Source: Cyanidiococcus yangmingshanensis
Lineage: Eukaryota; Rhodophyta; Bangiophyceae; Cyanidiales; Cyanidiaceae
Direction of reading: 5' to 3'
Assembly (NCBI GenBank): GCA_013995675.1
Contig: VWRR01000006.1
Span: forward strand, 496,001-560,000
DNA length: 64,000 nucleotides
The position numbers were made by a program, and so were the translations under genes. Positions within the stretch are counted from its first letter, which is position 1. Each line of letters begins with the position of its first letter. The notes beneath the pieces are model-generated. The model ran no database searches, was not told the DNA's origin, and saw nothing but the letters and a program-made list of their open reading frames with translations. Positions 1 to 64,000 of the stretch are shown piece after piece.

Positions 1-2448
<2,448 letters not shown>

Positions 2449-2798
2449 GGCGGCGATGCGAAGGAATGGTCTAGGCGCAAAAACGCGACCAGACGATCGT
2501 AACCGGGTAAGACCAACGCTCGCACACCCGTTAATGATCTACAAAAAGACGGGACTGTGTCTAAAATCAGGTGTGGGCCGACGTAAAATGGTGGATGTTT
2601 CGCCCGAACGCGTGGATGGACACACACAAGTCGCGCTCGACGGTTCGTCAAGACTTGAGGCCGAAACGCTGGTCGCGCCCGAGTTCCCTCCATAAAACCG
2701 AGTAGCGCCACTGAATACGTTTTGGTCCAGCCCAATATCACTTCATCCTGATGACGAAAACCCTGAAAGCTTCCAGGTTTCGAAACGCTCGCCACTGC
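2449..2798. other. Intergenic, 3' flank of CDC48
   Basis: Spacer between two convergent genes, presumably their 3' untranslated regions and terminators. No further coding signal or repeat seen. Confidence 0.5.
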
Positions 2799-3122
2799 CT
2801 AGGACTGCCAGTCCCGAACAAGGCTCTCTTGGCGACGTTGCTCCGCGGGCGATAGTCGCTCGCCCCTAGTGTCAGCAGGTTTCACCCGTATCGAAGTTGC
2901 CGTAGATCGCTTCCTATCTTTTCGTGTTCTTTGTTCTGCGGCTTTTGCTAAGACCTCCCGCTGCGCCGTTGTCGTCGTTGTCGTTGTGGCAGCACTGCCG
3001 AGGACGCGACCCGAGGACGTCTTTGTCGTTCCAAGCCCTGTTGGACGAGTTCCCTCCGAACGACCCGATAACGGTGGTTTTCGTTTCGTATTGGCTCGCT
3101 CCGAACCAAAGCAGTTACCCAT
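2799..3122 (-). CDS. Small SVIP-like p97/CDC48-interacting protein
   Basis: A 107-residue protein starting MGNCFGSE, a strong N-myristoylation signal (Gly2) with Cys4 as a possible palmitoylation site. Residues 55-65 read REVLAKAAEQR, which fits the VCP-interacting motif RX5AAX2R exactly, followed by a basic helix. Myristoyl-Cys N-terminus plus VIM is the architecture of animal SVIP (small VCP/p97-interacting protein, 77 residues), which places p97 on membranes and inhibits ERAD. The open frame extends 36 codons upstream, but the ATG giving MGNC is preferred because of the lipidation motif. It lies tail-to-tail with CDC48, its expected partner. Not a certain orthologue: the overlap is one short motif plus the N-terminus, and the middle is low-complexity (threonine run). 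Confidence 0.6.
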   Translation of the reverse strand: MGNCFGSERANTKRKPPLSGRSEGTRPTGLGTTKTSSGRVLGSAATTTTTTTAQREVLAKAAEQRTRKDRKRSTATSIRVKPADTRGERLSPAEQRRQESLVRDWQS

Positions 3123-3891
3123 GAAACTGGTTTCTAGTTTGTGCCCAATCGACAAACCCGTACCAGCCTCTCGCGCTAATAGAGACCCTAGTTCATCGCC
3201 GGAAAATGTTCCGTTTCGATTCGTACGCAATCATGAGTGCCACCCTGCCCGCTGTCGGTCCTAGAGACATCCCAAGAGTTCAGGGATAGAATCACTCGTT
3301 GAGATCAAGCATTGAACCAGTATGATACTTTACGAGTATGCAAACCGAATGCCAGACGGGTGCCCATGCAGTCACCTAGTGTGAAAGGATCAATGGTGAA
3401 ACGAGAAGGCATCGCTCGCTGCGAAGTACTGCAGCGCGCGCTAGAGGCGATGACGATTGAATGGAGCGTCATTCACTGCATTGGTGTCGTGAGGCTTTGT
3501 CAGAGGGGACAGATTACTCCAACTGTAGCGTCATATCATCGACCACAACGTGTCTGCGGGACCAGGGTCCAATCCTCGAATGGGATGCCTGCAACCCTGG
3601 TGCTATCGCGGATGGAACCATTTCGTCGCATGGATCTGAGACAGGCCTCTACTGCAGCGACCAGGTCAGTGAGCACTGCACTCGGAATCCGATGTAGGCA
3701 CGAGTGTCTCCATAGAGCATGATTTGATCATAGAAGCAGAAGAAGATGATGGTCGTGTGATGTCTGTGCCGTCGATTCTCGACCAACTTGTTTACCGTGC
3801 GGATTCGTGGTTGCAAGCAACGTACCTTGACCATCTCTCGCTCAACATACCGATCAGGATGTGGATGCAGCGGTGCTGATCGAGCACCTAC
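3123..3891. other. Intergenic between the SVIP-like gene and CCT-eta
   Basis: Should hold the promoter of the SVIP-like gene and the 3' flank of CCT-eta. Open frames on both strands here have no protein-like composition and I see no RNA gene. Confidence 0.4.
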
Positions 3892-5589
3892 TCAAGCGCG
3901 ATGTCGGCCGCCGGTACCATGGCCTGGGACGAGGCCAGCTCCAGCATCTCTCTCCCCAGTCTCTGTCTTGAGGGTTTCGTCCACACTCAGGATGGTGCAG
4001 GCGGCCTCGGTTGCTGCCGCAAAGGCGTTGGAACGAATCAGTGCTGGCTCCCAGATATAGTTCTCCCAGCAGTCGTGCGGTTCACCGGTTTCAAGGTTGG
4101 CGCCCACCCATTGGTTCTCTTCGCTGGTGGCGTGTTTTGCACGAAGTTTGTTCATCAAATCGGTCGTGTCAAAGCCAGCATTCTCACAGAGCGTTCGGGG
4201 GATCGTCTCCAGCGCTTTGGCATACGCTGCGATGAGCAGTTGCGCTTTGCCCTGGATACGGCGTGAATGCTCGCGCAGGTACTTGCTGAGTTCCATCTCG
4301 ACAGCACCACCACCAGCGACCAACTGCGGATACTTGAGTGTACGTCTCACGATCATGATCGCGTCGTGGAGCGAGCGTTCCGTCTCATCCAGAAACTGTT
4401 CCGAGCCACCTCTTAACAGAATGGTTGCAGATTTCGCTTCTTTGCATCCGGTGAAAAAGTTGAAACGCTCCGCACCGACTTGCCGTTCCTCAAACCATTC
4501 ACATGTTCCGAGCGCATCCTCGATACGCATATCGTGGACGGTGGTCTGGACCCGTGCACCCACTGCTCTCGCGACGCGTTGCAGGTCTGCGTCAGGCACG
4601 CGTCCTGCGCAGAAGATCTCCCGATCAGCAAAGTACTGGGTTGCGAGGTCACCGATCGCAAGGCGCGAGAGAACGACCCGCGCACCTGTTGCCACAATTT
4701 TCTCCAGTTTCTCGTAAATAATATTCCATTCGGCATCGACGATTTGCTGATACGCAGCCGCTGATTGCACACGAACCTCGGCATTTTCCTTCTCTGACTT
4801 GAGTTCCAGCTCCAAGTTCAACAGCAGAATTTTCGGCCGATGAATTTTCTTTGGTTGCTGTTCAAAACCAGCGTAGCTGAATGTCTTCTTGAAACCAACC
4901 CCTGGCACGAGACTCGAGTCCGAGACGCTGCCCCCATTCACTTTCTTCACGCCAATCAGGTCGAGGTCCAAGTCGGCGTCCAACGCAAGCACTGCATCCA
5001 CAGCGATGGCTGCAAAAAACTCCCGATATTGCGCAATGAGTTTGCTGTTCAGCGCGGTGCCAGCACACCGTCGCAGAATGGAGCGTGCCGCCTCGGTGTC
5101 CGCTTCGGAGGCTCGCTCGCTGGACATCAAGACGCTCAGCTGGGGGGCCACATCGACCGCGATCCGTCTCAGACGCTCTGCAATCAGTTGGTATGCCTTA
5201 CGGTAGGCGCTCATGATAACTCTGGGGTGAACACCGTCCTCGAGAAAGCTCTTGGCTTGGCGAAGGAGCTCGCCGGCGAGCAGCACCACCGAGGTAGTGC
5301 CGTCACCAACCTCCTCATCCTGTGATTTGGCAATGTCAGCAAGCAGGCGGGCAGCAGGATGAACGATTTGCAGTACCCGAAGAATGGTCGCACCGTCGTT
5401 TGATATCGTCACTTTGCCATCACCGCCCTGAATGAGTTTGTCCATACCCCGAGGCCCGAGTGTGCTTCGAAGCACGTCCACGACCTGTTCGCAAGCGTTG
5501 ATGTTGGAGATGATCTGCCCGATCCCTTGAGATGCATCAACATCATCTTTCAGGATAATGATTGGAGGATAACCAGAAACTTGCGCCAT
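3892..5589 (-). CDS. CCT7: CCT/TCP-1 chaperonin subunit eta
   Basis: 565-residue subunit of the cytosolic group II chaperonin that folds actin and tubulin. Visible signatures: [11 protein letters not shown] and ISNDGATIL (ATP site), [19 protein letters not shown], and the distal ATPase segment [15 protein letters not shown]. The C-terminal [19 protein letters not shown] resembles eta (WEPALVKINALTAA), which separates it from the other seven paralogues. Starts at the ATG of [16 protein letters not shown]. Slightly longer than animal CCT7 (about 543) through a C-terminal extension ending [10 protein letters not shown]. Divergent from the SNF5-GATA gene. Uninterrupted. Confidence 0.95.
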
Positions 5590-5929
5590 AGATGCTAGGG
5601 AGGAGTGTCCACGTTGTCCTCGTGCTGTTCAGGTCTCTGCACCCGCAACGAGCCAACGCGTCTGTTGGCCTCGAGGCCGACGCGATGAATGGAATGGACG
5701 GAACTTGGTTGTTGTTGTTGCTGCGGTCCGAATCGGCATCGACAACGTTTGCGGAGGACGAGTTTCGCTAGTCACGCTGACTCGGCGTTGAATAAGTGTG
5801 TGTGTGTCCACTCACTGAACGGAGTGTTCAGTGTACTCGGTTGGCGCAACCAACGCGTTTATTCTTGTCCGATTAGATATCGAAAACACGACGTCCTGTT
5901 CGGACGAACGTGTGCTTGCACTGAGTGTC
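5590..5929. promoter_or_regulatory. Shared divergent promoter region (CCT-eta / SNF5-GATA)
   Basis: 340 bp between two divergent starts, so both promoters must lie here or extend into the genes. Contains a (TTG)n-like tract near 5707 and a short GT run near 5796. No specific factor site recognised. Confidence 0.45.
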
Positions 5930-6958
5930 ATGGCGTCGCAGACGCTCAGCGTCAACGATGGTTATCAAAGTGAACTGTTTCGTGTTGGTTGGGGTGCCGC
6001 ACAAGAACCGCTTGTCCCCATCCGCGTTGATGTGCAACTCAATGACAGTCGAGTTGTTGACGCATTCCTCTGGAATCGCGCCGAACAGCGGACAACACCA
6101 GAATCCTTCGCCTTGCAGCTCCTCCGCGATCTACAGCACCCATCAGAGTTGACTGGGTCCGTCGCCACGGCGATCCGTGAACAAGTCGAGCAGTATACAC
6201 CCTTCCGTCCGGAACTTTTTGCTGATCACACAGAGTTGCGCCTATTATTTACGCTTGATGTTCGAATTGGTCATGTCCAGCTACAAGATACGTTTGAATG
6301 GGATGTCTTGGCCTGGGAAAACGATCCAGAACAGTTTTCGCGTATGCTCTGTCGCGAGCTTGGCCTAGGTACGGAATTCACCGCTGCCATTGCCCATGCG
6401 ATCCGAGAGCAACTGCAGGATGTATGGGCGGGTATCGCTTACTCCCAGAAAAGCGTATTGGAATCCGTTCAACCGCGTGTTGCGCTTCGAGAAGGTGAGG
6501 AATGGGAATTGCCTGGCCCAACAGTGCGCGTATTGAACAAGGACGAGCTAGAAGAAGTTGAACGCCGCGAGGACCGCAACGCTCGAGCCATGCGTCGTAG
6601 CCAGCGCAAGTCCGGCATGTTATGGGGATTTCCGTCGGCACCATTGCCCAGGGAACGTACCAGGGATGGTGAAGCCTTTTTTGGGTCTCGTCCAGCGCCC
6701 GAGGAACGTCCCAAACGGCGACGGAATCAGAATCCTCTCGATTCTGAAGGCCGACCAGTTGTCGCCTGCAGTCACTGCGGTCGCCACCCATCCAAAACTC
6801 CACTGATGCGCGTAGGGCCACGCGGTCTCAAGAATGAGATCTGTAACAGTTGTGGGTTGTACTTTCGCAAGTATGGTGAGCTCCCAACGCATTACAAGGG
6901 CATTCCAATCGGACCTGGCTTTCCGCCACCACCTGGAAGTCAAGAGAATGATCCGTGA
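5930..6958 (+). CDS. SNF5/SMARCB1-like chromatin remodeller subunit with C-terminal GATA zinc finger
   Basis: 342 residues from the first in-frame ATG (an upstream GTG extends the frame but has no support). Two tandem SNF5 repeats: about residues 27-105 (LVPIRVDVQLNDSRVVDAFLW) and 110-190 (LLFTLDVRIGHVQLQDTFEW, AIREQLQDVW). These repeats contact the SWI/SNF or RSC ATPase core. A basic linker follows, then a GATA-type finger with cysteines at about 280, 283, 305 and 308 and the hallmark CNSCGLYFRKYG. Known family role: core subunit of nuclear ATP-dependent remodelling complexes. The finger suggests the subunit carries its own DNA-binding module; some fungal SNF5/Sfh1 proteins are, from memory, similar. 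Convergent with the methyltransferase gene. Confidence 0.88.
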   Translation: MASQTLSVNDGYQSELFRVGWGAAQEPLVPIRVDVQLNDSRVVDAFLWNRAEQRTTPESFALQLLRDLQHPSELTGSVATAIREQVEQYTPFRPELFADHTELRLLFTLDVRIGHVQLQDTFEWDVLAWENDPEQFSRMLCRELGLGTEFTAAIAHAIREQLQDVWAGIAYSQKSVLESVQPRVALREGEEWELPGPTVRVLNKDELEEVERREDRNARAMRRSQRKSGMLWGFPSAPLPRERTRDGEAFFGSRPAPEERPKRRRNQNPLDSEGRPVVACSHCGRHPSKTPLMRVGPRGLKNEICNSCGLYFRKYGELPTHYKGIPIGPGFPPPPGSQENDP

Positions 6959-7795
6959 GGACACTGGGGCAATGCTGGAGGCGATGACTCGGCCGGCAGC
7001 GCTTTGACCAAAGTTCGCATGAATCAAGCGATGCTGGTCTGCGCAACGGGTGTTGAACGACGTCGAAGGTCGAGAAGAACAACCAACCGAGCGATGTCGT
7101 CAAAGGCATGCTCGGGCCATTGCCTAAAAATCGACGTTGCTGCGAAGAGGTTGCGCCCTTTGAATGAAGACTTGGAGACTCTCCAATACTCAGTGCCACG
7201 ATCTCGATAAAATCAGCAGCAGCAACAACCGTACAAGCGCTGGTGTTCGGTCTACGAAAACAGAACCAAAAGCGAATCGTTTCCTACCTCGCTGCCCGAC
7301 ATGGAACTATTCATGGATGCACGTTTTTGCCGAGGAGTATTCGTGTTGGATTGACACGCCGCGTGATCGTCAGAGAACCCGGCTTTTTTCTCCCACATAA
7401 ACTCCTCTGAACATCGAGGGATACGTTCCCTCCCAGTGATCCATGCCATCTGTTCGACCCGAATCAGCCAGTTCGCCAATCAGAGCGCCATGTGGATGCA
7501 ACCCTACACGCGATCGTAGCAGCTTTCAGGCTGGTTTTCCACATCGACAGTCCAAGCGTTCTAGCAGAAAACTCAAGCGCCACATGGTCGCCTTTGAGGA
7601 CTTCGCTCGACACAGCAGCCGGAATGCTTCCGCCTCAATGGTATGCAGCTTCTGCTTCATCGAACAAGCGCTAGGTTCATCGTTGGCAATCGAGCGTCTC
7701 CCCGCTCGTCAACTGTCTTGACGACGATGCTCTCGTTCGATCAGCACCGGGCACTGCTGACACCTGGCATCACCGCTCCGGCTGCGCCAAACATT
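6959..7795. other. Intergenic between convergent genes
   Basis: About 840 bp of 3' flanks. Short frames on both strands lack conserved or protein-like sequence. Nothing recognised. Confidence 0.4.
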
Positions 7796-9410
7796 CTATG
7801 GCTCCGATAAACGACCGGCGTCTTTCGACGACGTCGACTTCTCAGCGCTCAACGCACCGATCACGAAAATTCCACGCCGAAAGCCCTGAATCATCCAGCG
7901 CACAGCCAATGCGGCACGAATAAGCGGCCAGCCACCTTCGAGAAGCCCCAACAGGGCTCGACGTTGAAAGGCACTCCGAGCAACCGCTGGCCAGAAGGGT
8001 ATGGTTGCCTTGGTCCAATCTGAAGTTTGCAAGCCGGTGAGGCCGCTTTGCCAGGCGTAATTCTCAAACTCTTTCAATGCACATAGGTACGGAATACAGT
8101 AATGCTCGCATACTTTTTCATAGATGCGTCGATCAACGTCGTTGAACGGTGGTGGACATGCTCGATGACACCAGGCCGTCATCGCGAGTCGACCGCCAGG
8201 GACGCAGGACACGTGCACATTCCTGCATGAAACGCAGTTTGTCAGGCATGTGTTCTGCACTCTCCATGCTCCAGACAACATCGAACGTATTGTCTGGAAA
8301 CGGCAACTGAAGCGCATTAGCAACCATGGTCTCGACGCGGTCCTCCAGTCGCATCTGGCGAGTGAGCACCTGCGCCCGCGAAGCCTGCACCGGACTAAGT
8401 GTTACTCCAATGACGTGCACATTGGCGCCGTAACGGGTGGCGATATGTCGGGAAGCACCACCTATACCGCACCCAACGTCAAGTACACGAACACGACGAT
8501 TCCCAACGCCCACCGCCGAGCGAAGCAGTGTATCAACGCTGCTGAAGAGCAACAACTGATCCATCATATCGATCTGTGCTTGGTGATGATCCTTGTCGGC
8601 TTTCGAACCATCTAGACCATAAAACCCATGGTGCATGTGTTCGCCCCAGACTTGTTCCCAGAGTTCGGACTGAGTATCGTAGAATTCAGCGATTCGCTGC
8701 GGCAGGGAAGTTCCATTCGCCTTTGTCCGGTCGTCACTCACCATCTGACTGCCTTGTCTGGGCGAGCCAAAGGATTCGAGTCCGAGCGCTCTTCTCTTCT
8801 GCAGCAGCGCCAAGTGCCGACGCTCCATAACCTTTCGCACGAGGACAACAGCAAATAGGAACAGCGCAACCGCAAGCATTGTTGTCGTTCGAGTGTGAGC
8901 GACGAGGCGCTCGCGACCGTGTTGGATCCAGGGTGCTAGCGTGTCCCTGTAGAATTCTCGACCATGCTTCGGTTCAGTCGACGGCACTTTGACGGTGGTA
9001 CGGGCCACTGGAGTCGTTGATCTTGCAGCCGCTACTAGACTGTCATGCCCCTGCGAACGGGGCACCTGGACAGTCACGAGAGTGGACGTGATTAACTGAT
9101 AGGCGCCCGCCTTTGCAGCGCCAGAACCATCGAGTGATGATCGCACCATCAACCGTCGTCTAGAGTTTGGCCAAGAGCAACCATTGCGGATATGAGACCA
9201 ATTGGGGCCCACACGCAGCCTGTTGGGCACCCGAGTGATCGCTGGCAACAACTCGACAAACGCGAGTGGTTGCCTCGATTCGCCCTGAAAACTATGTTTG
9301 AACCAAAGACGACCCTCATGAACCGTCTGTTGGTGCAACCTAAAGCAGTCTGCTAAGACCGAATAGGAAACCGATGAAGGTTGTTGTTGTTGATGTTCTC
9401 TACCTAACAT
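7796..9410 (-). CDS. Gamma-tocopherol methyltransferase-like SAM methyltransferase (one +1 frame change)
   Basis: Two overlapping frames give one plant-type tocopherol C-methyltransferase (VTE4 family, final methylation in vitamin E synthesis). From the ATG at 9410 there is a long, probably targeting N-terminus, a hydrophobic segment (TMLAVALFLFAVVLV), then FYDTQSELWEQVWGEHMHHG, SAM motif I VLDVGCGIGGASRH, TLSPVQASRAQ and VVWSMESAEHMPDK. At LRP the frame breaks; GGRLAMTAWCHR, the conserved continuation, is in the +1 frame and runs to a family-typical tail (FWPAVARSAF). The codons read CGT CCC T GGC GGT, so one surplus base lies at about 8198-8201. Nothing is missing from the protein, so this is not an intron. 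Either a sequence error or a real frame change. Confidence 0.82.
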
Positions 9411-11640
9411 TCTGCAACGTTCAGGGCTTTCGCTGGCCACCGGGCATACACGAAAGCTACAAAACCTGATTCACCAAGGCAATCACTTGCAAGGATGTTG
9501 TTGATCGATACGAGCCACAGCCAGAGTACAGATGAAGGAATGGGACGATCCCTTGCTCAACACAAGTCGTTCCGTGAACAAAAACTCCTTGACGACACGA
9601 TCGTTCAACCACCTGTGTCTGACTTGAGGACTGGTCCTCGAGGGACGAGTATGGCGACGACCGTGCCGACGGTGACGGGACGCATCCGCCTCAAACACGA
9701 TGCTGTCTCGGGTCCTTGATCGATGACTTCCAACTGATTGATCGACATGATAGTGGTTGTTATGGGTTTCAAGGACTTTTCGGTAGTATTTAAAAGAATG
9801 ACATATGTAAGTTTTATGATTGCAAGATGATCGGTACGTCAGGGGGCAGAGAAACCATGTCTTCTGTCTTGGTAGGACGCTCGTCGACTGTCGTTCCCTG
9901 AAGCGACATTGCTCTTGTCAGAGACTGATCTAATCAGGACGCATAAGTTGCATACTATGGAAATAGAGTTAGGTATCGATGCAGTCGTCGATCGTCCTGT
10001 GGCTCGGAGGAGTCTTGCCGTCCGTGTTTCGTAGGACGCGATCTCAGCGACAGTTCGCCGGCACTCGCTTGGTTCGGCGTTGCATATCAGAACAAAAAGT
10101 GATCGTGAAATACCCCTCTTGCGTACAATGCTGGTGACGAAACTTGGTGGAAGGCAAGTTCTACGATCGAGATAGAACTCGGAACGCACGTGACTATGTT
10201 TCTGTACTGGAGAGCGCACGGCCGTTATGGAAACTCGAACAAGAAATTCTAGGCGACAGAGAGGCTTACGGCGAGGTGTGTCGTATTCGTTCCCCAAGTC
10301 TCTGTCTGAATGAATGTCATGAGCGCTGCCATGACGACTGTTTTGGGACGCTGCACCAGACTGCAGGACGAGTTCGGTTCTGTTCAGAAAGGTTCACGCT
10401 TGTCTGTACGAATCGCAATAGAATGGAATCGGAAAGACAGCAAAGGAAGAGGCGACCCTGGTTTGCGCTCACTCACGCTTGCGTACCGTAAAAACTCCAT
10501 CAACGCGTATCAAGAATCCTTCCTCCCGAAAACGAGAGCTTTCCCGCAGATAGAGCTTTCGAATATGTTCGCGGTATCTCTCAGCGTCTGACCTCGTGTG
10601 CTCGTCGACTGGTATTCATCTAGCAATGCCGTGTGTGGTCGATCTTGTCAATCTGTGACCCTGAGCCTTTTTTCTCACTCGTCTGGTGCGTGGAGGCCGC
10701 CTCACCGGAATCAGGAACTCGTCTTGGTGTTTGGCTCGGATTATGAGCAGCATCCGAACGTTGCTTTCATTAGATGGCATTGCCAGTGGAGGCTCGACGA
10801 GACACGCGTTGCGTCAATATACCGGCATTCAAGTATATACAGGGATCCCGTGAGGCTGCGCTTCTCTAAAGAGCAACCAGTTCCGTAGAAACTGGATCTA
10901 CAAAGTCTCATCCGCAAAACGCAGGTATGCATGACATGAACAAAGATGCACATGCCCATCAATGTCAGGCACACGCGCTCTTTCCAAGTGTTTACGGAGG
11001 TGTTTGCAAAGTTTTCGACGCTGCTCTTTTTCGCAACGCTATCCATCGAGTATAGCCTCCAGCACTGACCAGGAACTTGCGCACTCCCGAGAAGTGCTGT
11101 GTTTGCTCACGGGCCGAAAAAGCCATTCCTAGCTTGTGCACCTTCTAATACAGGTCCTTTACTTTCGTCGACAAGTAGGCACAGTTTATGGCTTTTGATC
11201 GTTCCAAAACTAGTTCCGCAGTCCTGTGACAACCAGGCTTCCGTCATCGAACGCGTCCGTCACACGCTCACAAAGCTATTTTGTTGGTTCTACCTCCGAC
11301 TCAAACCAGTTCCTCGAAGACGTTCCGTCGACGATATCCATTCCTTTACGAGTTCCAACCAAGGAATGCTCCACCACGTGACTGCGACCTTCCCAGGCGA
11401 GTATTGTAAACTTCACTCGCAGCAGTTGTTCTGGATGCGGCCCTCCAACAGGCCGCAGGGGCCCTTCAACGTTTTCGACTGTTTGTTCTTGGCGTCTTTA
11501 CGACCAAGTGGTCATTGTAGGTTCCCATCTTCCGATCATTAGGTGTGTGGACAAAAAACCTCAATCGTCGTTGATATAAGGTCGAAACTATCCAACCACC
11601 ATCGCACCAAGTTGTAGCCAGGACGTTTGCCTTGCTGCTG
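9411..11640. other. Long intergenic region between divergent genes
   Basis: 2.2 kb between the methyltransferase and aconitase starts. It must hold both promoters and 5' untranslated regions. A more A+T-rich patch (9780-9830, with TATTTAAAAG) could be a TATA-like element. The largest open frames (around 9839-10297 minus, 10144-10491 plus, 11099-11542 plus) have no early ATG or recognisable composition. No tRNA or snRNA signature found by eye. Confidence 0.4.
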
Positions 11641-14205
11641 ATGCCGTTGCACTCCTTGACAACACGCGCGACTTTGTTTGCAGCCTCCGCGACGGCACCG
11701 CGTGGGTTTCTCAACAGGGCAAGGGAGATTGGCTCGCGACGTGGGTTCCTTGGCGACTCGGGTGCGCTTTCGTCGGTGAAACAAACCCACAACGTTCTCG
11801 TGGACGCATCGAGGCCGTTATCGCGCCAGTGCTCTGGGGAAGCCGCCTCGGGAGCCACCAGTGCTTCTCGCGCAACAACGACCAAAAACAAGTCTACGAG
11901 ACGCAGGTTGCACGCCTCTAGCCCTATGGCCAAAGTTCCACTTTCGCGCTTCGAACCAGACACAGATCTGGAACAGAAGTATGAACGTATTCGTCAGAAC
12001 GTAGCGATCGTTCGGAGACGCCTGGATAGGCCGCTGACCTTGGCGGAGAAGATCCTCTATGGGCATCTCGTTGAACCAGAAACAGCGGAATTGGTCCGGG
12101 GCAAGTCCTACTTACACTTGCACCCGGATCGCGTTGCGATGCAGGACGCAACAGCGCAGATGGCCACGCTGCAGTTCATGTCTGCTGGGATTCCTCGAGT
12201 CCAAGTCCCGACAACGATTCACTGTGACCATTTGATTACAGCCCAGTCGGGCGCTAAGGAGGATCTGGAGAAAGCGATCGCTCAAAACCGCGAAGTCTAT
12301 GACTTTTTGTCAACAGCAGCAGCCAAGTATGGCATTGGATTCTGGAAGCCCGGTTCCGGTATCATCCATCAGATTGTACTGGAGAATTATGCCTTTCCAG
12401 GGGGCTTGATGATAGGCACAGATTCGCACACACCGAACGCTGGTGGTCTGGGCATGGCCGCTATTGGCGTCGGTGGTGCCGATGCGGTGGATGTCATGGT
12501 TGGCCTGCCGTGGGAGCTCAAGGCACCGCGGGTCATTGGGGTGCGACTGACTGGAAAGCTTCATGATTGGACCGCCCCTAAGGATGTCATTCTGAAGGTT
12601 GCTGGCATATTGACCGTCAAGGGCGGTACAGGAAGCATTATCGAGTACTTTGGCCCTGGCGTGGACTCGATCTCGTGCACGGGTATGGGCACGATCTGTA
12701 ACATGGGAGCGGAAATTGGAGCAACAACTTCTGTTTTTCCTTACACCAAACGAATGGAAGCGTACTTGAAGGCGACGCGTCGCGAACATGTCGCTGAACT
12801 GGCGAACAAGTACTCGGACATGCTTCACGCGGATGAGAACGCGGTATACGACCGGCTGATCGAGATCAACTTGAGTGAACTGGAACCGCATTTGAACGGG
12901 CCATTTACGCCGGATCTAGCGCACCCGCTCAGCAAAGTCAAAGAGGCCGTGAAGAAGAACGAATGGCCGAATGATATCCGGGTAAGCCTGATCGGCTCCT
13001 GCACCAACTCATCCTACGAGGACATGACTCGTGCAGCGTCCGTATGCAAACAGGCCGTTGAGCACGGAGCCAAGGCCAAAACCATTTTCTACATTACACC
13101 TGGATCGGAGCAAGTTCGGGCAACGATTGAACGCGATGGTCTGATCAAAGATTTTGAAGCCATTGGTGGTGTTGTCCTGGCCAACGCCTGCGGGCCATGT
13201 ATTGGCCAGTGGAATCGCAAGGACGTGCCCAAAGGCGTCAAGAATACCATTGTCACTTCCTATAATCGGAACTTTGCGCAGCGTAACGATGGAAATCCGT
13301 TGACCCATGCCTTTATGGCCAGTCCAGAGATTGTTACTGCCTTTGCGTTAGCCGGTCGGTTGGATTTCAATCCAGTCACGGATACATTGACCGACAAGGA
13401 TGGGAAAGCGTTCAAGCTAAGCTGTCCCAATGGAGAGGAGCTTCCCGCTCGAGGCTTTGATCCCGGTCGGGAAACGTTTCAGGCACCACCCGCGGATGGT
13501 GCCTCCGTGGCCGTGAAAGTGGACCCCAAAAGTGAGCGTCTCCAGCTCCTGGAGGCATTCCCCCGTTGGAACGGAAAGAATATCGAGCAGGCATTGATTC
13601 TCCTCAAAGTCAAAGGCAAATGTACCACAGATCATATCTCGATGGCTGGGCCATGGCTCAAGTACCGTGGTCATTTAGACAACATCTCCAACAACCTCTT
13701 TATTGGAGCGATCAACGCGGAGAACGGCAAGGCAAACGAAGTGAAGAACCAGTTAACTGGTGAATACGGACCTGTTCCAGCGACAGCACGGGCCTACAAA
13801 CAAGCCGGTATCCCCTGGGTAGTCATAGGCGATGAAAACTATGGCGAGGGGAGCTCTCGCGAACACGCCGCCCTGGAACCTCGCTTTCTCGGTGGTATTG
13901 CCGTCATTGCCAAGAGTTTTGCTCGCATTCACGAGACCAATCTGAAGAAGCAGGGCATGTTACCGCTGACCTTCCAAGATCCCCAGGACTATGACAAGAT
14001 CGATCCCTCCGATCGGGTAAGCATCCTCGGACTGACCTCGTTCCGTCCCGAGGAGCCGCTGATTCTTCGCATAGACAAGCCCGATGGATCTCAACGAGAG
14101 CTGAAAGTGAACCATACCTTTAACGAGTCACAGATTGAGTGGTTCCGTTACGGCAGCGCCTTGAACAAAATCAAAGCCGACCTCCTGGCTGCAGGAAAAG
14201 CGTAG
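11641..14205 (+). CDS. ACO: Mitochondrial-type aconitate hydratase
   Basis: 854 residues from the first ATG. Interconverts citrate and isocitrate in the TCA cycle with a [4Fe-4S] cluster. The first 95 or so residues are rich in Arg/Ser/Ala and lack acidic clusters, as expected of a mitochondrial presequence. Aconitase sequence starts near [20 protein letters not shown]. Cluster ligands are the Cys of LIGSCTNSS and the pair in [30 protein letters not shown] and DKDGKAFKL mark the mitochondrial (animal/fungal) clade rather than the IRP1-like cytosolic type of land plants. The swivel domain ends with [13 protein letters not shown]. Uninterrupted. Confidence 0.97.
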
Positions 14206-14749
14206 ACAAGGATGCCGCTGGACGAGAGGACATCGAGGACGTTTCGAAGGATTCGAGGATCGAACACAGCAGTATCCATAAAGGAATCGGACAGGATGCT
14301 TGATGATAATGGTTTGTGTTGCCTCCATCTTCAAAGAGAGACGACATCCTCCAGCTGCCCCGTGGCTTGGCGTTTGCGTCGCTTGAGAAAGGCACACGAA
14401 ATCCAAACCTCGACCATACACGCTTTCATCTACAGAGAGATTGTGCGGATTTTGACGCTTCGAACAGCTTTCTCACGGATCGAAACTGAGCACCAGACAC
14501 CATAACGAATAACCCTCAATGACAAACCTATCGCTTCGATAGGATCCCCATGATTCGATCCAACGAGATGTCTCTCGGGTCGTATCTCCGTATTCATCGA
14601 CATGCGACACCCGCGAACCATCGTATGGACCACGAAACCCCGTGCTCCCATTCGTTCGCAACCAGCACGATACAAACATCCTGAGCATCTTGTCCCAGCA
14701 CCAGTGCATGGTCTCCAACCCAAAGATTTGTTGCGATACTTGACGTTAT
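14206..14749. other. Intergenic between convergent genes
   Basis: About 540 bp separating the 3' ends of aconitase and the SCYL-like gene. Nothing recognised. Confidence 0.4.
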
Positions 14750-17236
14750 TCAGCCAGTAGGTCGACGTGCCGCCCCGAGTTTCGCAGGTCTTCGCCGACG
14801 AGCATCGCCTGTATTCAACAACTGGCCCCAGTCGGTGGATGCTGCTGCCTCCGACAACGATGATCGTTTGGTTTGAGTCAGAAAGTTGTCCTGCGCGGAG
14901 ACGCTGTCTGGAGCGATTGGCGGCTCCTCATCAGGCCGCTGATTCGATGTATTGGTCGCGAGGCCTCGACTGATGACCGCATTGGCAGTCAGCATACGTT
15001 CCTCGGCTAGTGCAGTTTCCCACAACGATTCAGCAGCAGGTCGAGCCAATGAAGATGCCGACAAAGATCCTGGTTCCGATGGAGCGAACGCGTTACTCCT
15101 CATCGATGCAGCATGGGTCGCTTGAGGGCCGCCATTCACTACACGGGGTTGCTCGCTCACCAATCGGTTGGATTTTGAATCCATCAACGGCTGTTGTTGT
15201 TTTGTCGGTGGTTGCGAGGCCGAACCTGACGCCCACGCCTTCATTTCCGTGGTTGCGACGGTGGTCGCCTGATCACTTGACCGATTCGAGGTAGCACTGG
15301 CTGCGCGACCAGCCTGCGAGGCAGTGTTTGTACCGTCGAAAACATCGACCAAGGACGCTGCAATGTTCGCCAGTTGCCAGGAACCAGGGCTCGGGCTTGA
15401 CGACGAACTCGCTCTTGTGCCACCGCCGACTGCTGTGGATGTCGTATTCGGGCGATGGATGTCGGCTACGCGCTCGCGTTCCTCTCGTTGCTTCTCCTGT
15501 TCGTGAATGCCCCGGAGGCGTTCCAGGTACCCTTCGATGACGCGAAACGCCTGCTCGCGCACATCTGCAACACTGTCGCCAAGTCCTTGACAGAGTGCTG
15601 GCAAAATACGACCAACCATCTCCTCCTTGCTGTAGAGGTCGGCGGTCGCCTGCAGTGCGAGGATTCCCGCCGAACGTGCCGGTGGAAACGGATCCCGCAT
15701 GGCTCGCGTGAACGCAGCAACGAGCACCTTTCGTCGAGTTGTTGGGTTCAGAGACGTAGCAATCTTGCCCAAACAAACTGTGGTATTGGTGCGAATGGTC
15801 GACTCTGGATCTAGCTGCAACTTGGCGAAATGTCCCATGAGAACCTGGTTCAGATTACGTTCATTCAAACGAGGCGCGATCGTGGAGATCGTCTTGAGAA
15901 CAGTATCCCGTAGCGGAGTTGGCAGCGGTCTCTCAGTCGTCATCGATCCGACTCGGTTATCGGCACTGCCCTGAACAGCGCCCACATGACTGGCACTGAC
16001 GGTGACGCTGGGTGAAAGATTCGCGACCATGGCCGGAAACAGCACACTATTGAGCAGTTTGGCATCCGTCCGCTCTACGAGCCAGTCCAGAGACTCGATG
16101 ACCTCTGCGCGAAGTTCAATCTGTGAACAAGTTAGCCATCGAGTCACTGAGTTGATGAATGCAGGCTCCGCGGGCCCTTGTTTCGTATCAAATCGACGAC
16201 GAATCCGCAGAACGGCCTGAACAGCGGGGGCGTCGGCAACACCCAGATCGATGGCTTGCTGGAGCAGTGGTGATGCTTTTCCCATACAGAAATGTGGTGG
16301 TAATGAATCCAACTCTTCCAGCAGTGTCTGAACGACGGTTTGTTTCTCCCAACGTTCGGTGAGGGGTAAACGATCCAGGGCCAGGTTCAGCCGAACGAAA
16401 GGCATCTGCAGCATGGTCTCGTGCTCGAAGAATGCACTCAGGGGTGCCCTTTTGGAGCCGTCTGCAGCCAGAAACTGAGGATAGAGTTGTCGAAGTGGTT
16501 CAGGAATCACCTCAATTCGACGCAGTTCATCTGTTGAGTGATACTGGCCATGCGAGAATAGGTCATACATGAGGCAACCAAAGGCCCATGCGTCTAGTGC
16601 ATGGACCGGCAGTGACAAGGACTCGCTCGACTGATGCATTTCCGGAGGCCAGTAGTGCGCAAACTGGAGGGTGCGTCCGTCACGTAAACGCTGCCAGTGA
16701 CTGTGTTCAGTGAGGACTTCAAGTCCGCCCAGTTTCCAGTCACCACCGGTTGTTACAAAGACTGTTGCGGGCGACAAGCGACCATGAACTGACTTCATCT
16801 CCTGGTGAATAAAGTGCAGCGCCCGAGCTATACAGAATAGGCCCCATACGATCGCTTCCAAGCTCAGCGATATGGGATCAGCGCGAATGACAAACTGGAG
16901 CGGGACAACGGCCTCGGTGACGAGCTGTATGGTCTCGGTTTGAGCTGCGTTTGCGGACGCCTCGGTTGACTCCAGATAACGCAGAACATCTGGGTGACGT
17001 ACCGTTCGTAACCGTTGGACACCGTTACGAGCCAGCAACGCTCGTGCGTTTGCTTGAGACCCCTGATGTCGTTGTCGCTCGAAGACAAACAGCGTTACTG
17101 GACGTTCATCGTCGCGAGTCGAAACCGCATCATGTACCGACCAGACTTGCGCTGGATCATCAAGAGGTATCGGTCGAGTTGGACGACAAGGCACGCCCCG
17201 TGACTCTTTACCGATCAGTTTGAGAAGCGCCTGCAT
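14750..17236 (-). CDS. SCYL1-like N-terminal pseudokinase with HEAT repeats
   Basis: 828 residues from the first ATG (MQALLKLIGKESRG). Residues about 25-270 are a degenerate protein-kinase fold: VRHPDVLRYLES aligns with the SCYL signature RHPNILRFLDS, the catalytic HRD is replaced by VHGRLSP and DFG by GLE, so phosphotransfer is unlikely. WAFGCLMYDLFSHG is the F-helix. A HEAT-repeat region (about 300-600; KISTIAPRLNERNLNQVLMGHF, IRTNTTVCLGKIA) and a Ser/Gln-rich disordered tail follow. Family role: SCYL1 binds COPI and golgins in Golgi-ER retrograde traffic. The C-terminal RRRRPAKLGAARRPTG tail recalls the basic COPI-binding tail of SCYL1. Confidence 0.88.
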   Translation of the reverse strand: MQALLKLIGKESRGVPCRPTRPIPLDDPAQVWSVHDAVSTRDDERPVTLFVFERQRHQGSQANARALLARNGVQRLRTVRHPDVLRYLESTEASANAAQTETIQLVTEAVVPLQFVIRADPISLSLEAIVWGLFCIARALHFIHQEMKSVHGRLSPATVFVTTGGDWKLGGLEVLTEHSHWQRLRDGRTLQFAHYWPPEMHQSSESLSLPVHALDAWAFGCLMYDLFSHGQYHSTDELRRIEVIPEPLRQLYPQFLAADGSKRAPLSAFFEHETMLQMPFVRLNLALDRLPLTERWEKQTVVQTLLEELDSLPPHFCMGKASPLLQQAIDLGVADAPAVQAVLRIRRRFDTKQGPAEPAFINSVTRWLTCSQIELRAEVIESLDWLVERTDAKLLNSVLFPAMVANLSPSVTVSASHVGAVQGSADNRVGSMTTERPLPTPLRDTVLKTISTIAPRLNERNLNQVLMGHFAKLQLDPESTIRTNTTVCLGKIATSLNPTTRRKVLVAAFTRAMRDPFPPARSAGILALQATADLYSKEEMVGRILPALCQGLGDSVADVREQAFRVIEGYLERLRGIHEQEKQREERERVADIHRPNTTSTAVGGGTRASSSSSPSPGSWQLANIAASLVDVFDGTNTASQAGRAASATSNRSSDQATTVATTEMKAWASGSASQPPTKQQQPLMDSKSNRLVSEQPRVVNGGPQATHAASMRSNAFAPSEPGSLSASSLARPAAESLWETALAEERMLTANAVISRGLATNTSNQRPDEEPPIAPDSVSAQDNFLTQTKRSSLSEAAASTDWGQLLNTGDARRRRPAKLGAARRPTG

Positions 17237-17917
17237 TGGCGCGAAGATGAAAACACAAACCAATGTCTCAGAGAGAGAAACGGTTTTGTTTCGATACGCA
17301 GCGGTCAAGGACGAACGTTGCCGCGTTCCGTTCGGCAGTTGTCTCGGAGACGAGTCTGCCTTTGCCTTGCGGACCGAGTCGAACCGCCAAGATGAAGTTT
17401 ACGTTTTCATGGTTTGATGAAGATGAAGAAATCGTTGATGATGTAAATGGTTTGTCTGTTGTATCCTTGGCACTGGAACGACGTGATGTTTGAACGTTCA
17501 CGGTACTGGTTTTCGCGAAGTTTTTCGTAGCGTTCGTTCAGGACCTGCTTCCCATCGACGGTCTCGATGGGTACCAGAATGAAACGGCTAGCCATCAATG
17601 TTTCCGTTCATGAGGTCTGGAGTCAGCGTCCAGGGAAAAGGAATGCTTTGAAACGTTGGTCTACGTCAGCGACGTTCCACAGCGCTGGTGCTGGCGCTCT
17701 CGGATAGCGATGCCGTGACGCAGGCACGTTCATCCTCGGGTGGCTCTGCCTCCGTTTTCCGTAACAAGGCCGATTATATTTACAGGAAAGAGGGGATTCT
17801 TTTGCTCTGAGTCCATGTAACTCGAGTAACGCTGGAGTTTACACCGCCTGAATCAACATCGCCGACAGCTGTATCCTTCTGTGATCGTACACGATCGAGT
17901 CGTCCTCCGTCGGATTT
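17237..17917. other. Intergenic with a possible 62-codon frame
   Basis: Lies upstream of the SCYL-like gene and downstream of the P-loop kinase gene. Holds the SCYL promoter and a short minus-strand open frame listed separately. An A+T-rich patch lies near 17771. Confidence 0.4.
17407..17595 (-). CDS. Possible small hypothetical protein
   Basis: 62 codons from an ATG: starts MASRFILVPIETVDGKQVL and ends YIINDFFIFIKP. The first 35 residues read like real protein, the rest is less convincing. It could be a short gene, a first exon, or chance. No relative recognised. Confidence 0.28.
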   Translation of the reverse strand: MASRFILVPIETVDGKQVLNERYEKLRENQYRERSNITSFQCQGYNRQTIYIINDFFIFIKP

Positions 17918-18610
17918 TTATTCACAAGGTGGTGCATTCACTTGGGTCATGGCGCTAGAGCCACACCAACCTAGCAACACGTCGAGTGCAGGGCTCGACA
18001 TATCCATCTCATGGGCAAGTATCCGAATGCCACCAGGTGGGTTGTATTCACCCCAGTTGGTTTTATTCGCAGCTAGCCAGAACTCACCATCGGCTTCTTC
18101 AAAGAGTTCAGCTTGTTGTTGGAGTTTCTGGACAGCCTCCCAGGTTCGTGGTCGATGACCCCCTGCTGGAGTCATTTCGGAGGCACGATGCTCTATACGA
18201 CGTTTCCACTCGACTTCATCACGTAATCGGCAGTTAACGAGTCGAACTTCCACCAGTCGGGGGTGATCATCACTACTTGTTGGTAGCGCCGAGGACGCAG
18301 GACGCAGTTTTCCCCGAATGGCTACTAGTAACGCCTCCAAGTCTGCACGCAGGCGGAACGGGGCATCAACGACGATAAATGGAACGCCAAGCTGAACTTG
18401 TTCTGCAACAAGGTGATTGAGCAACTGTTTAGAGAGCTCGTTACATCGCTCTTCCGGTAAAATGTTGGCGCCGTACAGTACGTCCTTAAAATCGTCCTTG
18501 TCAAAGCGCGGTGCAGTTAGGCGTTTCGCCACTGCTCTGGATAGCGTTGTTTTCCCAACTCCAGGAAAACCTTTGAATACCAAAACTCGCACCGATGACT
18601 TGTTTTGCAT
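17918..18610 (-). CDS. AAA_33-type P-loop kinase/ATPase
   Basis: 230 residues from the first ATG. Walker A GFPGVGKTT sits near residues 14-22, followed by FDKDDFKDVLYG (substrate-side acidic segment), VPFIVVDAPF (Walker B-like strand) and VRLVNCRLRDEVEWKRRIEHR (lid-like arginines). This is the layout of small zeta-toxin/chloramphenicol-phosphotransferase-type kinases; the substrate cannot be named from sequence. Divergent from the hypothetical gene at 18944. Confidence 0.65.
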   Translation of the reverse strand: MQNKSSVRVLVFKGFPGVGKTTLSRAVAKRLTAPRFDKDDFKDVLYGANILPEERCNELSKQLLNHLVAEQVQLGVPFIVVDAPFRLRADLEALLVAIRGKLRPASSALPTSSDDHPRLVEVRLVNCRLRDEVEWKRRIEHRASEMTPAGGHRPRTWEAVQKLQQQAELFEEADGEFWLAANKTNWGEYNPPGGIRILAHEMDMSSPALDVLLGWCGSSAMTQVNAPPCE

Positions 18611-18943
18611 CCACGTCACGCTTGTCCCAGAGACAACACAGGCCCGAAAAAGTTTAGGTGAGCGGTGCTCCACCGCTTTTTCGAAGCTGGTCCCGGACGC
18701 GGAGCCAGGATACGACCAAGCGTAGCGTCTGATAGGGATCGGTGATGGCCCCGGGCGACCTCGTCTACTGCAGAGGATCGATATCTTCCCCTCGTTGCTC
18801 GAACCAGTTCAGCCGTTGTTGTTGTTCCGGAAAGTGTCCAGGAAGGTTTTCGGTGACGCTGTGTGTCTGGAGAGGGCTTGCTGAGAAACCTCTAGTCGCT
18901 CGTCGTCAACGAGCGGGGCACTGGCTGTTCAGGTGGGGCGCTC
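18611..18943. promoter_or_regulatory. Divergent promoter region
   Basis: 333 bp between two divergent starts, so both promoters should lie here. No specific element recognised. Confidence 0.4.
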
Positions 18944-19711
18944 ATGAGCCTCACTCATCATTGGTGTCGGAGGCTTGTCAGTGAGTCGCTGCTGACGCTT
19001 AGAAGGAGATTCGCAGCCAAAAACTGGTATCATTCGTTCGAGAACTACTCGTCACGAGGTGAACATGGAGGCTGGAACCGGATAACACGCTTGCTGCGGT
19101 ATGAGAGGAGGCCGCGTGGGTACCACTGCCTCACGAGCTGTTTCGCTGGACCGATCGACACGATCTCAAGTGCTCGAGCAGCGAATTTGGCTACAACTGC
19201 TGAACAAACATCGAAGACTGTTCCGGACAAGTCACCTGAAGAGACAGTTGTACTGGCTGAACTCCAGCGCGATCTGGATGCTCCGGATCTGGCTCTAGAG
19301 GACTCGATCGACACTGGACGAGGAGTATCCGCACAGCGTGATGCGGCCTTCACCGCGCGTCTGCTTCAGTACCTTGTCCGACGCTATCAAGGTCGCGTTC
19401 ATCCAAAACCCCTTGCGTTAACCAAGACGAGTACAGTCCAGGACTTGATCAACTTATTTGCCGAGCTAGACCGAGAGGACGCGATTCGGAAAGCGCGTGA
19501 CCCAGTGGCCTGGAGAGCTTGGAAATTAGAGCAACTCTTCGGCGTCTCCAATGAGGCAGACATCCCGCCGAATGTAAGCATCGATCCACGCCTTCGACCG
19601 GAAAAGCCGTTACCACGTAAGGTACCTTATACTCGACGAAAAATCCGAGAGCGTCTATCGAAGGTGATGGAGTCGGCACGACAGTCGCCTACTCGTCCAA
19701 CGGAACAATAA
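18944..19711 (+). CDS. Conserved-looking hypothetical protein, probably organelle-targeted
   Basis: 255 residues, ATG start. The first 60 residues are Arg-rich with few acids (LTLRRRFAAKNWYHSF), like a mitochondrial or plastid presequence. The body is helical and charged (TVQDLINLFAELDREDAIRKA, VAWRAWKLEQLFGV) and the end very basic (KVPYTRRKIRERLSKVM). Not recognised; a mitochondrial ribosomal or assembly protein is possible but unproven. Confidence 0.6.
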   Translation: MSLTHHWCRRLVSESLLTLRRRFAAKNWYHSFENYSSRGEHGGWNRITRLLRYERRPRGYHCLTSCFAGPIDTISSARAANLATTAEQTSKTVPDKSPEETVVLAELQRDLDAPDLALEDSIDTGRGVSAQRDAAFTARLLQYLVRRYQGRVHPKPLALTKTSTVQDLINLFAELDREDAIRKARDPVAWRAWKLEQLFGVSNEADIPPNVSIDPRLRPEKPLPRKVPYTRRKIRERLSKVMESARQSPTRPTEQ

Positions 19712-20342
19712 CTGGGGCGAGCTTTGCATCTGGCCTGCACAAGGAGCATTAAGGCCAATAGCCGCTTCGAGACCTTACGGCAGCACTGTGAATGCCTCCT
19801 GATCGATTGGATGTTGTCCCCGTAGGTTTTTGAAAGTCTTAGTTTTCATGGTTCACGAATCAGAAGGGACACTGCGGCACCTCGTTGGTTTCTGTGTTCA
19901 ATCGCCGGCACGATCTGAGTCGTATCTGTTTCTCTCTTTTCGCATGATGGATCGCCTCCGAGTTCAAGGCGTTTGATGCGGTACGTTCGTGGAATACCGA
20001 GGTCGGGTCTAGCTGACTTGCTAACGAGTCGCTTCACCGGGACGCAAGCTGCCCGCAGAACGGGACTGGCGGCGTGCCGTCGAACGAATGTGCCCGTGTT
20101 TTGTTACGTCGCTATTTCGTGTTCTGTCTCTTTCACTTAAAAATTTCTTTCCGCCAGGTCCTAGATGTCGCCGGATCTTTGAAATGGGCGGCGACACATT
20201 TCGGGTGTGCATTGGCCGTGGTATCCACACAACATGACTTGGTGCTTCTTGAATTCAGAGAAGGATGCGATGGTGAAAATGCTGGGCCCGATGGGTTTTC
20301 TTTTCGTACATGCACCAGAACATCACGGATAGAGGTACTCTT
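19712..20342. other. Intergenic with weak minus-strand coding signal
   Basis: Lies between convergent genes. Two minus-strand frames (20230-20021 and 20037-19846) abut with a +1 offset. The second reads ARPDLGIPRTYRIKRLELGG, which looks protein-like; together they could encode a basic protein of about 120 residues. No family recognised. Confidence 0.25.
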
Positions 20343-21879
20343 TTAGCAAGCGTCGAGTGATGCCAGGAGACCATGGCTCTCTTCGGTTCCATCACGGTCT
20401 GATTCCTGACGAGTTTGGGAATGATCTGCTTTCGGGTTGTTCCCGTACAAGAGCAAATCGGGCATCGGCATGCCACGCTGTTCGCGTGAGGGTTCTTCGT
20501 TCCGAGACAGCATGGGTGCGATCTGTCTCTGCTTCTGCTTCATTTCGCTGGACGCCACGAGGAAAGAGGTTGGGCAAGTTTCAGTCTCTTGATGGCTGGC
20601 GGGACTCCCTTGTTGCAGCGGTGACGACGCAAGCATAGCATGACGGGTGTGTTGGTGGCGCGATTTGTGTTTGGACTCTTCTGAAGCGAGACTCCTCCGA
20701 GTCGGTTCTGGTGACGCGCGATCGATGTCTTCGTCGACGCGCTCGACACTGTGACGCATAGAAGGTATCATTCCATCTGATCTCGAATCCTGAACGGGCC
20801 ACCAAGTATCCCAATGCACATTGTTTTGGGGTGAACCCTCGGCATGGGTCGAGGCGGAAGATTCTCCCCCATTGAGCACGTTCGATGGCATGCACTGCTC
20901 CGTGATGAGAAGTGGCTGGCGCACGTACGCTGTCTCGTTTCGGATTGCGTATGTCGCAACGTGTGCAATATCTTGCATCTCTCTGAGTCGGTGCTCCAGT
21001 GGGGCTCCGTTGCTTTCGCGACCTTTGGCGAGATCATTCAGACACTCGTTCAGATCAATGCGCAACGTCTGCAACGCCTGCTCGAGATGGTTCACATTCT
21101 GTCGCAAATTATTACACTCCTGGAATATGCGATAATAGGCCATCTCTGTGGCACACCTTTCGGCATGCTCACTCGCGGCGAATGCCTCCTGCTGTTGCGC
21201 GCGTTCCCTCTCCTGCGCCAGAGCCTCCTTCAGGCGCAGAATCTCCCAGTGTGGATTCGATGCCTCGAACGGCCGTCGTACAATATGTCTCGGACTCTCA
21301 TCGATCAGGGATCGAAAGTCACCCGGTTGCGTCTGCTCCTCCGACGCTCTTGGTAGACGAGAGAGCAGCGCTCGCACGCTGGCCCAACGGGACTTGCTCA
21401 TCACGACGAGTGCATCTGCTGCGGTTGAGGTCTCGGCTCCGGACACCAACTGCTGATCCGCTCGCGCATATCGACGTGAGGATTTCCTCGCCTTCCCTGC
21501 TTTCCGATTTGGAGCTTGGTCAGAGTCCGAGCTGCTGATGCTGGGGCGCACGCAACGATTCCAGTGCGGCGGGTCGGTTCTGGAGCTCCGCAAGCACGCG
21601 TCGCTCCTGTGAACCTTTTCGGTATGATTCGCGTGTGCTTTTCAACAAACTAATCTTCGCTTGCTCGTCAGTTCCCATTGCCTCCGAGGAAGACCTGAAC
21701 CGAGTCCGTCCAGAACGGTTGATAGGCTCTGACGCTTGCCGCTCTGGCGTCAGCAGTGAGAACTCCAATTGGCGCTGAACCTTGCTATCGTTATTGCTAA
21801 ACTTCTTCTTAGAAATCACTTCCGTTTCAGTCATATTCGCCAAACGCTCGAGTACACTAGAGTCAACCGGCGTCAACAT
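20343..21879 (-). CDS. Coiled-coil hypothetical protein (apparent +1 frame change)
   Basis: Two minus-strand frames overlap between 21520 and 21593. The upstream one starts at the ATG at 21879 (MLTPVDSSVLERLANMTETE) and is polar and disordered (QRQLEFSLLTPERQASEP). The downstream one has a clear coiled coil (EILRLKEALAQERERAQQQE, then NNLRQNVNHLEQALQTLRID) and a long Ser/Gln/Glu-rich tail. The offset is +1. If only the downstream frame is used, its first ATG is at 21401 (352 residues). No conserved sequence fixes the junction, so the upstream part could be 5' leader. Confidence 0.5.
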
Positions 21880-22350
21880 GAGTATCGCCAACCAGGTGGA
21901 GCTGTCGCAACACGCCACACGCGCCAACTCGGGTATTTGAAAACAGAAGCAGGTTCTGGGACGAGTGCCGCACGCGCGACGACGCGCTCAGGGACTCGGG
22001 TTCTGGGTCGATCGGCGTCGCAAATCCGCGCGTGACGCGCCGGCTCTTCGGTGTCCCGGTTGGCGTGCGTCCCCTCGCGCAGCGCTACGGCATGCTGACG
22101 CCGGTCGGGTTTTCACCTTTGATCGCTCCATGGCCACGAGGCTCGTTTCCGAATATCGACTGAAACCACGAAATAAGCAGAAGCCTCAGTGTGAACCCAG
22201 CATGAATCCAGTATCATGCACGAATGCAATCGATACCAAGATGCGTGTCATTACGTTGCCGGCCACGCGTTTCCAAGATCCATACAGGATCGGACGGATG
22301 ATTCGGTGTGATACCGACATGGTATGGGTGCCCGTTTGCGACGACTCGCA
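21880..22350. other. Intergenic between same-strand genes
   Basis: 3' flank of RAD51 and promoter of the coiled-coil gene. A plus-strand open frame runs through here into the RAD51 gene but is not protein-like. Confidence 0.4.
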
Positions 22351-23355
22351 TTACTCGGCCGCATCAGTGACACCGCCAGCGGCGATCTCAAACGTGGCCT
22401 CACCCTCGGGCAAGCACGGACTATCTACGAGTTTTGCGATGCGTTGCTCGGCGCGTCCCTTGCGAAGCGCTAGTCTCGTGGTCGATGCATGGGCAACAAT
22501 GTGGCCGCCTATGGGTTTCAGGGGATTTGCTGAGAACATCGCTGCAGCACCGTCCGGACATGCCTGGACCTGATTGGTGATCAATGCACAAACATTGAAT
22601 TCCTCTGCTAGTTTGCTGAGCGAGCTCATAAACTGGTTTAAATGCTGCTGGCGAGCACTCAATTCACCGCGTCCGCTGTAATCAACTCGATAAAGTGCCG
22701 TTGCCGAGTCCACAATCACCAGGGCGAAGCGGGACTCGCACATCAGCGCCGCTGCTTCGCGCAGCAGCTCCAGCTGTTGATCGGTTGTGTACGCACGGGC
22801 ATGCGCAATGTTCTCGAGCACGTCCTCTGCATCGACACCAAATCGTTCCGCAATGGACCCGATCCTCTCCGGCCGGAAGTTACCTTCGGTATCGATGTAG
22901 ACAACTTTGCCCGCATGCGCCTCGTCGGAGGCCTGTGCCGTCACCGCCAACGTATGGCAAAGCTGTGTTTTCCCACAACGATACTCTCCGTAGATTTCCG
23001 TGACGGAGGCGGATTCGAGACCACCACCGAGCAGTGCATCAAGCGCACTGCTGCCAGTACTGAGGCGAAACACGCGTTGGCGAGCTGACAGACGTTCTGC
23101 ACCGGTGCGGTAGCACAATCCACCTTCAAGTCGGGCAGCAGCGAGGATTTTATCGACTTTGGCTTCAGAGAGACCCTTGATCTCTAGGAGGGCGCGACGT
23201 GGACGCTGTAGGACACCGAGACAGGTCATGATGCCCGCTTCACGGAGTTTCTTCACGTCGGTCGCCATCACGCCGTGCTGTTCCAGCTCCTCGACCGATT
23301 GGAACGCATCGATCGCCTTTGATTGACGTTTCTCGACCAGACTCGAACGACTCAT
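22351..23355 (-). CDS. RAD51: RAD51 recombinase
   Basis: 334 residues from the first ATG. ATP-dependent strand-exchange protein of homologous recombination in the nucleus. N-terminal helix-hairpin-helix DNA-binding region (LLEIKGLSEAKVDKILAAA), polymerisation linker, then the RecA core: Walker A GEYRCGKTQ (usual RAD51 GEFRTGKTQ), YIDTEGNFRPERI, Walker B LVIVDSATALYRVDYSGRGE, L2 region ITNQVQACPDGAAAMF, and PIGGHIVAHASTTRLALRKG. VDSATALYR and DSPCLPEGEA favour RAD51 over DMC1 (DSIMALFR, DSPEMPENEA). Cys in place of Thr inside Walker A is a mild oddity. A GCAT-repeat palindrome lies about 220 bp upstream. Confidence 0.95.
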   Translation of the reverse strand: MSRSSLVEKRQSKAIDAFQSVEELEQHGVMATDVKKLREAGIMTCLGVLQRPRRALLEIKGLSEAKVDKILAAARLEGGLCYRTGAERLSARQRVFRLSTGSSALDALLGGGLESASVTEIYGEYRCGKTQLCHTLAVTAQASDEAHAGKVVYIDTEGNFRPERIGSIAERFGVDAEDVLENIAHARAYTTDQQLELLREAAALMCESRFALVIVDSATALYRVDYSGRGELSARQQHLNQFMSSLSKLAEEFNVCALITNQVQACPDGAAAMFSANPLKPIGGHIVAHASTTRLALRKGRAEQRIAKLVDSPCLPEGEATFEIAAGGVTDAAE

Positions 23356-24215
23356 GTCTCTCAGAATTCGTGTCTTCACAAGGACCAGTATTCGACAGCA
23401 GCCGCAACGTATATGTGCCAGCCGGATTGATACAACGCAACTGTATCCTCACAGGTGCTGAATCGACGCGGCTGTTCCCGCTCTGGAGTGCACGCATCGA
23501 TCTCCCAGCCTGCACATGCATGTTCGGCAATGCATGCATGGACACGTCGACAGCGTGGCCCATGCGTGTAAATGGCGCGAGCATGCATGCATGCATGCAT
23601 GCTCGATACGCTTGTGCAGCGCATGAATCCAGCGTTCGAATTCGGAGATTTGTGCTCTGTTTGAGCAGAGCGTCAGGGTTTGAAAACACTAGTCAGGTAC
23701 ATTCTTTTCGGTATGATAGCGATGCTTGATATGTATCCCTGCGAGAGCACACACCAAGAGCGCGCTTGACCCGGTGAATCCTGCATGCGTCGGTAAGACG
23801 AAGCTTGACCCATACAAAAAGGGGGTTTGCTCTGCCCCTAAAGCAACGCTCGCGATGTCGATGCAGATCCATGGACTGTAAGCGTGCTCGCTCTCATGCA
23901 GAGGGCGCTTCCAATCGGGTCAGCCGCTGGTTCCGAAACTTGCAAAACGCAGACAGATCAGGGATGATTCGCCTCTCCTTCGATCCTGAAGCTCAATACG
24001 GTACCTATGCTTCGGGCCGAGCGTCGAGAATTTGCAAGCGTGCCTCCTAAACGGCTCTTTTTTTCTCTGGGAGGTGCATATCGCTGGAGGAGAATGCTGT
24101 CCGATTTCGTCGATCAGGGAAACACCACCGGTTCCATGTGATGGTCTTGCATCGCCATGAGTAGCTGGGGCATCGGCGGCAGGCGACCGTAGCAACCGGA
24201 TGCGCGCTGCATCGA
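23356..24215. other. Intergenic upstream of RAD51
   Basis: 860 bp with the RAD51 promoter and the TAF2 3' flank. Contains several TGCATGCA-type elements (23514-23605) and a long GCAT palindrome. No coding signal. Confidence 0.5.
23578..23605. repeat. GCAT tandem repeat forming a 28-bp perfect palindrome
   Basis: 23581-23602 is (GCAT)5GC; with flanking CGA and TCG the whole 28 bp is self-complementary. Related TGCATGCA copies lie about 50 bp away (near 23530). It could extrude a hairpin or present clustered RY (CATGCA) elements to B3-type or similar factors. Confidence 0.85.
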
Positions 24216-27200
24216 TTAGTGGGGCTTGTCTCCGAAAAAACACGACCTAACATAGTCCATATAGACTTGATCTTCGTTGTCGAACGCTGTCGACGAATGG
24301 CTTTCATTTGAGTCGACAATCGGGGGCAGTCGCAGCACCAAGACCGGCTCGGTGGCAGCTACCCTCGTGGCGCTGTCGGCGGCACCCTCATCACCAGCAT
24401 TCGCTGACGGCGTGGTACCAGCTGCGACGATACCAGTTGACAAGGCGTTCGATTCAATTGTCGAGGGTTCCTTGGCAGCAGCCGTCTGGACACGGATGAT
24501 GAGCGGCGCTTCAAGACGATCTGACTGAACCAGCGGTTTCGCTGCATTCTCTGGAGTCGGCTGCGCCATCAGGGATGTTGGTGCTACGCGACCCAGGGGT
24601 ACGGCGAGTGAGTGACGCTTCAGACGGCGTCGATATTCGTCGTTGGTGAGCAAGGGTGCCGGCTCGCCACTACCCCACATGGCGCGAAAGAATTCCGCAA
24701 TGACCTGGCGGGTAACAGGGTGGCGGCTCCAGCCATACAAATGAAGCGTCTCACGAACTGCGCGAGCAGCTGCGTCATCTCCACTTCGCAGTAGCGTTGC
24801 CAGCTTCGCCGTCCGCGTAGCATACTTACCCATGCCCTGCAGAACAAGCGATGGGTATAGCGGTTGTGGTAGCGCTCTGGCGATTGTCAAGAGAGCAGCC
24901 ACCACCTCGGGCCGATCGCCAGCCGTGCGCACAATCCCATCAACAGCAGCTTTGAACGGTCGATGTAGCCACCACACATGGGCGAGATATTCATTCAATT
25001 GCGCCTGAACGGCAGGCTCGCTGAGCTTGTCCGTCGCATGCACGACGGGACCCAGCAGAACACTCCATAAGAAGCTCTCGAACTCTGATTGGATGCGAGT
25101 CCACTCTGGAACTTGTCCTGGTTCAGCCAGCTGTTGCTGTTGGTGGTGCTGTTCTGATACGAGCTCGGCCCAGGCCTCGATGCATCCAGCAGTGAGGGCA
25201 TTTTGGTGACTCGGGAAAAGATGATCGCGGTTCAGAAAGCGATGCACGCACCGATACACTTCTGTCGTGTGCAAGCCTTCATTCGTACACGCTGTGGAAG
25301 CGAACGCTAATAACGCATCCGGCAGAAAGTAGGCATCTTCAAAAACGTTCGCTTCATTGTTGTGAAACCGTAACACATGATCCAGCATTGCAAATACATC
25401 CGTTGGGGTGCGTGATGCTCCGTCGCCGCTTTGCGCGACGCGGATGCTTCCCAATGCTCGCAACACCGACCTTTGGAGAAAATACTCGGCGAGGTTTCGG
25501 CCAAAATCTAGCGGTTTCGGCAACCGCTGGCTCCATGAACGACCTGGCAATTGCTGACGACCGACGTCCTGATCCCGCAGCCTCGGGATCGCTTTGGGGA
25601 TCTGCAGTTCAGGTGCGACCCGAGCGTGCTGATCAGCGGTAGCGGGGTCGGTCTCAACAGGATCAGCACTGACGAGTAAATCACGTTCATTCGCAAAATA
25701 ACGATTCGCATAAAAGTCCAACAGGATCTCTAGACCAAGAAAGCGAGTTTCACTGCCTCCCCATCGCGCGATACTCAATGCCGCGGCACTACGAACGCGA
25801 TAATGAACCTGCTCATTCAAGAGGGCGTGTTCGGCGAGGCCGCGAACTCCAGTCGCTGAGGCATGCATATAGAGCGCATCACAACATTCCAGTTGGCTCA
25901 GAACGTCACGCTCTCCCGCAAGTTGCCGTACCCAAGCGCGTTCATTCTGGCGCCAAAAGACTCCTCGTACCCACTCCATATCAGGATCGACCCGAATCCA
26001 AAGAATAGGGTCATGGCTCACCGTTATTCGCTCGGCGGGTGTCTGTGCAGGATCTGTGCCACTGGTTGCAGCCCGGCCTCGAGCACCAAGACCCACTTTG
26101 CGCGTGCGACAATAGACATCGAAGACGTGAACGCTGTCGGTGATCTCCAGATCAACATTGTAATGCTCCTCGGATTCGCGGATGCTAAACCGCAGCGTGC
26201 CGCGAAACGCAGTCGGTTCTGCCGCAGAGCCACTGTTTCGTCGATGTACGCTCTGTTTGACAGCGATCTCGATCCTGTGTTCTTTGGCATCGTAGCGGTA
26301 ACCGCACTGAAAGATCGGCAAACTATTACTCGAGACGTATTGGCGAACAAAGGTCAAAAGTTCGACACCCGCACGTCGCTCTAAAAGCCTCAGGAACGGT
26401 TTCAAACCAATTGCTCGGTTTTTCGGAGGCGCCAGCATCAAGCCGTGCAAAACTGTGCGAATGCCCTCTCCGATATCGAGACGATTCGGATGGTGTTTGC
26501 GAGAGACACTTGAGCCAGCAGCCAATTGAGTCTGTTCGAGCTTGCGTTCCGCGCGCCGGTCAATAGCGGATATCATGAGCATCGCGAAGCGACGTGACTG
26601 CTCGTGTATCTCAGCTGCTGGCTGCTCTGCCGATGACCACCGCAGATATCCCGGTGATTCTACTACAGACTTCATGGTGTCGCGCAAGTAAAGACGGAAC
26701 CATGTATTCCCGAACAGCTTGCGCAAGCAGAGCGCTCCCACGTACTCTTCAACACCCAAGAAGAGCCACGAGTCCGCGGTATGCATGGGTCGCAAGAGTC
26801 GCCGCATCCAGAAAGCCGCCAATGCGACCACCATTCGTTGGTGTGACGAGAATACGTCATCGACGACTCGATCCGAAAAAAGCAACATGGATGACAGAAT
26901 GATCAGACCGCCACCAGCGTATGAATGAGGCAAATGCGTCAGCGCACCATCGACGAAGACGAACTTGGCCGACGGGCACGGGCACGGAACTCCAAAGTAG
27001 TGCTCCAGAAAGTCCATCGCTGCCGGCAAAAAGTCCACCGTGTTCACCAGTTGTCGCACAAACCCTGGCAAACAGAAATAGGTGACGCTCTGAGGGCGCA
27101 CCCGATCAGGAAGCACCCGAAAGGAGCCGGCTGCGAAAGCGATCTCGCTGGCGAGCACACCCTCTGGGTTCTGAAAAACAAAACGCGTTCTCGATGGAAT

Positions 27201-28452
27201 GCCGGATGCAGTGTGTTGCTCAAGGACGCTGTTTTTGAGTTCACCAGATGCAATCGCGATCATCCCAGTCGGAACGACGATTTCCAGCTCGAACGGACAG
27301 CGAACCGTACTGGTCGCTAGAGCTGCATTCGGCGGATTCAGGCATGGCATCCAGCAAGAAGCCAAACCACTATGTGACTCGACGTATACGTGATCGACGT
27401 GCACAGGCAGAGGCATCTGCTTCGTGTCCCATCGATCGTGGCGGAGTAGTGTGTCAGGTTTCTCCCTTTCGCTTGCGTGTCGGCCGGAGACGTCTCCATT
27501 CTGGCTTGTAATGAAGTGAACCGCAGGCGAATCCGGATACGTTGAGTATTCCACCTCGAGACATAGTTCAATGGAGCTTGCAACTCTGTCCTGGGGTTTC
27601 GTTTGGGCAACTTGAGCGTCATCTCGTTCGTGTCCGTGAATCAATGGGCGGATCACGACTTGAGCGGTTTCAGACGCATTCCTCTATCATTCCGCGCGAG
27701 TCTGTTTCCCTTATTCCGAGAGCTGAGTTCGATCCAGTTGTTGCTTTCACAACTTGCTGCGTCTCGACGCGCCCGGTCTCGTCTGTCTTGGCGAGCGCTT
27801 GTTTATCAGCCAGGAGCGTTGTCCATGAAGCGAGCACTTGGAGCTCTCCATGCGCGGCGAGACGTGCTTGCCGAGCAACCATCATTTCGAGCTCTTCCAG
27901 TGTTGGAGGCGGATAGATTCGATCAGCTGCCGAGCGCAAAACATCGATGTCGTCCAGTGGGCTCGTACATCGATTGTTGACAGGTACGCCGTTCAAGCGC
28001 ACAGAGCGAATGGTGCAACAGCGCAAGTTAACCCGCAGTTCGAGCACATCAAGTCGCTCGGAGAATCGACCTGCTGAGCCAATCAGGTCTACAGGACAAG
28101 AAGCCTTAAAGAATAAAGCTGCTCGTCCATGCAGTTGTTGTCGGGTGAAATCAACATCGATCCCAAGTTGCACTCTCTCGAGACGAGGCCTTACTGGCGT
28201 CTCCGTTCCAGTTTCTACGCGAGCACCCTCGGCGCCCGCTGCAACTTTTTTGTCCACTATTTGGAAGACTCGTTCATCCTTGGGAGGCGAGACATCTGCC
28301 CAGTTCAGAGACACGCCAGTGTGGTCGCCATCCGCGGCCGCAGGCAACTTGGTCGGTCCACGACGCAGTTTCTGGTCCTCTGCTTTGACGGCACGAGAAG
28401 CGTTATTTTTCCTTACATGCTCAGCTCTGACTGTAGAAGTCAGCTCTCCCAT
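24216..28452 (-). CDS. TAF2: TFIID subunit TAF2 (one apparent +1 frame change)
   Basis: About 1,410 residues of an M1-aminopeptidase-like TFIID subunit that helps bind core promoter DNA. The N-terminal frame starts at the ATG at 28452 (MGELTSTVRAEHV) and encodes the first beta domain (VQLGIDVDFTRQQLHGRAALF). The rest is in the +1 frame: SGLASCWMPCLNPPN, FELEIVVPTGMIAIASGEL, VTYFCLPGFVRQLVNTVDFL and PHSYAGGGLIILSSMLLFSD match TAF2; the zinc-ligand HEXXH of true peptidases is absent, as expected. HEAT-like repeats and a Ser/Thr/Pro-rich tail follow. The frame change lies in 27670-27686. No GTAAGT donor is nearby, so an extra base is likelier than an intron, though an atypical intron is not excluded. 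Confidence 0.85.
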
Positions 28453-29765
28453 GACCGCTTTCGCAGTGTTGAAAAAACTTTGGACTGGACCAGAACTGAG
28501 CAGCAAGCTTGGCCGAGCGGAACACTCGCTGCAAGAGCCCTTCTGGATAGAAGGCGAGCGAGTGGGGTGTATGCGGACCGATTCTCGACAAGGATCATGA
28601 GATCAAGCCATTTAGGTCAGGGATACGTCCCCTGTACGATGTTTGAAAATGGAACGTGCATGGTATCCCTGCTCGTTGTGATCTCGAAGAGTGCCCTGAA
28701 AAGAATCCGTCAAGCGTGACAAAAGCTTTTTCTACGAATCTCTGAACCAAAACCCGTATTTATTCGTTTTGTAACTGATTCACTTCTCGAGGCCGACACC
28801 GAGCGAATGGTCTCCTTCGGGATCACATTTCATGCTGTGTTTGCATGGCGACTCGTCTGAGATGCAGCCCTGCCATTGGAATCGTTTCCAGTCAGACACG
28901 ACTTGGTTGCAGTTCAGAGTGCGTATTCAATTGCGATCATCCATCGATGTCGAATGTACGCTGTTATGCTCGAGGCAAGCGCACGAAAGCGTTCATAGAA
29001 TCTATGGCAGGACAGATGATACATCGTTTGCTGGACATGAGATCCGTTCGACACTTTTCTAGCCAATCGGCTATGTGTCATTATAGATGAATCGGTGTTC
29101 CGGACATCGATTCTCCGATACTGCGTTACTTCGGAATTTGTTGGGTTGCTTCCGCGGTACTGCAGGCTCGTATCATCGATAGAGTTCAGTGGTCTGAACT
29201 GAAGTTGTGCTGCTGGCAAGATATACCACGAAAAATGGGCCGCGGTGAACGAACAGATCTCGTACCAGCCACCAGATCGGTGTCGTGCAAAATGCTGGAC
29301 GACTGTTTGCGGATACGCGAGGTGTCTGTTCCCGGGTGAACTTATAGACTGTTCAAACGGCTCTATATACGACCAGAGTCTCATGCATACTGTAATGGGA
29401 AGCATGCCAATCTCTAGTTCGTACTACGCACTAAAGGATGCTCCTCGGACAGGTCGCCATTGATGGAATCGATCCTGGACGCTTTCGAATTCGGATATTT
29501 GGTGAGCTTTCTCTCTGAATATGCGTCGGCAAGCCTCTTTCAAGTAGAGATATCACTCTTCGATGATTAGTGAGTCGCAACTGGGATACCAAGCACTCTT
29601 CTGCCGTGAAAATCCGCGCCCCAAAGGTCCACGGAACAAGCAGCACTGGACAAACCGGCGAAGAGGCAGGCACGTGCTCCGGCCTTGTCAAGGAAACACG
29701 TTTTTCATACCAGCGCTCCTCATCCGTGGATGATTTAGGATCGCTGAGGACCTCTCGCATCGATA
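28453..29765. other. Intergenic upstream of TAF2
   Basis: 1.3 kb between same-strand genes. A 163-codon minus-strand frame (29405-28914) has no protein-like features. Nothing else recognised. Confidence 0.4.
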
Positions 29766-32248
29766 TTATACAGATGGTCGTCGAGCGCTGGCAACACTTA
29801 AGGCTTGAATAGGTCTTGCGAGAATCTCCGCTCTTTTCGTGTTGTACAGCTGCTCGAGCGCATTTTTGCAGGATTCATAAGCTTCATCCAGAGCCTGAAG
29901 CTCGCGCTCCACCGCTTGGGCTGCTCGATGCACACCACCAAGACCTATGCTGGCCTGTTCTTGGACGGATGCTCCTCCAAGCAATATCGATTCCATTGAC
30001 TTGACAATATCCTTCATCGAGGATGCCCGTTCCAAGCTCCGAACCAGTTCATGTTTCGGTCCCGAAGGCGCCTCGTCCTTATCACGAGCACGATCGCTAC
30101 TGATTGAGTTACCAAGTGACGAGACGCATCCAGATGAAGGTACCTGTACCGAGTATGTCCGCTCTGAGCGCGATCGACGACTCGTCGGGACAGAACCATC
30201 CTTCGTGCTTCTCGACGGCGCCTCTATTCGACCATCTTCTGGCCGTCCTGGACCTTCATGGTTGGTGTGGCGCTCTTCATTGGAGAGATTCGCCCACCAG
30301 CCCCGTTCTATGAGATCCAAGGGAGCGTGCTCGAGCTCGCCTCGGATCATTGCATCTGCCGCGGCGTTGCCCAGAGCCCGGCGTCGGTTTCGCGCATCAT
30401 TTGCCGGAAGGAACTCGAAGCCGAGCATGCAGCGACTAATACGCTCAAGCCAGCTGTGAACCCTGCTTGTCATCTCCACGAAACGAATGTAGAGCGCTCG
30501 CGATTGACGCATCAGCTTAAGATGATTGCTGCCAAGAAAGAGCTGCTGCTCGAGGACGGACTCGACCAGTATATTGGTCGTCGTGAATAGCTGCATCACG
30601 TCGTGAACAATCAAACGGGCAGCCTCCATGATGATCTCATTGTGGACGTTCACGGAAGCCATGTTTTCGCTACTGGGCGTATTCGGTGCAGGGTTCATCG
30701 CAGCTTCGAGCACAGTTTCCAAACGTACGGCAGTCGCAGACTCCAACTCCAGCAGAAGCACTGGGATCACCTCTCCAAGGGCACGTTCGAAAGGGATTCG
30801 TTCCCTGAGCTCTTCGCCAGATGCCGAGGAAACAACACCCATTTCATCAAAGTGACTCGTGGTCTCCCCAGGTCGTGTTGGTGGGGAAAAACTGTCGCCG
30901 AGTTCCGCGACAATGCTTGACCGTTGCCGCTCGCCGAGATAGAGCAAGCGAAAACTCTCCAGACGCACCCATAGATACTTTGCATAATGTCGCACAAAAA
31001 GGGAACAGGCAGTTGCCTCTGGTCTTGTGCGACTCTCGTCACGGAAAGAGGTCGCCAACAGTCTCCAAATTCGTCAGGTTCTGGGCCGACAGCGGCGAGC
31101 TAGTCCCTTGACCATCACTGGAGAGGATGCTCACGGCATTGCCCGTGCTGCTGGGGTTGCCACCACGACCCACGAGTCGACGCGGGCGCTCACGTTGACC
31201 GCGCGGCGAATGACTGTTTGCATACAAGACCAGTCGGGAGAGCAGCTCCAGAAGCGGCGACGCAACAGGCACTCGTTGTGAGACGATCGTTTCCGTCTCG
31301 ATCGAGTCGGTCTCCGTCTCATTTGGCTGAGCAGCACGCTGGCCAAGATCATAGTAGACTGCCCAGAGGCGAAAAACAATACTATCCGCGTAAGTGGCTG
31401 CATCACGCATGAGCCGATGGGCCACCATCAACACCTTACAGACGATACGCCAGTCGTGTTCCATTCCATGCCGCCACAACTTACGAACAATATCACCACA
31501 GAGCATGACCCGTTCCATCGCTGTGGCCACCTCTTCTGCTCGCTCGCTGCTATCGGCGGGCCACGGAGCAGCCTGCTGATACCGATAGCGATGATGAGGC
31601 AGCCGTTGGACATGAAATGTCGAGACTTTGTTGAGGCCGTACTGAGGTTTTGAGCTCATGACGGCCACGGACGTTCTTCGCGTGGGCGCTGAAGAGCTGG
31701 CACGACCGCCTCCAACTACAGCGTCTGCGTTCGAGGCCACCTGACGAGCACCTCCCGTCGAGTTCTGCGTTGTCGTGCTCGTCGTCTGTTACACCGACTG
31801 TTGCAGTCACATTCTGCGCCGTATCTAGAAGATAGAAAAACGCTTCTCCACACCCCTGGAGCGCAGCGAGTAGCGTCAGCACGTACTTCTCCTTTGGCGC
31901 AGTGTACTTGGGTTTACTCGCTTTGAGCACGGCTGCTTCGACATCAGACGAAAAGGCCGCTGAGATCTTACGCGTTAGACGTTTGGTGGTGTTTCCCAGT
32001 GTCGTCGTCTGTAAGGGTCTTGAAGGTGCCGCAGATCTCCCAAGTTCGGAGTGGTCAGGACCATGAACACCAACTTCATTATCATCTTGCCTCGACGGAG
32101 CTGCAGAACGTGCTCCACGACCCGTGACTGCACTCGCCGAAACGATCCCAGACACCTGACCCGTTGTGTTAGCATTGGCCCAGGTAACGACCCTTCCGCG
32201 TCCACTTACACCTTCATTCGTACTGCTTTCAGTATCACCCAGTTTCAT
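29766..32248 (-). CDS. ANTH-domain clathrin adaptor, AP180/CALM-like (two apparent +1 frame changes)
   Basis: Three successive minus-strand frames together give one ANTH protein of about 825 residues. Frame 1 from the ATG at 32248 carries RKISAAFSSDVEAAVLKASK and APKEKYVLTLLAAL, the start of the ANTH fold with its lipid-binding PxEKH-like loop. Frame 2 carries CGDIVRKLWRHGMEHDWRIV and CKVLMVAHRLMRD (the DWRVVLKTLILIHRLL segment of the family). Frame 3 carries SLFVRHYAKYLWVRLESFRLL. Both junctions are +1: 31550-31788 and 31039-31073. ANTH proteins bind PI(4,5)P2 and clathrin in vesicle formation. A long low-complexity insert splits helices 2 and 3. The junctions lie in unconserved linkers, so an intron at either cannot be excluded. 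Confidence 0.72.
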
Positions 32249-32943
32249 GAACGAGCACAGTTCAGTCGGTTACAGGTCTCGGTATAATGCCACCTCGAAG
32301 GAGAAATCACATACTTCTTTCTCAGCGTGTTGCAAAGCGTCGGGTGCGTATCCGTTCAGTGACAGTGTTACCCAAAATGGGACATGACAGCCCGCGGTGA
32401 TTGAGCGGAACGAATCCATGCGTCCTGTTGCTGTACACTCAACAATCGTACTGGTTGCGACGATTGCTCCGCGCTCGAGCCCGGTGGCAACGTGTATGTT
32501 TGGAATGCGTAGGATCGTGTCAGGAATGATGGGTGTGCAGTATCGGCGGGAGCGTACGCAATAGCATCAGGACCAGCTCGCGTCTCCTGTAGCCGTCTCG
32601 ACATCGTGTGAGACGAGGCCAGCACTACCTTGACTGCTCGAGCTGGTGACCGTCTCATGGTCGCTTAAAAGCCCGGAGAATGTTTTCGGTCAAGGTTGGG
32701 TATTTACCTATCGAACATGGTTCTTGTTCCGGTGACAGGGCGGATCCATCGAAGTTGTTCGCTCGAGCGCTTCGTCGGTGATCGATGGATCGCTATGATT
32801 GAGAGGCCCCTGAACGGGATCAGACTCCGGCCAACCACTGGGGCTCCGGGTGCCTGCCCAGAGGAGCTACAAAAAGCACTGGAAAGAGCGGCACAATGTA
32901 GTCTGGTTGGGATAGGAGTTCGCCCAGTGTGTGGATACGAATA
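32249..32943. other. Intergenic between ANTH gene and TTC4-like gene
   Basis: Contains a minus-strand ATG frame of 96 codons (32658-32368; MRRSPARAVKVVLASSHTMS) that could be a small protein or 5' leader, and GGCATTATACC just upstream of the ANTH start. No recognised family. Confidence 0.3.
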
Positions 32944-34399
32944 CTATCGAGGGGTTGCGGATCTATCGCAGCGTTCGTTGGGCCGAAAAAGCACGCGCTT
33001 CCAGGTACCCTGCTCGTCTGGGGGCAACAGGCAACCGAGAAAATCATGGTTTTGCACCCAGGACAGGTCTCGTGCCAGCATCGGATCTCCGACTTCTGTC
33101 AGTGTGCGCGTCCAGTGCGTTGCATACCTGTTTCGTCCATGGACAATTCCAGTGCGGTTAGTTCTGTGCTCTGCAATCAAGAGATATGCCGAGGATTCGG
33201 GCAGAGACGGGTTCTCAGACGGGTAAACGGCTTTGGTAGGCGGGTGCGATTGCAGCAAGCGCCTGCGCGTCTGCCGATACGACTCTCGCAGCTCATCACT
33301 GGCCCGATTGGGAAAGAGTCAGGTTTGGTCAAGTCTGTCATCCTCGAACATCCCGTGCACACATACACAGCCAACGAGAACGAAAGCAGCGTTGGGAAAC
33401 TTACCAGACACCGATGCAGTCAGCGCGATACATTCCTTCGGTATCAAAAGATAGGGCCGGTGGGCCATCCTTCGGAAGCAAATCCTCAAACAGAGTGCCT
33501 AAATCGGTGTCTTCGGCGACACGCTCAATCAGATCGCTCTGATGAGCCAGCGGATATACAACCATGAGCGGCCAAGCCAGTTCAAGACAAGGCCGGTCGA
33601 CCGTAGCACCCGCTTGGGCATCCGATGGATCCACCCACTGAGGTTGCCAATTTTGTACCTTTTTCTGCTGTGCAAATAGTGGCAAACCCAAACGGATCCG
33701 TTTGCGTCCCAGCATCTCGATGAGTCGTTGTGTTTCGTTCAGGCGCGCCTGGGTCACTGCTTCGCGCTCCACTTGTTGTCGCTGCTGCCGCGAAATCTCT
33801 GCCATTATTCGCGCTTGCAAACGCTCCAATCCAGTGTGCTCAGCCGACTCTTTCGGTAGCGAGATAAGGTCCAGACCTTGTCTGCAGTATTGCAGCGCTT
33901 CCTCGAACCGTCCCAGAGCTAGTGCGCATGCGCTCGCACGGTAGTAGGCTTTGATATTCCCAGGGTCATCGTACTGAATACACAGTCGTGCATCTTCCAA
34001 GCCTCGAGCATAGTTGCCCAGTCGTCGGTGCACCTCGGCTCGGTTTGCGCGTAGCACACCCCGCACCGTGGCGGAGCAGTCTGGCAGCGCGAGTGCACGC
34101 GAGTATTCAGACAAGGCGTCATGAAAGAGCTTATGAGCCCGTTGTTCTAGGTCTGCCGGACTTTTCAGCTTGTCGTCAGGAACCGATTGTTTTCTTATTT
34201 TCTCCTTTCGTTGCAGTAGCTGACAACCTAAACGAAAGCGCTCATTGCCGCGTTGTCGCCAGAGCTCTGCTTGCTCATCTGCTGACTCTGAATCGAGCAA
34301 CAGGTGCCTCAGCGCCGAGTCCGCCGCCAGTGCTTCACTTGGCGTGGCAAAAAGCGCAGGACTCGACGCTGGTTCCGATTCACGTTCCGGTTCATCCAT
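32944..34399 (-). CDS. TTC4/Cns1-like TPR co-chaperone, one spliceosomal intron
   Basis: 449 residues after removing one intron (33299-33404). TPR repeats occupy about residues 45-200 (AELWRQRGNERFRLGCQLLQ, LRANRAEVHRRLGNYARGLE, YYRASACALALGRFEEALQY), the Hsp90/Hsp70 clamp of TTC4/Cns1. A charged helix (LQARIMAEISRQQRQQVERE) and the C-terminal wheel domain (LELAWPLMVVYPLAHQSDLI) follow. Exon 1 (34399-33405) ends in phase 2; joining to exon 2 (33298-32944) gives YRADCIGVCDELRESYRQTR and continues 117 residues. Without splicing the protein would stop right after the donor and lose the wheel-domain end. Known family role: client loading and ribosome-linked folding with Hsp90. Confidence 0.82.
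33299..33404 (-). other. Spliceosomal intron (106 bp) in the TTC4-like gene
   Basis: On the minus strand the donor is CTG|GTAAGT, a branch-site-like CTGAC lies about 20 nt before the 3' end, followed by a short pyrimidine run (CTCTTTCCC) and the acceptor GGCCAG|TGAT. Length 106 bp is not a multiple of three and the intron contains in-frame stops, so retention truncates the protein. Confidence 0.8.
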
Positions 34400-35140
34400 G
34401 CAAAGACTCTGTAAGCAGCGTCAATGTTCACTTCGACTCAAGCGCCGATGAGCACTCTCTGCGCACGGCTGATGACCGCGTTGCAACTCGTGCCCAGGCC
34501 CGTCCGGCACAGAGAGCTCCCTCACGGTTCGCCACCAAGACCAACGAGTTCTCGACGGTTTGCTATCCGGAACCTGTGAGAACCATCGTAAACCTTTTGG
34601 TCCGGGCTAATCTTGGGCTGAACGCAATAAAGGCCGAGTTCTAAGCTTTCTCAAAACCATAAAGGCTGCGATGGCTGCTGGCGTCCACAATTGACACCAT
34701 CGTCATCGAAGAAGAGGATGATAATCATCGAGGAGACCAAGAATTTCAACGAGCGCTCGTGCTGATCCACATAAGCGTATAAAGTGTTGTCGTCTCATGC
34801 ATGTCAGGTTCGTATTCGCACAATCGCGATATCAAATGAGAAGAGATAGCGTATTCTCTCCTTTCATGGAATCCAGCAGACTCGCTTGGGTACGTAACGG
34901 ACGCGCGTGCACCTCTCAAAAGAGTGTACAGTGGGAAACTGACGCTCTTGGCGGCACTTGTTCGACCACGGCTCGTGGCCATAAAAGAAATACCCGTTTC
35001 AGAACAAACTGATCGAGTCGACGTCGACAAATCTTGCGAAAGAATCGCCATGATCACATCGGAAACTAGCGCGGATGGGAGCCCCGGTCCAGCGGATGGT
35101 TGGCGAACGAACACCCTATCGAAGACGATTTCATTGACCA

Positions 35141-35158
35141 GTGTGTGTGTGTGTGTGT
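35141..35158. repeat. (GT)9 dinucleotide repeat
   Basis: Uninterrupted GT run in the intergenic region, a simple microsatellite able to adopt Z-DNA. No other significance seen. Confidence 0.9.
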
Positions 35159-35357
35159 GAAGAGTATGCGGTCTATTTCAGAACATGTCTCCCGTTTTCT
35201 TAGTCGGATACGGAATCATTTCATGCTAATTGTTCATGAGGAAATACGCATCGACCACGATATGATGCATTAGACCGTCCATGTGCCCAGAAACGCACGA
35301 GCAAGTAGCCCTTCACGACAGGAACTCCAGCACGCTTTATTTGTTTGATTCATTCAT

Positions 35358-35812
35358 TCATCCCGTTGTGACTTGAATCTGCCACCAATGCCTTGATGTG
35401 CTTAGGTGCTGGAGCACTCCCGCTTTATCTGGAGCCCCATTCGCATTCAGTAGGTGTGTGAACCGAACGATCCCGCTCGATGAGACAGACTCCTCGCCCG
35501 TCGATGGATGACTGATGACCTCATCATCCACGATGAACGATTCAGGATTCATACATCCCAACCTGCACCACAAGTTCAGTTCGTGCTTTCGGAATGGACT
35601 GGGTTTGGTCTTGGGTCATAGGCTGGTGTCCGCGTCCGCTACCTCCAATACCCGGCTTTGCATCAGTGCCTCGACATCGGCCAGGCCGAGCCGCTCGTGC
35701 TCGAACGACGAATTGGCTCCTCCCGAACAGCTGTAGACTGGACGACGAGCACCCAATTCAGCAGCCTCTTTTTCGTTTTTCAATCCAGGATCTCTCTCAC
35801 TGAGTACCTTTA
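35358..35812 (-). CDS. Possible unrecognised protein, frame uncertain
   Basis: The minus strand reads like protein in one frame from about 35812 to 35616 (RDPGLKNEKEAAELGARR, then FEHERLGLADVEALMQSRVL) before a TGA. Another protein-like stretch runs in the same frame from about 35552 to 35358 (MNPESFIVDDEVISHPSTGE, then GIVRFTHLLNANGAPDKAG). High third-position G+C and low stop density favour coding, but no start is clear, the upstream end overlaps the adenylate kinase gene on the other strand, and no family is recognised. It could be an intron- or frameshift-interrupted gene, or chance. Confidence 0.3.
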
Positions 35813-35816
35813 CTAA

Positions 35817-38056
35817 ATGAAACGTTTTGTATACGGTGAATGTTATGCATTTTCGGTAGCTGGCGCTGGTGGCAGGTGCCGAGCGACGCCAGCTCGTTGC
35901 TCGAGGGTCGGACAGCTCGCTGGGTCCATTCCCGCGCGCTTTTTGGCCAGTCGTGCACTACACTCGCAGAGACGACCGCCGTTCATCCGGACGTTAGCAC
36001 TTCAACCTGAATCAAAGCGACGAACGCAACCAGTGGGCGCTGGTGCACTGCAGGCCTGCCAGGGCGAACCAGTCGACCGTGCAAGACCCGAGGCAAACCC
36101 ATGTTGCAAAGCCGTTGCGCATCATTCTAGCTGGTCCGCCGGCATCGGGTAAAGGCACACAGGCAGCCATGCTTGTGGAACGTTATGGACTGGTTCACAT
36201 CTCAACGGGAGAGATGCTGCGGGCCGCTGTCGCTGCAGGGCAGCGAGCTCGGCCTCGCCGCCAAGCAATACATGGAGGCGGGGGAGTTGGTCCCAGACGA
36301 GCTCGTCATAGGTCTCATGCAAGAACGCATGTCTGAGCCAGAGGTGCAAACCTGCGGCTGGCTTTTGGATGGATTCCCACGTACGGCTGCACAGATTGCT
36401 GCGATGGATGCAGCTGGAATCGTGCCTGACCTGGTCATCAGTCTTGATGTACCCCTGGAGACTCTCAAGGAGCGCGTATCGGGGCGTCGGTTGGATCCCC
36501 AGACCGGGCGCATTTATCACCTGCGGTTTGATCCGCCACCGGCAAACGATGAGGCGCTACTCGCTCGTCTTGTGCAACGCTCGGATGATGACGTTCAGAA
36601 GCTGGTGGTGCGTGTCGACAAGTACCAAGAGAATGTGCATGCTTTGAAACAGCGTTATGACGACATCATGGCTGTCATTGATGGGCGGCGCTCGAAGAGC
36701 GAGGTCTTTGATGACATCGTCCGGGCGATAGGGATGCTTCGCATGCGAAGTTACTGGGAGGCGAAACGTTCTGGACCACCGAGAATCATCCTACTGGGGC
36801 CTCCGCTATCCGGCGTGGAGAAGTATGCCGCTCGACTCACCAAGGAGTATGGTTGCGTGCGCATCTCGATTGATCAACTCATTCGGCAGGCCTCAACAGA
36901 GCAGACACGAATCGGTATGTTGATTCGGAGGCATCTGGAAAACAATGAACTGGTACCAGATCATTTGGTAGCGCATGTGCTGGGCAAAAGACTTGCAGCT
37001 GCCGATGTGGAGCGCCAAGGTTGGCTCCTAGATGATGTACCGCGCACGATCGTGAAAGTATCCGCATTGCAAGATGCAGGCATTGAGCCAGATCTGTTCC
37101 TGCTGCTCTACCTACCGCACGAGGATCTCGAGGAGCGCTTCATCGAGCGCCTCTGGGATCCCGAGACAGGCCGCTATTTCCATATGAAATACGATCCACC
37201 TCCAGCTGAAGACGAAGCACTGAAAACCCGTTTGATTCACCGTCCTGAGGATGATGTGGACACGGCACGGTGGCTGCTTGGCACCTACTACGTGGTCGAA
37301 TCTGAACTAGAGGCGCTGTATGCTGGCCGAATCGTGCAGATTGATGGGCTCGAGCCTGATGAGCATATCTACGAAAATATGGTCACCGCTGTACAGGCTC
37401 GAGGGATTCCACGCCTCGCTGATCTGAGTAGAGCGACCTTCGCGGACGTGGAACTAGAGCAAGCTTTTCTGTCGATGAATCCTAGGTCGAGGCCAACGAC
37501 CGTTCGCCAGGTCCGCTGGGAAGGCAAGGGTGCTTGGCCGGACCTCTTTGAGCGTCCTCTCCTCGCGATGGGCGACACAATGGCTTTTGTGCTGGCCAGT
37601 TGGATCGCTCGCATTGTCTACAGTGGCAAACCCGTTTTTGATGCCATTACGATGAACACAGCCGCTCCGTTTATCATTGTCTGGCTAGCTGGTGCACCCT
37701 ATTTTGACGCTTTCATGCAACGTGCAGTGCGGAATCGTTGGGCTGCGCTCATGGCACTGTTTCGGGCTTGGCGAGTCTGTCTACCATTTGCCTTGTTCGT
37801 GCGAGCACAAGCCATGGGTCTGGCGCCGCCTCTGCATTTTGTAGTGGGCGCGCTACTCGTCACGTTTGTCCTTTTAGCGATCTGGCGGCTGTTTTATGTC
37901 ATCTTTCTCCACGGCGAATACGATGACGCTGGGAACAAAACCATCAGTTTCCTAGACTTTTGGTTTCCGCGCCGCTGGGATGATGTCGCTTCTCCACGTA
38001 ACGGTCGAGGGAAGTATCCGGCAGCTGCATCGGTGATCCAGCCTCCTTCATCATGA
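35817..38056 (+). CDS. Plastid-type double adenylate kinase fused to DUF3054 (two +1 frame changes)
   Basis: The ATG at 35817 opens a basic, Ser/Ala-rich leader ([19 protein letters not shown]), plausibly a plastid transit peptide. After a +1 change (35998-36152) kinase domain 1 begins: [40 protein letters not shown] second +1 change (GCA GGG C AGC GAG, base 36239-36241) interrupts the family motif AAG(S/T)ELG; then [27 protein letters not shown] and a lid region. Domain 2 ([28 protein letters not shown]) lacks the GKGT of the P-loop. The C-terminus ([59 protein letters not shown]) is a membrane DUF3054 domain. Reaction of domain 1: ATP + AMP to 2 ADP. It ends 21 bp from the convergent neighbour. 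Confidence 0.85.
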
Positions 38057-38077
38057 TGGTATCGATGCTTCCCTAGG

Positions 38078-39411
38078 TCAATGCATGCACTGCTGCATCT
38101 TTTTTTGCAGCAAGGTTGCAAGTTGTTGCAATCCTTCCATCGGGTTTTCCACTGGACGTGCATTCACGTTCGCGAAATTCTTCAACTTGAGTGCTTGTTG
38201 GACAGCTCGCGCCCACTGCCCAGAGAGGAGTTCTTTAGTGCTCAGCTCAGCACTGAACATGCTCAAATCAGCGCGAAGAAAGTCCTCTTCGACGAAGATC
38301 GGTCGGCGAACGTATACCAGAGGTGTTCCTGCCTGCAAGACACTCTGCGCAGATACCGTATCCGAGTTTGCCGAGGACGACATCAGCTGCTCGTACCAAG
38401 TCGGGAACATAGCCATGATCTGTGGAGTCGACCAGACGAACTCGTGGAGAGGAGGCTTCTGAAAGGCCCTCAACGAGCACCACGATAACCCATGGAGAAT
38501 TCGCCATTCGAACCAGATCGACGCTTTCAAGGAATGGACGGAGCAAGGCGTCAGCGTTACCGAACAACGCCTTGCAATCAAAACTACCGAAACAAACCAA
38601 GAGCAGCATGGTGTCAGCGTTGATGCCCAAACTGTCTCGGGTCTCCTGCCGACTGTGCTTCCATGGTCTCGAGACAGGCGGTACCGCGAACACGTCGCCA
38701 GGAAACGGCTCCAACGGGGGTACGATGCCCGGTGTTAGTTGCACCCAAACTGCGGCAAGGGCCTCGTCCGCGACCATACGTTGGATTAGAGCACGATACC
38801 TTGGTGTATCTAGCGCTGGGTCTGCCTTGATGAAGCCCGCATAGATCGCACTGAAGAAAAAGTTGGTCACGAAGAGGAAACGATCCGCCAAGGCGGCCTC
38901 CTTTGCAGCGACCGCAGCCAAGGTCACTGCATCGGTCAGCAGCAGCTGCGGTCTCAGAAGCCGCAAGAAACTAGCTTCTCTCTGGACAAGCTCCGTTCTA
39001 TGCTGCTCTATGTCGGTATATGCCGCCAAGGTTGCAGCCGCATCGATCGCCAGGGCGTTTATCTGGATGCAACCGACGTCAAGTTGGATGCAGCGTACCC
39101 GTACCTGATCTAAAAGAGTCGATAGAGTTTCCGTATCAAAACGTTGTACCGCGTACGCTTCCGCGAGTCGAGCTAGCTGGGCGCAGGACGGCGTCTTGGG
39201 GTATGGTCGTACACAGAAGGACCAGTGATCGTTGACAAAGCAGCTCGAATGTGATGGCCACGGATCGAGTCAAGTGTCCCCAACCGTGCGCGGTGACGTA
39301 ATAAATAACCAGCGGTTGTGATCGTTTTGAAGGACGCCAGTCGTCCAGGTCCCCGAGAGCGTCCCGGGCGAGGTCCTCATCTATCCGGTCCGAGGCCAAA
39401 CCGGTGGACAT
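38078..39411 (-). CDS. L-arabinokinase N-terminal-like glycosyltransferase domain (two +1 frame changes)
   Basis: Three minus-strand frames combine into about 440 residues resembling the GT-B-like N-terminal half of plant ARA1: PLVIYYVTAHGWGHLTRSVA (family YYVTGHGFGHATR), VRCIQLDVGCIQINALAIDA, ASFLRLLRPQLLLTDAVTLA, RFLFVTNFFFSAIYAGF, VLGKLGYG, then GTPLVYVRRPIFVEEDFL and LSGQWARAVQQAL. The second change is pinned by GYGICAE-VLQAGTPLVYVRR: codons GCA GAG T GTC TTG, extra base at 38342. The first lies at about 39170-39220 (CCCC run). The GHMP sugar-kinase half of ARA1 is absent; the gene stops after the first domain. Start at the ATG at 39411. Role unproven; sugar or nucleotide-sugar binding is likely. 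Confidence 0.78.
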
Positions 39412-40322
39412 CGCGGGTCTCCAGCCGCTCAACCAATAGAGCAGGCCGACACGCTACAACCACCACCAAAAACGATTCGCTTCGCTCTAGGCGAGTTGAG
39501 AAGTGTTCGCCAAAAGCCCGACCTGTTGACTGCTTGCAGCGGGAGCCTCCTCAACGCTACCACTGGCGTTGGAGGTCGTCTTGTCACCCGCGTCTTCTGC
39601 GTCCGTGTCACCAATACATCTAGGAAAATGGTGGCGGTCATCATGAATCGTTCCCGTCTCCAAAGTCACGGGTTTTCTCGAATGCTAGATTGAACATGTT
39701 CGCTGCATCGAGTATCTAATAAAATCCAGGTGACAAGGGACCATTGGGGTATGATTCCTCTGACCAACCCTGTAGTTGCTTGATCGACGATGTTTGGTTG
39801 GTGCCGTATCCTCTTTGGAGGTTGTGGGCGCGCTCTCTCTATCCGTCGTACGGTTTCTCCAACATTTATGATGACGAACAGTATATCCCAACACCATAGT
39901 GTCTATGAAGTTGTGTTTGTGAACTGAGCTGCTGACTGCGAGAACACACCATATACCAGGCAAGCACCTCGGCTGCATGACGTTTATCGGTCCGTTGACA
40001 CGCTTGCGTTTCTCATTCCACCGAGTCAGTGAGAGACTTGTCGGTTCCTCTACAAAAGATCCGCCAACGAAGAAGACTTGCGTTCGCATTATCGCAGAGG
40101 ATCGATGATCCGTGGTAACGCTTTCGAACCGATGGTTCTAAGACGATCTCGGAGTCGACGACAGGGTACCCGTGCGGGAGCTCTCGAAAAAGATGGAGTA
40201 TCATCATCCTGGGCTCCGTCTGCAGGGCGAGTCTACTGGATTGTATGCAGCGTTCCTATCTCGAGCATCCGTTGAGTGCTCTGTCGAGCACTGATGAAAA
40301 GTTTCTCGGTTTTCAACGACAT
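39412..40322. other. Intergenic between same-strand genes
   Basis: About 900 bp: promoter of the arabinokinase-like gene and 3' flank of the RETICULATA-like gene. No coding signal. Confidence 0.4.
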
Positions 40323-41711
40323 TCAACGATGAGCGGCCGAGACCAGCGTTTCGTCAGCGCGGCTTGTCATTGACGTGGACGGATCACCAGACTGGTTGAG
40401 ACCCAGAGCACGTGCCCAGAGCACCCAGGTTGCTCCACCAGCGATACTATTCGTGGTTCGTAAGATGGCTGTACTTGCTTTGGCGATTGCTGGAGACGTT
40501 TTCTCATAGATCCAAAGCTCGGTTGCTGTCACCAACTGGTATCGCGGATTTGCGGAAACAAACATAAAGCCGGCCCACCCCAGACTCATGGCCAATATCG
40601 GAGGCATACGATTTTCGGGTTCACATCCAGTGTATCGTTTCCGCAACGCCAATAAGGCATATCCCAGAGAGGTGCCGATGACCCCTGCAGCAAAACCCGC
40701 CATCGCAAAAAGCGAACCCTTGTAGAGAAATGCAGCCGCTCTCTGTGTCCAGTCGTAGTGCTGCAGTCGCGTTCCTGGTGCCAAGGCACACGATGGCAAG
40801 TCTCCAAGATAGGATTGCAGCCTTCGCAGGCTCCAGGCGTTTCCCTTCACGGGTTGTTGACCGATCATCGATCCCATTGGAATACTTGGTGCCAACAACC
40901 AGATGAGCACAAAACTCAACGATGCCCCGACCAGTGTATCAATAAGGACAAAGTCGAGCTCCTGCATCAGACGATCGCCGCGAGCGATGATGACTCCGGT
41001 CAGGCAGAGTCCCATACCGACGGTCTCTTCCATAAGCAACTTGAAGAAGAAGTTCGGATCTGCGAGCATTTTCGCTCTCCAAGCCGGAAAACGGTCTGTT
41101 AAAAAGCGAGGCAAGCCACCGGCAGTTGCCTGCAGGTACCGACGCGCAGACTCGAGGTCTAGCGCAAAAAGTTCGCGCGGTATCGACTCTGCGGTCCGGT
41201 TCATGTTCCTCAAGAGCTGCTCGTGGCTGGAGGGCGAAGCGCCGGCACCCCCATAGGCCTCCTCGCCGCCTTGTTCAAAGCGGTACGCTTCGTTCGGGTC
41301 ATCGGACCCGTCGCTTGGATCGTCTGCACCCCAGTGTGACCTCCAGAAGCGACCAGTGTTGTTGCCGCCACCCCCGTGCCACATGCCGCCACCGAGCGCC
41401 GCCTCGGGGGACGCGCCCAAGTCTGTGTCCCCGTCGTTCGACGCGTGCAGGTACTGCATCCCCAGACGAAACCTCATCCACCCAGTTTCCCTTTCACGAA
41501 CTACAAATCGACGCTGATCAAGTCTATTACAGGGCAAAGAGAACGATGAAAACAGCCAAGTATGCTTCCGAGTCCAGCAGTGCTGGAGACATGGCTCCTG
41601 CTGCCTCTTGCAACGCTCACCGGACCAAGACGGCCGAGTGCAACCGCATCGCGCCCATGAGAGGGCTTCTTCAGTCACGAACGGAATAAATCCAGCATCG
41701 ACAGCAACCAT
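40323..41711 (-). CDS. RETICULATA-related plastid envelope protein (DUF3411)
   Basis: 462 residues, ATG start. A long N-terminus (Gly/Asn/Asp-rich middle, about 90-150) precedes the DUF3411 core: DRFPAWRAKMLADPNFFFKL, ELDFVLIDTLVGASLSFVLI, RAAAFLYKGSLFAMAGFAAG, GWAGFMFVSANPRYQLVTATE. Several hydrophobic segments indicate a multi-pass membrane protein. In land plants RE/RER proteins sit in the inner chloroplast envelope and affect leaf development and metabolite balance; the molecular function is not settled. Uninterrupted. Confidence 0.88.
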   Translation of the reverse strand: MVAVDAGFIPFVTEEALSWARCGCTRPSWSGERCKRQQEPCLQHCWTRKHTWLFSSFSLPCNRLDQRRFVVRERETGWMRFRLGMQYLHASNDGDTDLGASPEAALGGGMWHGGGGNNTGRFWRSHWGADDPSDGSDDPNEAYRFEQGGEEAYGGAGASPSSHEQLLRNMNRTAESIPRELFALDLESARRYLQATAGGLPRFLTDRFPAWRAKMLADPNFFFKLLMEETVGMGLCLTGVIIARGDRLMQELDFVLIDTLVGASLSFVLIWLLAPSIPMGSMIGQQPVKGNAWSLRRLQSYLGDLPSCALAPGTRLQHYDWTQRAAAFLYKGSLFAMAGFAAGVIGTSLGYALLALRKRYTGCEPENRMPPILAMSLGWAGFMFVSANPRYQLVTATELWIYEKTSPAIAKASTAILRTTNSIAGGATWVLWARALGLNQSGDPSTSMTSRADETLVSAAHR

Positions 41712-42061
41712 AGCGGTTCTATTCTTCCGTCAATCGATTGCGAACACGTGCTGAGACGCTCGCCAAAGCCGTTATAGGCCGAAACGATACCCCCGAGCGA
41801 CGTTCGTTGGGACAGCGGCTCGCGCTCGTCAGCCGAGCCAGCGCCCAAGGAGAACAAGCCCCGCAGTCGACCGTTCTGTGAATACTCCAAACGGGAGCAT
41901 CGTTTATGAAATGATGACAAGTAGCTCATTGATAACGGGTCAATTCTAGAATGACCAGAAATTGTGTTGCCAACGTGGAGTCCGGCGCGAACAGACAAGT
42001 AGAAGTCTAGTCGATCGACAGCTGTTCGAAACGTGTACGACTGGCTGAGCATAGAGCTCTT
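41712..42061. other. Intergenic
   Basis: 350 bp between same-strand genes, promoter of the DUF3411 gene. A 125-codon minus-strand frame spans it but overlaps the DUF3411 start and has no family features. Confidence 0.4.
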
Positions 42062-43291
42062 TCACGATACGCCTGTCTCTGGCACTCTTGAAGGATGCTG
42101 CTTCCGACGCAAGTGTTGATGGCGCGTTGATTGCTTCAGCGATGGTTCGTCGCGATGATTGGCGGCTATTTTTCGACGATAGCGGGCAGCTCGCTGTTTC
42201 CCATAGAGGTCGCGCTGTTTGGCATCGCGTTCCCAGTCCTTTGACACGAGCTTGTAGAGCCTCAATGCGGTGGTTGCGTCCTCTACCGAGTCGTGACCAG
42301 GGCCTTTGGCTGTACCCTGTTGGATCACCTGGCCAAGCAGCTTTTCAGCCAGTCGTCGCAAGGAAGGTGTTCGGCCGCCAGCTTCTCCGAGCTCAAGTCG
42401 CAACGGTCGATAGCGAGCGGTATCTCGAACGAGCCAATGTGGATGACTCAGCAAAAGCACCTGGAGATCCTTACGCAGTTCATGCCCAACGAGAATACGA
42501 CCCTGAGCGAGACGTGCGACAACTTGTTGGGCTTCTAGGAACGAAACTGCCTGCGGATCACGCAAATGATGCGGCTCGATACCGCTGTAGGGCGTGCGAA
42601 AGTCGATGACCCGTTCTTCGACGCGAACGTAGCGATCATAGAGTACAGATTCATCGTAGTCAACAACGGATATCCGAGCAAGTGCATCATGGTTCCCGTC
42701 GCTGCCAACACCCACAAACTCACCATCCAGAGCGATGATCGAGCCGAGCGGTTCTAATCGAGTTTCCGGGTAGAGACCCGAGGGACCTGGCCTCCGCGGC
42801 TTTAGACAAGTACCCGGTTTGGAGTTCGCGCCAACCAGACCTCGTTCAAGACCTGCCATTTCACTCTGTTTTTTGATCATAGCGTCGTCTATATTCGGAA
42901 CGAGTGATTGCAACGATCCATGAGTTTCTATCTGGGAACGAATCCGCGTCTTGAGTGAGACCTGCCTAGTGACATGGGGTAAAGGGGGCGACCCTGCTGC
43001 TGGCTCAAGCGCTACGCGCTCATCCCGGCCACTGTCCGCTACTTTCGATCGCTCGTTGAGGACGACTCGATCTGGTCCCAGTTTTGGTCTGAAAGACTTC
43101 TGAGCTTGTTGGAGTTGCTGCTGCAGTGCTCGCCAGTTCTCATCAGCAGTCGGGATGCGGTTTCGCTTCCGTCCAGCGTTTGGCCTCTCTCTAACCCGTT
43201 CGGTCTCCAGCTCATTCTGCTTGGTGGTGGAGGCGGTCGTTGTAGGGGAGCTCGGATCCCGCCGAGCAGTTGTCTCGGAGGCCTTTGGCAT
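42062..43291 (-). CDS. REX4/ISG20L2-like DEDDh 3'-5' RNA exonuclease
   Basis: 409 residues from the first ATG (MPKASETTARRD). The frame is open further upstream with a basic NLS-like stretch (KPGKSKRRKVRK) but has no ATG there. Catalytic DEDDh residues visible: ALDGEFVGVGS (Asp, Glu), LVGHELRKDLQVL (Asp), and HDSVEDATTALRLY (His, Asp). YSGIEPHHLRD matches the YSGI..L signature of REX4/ISG20. Family role: nucleolar trimming of pre-rRNA. N-terminal 150 residues are basic and disordered. The usual ALDCEM is ALDGEF here. Divergent from VPS18. Confidence 0.9.
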   Translation of the reverse strand: MPKASETTARRDPSSPTTTASTTKQNELETERVRERPNAGRKRNRIPTADENWRALQQQLQQAQKSFRPKLGPDRVVLNERSKVADSGRDERVALEPAAGSPPLPHVTRQVSLKTRIRSQIETHGSLQSLVPNIDDAMIKKQSEMAGLERGLVGANSKPGTCLKPRRPGPSGLYPETRLEPLGSIIALDGEFVGVGSDGNHDALARISVVDYDESVLYDRYVRVEERVIDFRTPYSGIEPHHLRDPQAVSFLEAQQVVARLAQGRILVGHELRKDLQVLLLSHPHWLVRDTARYRPLRLELGEAGGRTPSLRRLAEKLLGQVIQQGTAKGPGHDSVEDATTALRLYKLVSKDWERDAKQRDLYGKQRAARYRRKIAANHRDEPSLKQSTRHQHLRRKQHPSRVPETGVS

Positions 43292-43697
43292 GCGCAAACG
43301 TTCGCCTGTCGACGTTGCCAGCAGCGTCGTCGAACACGCGAACACTTTCCTTACTTTTCGTCGTTTCGATTTCCCAGGTTTCGCAAGAGTATTCAAACAG
43401 GAAAGTTTAGCTACCAAAGAAATCTTTCTCTAGACTGCAACGTACTAAATTGCAGCTTATAGGCCAACATTGGCGTCACAGCACTGGAGAACAACACGAA
43501 GCGTACACCGTCGGCAAGACGTACGACGGGAGAGGTTATGGGCAGTCGCCTGGCTTGGGCACCTTGGAACCGTTCTTGTTGCTGGTAACGCTGGTTGTCC
43601 TTTATCGCTTCTTCGGTCTCGAATGATGTTTTTGGGTTTGATGACGAGTTGATCTTGAGTTGCCGCACAGAGCTCTGTGGCACGAGAGAACGAGCCC
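43292..43697. promoter_or_regulatory. Divergent promoter region (REX4-like / VPS18)
   Basis: 406 bp between divergent starts. No defined element recognised. Confidence 0.4.
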
Positions 43698-46600
43698 ATG
43701 GCGCTTTCGCTGGACTTGTTAGGCTCGCTCCCGCTTCGAGAAGGCGAAGAGGTCCAGCAGGTGGCGGTGGCTGGACGTCGCCATTTGTGGGTCAGCACCA
43801 GTCACGACACTATTCAGCGCTGGCGATGGGAGTGTTCATCCGCAAACCCATGCGGCGGCGATGCACAGCAACGTTGCTGGCGCCTTTGAACGAACGAGTG
43901 GCCACTGGCGAGCGGAGGCTGTGTTTCGAGCCCCGGGCCCGATTGCTTATCTTACGTACCTTGACCACTGGGGCCTCCTAGCACAAAGCAAGGACTGTTG
44001 CTCTTTTTTCATTGCCGGCCACTGGAGACGGGTCAAATCAGCTGATTGGAAAGAGCAGGTCACAGCGGCTGTGGAACTTGATGGGAGCGCGTGGACGTCG
44101 CTGCAACACGACTTGGGGGTCGCAACACAACGAACGCCTCAGTTGGGCGTTCGCGGGAGTCCAGTGACTGTGCAGTTATTGCTTGGCACTGCAAAAGGTG
44201 CGTTGTATGGTTGTAGCTTGCCTGACTTGTCATTGACCTGCCTTTGGAGGTCCCAACTAGATGTAGCGTCTCAAGAGCCTATTTGTGGCATCCGAACCAT
44301 TCAAGCGTCCCGTACCGGCTCACCTGGGCATGTTCTATTGGTGGTCGCAACCCCATCAAGGCTGTATTTCGCTTTGGACCCTTTCAGGTCTGGTCGATCA
44401 CTCTCAGAGTCACTTGATCTGGATCGGTTTATCGAAGCTTCACCGATGGCATCGACCGCGCGGCCTTCCGATGACGAGCCTTTGATAGGTGTCTCTCACG
44501 GAAGTCGGATTGGCGTGCTCTTTGGAGACTTGAACTGGCTCAGCGCTCTTGGCATCCTGCATGTTCACGTGAATCGGTCTGCGCTTGCAGATGGTATGTC
44601 TCAGGTGCTTCAGGAGCGATCCTGGGTGAGTTTGCCGCAGTCCAAATCACAGATGATTTTTGGAGTCGCGGAGGTCTCGCCTGGCTGCCTGTTGCTGGGC
44701 ACACGCGTCGTCTCTGCATTTGGATGGTCGGAGAAGCTGGCCGATCGAGTAACTGAGGCAGCGCCGAAACTTGCAGGTTCTGGGGAATCAGGTTCAGTGA
44801 CCGACACTCGATTCCAACGAAATTTCCACGGAACCGAGGAACGGGATTTGAGCGTCTCTCTCAACGAACAACGGATTGTCCGGGACAAGTCCTTGAAAGA
44901 TTCATCCACGAAACGTCTATCGCCAACACAGGTTGAGCCGCGCATGGGAACGAGTCCGAGAATTCCATACCAAGACATGCCTGTGGCAGACGCTCGAATG
45001 AAATTCATTGATTTTCGAGAACGAGCCTCTTCTAATGCTGTATCAGATTCAATGAGCGAATGCAGAACCGGGCTGAAGCCATTCACGATCCAAGATGATC
45101 CTGGGAAAACTGCGTGTCGTGACCAGTCGTCTGTATCAATGGTTGGGTCTGAACCGACGATCGTCGACCGAGAAACCTCTGTAGCGATGGACTCGAGGAG
45201 CGAACGATGCTCTCTCGGTGAAGCAAACCAGCATCTGGATGGAGTCACTGGCTTCATGGAACTTTATTGTCTGGCGGATGGACGTTTGCTTGCCCAGGTG
45301 CCGCTTGAAGCGTCAATGGGGATCCCTGTTGCGCTGCTTCCAGACTGCACCTTGCTGAGCGCTAACGCAGCTTGGATGTGCCGAATCGCAACCGAACTTG
45401 TGGTCTCGGTTCGCACGGCTTATGCCCATCAACATCGGTTTTCGGAAGCATTGGCGACTTGCCAGACAATAGAAGAGAAGGAGCATCTCTTCCTCGAATA
45501 TGCTCGAGTGTTGCTCTGTGCAGGAGACGACAGCGAGCGCGCAACATCTCCGAATGGTGCTCTATCGAAGGAGGCGCTCCAGAGGCAAGCTGCCTTTTAC
45601 CTGGCCCGGTGTCGCTCGCGGATGCCTGGCGATGCGCTGCGGGAGCTTATTCACGAGCACCGAGTCCGCATGGGTGCTGTGCTTGCCTATCTAGAGCATC
45701 GTCTGCCGATCGAGACGGATCCAACAGCGATTGCAGCACTTGAGACCTTTCAGCAGGCACTGCATACGGAAATGAGCGGAGCAGATGCCGATACTTTTCT
45801 TGCTCAGCCGTGTATTCTACGCAAGTGCTCAAGGTGCGTTACACAGTTGCAACGCCTCTATCGCCTCGCCCTACCAGGTTCAGCATACCAAGCGCACTGG
45901 CGGGAAGCGATCCTCGATCGCGTCGCTCGGATACAACCTTTTTCCGAGGAAACGTCAGCGTCTATATCGAAGACGAGCACCAGCGCAAGGATGCTGCTTC
46001 AATGGGGAGCTATGCTGCTCGCTGAGCAGGGCAATGAGGCCGACCTTCTCCACCTCATTGAACAGCATGATGCGGTCATTCTCAGTGATCGATCGCTGGC
46101 CGGCTTCCTCCTGTGGGTGACGAAACGCTTCGACCTATGGCATGTTCAGATCGAGTTGCTACTCATTCTGGACGAGAAGGTAGAATCTGGAGTGGGATAT
46201 CGGGATGAGGCCCTCGGTGTCGTATTTGCGCATGCGTCGGAGATGACCACGGATGCGGGTGCAGAGCTGGAGACGTTGCTTGATCGCATCTGTAGTGATG
46301 ATCCCACACGCTGGATGAAGGCATTGAGCCTAGCACCCATGTTATGTCGTGCTGCAGTATGGCAGCGCGCGATTCTTGAGCGACACGTGCTCAGTCTCGG
46401 GGAGGCGCTTGCGAAGGAGCTCTCGATTGCCCGCCGAGACCGCAAAAGAGTGTCCGCTGCGGGCAGATGCTCTATGCAGCCTCTTTGCGGACGCGGAACA
46501 GCATCTGGCTGCCCAACGAGCGCAGCTAGACGCCTTGGCTCATGTGACCGAGCAACTTGAACGAGCACTTCAATGTCTGCTGGATACTCGGGGCTATGCC

Positions 46601-46954
46601 GAGGTCGAATGGCGACGATGGCACACGAGCAAATCAACCGTAGAGCTGGAGACACCTCCAACAGTGACAAGTTGGTTTGTGGGTCCAGCCAGAGGACTGC
46701 TACCTCACTGGATGACGCTTTCGATTGACCCAGAACGATTGAGGAACGCAACCTTCGCGTCTGCAGGAGCGTCCGGCGCCAGTCAGGCCCACGGGGGAAC
46801 GAATCCCGCAAATCGACCATTCGTTAGCAGCGTCGATGACAGCGTTCCGCAACAGGCATCTTTGGAGGCTCAGCTGCGAGGCGTTGAGGACCAATCCGCC
46901 GCGCTTTGGTTGCATTCATCATGGATCGAGTCTCTAAACAAGCCCTATGAGTAG
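43698..46954 (+). CDS. VPS18: VPS18/Pep3-like HOPS-CORVET subunit (two apparent +1 frame changes)
   Basis: About 1,085 residues. The first ATG at 43698 opens a beta-propeller start (LSLDLLGSLPLREGEEVQQV). After a +1 change (43828-43889) the main frame carries LLGTAKGALYGCSLPD, PLIGVSHGSRIGVLFGDLNW (the VPS18 signature region), then the helical solenoid (AYAHQHRFSEALATCQTIEE, RMLLQWGAMLLAEQGNEADL, LWHVQIELLLILDE). A second +1 change (about 46420-46560) leads into a coiled coil (AEQHLAAQRAQLDALAHVTE) like the one before the RING in VPS18. The tail that follows has no Cys-x2-Cys pairs, so the RING finger is not visible. Family role: vacuole/endosome tethering with VPS11/16/33. Confidence 0.78.
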
Positions 46955-47581
46955 GTGCGCGGGTCGAAGCATCGCTCGATTCCCGAGACCGTCGAGCTCC
47001 TCTGCATGGATTGCCAACAGACTCGACCCAGTACGGAGTCGTCCCTAGATCATTGCATTTTTTGACGAGAATTGAACTGGCTGGAGGAACGCATTCGACT
47101 ACTCGGCCATGAATCAAGCTTGTGCGCTGGTAAGTTTATTCCTAAAGAGTGTGCCCTTAACGCAGGTGTGACCAAGCCAGCGAGGAGTCCAGCGTAGAAC
47201 GTCGCCTTCCATCGCTCTGTCTGGATCATCGTTCTCCCTGGCCATGATCGGAGCAGTTTCTTCACAGGAGCGCAGGCACTCTGGTAAAAAAAAGGGGAGA
47301 GGATCCGCTTGTAGTGAATGTGACCTGCCATGAATGGACACGCTGTTCGAAATCCGCCACGAACACCCACCACCGTGCATGGTGGATATCTCCTTGACCT
47401 GGAATACAGTCGAAACTCACTTCAGGTGATCACGTTCACATTCATGCATGCTGGCGGCATTCAGTCGCGGAAAGAGACGTCCATGTTGCGGGAGCAAGGA
47501 GTACACAACCATGGATCCTTTTTGAATGAGACTCGGCAGGCATGCTCTCCAGCATCTGAGACCAAAAAAACGCTCGTTGCG
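46955..47581. other. Intergenic between convergent genes
   Basis: 630 bp of 3' flanks, with a short A run near 47287. No coding signal. Confidence 0.4.
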
Positions 47582-48550
47582 TCAACGCGAAGCGGCATCG
47601 CTGGAATCGCCACGTACTCCTGCGGTCTGGCCATGTTCGCAAGTCCCGCTCCCATTCCTGAACTCGCTACTCGATGTTTCAGGATGAATGTCTCGGGAGT
47701 TCTGTCCCGATACCATCTTCTCTGCTGAGCACGGTAACGGACATCCGGCCGGTCGCAGAGATGCTGGCAAGTGAGTCAAATCCTCCGCGGTGTCAATATC
47801 CCAAAGCGTTTCCGACAAGCGAACCGTCATGACTCCGGCCGCCTGCAGTGCGTCCAACGTTCGCTGGCAAACATTCCCCTGGCTGAAGACCAGATGGGGC
47901 CCAAATGCCGCTTGAATCATTCGCATCCAATCACATCGATCACTCCTTTTGAACTGCAAACCAAGCAGATAGTAGCCGCCATCGGCAGCTGGTCCGATGA
48001 CGGCTTGATGACCCGCTTTTAATAAGGCGAAGGCTCGCTCGAGGCGGTTCGCATCAAGTAGCGGGCAGTCGCTACCGATTACCATGACAAGTGCGCTGCG
48101 TTGCGGTCCAAGCGAGCTCGTTACCTCCCTAAACGCCTGAATCAGACGCACTCCAAGTGGGTCTCGCCGGTCCTCATCCTGCTCTGCTCGCTTTGCTTGC
48201 GACTGCGGGACGACCCGAAAGGCTGGGTATCGTTTCCGCACGTTGGTATCGAGCCAGGAGTCTGCGTCTGCGGCGCGTTCCGATTCGCTCCCGATCGGTG
48301 AATAGTACAGGTGAACGGAGACAGGAGTGGAGTTCGCCTCAAGTCGCTGAAGCCACTCGTTTGCTATCGCTAAGGTGTGTTCGATGAGCACTGCACTGAT
48401 TTGAGTGGCGAGTTCCGTACCGATCTGAGCACCCAAACGTCGCTTGGTGCAACCCAGTACGGGAACTTTTGTGAAGATAATAAGGTGCAACTCGGGGTTT
48501 GTGTCGGCGCTACAAAACTTGTCACAAGACTGCTCATCTTTACGTTGCAT
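47582..48550 (-). CDS. DUF2064 (TIGR04282) glycosyltransferase-like protein
   Basis: 322 residues from the first ATG. LHLIIFTKVPVLGCTKRRLG matches the family N-terminus (FaKaPvpG.vKTRL), with GSDCPLLDANRLERAFALL as the GSDCPdl motif and GPAADGGYYLLGLQ as the G.a.DGGYyLiG motif. The core is a Rossmann-like GT-A fold, which in bacteria often sits with a second glycosyltransferase or hopanoid genes. A tail after WDIDTAEDLTHL is disordered. The family is mostly bacterial, so ancient transfer is possible. No signal peptide seen. Confidence 0.88.
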   Translation of the reverse strand: MQRKDEQSCDKFCSADTNPELHLIIFTKVPVLGCTKRRLGAQIGTELATQISAVLIEHTLAIANEWLQRLEANSTPVSVHLYYSPIGSESERAADADSWLDTNVRKRYPAFRVVPQSQAKRAEQDEDRRDPLGVRLIQAFREVTSSLGPQRSALVMVIGSDCPLLDANRLERAFALLKAGHQAVIGPAADGGYYLLGLQFKRSDRCDWMRMIQAAFGPHLVFSQGNVCQRTLDALQAAGVMTVRLSETLWDIDTAEDLTHLPASLRPAGCPLPCSAEKMVSGQNSRDIHPETSSSEFRNGSGTCEHGQTAGVRGDSSDAASR

Positions 48551-49148
48551 GATTCCATGAAGAAGAGTTCTCAAAACTGAGCGTTAGGCTCGTGGGGATA
48601 CAGCCACGGCCATGATCTGTTTTCGACAAGAACTGGAAAGCGGAGGTGAGCACGACGGCGATTCGCCAAGGCCAGTGCCTTGGGAACGCGAGTCCAGCAC
48701 TAAAACGCGTGTCTGCAGTGTCCCAGTCTTGTGCAGAAACACGGAACACGAGATATTCCAAACTCTGGGTATGTGACCGGATTTCTGTGCAACAGAACAC
48801 CCGATGCTCTATTCAACCATCGTTGTTGCAACCGGTTTTTCCTTTTATTTCAAGGCAACGGAGGATCCGGAACCTGAAGCCATTCGACTGGACGCATGCA
48901 CACCATTCCTGATGGATCGTACACAAGCAGACTTGGCTCGTGTGAGTGAGGATGACATCTCAACCGAGCGCGAATGCACTCTGGGGAATGATACGCTCGC
49001 CGGACCGCTCTTCCAGTACGCTGAATGTGCGTCATGGCTTGCTCGTGGCCAGGACTGAACAGTTGTGCATACCGATGACTGGTCTGGCCGCAAACCCTTG
49101 CCAAAAGCATCTCTTGAATCATGAGTAAGCACCTCGACGGATCCAGAC
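48551..49148. promoter_or_regulatory. Divergent promoter region (DUF2064 / MGMT)
   Basis: About 600 bp between divergent starts. Plus-strand open frames here (e.g. 48804-49058) are not protein-like. Confidence 0.4.
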
Positions 49149-49859
49149 ATGACAGTGTGCCCACGTTCATGCGTTCTTGGCCGGAGCGCGGTCTCGGAAC
49201 GCCACACGCCCCCGGGGTCGAGCGACGTTCACCAGTGGCCGCGGGCAATCTCCAGCGCAGCATCGAGATGGTTAGTCTGCATTCGATATTATCGAACAGA
49301 GTCGGTGACCATGACCGCAACGAAAAGGTTCAAAGCTTCTCTGTTCAAGTCGCATTCGGTCATTCGCTCGGAAAAGAGCGTACTGTTTTCCAAGTGTTCT
49401 CGCAATTCTTGTTGCGTTTGTGAGGACGCGAAACTATCTGATTTCGAGAAAGCCGTATATCACGTGGCCGCGAGTATCACGCCTGGTCGGGTCACTACCT
49501 ATGGCACGATCGCCAAGGTTATCAAACCAGCTGGAGGAGCTCGAGCTGCACGTGCAGTCGGTACTGCGCTGCGCAAGAACCCCTACTGGAAGGAAGGGAG
49601 CATTCCTCTGGTGCCGTGTCACAGGGTCGTAGCCGCGGACCGCACGCTCGGAGGCTACATGGGGGTCAAGGACCCCGGCAGTACGCAGTTGGCGCGCAAA
49701 CGGGACCTCATGCGCCTAGAAGGTGTACCGATAGCTCGCGATCATCAAGGTCGCTGGACGATTGTCGTTCACGATGGGTCGGACACGGTTCGCCCGAAAC
49801 CTTCTCCATTCCTCAGCGTCGATGAGCTGCGAGCACTGGTCGAGGCATCCACTCGTTAG
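49149..49859 (+). CDS. Methylated-DNA-protein cysteine methyltransferase (MGMT/Ogt type)
   Basis: Repairs O6-alkylguanine by suicidal transfer to its cysteine. The acceptor motif IPLVPCHRVVAADRTLGGY is complete (PCHRV), preceded by the helix-turn-helix TPGRVTTYGTIAKVIKPAGG and ARAVGTALRKNP. Two starts are possible: the ATG at 49149 (236 residues) or the ATG at 49311 (182 residues, MTATKRFKASLF). The shorter form is closer to typical length; the longer adds an Arg/Ser-rich presequence that could target an organelle. Convergent with BiP. Confidence 0.92.
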   Translation: MTVCPRSCVLGRSAVSERHTPPGSSDVHQWPRAISSAASRWLVCIRYYRTESVTMTATKRFKASLFKSHSVIRSEKSVLFSKCSRNSCCVCEDAKLSDFEKAVYHVAASITPGRVTTYGTIAKVIKPAGGARAARAVGTALRKNPYWKEGSIPLVPCHRVVAADRTLGGYMGVKDPGSTQLARKRDLMRLEGVPIARDHQGRWTIVVHDGSDTVRPKPSPFLSVDELRALVEASTR

Positions 49860-50345
49860 TGACTCGCGTCGCAACGCCCCCAGGAGAACCTCTGAGATCG
49901 CATCCTCTGGCGGGAGGTTGGCAGCAATATCATGTTTTGACCCTTTGCTGCCTCGGTCTGCGATTTGGCGATTCGAATGCTTCGCGGTCGGTGCAGAGGT
50001 GTGCCATCCGAGCCACAACATCGTGTGCTTGTACATCCAGGTCGCTTGGGTGTTTTCGATACCGATCTGTTGACTCGACGCGAGACTGCCAACCGCATCC
50101 ACCGCCACGTTTGGTCGGCACGGTCTACGCGATAGCTGCGGGACGTTGGCGCTGTCGTATTTGGGTGCAGAGGCGAACCAGCACCTGTCGTGCAAGCCAA
50201 GGGACCTTGAGAGAAGCGTCGGCCTGTTTGTAGATCCAGCGCTGCCCGTGGGTATGTCACGCACCAACCTGTGCGCAGCGGTCTATCTCTTGACTGGCCA
50301 TCATTGAACTGGAAAAACTTTAGGAAGTGTGACGGATGGGCGGGT
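49860..50345. other. Intergenic between convergent genes
   Basis: About 490 bp separating the MGMT and BiP 3' ends. Nothing recognised. Confidence 0.4.
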
Positions 50346-52406
50346 TTAGAGCTCGTCGTGCTCGTCGTTGTCGCGATCATCGTCTGCGTGCGTATCTGCT
50401 GAAGAGCCACCGCTCGTGTCTTTCGTCGACTCGTACGTCTTGAGGATAATTGGTTGCACCGCATCTTGGAAGGTCTTCATCCGCTCTTCAATTGCAGAGG
50501 CTTCAGATGCTTCGCCGTGTTCATCAAGCCAGTCCTGGGCGCTCTCGACACTGTCTTTCAGTTTGTCGACATCGTCTGTACTGAGCTTGGACTTTTTGTC
50601 CTTGTCCTCGTACATCTGACGAACTTGGTAGATATAGTTCTCAAAGTTGTTCTTCGCGTCGACTTTGCGTTTGAGGTTGGCATCGGCTTCGGCGAACTCC
50701 TCTGCTTCCCGTACCATGCGCTGGATCTCATCATCATTCAGGCGTCCTTTGTCGTTGCGGATGGTTATTTTTTCGCGTTTGCCTGCTGTTTTCTCTTCGG
50801 CGCTAACCTGCAAGATTCCATTCGCATCAATTTCGAAAGTAACCTCGATCTGAGGGACACCGCGTGGCGCTGGCGGGATTCCAGTCAACTCAAATTTGCC
50901 GAGGAGGTGATTATCCTTGGTCGAGACGCGTTCCCCTTCGAAAACCTGAATGAGAACCGAACTCTGTCGGTCCGCATGGGTTGTAAAGATTTGACTCTTC
51001 TTCGTGGGTATCGTGGTTCCTCGATTAATGATCTTGGTCATGACCCCACCGACGGTCTCAATACCGAGCGATAACGGCGTAACGTCCAACAGGAGAATGT
51101 CCTTGGTGGTTTCACCACCATCGCCGGAGAGGATTGCTCCCTGGACAGCTGCCCCGTAGGCGACCGCCTCATCCGGATTGATTCCTTTCGAAGGTTGCTT
51201 ACCATCGAAAAACTCGGAAATCAGCTCCTGGATCTTTGGGATACGGGTCGAGCCGCCAACGAGGACAATCTCATGAATATCCTTCTTTTCTTTCTTTGCA
51301 TCTTTGAGAACAGTCTCAACCGGTTTGAGGGTTTTTCGGAAGAGGTCTATGTTCAAGTTCTCGAAACGTGCCCTAGTTAATTCCTCGACCAGATCCTTGC
51401 CGTTCATGATCGACTCGATCTCAATACGCACTTGCGTCTGGTAGCTCAGAGCGCGTTTCGCTTTCTCTACCTCACGCCTGAGCTTGGCCATCGCTCGCTT
51501 ATCTGTCCTCAGATCCAGGCCATCGTTCTTCTTCTTAAATTGCTTCACCAAATAATCCATGACGCGTTGATCAAAGTCCTCACCGCCGAGATGGGTGTCG
51601 CCGTTGGTCGCAAGCACCTCAAATACCCCATCGTCCAAGGTGAGCAGCGTCACGTCGAAGGTACCACCGCCAAGGTCGAACACGAGGATGTTCTTTTCAG
51701 TGCCGCCCTTATCGAGACCGTAGGCGATCGCTGCAGCCGTTGGTTCATTGATGATACGCTGTACCGTGAGACCAGCGATCGTGCCTGCGTCTTTCGTCGC
51801 TTGCCGTTGAGCATCATTAAAGTACGCTGGTACAGTGACGACTGCGTTTTTGACCGGTTTGCCCAAATAGTCCTCAGCAATCTTCTTCATCTTCCCCAGA
51901 ATCATCGCACTGATTTCCTCCGGTGAGAACGTCTTCTCCTCGCCGTCACGAATCTGCACTCGAATGTACGGCTTTCCATCCTTGTTCACAATCTTGTAGG
52001 GGAGAAGCTTCATATCACGCTGCACACTATCATCGTTGAAACGCCTCCCAATGAGACGCTTCACGTCGAAGACTGTGCGCTCAGGGTTCAGTGCAAGTTG
52101 ATTCTTTGCCGCGTCTCCAATCAGACGTTCTTTATCCGTGAACGCAACATATGAGGGCGTAATTCGATTACCCTGCTCATTCGCAATGATCTCCACTTTT
52201 CCATTTTGGAATACGCCTACACAGCTATACGTTGTGCCGAGGTCAATGCCGATGACAGGACCTTGGACCTTGTTACCAGCGTCTTTCGCTCCAACGAGTA
52301 CAGCCCGACCCAAAAAGCAACAGACAAGGTGCACTAGTATGGCTAGCAGGACCCAGTTCCATACTCTTAAACCTCTACGACTAACTTTAACACTAGGCGT
52401 TGTCAT
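50346..52406 (-). CDS. BIP: BiP, endoplasmic reticulum HSP70
   Basis: 686 residues from the ATG at 52406 ([15 protein letters not shown]). A hydrophobic signal sequence ([20 protein letters not shown]) lies at about residues 17-36, and the protein ends HDEL, the ER retrieval signal. Hsp70 signatures: [45 protein letters not shown], plus the substrate-binding domain ([20 protein letters not shown]) and helical lid. It folds and retains secretory proteins and regulates the unfolded-protein response. The frame stays open another 244 codons upstream through a G+C-rich region but without signal-peptide logic, so the 52406 ATG is chosen. Uninterrupted. Confidence 0.96.
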
Positions 52407-53441
52407 GGCGTGAACGCACACACACACAGGGAAGTGTACGACAAACCCAAACGTTTTTCTGTACACGCAATGGGGCGCGATCGTCCGCAAGGCCGTGCCC
52501 CACGGATGCACGCAGACGCACGCACGCATCGGCTCGTACGCGCGTGCAACGCCATGTTGATTGACCATGGCGCGCGGCGATCGCCAGACATGTTCCAGGG
52601 GCGGTCCGCGAACGCCGGCCTTGCCGGAAACCGAGTCCGGCTCGACGCGCAAAGCCGGCGGTGGCCGATGCATGGACACGTGCGCAGGGCCGCCAATGCT
52701 CGATCGTAGGCGCACATCAGGCCGAGCCGCCGCGTGCGTTTGCGCGCGCCTTTGCTGCAGACAGATCGCCTTTGGCGCGTCGCGCGGACGCGGGCCTCGG
52801 CGCAGAACGCTTCGCAGATTGGGTGCTCGCGTGCGAATGCAGACACGCAGTGGTCCATGGTCTCTACTCGTTGGTCGGGGCGACCATCGGCCTTCGGTGT
52901 CCGTGTAGCGCTCGGCGGAGTTGATGCTCATGGGCGAGCCCGTGTCCGTCGGGATCTTTCGGCAGTGATAGTGAACCGTTGAGTCACTGGAGATGAGTAT
53001 CCATGAGGTTTGATGGCTCCAAATCGGTTGACGAGGGTCCAAACCAGGTGTCCCATGCCAGTTCTGCGCGCACCACGGCGCGTGCAATCCGCAGTGTCCG
53101 CACTTTATCCCGGAGTAAATCAAAGAGTTTAAGCGCACCTGAATCCGAGTCGCGTGAGTGTCCGCTTTTGGTATTATCTTAACGTTGCATGGTTCCGGTC
53201 TACGGGCCTAGTTCTTGCAGACGGTTCGGGACGAGCACCCCGTGCTGTCGACAAGAACCATCCTGACAATTCGCTCGAGACCGGGGCTCGGTTGGAATTC
53301 GGTGAAAGGTTACGGCGCTGAGGCCGCGCTCTCGACACACACTTGCATCGTGGGCTCCTTCCATGCTGGTCCGTCGGCCAGTTTGGATCGGACGGACGCC
53401 TTCGTGGAACGCAAGATGCCCCGTTATCAAATTCGAATGAA
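52407..53441. other. G+C-rich island upstream of BiP
   Basis: About 1 kb containing the BiP promoter. 52480-52920 is markedly CpG- and GCGC-rich (many CGCGC, GCACGC words) and open in several frames on both strands, as expected of high G+C. It could be a promoter island or an unrecognised RNA; I could not match SRP RNA or another known structure. Confidence 0.45.
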
Positions 53442-55413
53442 TCAGCTTTTTGCATCGGGCGATTTTTCTGAATGAACATACGGTTGTAAGAGTGCTTCAA
53501 GAGGCAATTGCTGGGCGAGTATCGCAAAAGCGCGGCGAAACTCATGTTGTAGTAGACGCACCGAGTCTTCGCTGCAGACGCGTCCCAAGTCGTGGGTCAT
53601 GTCGAAGGGGTCCTCGATCGAGAAAAAATGACGTTGGAGCGCGTGTGCTGCTCGCTCTCGCTGATATCGCTGACGTTGCAGTCGCATTCGTTCCCGATCT
53701 CGATGAGAGACACAGGTGCCCCCCTCCGGGGACGAGGTCACGTTCACGGATTGCTCCCTTGCCCCGTCACCGTTGCCGCCTTGAGACGAATCTTCACGGA
53801 GATGTGTCTCGTTCGTCGGTCTATGATGCGGGTGCTCGCGATCCCCCTGATTGTGATGGACCGCTGCCCCACCCGATTCTGCGGCTTCGTCAGTCGTCTG
53901 AGAGTCAGGTCCGTTCTTTTCCAGTTCACGCTCGTCATCATCAATCTCATCGTCGGTTTCATCACCGCTTGCGTGGGTATACAGCTCACCGATACCATCC
54001 ACGGCGTCATCGGGTTTGGCCGCGTCCTGACTCGCACGATCCTCTCGATACCAGCCCCGTTTTTTCTTACTAATTAAGCGACCGCAACGTATGCTGACCA
54101 CCATTTCATCATAGTTGAACTGATGCCCGTAGAAGTAGAAAAACCCAGCGAGGAGCAACATGACGGACATTTCGTTGCGCACTGGCATCTGGATATCGGT
54201 ACGATCGAGGAAGTAATCGTTCACCTGAGTTTCATCCAGAATCGCTTCCGTTTGGGGGCACTCCACCAGCTCTTCTACGGGCGTCGTTCCATTCGCGTTC
54301 ACCAGTGGCAGTCGCTCAACCCGGAGGGCTTGAAGGCACGGCAAAACGGGTGGCGACACAAGTTGTAAATATTGGATGAGAAGTATGAGATACGAGTAAC
54401 TGCTGAGTGTTCCAGCGAAGGGTTCGTTCAAATCCCGAGCAACCGCCCAACGTTTGATAAAGATCGCAAGCGGCCGAACCCGCGGATCGATTCGGATATA
54501 GGCTCTCAATAGGGCTGTGTTACGCACCACAAAATCGTTATTCACCTGCACATCAACTTCAATGTCGCTTCGCAAATCGTGGAACTTGACTAGTGGTACC
54601 CTTGTCTGTGTAATGATTTGTACATTGGCGAATTCGTGGCGCCGGCGTCTGAGCAGACGTCCCAGATCGCCGACAACGTCCCGCCGAAAGTCATCCAGCG
54701 AGTATTTGTCATCCTGATGCTCCGCTCGCAATATCTCCAGGGGAGCCATCGGCGCCACAAAATTCACATCGAGGTCGCCGCCTTTTAATAAAACACCTGT
54801 AGCCGTACTGCCGTAGACATCGACACGACAGCCGCGAAATCGAGAAGAGGCTACTTTTCGCAAATGTCTGGCGAGTCGTGCTCTTCGCTCAAACTCGGCC
54901 ATCCAGTCGGGGTATGATGACTCTGCCACGATTTCGTGAAAACGGCGCACTTGTCGCTGTAAGTGCTCGGCAGAGATAGTCCACGTATCTGTGTAGGTTA
55001 GCGATGAACGGAGGGAGGCGCCACGTTCCAGCACTTGGATCCGCTTCCTTCGAAGGCGCTCCAACGTCGTTCGCTCTGGAGTTTTCGGATGTGCTGCATC
55101 AGATTTGGCCGCGTTTTCGCCCAGGCGGCCACTGCTGCCGCTCCGTTCGAGACCTGTGCCGCAAACGACCGTCTCGTACGTGCACTTGGGCCAACTGATT
55201 CGTTACCGCGTTCAACTGCTCCGACACTCCCTGCTCCCCTGTTCGTATGGATGTTTCTTCGACGTCATTTCGTAGATCCACTCTGGTCGTGTTCGGTGCA
55301 CACACGGTCTTGATAGTTTCAGCGTATAGAGACGACTCGGTTCCAGAGCTTGTTCGCGGACGCGTGCGTGCCGAACCGTCTTCACAGGACGAACGCAACG
55401 ATTCCATCGCCAT
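53442..55413 (-). CDS. Non-canonical poly(A)/poly(U) polymerase, Cid1/TUTase family (apparent +1 frame change near start)
   Basis: The catalytic core is uninterrupted: VDVYGSTATGVLLKGGDLDV (GS motif with DxD metal ligands), DLRSDIEVDVQVNN (third Asp), VRPLAIFIKRWAVARDLN, LSSYSYLILLIQYLQ, and HFFSIEDPFDMTHDLGR (nucleotide-recognition motif). An acidic, Glu/Asp-rich insert (about 360-460) sits inside the PAP-associated region. The core frame has no ATG before the domain; an upstream frame with ATG at 55413 (MAMESLRSSCEDGS) joins by +1 within 55099-55202 (around CCT GGG C GAA). Family role: uridylation or oligoadenylation of RNAs for decay or small-RNA control. The N-terminus is the uncertain part. 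Confidence 0.82.
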
Positions 55414-56409
55414 GCAGTGCCGAGAGAGGAAACGTACTGAAACGAGTTTCAATGAGACGCCTCAAAACAGCGTTGATTTGGTCACCAAAAACGGAACCAC
55501 TGCACAGAATATCACGTCCTCGAGTCTGTCAACACGGGTACGTGTGCCCGCAAGGAACGGTTGTTCGAGCTGGTGGCGACGCGCGACCCGTTTCCGAATC
55601 GACAGGTGTCGATGTCAGCAGCGTCTCGTTCCGCGCTGCCGTCGCCAATTCTGAACCCGATCGGCAGGCGTCTGTGCGCGCGCACCGAGTCGAACGACAC
55701 CGCACGCCCCGATGATGACCGATGGGCGCGCTGTCGATGCTGGACACGCGTCACTGACGAGGCGTCCGACCTGTCGCCGAAACGGATGGCATACGCGGCG
55801 CCCTGGGCTATCCGCCTCGGCTTGGCGGGAGACGCGCCGTCTGAACGCGCACTCGATTGCGCCAGCGGACCCGTCGACTGGGCGACGCGGGTGCGCTGCA
55901 CACCTCGGAGGAAGAGGTGATGCGCAACGAGACACGTGTGCGCGCGCGCGCCGATCGCATCAGGTACCCACAGGTCTGCAGCCGAGACCGATCGATCGTT
56001 CGAGGCTGGCTTTCCATGCATCTCTCTCTCTCTCCGTGTCCGTGGGTGTACAGAAATGCAGGTTCTCTAATTCAGCTTTATTCTCAGTCATGGTTAGGTG
56101 TCTTGGTTCATGATCGGAAAACGAGTCGTGAATAGGTGTCGTCCGTCACGACAGAAACGTATTGTACGGGACCAGCGTTATGATTTTATCGAGGATTATC
56201 GAACGATGCGACGCTCCGTGAGCAGCATGGACGGGAACAAGCATCGTTCGGCACCCTTTCGGGGCGTTTCCTCGGCACTACTAGCCAGTTCAGTCACGCT
56301 GCGGATGCGTGCTCTTCGAGTGCAGTGCACGCTGTGGAAGAAGGTTTAGCGGCCTGTATGCGCGCTGTAGCGCCTACACAAGGGCTGGTTTCTTATCGCC
56401 CTGGGGGTA
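55414..56409. other. G+C-rich intergenic region
   Basis: 1 kb between SDHA and the nucleotidyltransferase gene. 55560-55990 is CpG-rich and stop-poor on both strands, like the island upstream of BiP, and is followed by a (TC)n run near 56023. No family recognised in any frame. Confidence 0.4.
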
Positions 56410-58476
56410 TCAGTAGACTCTCTGTGCTGGTGGGAAGGGCGCCTGCTCGGTTTCATCCAGACTCCAAGCGTGCACCGGGCGATAGTCAATGCGCACTGGC
56501 GATTTGTCCGCGGGCAGGGCATCATGTGACTGCACCCATGCCAACGTGTGCTTCATCCAGTTTTCATCATCACGTTTGGGAAAGTCATCACGTAGCATGG
56601 GCGCCTCGAGATTCCTTGCGTTTCTCTGCACTATGAATCGTTGCAAGCGGCGTTTTGGAGCAGATTCTGTAGCTCCAGTGTCTCTATTAAATCCGTGTTC
56701 CAGATGAGCGTCCGATCAGCGATTCGCACGTCATTCAAGTCCAGATAACTATTGATCGAGGAGCTTACAGCCCTCTTCCAAGGTCTTTTGAGCGCGGAAA
56801 ACGGCGGCGTGATTCTGCATCAGTTTCTGCATTCGAAGGCGCAGATCCGCAGTCTTGATGCTGCCGTTCGCATAGCGGAATCGGTCCAGGTTCGCGATTG
56901 CTTCCTCGCCACAGTCTGGCGCAAGCGGCTTGTGTGGCATTCCTGGGTGGACCCATTCGGCAACTGTTTGAGCGCACGCGCGCCCAAACACGACAATATC
57001 GAGCAGGGAGTTCGCCCCGAGGCGGTTCGCTCCGTGCACTGAGGCGCATGCCGCTTCGCCAGCCGCCAAAAGGCCCGGCACCACCGCATCAGGATCTGAT
57101 GGAGTTGGTCGCAACACCTCTCCGCGCCAATTGGTTGGAATCCCGCCCATGTTGTAGTGAACAGTTGGTAACACAGGAATCGGCTCCTTGGTTACATCAA
57201 CGTTAGCGAAAATCTGTGCCGTCTCCATGATGCCAGGCAAGCGCTCTCGCAAAATTTCTGGCGGGATATGGTTCAGAAATAGATGAATATGGTCTTTCTG
57301 AGGGCCGCATCCACGACCTTCCATGATCTCCAGGGTCATTGCACGCGAGACCACATCGCGGCTCGCCAGATCCTTGGCACTCGGTGCATAGCGTTCCATA
57401 AAGCGTTCCCCAACACCGTTACGCAGAAGGCCGCCCTCACCGCGGCAGCCTTCAGTGATGAGGCATCCGGCCCCGTAGATGCCCGTAGGGTGAAATTGCA
57501 CAAACTCCATGTCCTGGAGCGGGATATCAGCTCGAGCCGCCATAGCGTTACCATCACCGGTGCATGTATGTGCAGAGGTTGCGGAGAAATACGCTCTCCC
57601 GTAGCCACCTGTGCAAATGATGACTGCATGCGACCGAAAACGATGAATGGTGCCGTCCTCCATGCACAAAGCGATGACACCTCGACATGCGCCGCTCTCA
57701 TCCATAACGAGATCCAGACCAAAGTATTCGACAAAAAAATCCGCATTGTGCTTCAGACATTGGCCATATAGCGTGTGCAGGAGAGCGTGGCCAGTCCGAT
57801 CGGCAGCCGCAGCACAGCGATACGCCTGACCACCCTTGCCGAACCGCAGACTCTGTCCACCAAACGCTCGTTGGTAGATGCGCCCGTCCTCTGTGCGTGA
57901 AAACGGCACGCCATAGTGTTCGAGCTCAATCACGACTTGCGGTGCCTCACGACACATGTAGTGGATCGCGTCCTGATCTCCGAGCCAGTCGCTGCCCTTG
58001 ACGGTGTCATACATATGCCAGCGCCAGTCGTCTTCAGTCATGTTTCCGAGTGCAGCGTTGATGCCTCCCTGCGCTGCCACCGTGTGTGAGCGAGTCGGAA
58101 AGAGTTTTGTTACGCAGGCAGTCTTGAGACCGGCCTCTGCGCAACCAATGACCGCGCGCAGCCCGGCTCCACCTGCGCCGAGCACCACTGCATCGTACTC
58201 GTGCTCAACGATCGGATACGAGGGTTGCGTTCGCGTCGTGATCCAGCGCCTCAATTGAGATGAGGCTTTATGGACAGACTCTGACTTCCATTCGGTAGAG
58301 CGGAGTGGAAACGAAGGTTGTTGCCACGCTTGAAGCAATCCTCGGTAAAGCCCAGTTCCGAAGAAACGCATACCACGTTTCGGTACGAGCGAACCAAAAC
58401 GCCCCTCCAGGCGCGACTTGGGCCAGCTCGGAAAACCGTGCAAACGTGAAGCAACTCTCAGTGGAAGGCTCGTCAT
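56410..58476 (-). CDS. SDHA: Succinate dehydrogenase flavoprotein subunit (three +1 frame changes near the C-terminus)
   Basis: Complex II / TCA cycle. ATG start, mitochondrial presequence, then the FAD-binding [37 protein letters not shown] (His for covalent FAD), [32 protein letters not shown] and [20 protein letters not shown]. The main frame stops after EEGCKLLDQ, but the missing C-terminus follows at once in successive +1 frames: [20 protein letters not shown] and [11 protein letters not shown]; then [17 protein letters not shown]; then [19 protein letters not shown] to the family-typical end PPAQRVY. Family alignment pins surplus bases near 56757, 56648 and 56593. All parts of a full SDHA are present and intact. 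Confidence 0.9.
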
Positions 58477-59328
58477 CCTAACACGACCAACTCAGTCGAT
58501 GAATACGCTTATCAGTTTGTTGACTGACACGGGACTGTGAACGCGCCGTATAAAGAAACGACATGGCGAACGTGCGCCCCCACGAGCGAGCACGATCCGT
58601 TCTCGGTCGAGACGGAACGTGCGGTTGCTCCGCTTCACTCCATGACCAAACTCGTGTTCGCCAGTCGAACTTTTTATGATTCAATAGGAACCTGATGTTC
58701 ACGTGAATTGTCCCGTAACCTGTTGGACACCAAACTGGGCAATTTCCCGCGCCCGAGTTCAGAAAGTCGCCTTGTTCAAGAGAGGCCCAAGTCTGGTACA
58801 GAATATCGCGACCTCGTCTGTATTCGAATGTCACGTCTTCCTTTGAGTCTAATCGCGCGTCTTCGGTCCCGAAATAAACCTCAGCGTTGAGCCAAGCCAA
58901 AGACATGGTACTTGTATCAACATGGGATTGGGTTTCTGGGATTCGTTGCTGGGTATTAGATTTCTCGGATAGGGGCCATCGGCATCTACGATATCCATCT
59001 TGCCAAGCGATTGTAGTAGACGGAAATCAGCATCGGTACGGTTATTGGTGCCGGTGTCATATCCATTGCGGGCCTCTATCCGTCAATCATTGTGGCTGGA
59101 ACTTTCACCGAAAAGGGCCTCTCGAAAGCGCTTTACAAGAGGTTGTGAGACCGAAGCGTCTGGTGGTCGTTCACGAGTTCCCTTTGTAGAGCGGCACAAG
59201 CTCAGAGCCGTGGAGTAAACCACCATTCCAGAAGTGGATTCCTGTATCAGGTGTGGCTCTTCCAGCCTTTGCCGCCAAGCAGATCTGTAGTGCCACCTCG
59301 AGACTGAATCAGTTGTACGTCGAAACGT
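58477..59328. other. Intergenic between SDHA and RPB4
   Basis: 850 bp upstream of SDHA. Frames on both strands, including a hydrophobic plus-strand stretch at 59022-59150 without ATG, were not convincing as genes. Confidence 0.35.
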
Positions 59329-59739
59329 TCATTCGACAAGCGCTGCGAGATCATGAAGCAGTTGCGCTAACACGTCATCGTCGATCTTGCCTTTCAAACT
59401 AGGTATGATCGACTTGGCTTCTGCTGCTGTTTCAGGTAGCAGGTTTGCCAGCTGCGTTCTTTCGAAAGGGTGCAGCTCGGGGTGCCGCTCTAGACGTGCG
59501 CGAACTACTTTCGCGACCTCAGCTGATCGAAACTGGTTAAACCGTTCAGTGTAAGTTTCGGCTTTCGTGAATACAGGACTGAGCGAGCTCTGAAGTTCTG
59601 CTGGAAGTTCCGCACGCTTCTGCCGTAGTACTTCGGCAACCTCGCAGATCAGCAGCGGTTGACACCGCTCTGCGTCAGAGAAAAGCGCGCCGAACTGTAG
59701 TCGTTCTGCGTTCTCTTCTTGTTCAGATCCTAGTTCCAT
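59329..59739 (-). CDS. RPB4: RNA polymerase II subunit RPB4
   Basis: 136 residues, ATG start. ETYTERFNQFRSAEVAKVVR and LHPFERTQLANLLPETAAEA with AKSIIPSLKGKIDDDVLAQL match the HRDC-like Rpb4 core (family: HPFE.AQLANL.PE.AEEAK.LIPSL). RPB4 pairs with RPB7 as the Pol II stalk, acting in initiation and mRNA export/decay. Length is typical (animal POLR2D about 142). Divergent from dihydroorotase. Confidence 0.93.
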   Translation of the reverse strand: MELGSEQEENAERLQFGALFSDAERCQPLLICEVAEVLRQKRAELPAELQSSLSPVFTKAETYTERFNQFRSAEVAKVVRARLERHPELHPFERTQLANLLPETAAEAKSIIPSLKGKIDDDVLAQLLHDLAALVE

Positions 59740-60060
59740 TTATGTGCAAACCCGTGCAAGAAATAAGTACGGTTCCAGAGCACTCCTGTAAAATATTCGT
59801 CGCCGAGGAAAACGAGACCACGTCCAAGGACAGGGGGTCAACCGGCCCTGGTACAAAACAACTTTACGCGACTGTCGCGCACCGGAAAACGTTCCTGGTC
59901 TTGGCGAGCCAGTGCCGTGAACAACCGAAAACGTTGGAACTTGTTCTGTTTCGTGTGCTCTGGTTGTTTATCGATTCTTGGAGATTGTACTTCAGTCGTT
60001 TCATTCAGGTTCTGGTGTGGTCAGCATTGCACGCCTCGGAACGGTGACGTAGCGTCTGCA
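59740..60060. promoter_or_regulatory. Divergent promoter region (RPB4 / dihydroorotase)
   Basis: 321 bp between two divergent ATGs, so both promoters must be compact. No specific element recognised. Confidence 0.45.
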
Positions 60061-61202
60061 ATGAGCCGGAGCGTTGCTCTGCGCTTACGGCTACGTCAGC
60101 CTGATGATTGGCATGTTCATTTTCGTGACGGTGCCGTTATGCGAACGGTAGCACCCTTGACGGCGAGGACACTTTGGACGAGCGCTCGTGATGCCGAACC
60201 TCACGCCACCAGTTCGTACGGTGGCCCAAGCGCGAGCGTACCGCGATCGAATCCTCGCAGCTGTGGGATCCGTGGTCACATTCAAACCGTATATGACACT
60301 CTATCTGACAGAGCAGACGACGATCGAAACAGTTGAGGAGGCCAAGGCGTGTGGCTTCATTCTCGCCTTTAAGTGGTACCCTGCGGGTGCAACGACGAAC
60401 GCTGATCTCGGCGTTCGGTTGATCGAGCGACTATTCTCGGTTTTGGCTGCCATGGAGGCCCTGGATCTTGTGTTGTGTGTTCACGGCGAGTCGACAGATC
60501 CAAATATTGATGTGTATGATCGTGAAGAGCATTTTATTCTTCACGAGTTGCAGCCAGTTCGAGAAGCGTTTTCCTCGACTTCGAATCGTCCTCGAGCATA
60601 TCTCGACGGCCTTTGGAGCAGAATGGGTGCGCCGAAACCCGAGCAACCGTCTAGCAGCAACAGTAACTCCGCAGCATCTGCTGTGTAATCGAAATGATCT
60701 GCTTGTCGGAGGGCTCAAACCGCACTACTACTGCTTGCCGATCTTGAAGAGCGAACGCGATCGTCAGGCGATTATGGATGCTATCCGAAATGACCACCAG
60801 GGCCGATTCTTCCTCGGTTCGGACTCTGCACCACATGTGCGTTCACGAAAGGAGTCTGCATGTGCCAGCGCAGGATGTTTTACGGCCTTGACAACGCTAG
60901 AGCTCTATGCTGAGGCATTCGCGAATGCAGGAATACTGGATAGGTTGGAGCAGTTTGCGTCCATTAACGGAGCCAAGTTCTACGGTCTAGAGCCGAGTGA
61001 GGAGCGCGTAGAACTCGTTCAGTGGTCGGAACCAATCATGCAGATTCCAGAAAGTGTCCTTGTTCAGGATAAAGACGCTTCGGAAACAGCACAAGGCGAA
61101 GAGGCAGATGCAGGCGCTGCGTCGGAATTGCGGCCGTTTTGGGCCGGTTCTTTCCTCACTTGGAGCGTCGAGCGTATCTCTTCGTCTACCATGAAGCCCT
61201 GA
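60061..61202 (+). CDS. Dihydroorotase, bacterial PyrC type (two +1 frame changes)
   Basis: Third step of pyrimidine synthesis: carbamoyl-aspartate to dihydroorotate, zinc enzyme. Frame 1 from the ATG at 60061: LRQPDDWHVHFRDGAVMRTV (HxH metal ligands). The +1 frame then gives GRALVMPNLTPPVRTVAQAR, the carbamylated-Lys region ILAFKWYPAGATTNAD, and CVHGES. The next +1 frame gives FEKRFPRLRIVLEHISTA, TPQHLLCNRNDLLVGGLKPH, LGSDSAPHVRSRKESACASA to the end. Family alignment pins the surplus bases: ACA CTT T GGA (60173-60175) and CAG CCA G TTC (60557). All metal ligands are present in order. It is the stand-alone PyrC enzyme of plants and bacteria, not the animal CAD domain. Confidence 0.9.
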
Positions 61203-61774
61203 CACATCCATTGAAGAGCGATGCGATATCATGGTGCGGAGGCAGACGCTGATGTTCGGATGCAGCTCGAGGAACATTGCCAACAAGCGATTCTGCAAAG
61301 CCCGACGGGCATGGAGATCGACAGAACTGATTGAGCACGCGCTAGGCAGGTTGCAGCAAGGTATTTCTGCCTACAGTATTAGGGGCTATCACAAGTACCA
61401 AATAGGAAGTCGACTGGATTGTTTTCAGAGATCGAATTCAACGCCTGTATGAAAGACAGCAAGGATGAGGTTTGTCCCCTAGAGAAGCGGACGCTCCAAT
61501 GATCCATCATTTTGATTCCGTGCGGAATGGTTCAGCGAGATCATGCAACCAGTCGCAAGCAGACGCTTGTGCAGTATGATCGAACACCGAGACGCGTTGC
61601 GAGTTCGGTCGCTGCTTGGCTTTTCAAGGCAGACGCTTGGAAATGTCAAGATCATGCCCGCTATTCCCTAGATTTCTCATGTTCTAAATATGCATGGCAC
61701 TGCACTCTAGCCCGTCCAAGCACAAGACGCTCTAGCTACAACCGGCAAAGTCGAAAAACAAACACTGCTGCTTA
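61203..61774. other. Intergenic between convergent genes
   Basis: 570 bp of 3' flanks. Nothing recognised. Confidence 0.4.
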
Positions 61775-62333
61775 TCATCGACTGCGTACGATACGCCGTC
61801 GGATGCCTGGCAACCGTTGTCTCTGGCTAGGATCCAACATCAACAGCTCCATTTGCTGGGCGTTCTGTGGAAGCGGTAATCCTTCCTGGATCCGGGACCG
61901 TATCCAGTGGTGCATGAACTTGGTCTGAGCTAGTCGATCGATCAGGCCGTCCACGAGACGCTCCTCTTTACCCAACGCGACAGCTAATGTATGCCGCTCA
62001 CTCCGCCGCATTTTCAAAAGGTGTTCTTTCTGATCTGCAGAAAGGACACCGCAACAACTCCTCCTGATCTTGAAGATCCTTCATAAAGGGATCATTTCGC
62101 ACGTTTGTAAGTTTCTCCCAGAAACGACCGCCGTACCCAGAGGCCTCACGCAGTTTCCCCAAGAGCGCGCAGTACTCATCGGCACCGAATCGTTCACATG
62201 CCGACAAGTGTTCCACCTGTGCTCGAAAAACATCCTGCTCCCGTATTGCTTGCGTCTTTTCTTGAGTTCGTTCAAACCATGAGCGTAAAAAGCGTGCCGG
62301 ATTCACCAAAACACTCCGCGTCGGACGCAGCAT
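61775..62333 (-). CDS. Hypothetical protein, possibly mitochondrial (apparent +1 frame change)
   Basis: First ATG at 62333 gives MLRPTRSVLVNPARFLRSWF, a plausible mitochondrial presequence, then YCALLGKLREASGYGGRFWE and DPFMKDLQDQEELLR. The +1 frame continues LSADQKEHLLKMRRSERHTL and LVDGLIDRLAQTKFMHHWIR to the stop at 61775. The change lies within 61998-62060. The combined protein is about 186 residues, helical and charged, ending in RRIVRSR. Not recognised. Divergent from eIF2A with only about 100 bp between. Confidence 0.5.
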
Positions 62334-62433
62334 GAGCGCTTTCAAGCGTCCGCGCACAGTCGCGAATCGTCCACGCTCACTCTTGCCCGACTTTTATAGT
62401 CTCGCTCATACACAATCTCTATCTCGTTTCAAT

Positions 62434-64000
62434 ATGTGATTTTGTTGAGAGAGGAATTCAACCTTGGGTTCCACAACACAGGAGCAGGAGCGCGTACCGT
62501 TCCAGACCGACACGGTCGCGTACAGCGGACGGGCGAATCGGTTCCGCCGCCCCGTACGACGCTCGTCTGCAAGGTCGACTGCTCGCGACTAACGAGCTAG
62601 CTGCAGTTACTTTGGTTGACGGCGAAGCAACAAGACGTGCTTGTGGCGCGTCTGGGTCTACAATCAAGTGGCAGCTGGGTCAGCTGCATACGAAACAAGA
62701 GATAAACGGGGCACCTCTGGGCATGGAGGGCGCTCGTGAAGTCCTGTGTCGCAGTCGCGAAAGAACGCTGTTGCAGCAGCTCGAGTTGACTCGTCCAGCA
62801 GTAGAGGTAGACTTGGCACGCGTGCAGATCAATGATGATGCCGATGCAACGATAAGCGATCTTCCATCTGTTCCGCATTCGTTGGCGTCGAACGCGATCG
62901 TCAGATTTCTGCCCACCAACGGGAGCCTTTTGCTTTTTGTTCATCCGGATAGCCGCGCGTGTACGGTCTTCCGCCTCGGGAACGCGGGTGCGGCGCTCGA
63001 GACTGTGGCCAGCGTTGGGGGTACCGCAGCGGACGAGTACATTCAAGACGCGGCCTTCTCTCCAAAGGGCACGTTTGTGGTAACGTGGTCCCGGCCGCAC
63101 GAGCGTCTGGTAGATGGGAACCTGCGGGTCTGGCGATGTACCACTGGGGTGCCTGTGCGAGCTTTTCTTCATCGACAGTATCGTGCGAGCGCTTTTCCAT
63201 ATGTTCAATGGACTGCCAATGAGCAGTTTGCCTTTCATGCGGTGACCAATGCCCTCGATGTCTACTCTGGACAGGACCTCGACTGAGCCTCGACTGCTGC
63301 GGATGCCCGTTCCAGGTCTTGCCCAGTTCGCTGTTGCCCCTATGGCTGTTGCCGAGACCTGTGACTGAGAGTAGTCTGGCCTATGTTGCCACGTTTGTTC
63401 CTGAAACAACCAATGGAGCTCCTGCGAACATTCAGATCTGGGCTGTGGGGACAACCGTCTCGGTGCGGAGCCGCCATGGCACCATCGATGGCATGAGTGC
63501 AACATCTTCTGAGGCCCTCTGTGCTGTTGTCGTGGCGTCTCGCCGAGTGTTTCGCGCTCAGTATGTGGACTTTTACTGGTCGCCAAAAGTTTATGGTTCT
63601 GGTAGTTACCCATCGCTGGTCGTACGCACCAACCATGATTATGATGTAACCGGCCGCTCGTACTATGGAGAATCGAGCGCCTACTTCCTGCAGCCGAATA
63701 GCAACTCATGTGGCGCTGGAGATGTTTCCGGTGACGGAATATCGTTGCCGTCTGGTCCTATCCACGATGTGGGTTGGTCTCCGACTGGTCGCGAGTTTGT
63801 TGTGGTTCACGGGCCGCCACCTGCTCGAGCGACCCTGTTTCATGCAGGTGGCACTGCAACGTTCGATTTCGGTACCGGTCCACGGAATCGTGTTTCATGG
63901 TCACCTCATGGGCGTTTTCTTGCGCTCGCTGGCTTTGGTAGCATGTCCGGTAATGTGCAAGTATGGGATCGAAACAAGAAGAAGATCATTGGCCAGTTCA
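62434..64000 (+). CDS. EIF2A: Translation initiation factor eIF2A (3' partial, two +1 frame changes, start unresolved)
   Basis: WD-repeat/beta-propeller factor that can deliver initiator tRNA independently of eIF2. Frame 1: YIQDAAFSPKGTFVVTWSRP, NLRVWRCTTGVPVRAF, ASAFPYVQWTANEQFAFHAV. +1: MPVPGLAQFAVAPM. +1: YVATFVPETTNGAPANIQIW, SYYGESSAYFL, GPIHDVGWSPTGREFVVVHG, ATFDFGTGPRN (family FDFGTGPRN) and LALAGFGSMSGNVQVWDR, running off the window. Both frame changes sit at or just before the same sequence, GAC TGA G (63281-63287 and 63363-63369). No in-frame ATG precedes the first domain; the nearest ATG (62434) is followed directly by TGA. N-terminus therefore uncertain. Confidence 0.85.

What the first reader, a model, noticed from the sequence alone, without database searches (positions are those of the whole stretch)
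7796..64000. Many conserved genes carry single-base frame changes, all in the +1 direction
Tocopherol methyltransferase, TAF2, ANTH adaptor (2), adenylate kinase (2), arabinokinase-like (2), VPS18 (2), poly(A) polymerase-like, SDHA (3), dihydroorotase (2), eIF2A (2) and two hypothetical genes each continue in a frame reached by skipping one base. I found no case of the opposite sign. At eight places family conservation pins the surplus base: CCC[T]GGC, GGG[C]AGC, GAG[T]GTC, CTC[G]ATC, GCC[G]CTT, GCT[A]CGT, CTT[T]GGA, CCA[G]TTC. There is no shared slippery heptamer and no stop codon next to most of them, unlike Euplotes- or antizyme-type frameshifting. Several lie beside short runs, others do not. 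Counts per gene look roughly proportional to length. Insertion-biased read or consensus error is therefore most likely, but these genes are essential and otherwise intact, so +1 frameshifting or nucleotide-removing RNA editing is a real alternative. CDC48, CCT-eta, aconitase, BiP and SCYL have none.
Basis: partly seen in the sequence, partly recalled or inferred. Interest (0 to 1): 0.8.

Follow-up and report, generated by a model that had tools for sequence, protein, structure and literature searches.

The report
Two alleles printed side by side
The one-base frame changes in these algal genes are most likely errors in one published genome assembly, made where two chromosome copies differ and both bases were written down; the genes look normal in another strain of the same species.

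Summary
Conserved genes in this window, and elsewhere in this 12.07-Mb, 20-contig genome (red alga Cyanidiococcus yangmingshanensis), carry single surplus bases. Frame-aware alignment to non-self orthologues found 34 insertions and 1 deletion in 22 genes; against same-species references (strain 8.1.23 F7) it found 23 insertions and 0 deletions in 13 genes. At those 23 sites the F7 protein reads straight through, so programmed frameshifting and RNA editing are very unlikely. The surplus bases are not random: in 23 of 34 the extra base and a neighbour are alternatives that leave the amino acid unchanged (null 0.46), 18 of these 23 are transitions, and an allele-pair model beats random insertion by 10-13 log units (0 of 300 null sets). 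At two of four testable non-synonymous sites the alternative residue is the one relatives carry. Best explanation: a consensus of two haplotypes kept both alleles of some SNPs. The public annotation of this assembly carries truncated proteins and pseudo-introns as a result. Not a biological feature.

The parts
8195..8201 (-). frame change (+1) in the methyltransferase gene 7796-9470
   Evidence: conserved ...RVLRPGG of solved methyltransferase 3bus spans it; the two open frames are offset by one base; no close orthologue fetched
21531..21534 (-). 4-base word read as one codon, hypothetical gene 20346-21834
   Evidence: F7 protein P0233, 484 of 496 residues identical
27681..27684 (-). 4-base word read as one codon, TAF2 gene 24219-28452
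   Evidence: metagenome orthologue P0146, 1340 of 1411 identical
29769..32248 (-). ANTH-domain gene, two +1 changes near 31041 and 31768
   Evidence: coding model; the assembly's own protein P0136 skips 9 and 8 codons plus one base at these places; no independent orthologue
36069..36072 (+). 4-base word, adenylate kinase/DUF3054 gene 35817-38053
   Evidence: F7 protein P0139, 734 of 745 identical
36235..36238 (+). second 4-base word, adenylate kinase/DUF3054 gene
   Evidence: F7 protein P0139
38333..38336 (-).
   Evidence: metagenome orthologue P0169, 408 of 443 identical
39186..39189 (-). 4-base word, same gene; place less certain
   Evidence: metagenome orthologue P0169; the next residue does not match
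43698..46954 (+). VPS18-like gene, two +1 changes proposed
   Evidence: coding model only; not tested by an orthologue
55152..55155 (-). 4-base word, poly(A)-polymerase-like gene 53445-55407
   Evidence: metagenome orthologue P0134, 629 of 654 identical
56593..56596 (-). 4-base word 3, SDHA gene 56413-58476
   Evidence: F7 protein P0001 and C. merolae P0002
56645..56648 (-). 4-base word 2, SDHA; readable as Ala in F7 or Val as in C. merolae
   Evidence: P0001, P0002, P0003
56748..56751 (-). 4-base word 1, SDHA
   Evidence: P0001, P0002
60166..60169 (+). 4-base word, dihydroorotase gene 60061-61199
   Evidence: metagenome orthologue P0159, 354 of 379 identical
60563..60566 (+). second 4-base word, dihydroorotase gene
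   Evidence: metagenome orthologue P0159
63246..63365 (+). middle-frame segment of eIF2A bounded by two +1 changes
   Evidence: flanking frames match solved eIF2A; middle frame open here

Best explanation
An assembly artefact of a particular kind. The DNA that was assembled held two haplotypes (a heterozygous diploid, or less likely a mixed culture), collapsed into one consensus. At a small share of SNPs both alleles were printed next to each other instead of one being chosen. That adds exactly one base, hence the uniform +1 sign, and the extra base follows the SNP spectrum, hence mostly synonymous, transition-rich pairs. Shown here: intact same-species orthologues, the sign bias, the allele-pair signature. 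Inferred: that the sample held two haplotypes, that noisy long reads were used, and that short-read polishing fails at such sites because neither one-base deletion reaches a majority.
For: 34 insertions to 1 deletion, 23 to 0 against same-species proteins. F7 proteins run uninterrupted through 23 of 23 sites. 23 of 34 sites read as an adjacent pair of synonymous alternatives against 0.463 expected (p 0.0098); 18 of these 23 are transitions against 0.516 expected (p 0.008); no significant homopolymer preference (22 of 34 against 0.506, p 0.12). Allele-pair model better than random insertion by 12.8 lnL fitted, 10.3 with kappa 4 and omega 0.2 fixed; 0 of 300 null sets reach either. Two of four testable non-synonymous sites carry the residue of both relatives compared, chance about 0.05-0.07 per site. 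The species was first described as cell-walled (Liu et al. 2020), and cell-walled forms are diploid (PMC13062707, passages); strain F7, without the extra bases, is haploid (PMC13353863, passage). Precedent for consensus sites matching neither allele: PMC8445201, section 19.
Against: 11 of 34 events have no synonymous reading and the fitted omega (0.43) is high for polymorphism, so some events may be ordinary errors. With kappa and omega both 1 the pair model is no better than random insertion, so the case rests on the synonymous and transition excess. Same-species events alone give a gain of only 6.2. One deletion exists (P0132). Genes for searches were chosen partly by predicted frame change. 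Reads, ploidy and assembly method of this assembly were not seen. Two of the four testable non-synonymous sites show no match.
Confidence: 0.85

Rival explanations
1. Plain insertion-biased long-read consensus error unrelated to heterozygosity: random bases inserted at random places and never polished out.
For: Explains the sign. Simpler. 11 of 34 sites have no synonymous reading; with a stricter omega (0.1) the mixture leaves 18-25% to random insertion.
Against: Synonymous and transition excess; 0 of 300 random-insertion sets reach the observed gain; alternative residues shared with relatives at two sites.
Confidence: 0.12
2. Homopolymer-length error or slippage that duplicates a neighbouring base.
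For: 22 of 34 sites can be read beside an identical base.
Against: Expected 1.0 under that model and 0.506 by chance; the mixture fit gives it 0-7%.
Confidence: 0.01
3. Real extra bases decoded by +1 ribosomal frameshifting or removed by RNA editing.
For: Essential, otherwise intact genes; no transcripts or peptides were available here to exclude it directly.
Against: F7 of the same species has uninterrupted proteins at 23 of 23 sites, from a genome reported with 36 introns in all (PMC9812998, table passage). The words at the sites are diverse.
Confidence: 0.01
4. Real heterozygous or fixed one-base insertions (pseudogenes) in this strain.
For: One-allele 1-bp insertions that truncate a gene occur in diploids (PMC8445201, passages).
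Against: Would hit SDHA, CPS, HslU and others three or four times each while the rest stays conserved, and would not give one sign only.
Confidence: 0.01

Closest known systems
Neither-allele errors in the collapsed PacBio assembly of Trypanosoma brucei Lister 427 (PMC8445201)
   Same: About 7,000 error-suggesting variants, 98% indel or complex; correcting them raised ordinary heterozygous calls by about 5,000, in proportion to sites heterozygous between two non-reference alleles; broken reading frames result (section 19).
   Different: That text does not say that both alleles are printed side by side or that the errors have one sign; there the reads were available.
Insertion-biased long-read error without polishing
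   Same: Single surplus bases, frameshifts in most long genes.
   Different: Predicts no synonymous or transition excess.
Euplotes-type +1 frameshifting
   Same: Many genes, +1 direction.
   Different: Needs a slippery stop context conserved among relatives; here words are diverse and the same species lacks the events. Features of the known system are recalled.
Antizyme +1 frameshifting
   Same: +1 direction.
   Different: One regulated gene with a conserved stop and stimulator (recalled); here many unrelated genes.

Membership tests
Collapsed-haplotype (allele-pair) assembly artefact | Same genes intact in an independent assembly of the species | tested here: met
   13 same-species references, 23 sites, each read through; P0157, a zero-event case, may be this assembly's own copy
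Collapsed-haplotype (allele-pair) assembly artefact | Extra base and a neighbour form a plausible SNP pair, mostly synonymous and transition-rich | tested here: met
   23 of 34 synonymous-compatible, 18 of 23 transitions; 0 of 300 null sets
Collapsed-haplotype (allele-pair) assembly artefact | Source DNA held two haplotypes | not testable with these tools
   Reads not held; cell-walled type description and diploidy of cell-walled forms from a review
Collapsed-haplotype (allele-pair) assembly artefact | Reads show two single-base alleles, never both bases | not testable with these tools
   Reads not held
Random insertion-biased consensus error | Position and identity of the surplus base random relative to codons | tested here: not met
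Homopolymer-length error | Surplus base repeats its neighbour | tested here: not met
   22 of 34, chance 0.506
Programmed +1 frameshifting (Euplotes or antizyme type) | Frame change conserved in close relatives | tested here: not met
   0 of 23 sites kept in F7
Programmed +1 frameshifting (Euplotes or antizyme type) | Shared slippery or stop motif at sites | tested here: not met
   most common 4-base word 4 of 34; words tallied only, no motif search beyond that
Nucleotide-removing RNA editing | Extra base in DNA, absent from mRNA | not testable with these tools
   no transcripts of this strain held

The most novel reading that the evidence does not exclude
The extra bases are really in this strain's DNA and are tolerated by efficient +1 frameshifting or mRNA editing that other strains of the species do not need.
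Probability: 0.01. Interest if true: 0.95.

Novelty: not a real feature. Interest (0 to 1): 0.15.

Why it matters
Proteins of this assembly (F1559_) are in NCBI and UniRef, and truncated proteins and false introns will mislead gene-content, intron and family studies. The coding model insertions and 39 deletions in 264 kb; with its errors that points, very roughly, to a few thousand events genome-wide. The pattern also offers a cheap diagnostic for other collapsed assemblies: surplus bases whose neighbour is a synonymous alternative mark a source with two haplotypes, and short-read polishing may not remove them (inferred).

Tried and rejected
Ab initio coding model alone: coding signal is weak (0.14 nat per codon against background) and in orthologue-covered genes 4 of its 5 deletion calls did not stand as deletions, so it was not used for the sign count. 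A first likelihood comparison with faulty bookkeeping was replaced. The idea that the window is the 8.1.23 F7 or NIES-4659 Ha1 assembly was dropped when proteins on contigs of this assembly appeared as F1559_ beside CCYA_. tRNA and Rfam scans of the window gave no hit.

Dropped before counting: 13 proteins of the assembly itself, and 13 redundant or distant references (P0002, P0126, P0130, P0131, P0133, P0137, P0138, P0143, P0147, P0149, P0183, P0203, P0260); where these 13 showed a frame change it was an insertion (P0183 showed none). Other listed hits were not aligned. Of 39 genes queried (1, 20 and 18), 22 gave a counted reference; the 38 were chosen by predicted length and preferentially by predicted frame change, so the event density is biased upward. 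One search listed 120 of 2016 hits.
Full report
Identity. The window is G000:C17:496001-560000 of a 12,072,675-base, 20-contig genome. Telomere repeats AATGGGGGG lie at the ends of the contigs listed, the repeat given for Cyanidiococcus and Cyanidioschyzon in Table 1 of PMC13353863 (passage); size, contig number and GC fit Cyanidiococcus yangmingshanensis. Protein searches list proteins on contigs of 671,970 and 1,044,797 bases, exactly C17 and C1, as F1559_ proteins of that species; a second assembly (CCYA_, strain 8.1.23 F7) has the matching chromosome at 667,632. I infer, but did not verify, that F1559 is strain THAL066 of Liu et al. 2020 (that paper not seen; THAL066 and PRJNA564651 from passages of PMC10272599; a paper search for F1559 found none).

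Observation. An aligner that allows 4-base and 2-base codons was written and applied to the fetched references. F7 SDHA matches 681 of 687 residues end to end with three 4-base words and no gap. Over 23 counted alignments (22 genes; 16,608 aligned residues, one gene counted twice) there are 34 insertions and 1 deletion; over the 13 same-species alignments (9,799 residues) 23 insertions and none of the other sign. Four of the 13 have no event; one of these, P0157, is a shared cluster that may be this assembly's own copy. The one deletion (P0132, C1 near 179361, beside a three-codon length difference from a metagenome relative 91% identical) stands as a counter-example. In the window alone there are 12 pinned insertions and no deletion.

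Not frameshifting or editing. At 23 of 23 same-species sites the F7 protein has an ordinary residue and goes on. F7 was assembled from PacBio reads, corrected with Illumina reads until no conflict remained, and is reported with 36 introns in all (PMC9812998, sections 23 and 24 and a table passage), so the sites are not bridged by introns there; I saw F7 proteins, not its DNA. C. merolae SDHA is continuous too. Words at the sites are diverse.

What the extra bases are. For each site I asked which single bases can be left out without changing the protein, and whether two different adjacent bases both qualify, as they would if both alleles of a synonymous SNP were printed. That holds for 23 of 34; random insertion into the same genes gives 0.463 (p 0.0098). 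Of the 23, 18 are transitions (null 0.516, p 0.008). Placement beside an identical base is near chance (22 of 34 against 0.506, p 0.12), so this is not homopolymer error. An allele-pair model (transition weight kappa, non-synonymous weight omega) fits better than random insertion by 12.8 lnL with both fitted (kappa 13, omega 0.43), by 10.3 with kappa 4, omega 0.2 and by 7.1 with kappa 4, omega 0.1; with both at 1 it is no better (-0.2). None of 300 random-insertion sets reaches the fitted value or the 4/0.2 value. Same-species events alone gain 6.2. Mixtures give the allele-pair share as 0.75-1.0 over four settings; random sets give a mean of 0.09 (95th percentile 0.35, maximum 0.81). Where no synonymous reading exists, two of four testable sites (SDHA A610 with alternative V, CPS V512 with alternative D) show the residue found in both relatives compared; chance per site is 0.05-0.07. 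SDHA C576 and P0134 R85 do not.

Why two haplotypes. A review states that cell-walled Cyanidiophyceae are diploid and that this species was first described, by Liu et al. 2020, as cell-walled (PMC13062707, passages). The F7 assembly, from a strain called haploid, lacks the extra bases at the sites tested; heterozygosity of another isolate is 2.19% (PMC13353863, passages). In a collapsed PacBio assembly of Trypanosoma brucei about 7,000 variants suggested errors, 98% indel or complex, and correcting them raised ordinary heterozygous calls by about 5,000 (PMC8445201, section 19). That short-read polishing would see two different one-base deletions at half frequency each, and correct neither, is inference. 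A mixed culture of two strains would look the same.

Consequences. Of 13 proteins of this assembly examined, 8 run gap-free to the first stop of one frame (SMC3 is truncated: 633 residues against 1,298 in F7); the other 5 skip 8 stretches of 7-22 codons, each next to a one-base shift, as false introns would.

Against my reading. 11 of 34 events have no synonymous reading; omega is high; one deletion exists; genes were chosen partly by predicted frame change; reads, ploidy and methods of this assembly were not seen; ANTH, VPS18-like, eIF2A and the methyltransferase lack close orthologues here. Paper searches: Cyanidiococcus with frameshift (one unrelated paper), Cyanidiophyceae with indel errors and PacBio (listing), heterozygous consensus artefacts (listings, none). 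I found no report of this defect in this assembly in those searches.

Noticed in passing
window 29769-32248, 20346-21879, 38271-39411; also G000 C17 and C1: Public proteins of this assembly are truncated at the shifts or skip 7-22 codons there, as false introns would; 5 of 13 examined have such gaps.
   Followed up: partly
G000:C1 near 179361 (locus L020 near 9361): The only orthologue-supported deletion, beside a three-codon length difference, in the gene matched by metagenome protein P0132.
   Followed up: partly
window 35817-38053: Two adenylate-kinase matches joined to a DUF3054 domain in one protein, also in F7 (CCYA07G2175).
   Followed up: no
window 5819-6955: SNF5/SMARCB1 domain and a GATA zinc finger in one open frame.
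   Followed up: no
window 50349-53207: The HSP70 domain begins only at residue 318 of a 953-codon open frame; whether the upstream part is translated is unknown.
   Followed up: no
window 34749-35177, 41727, 47540 and other coding-model deletion calls: Eight deletion calls of the coding model in the window were not resolved by orthologues.
   Followed up: no
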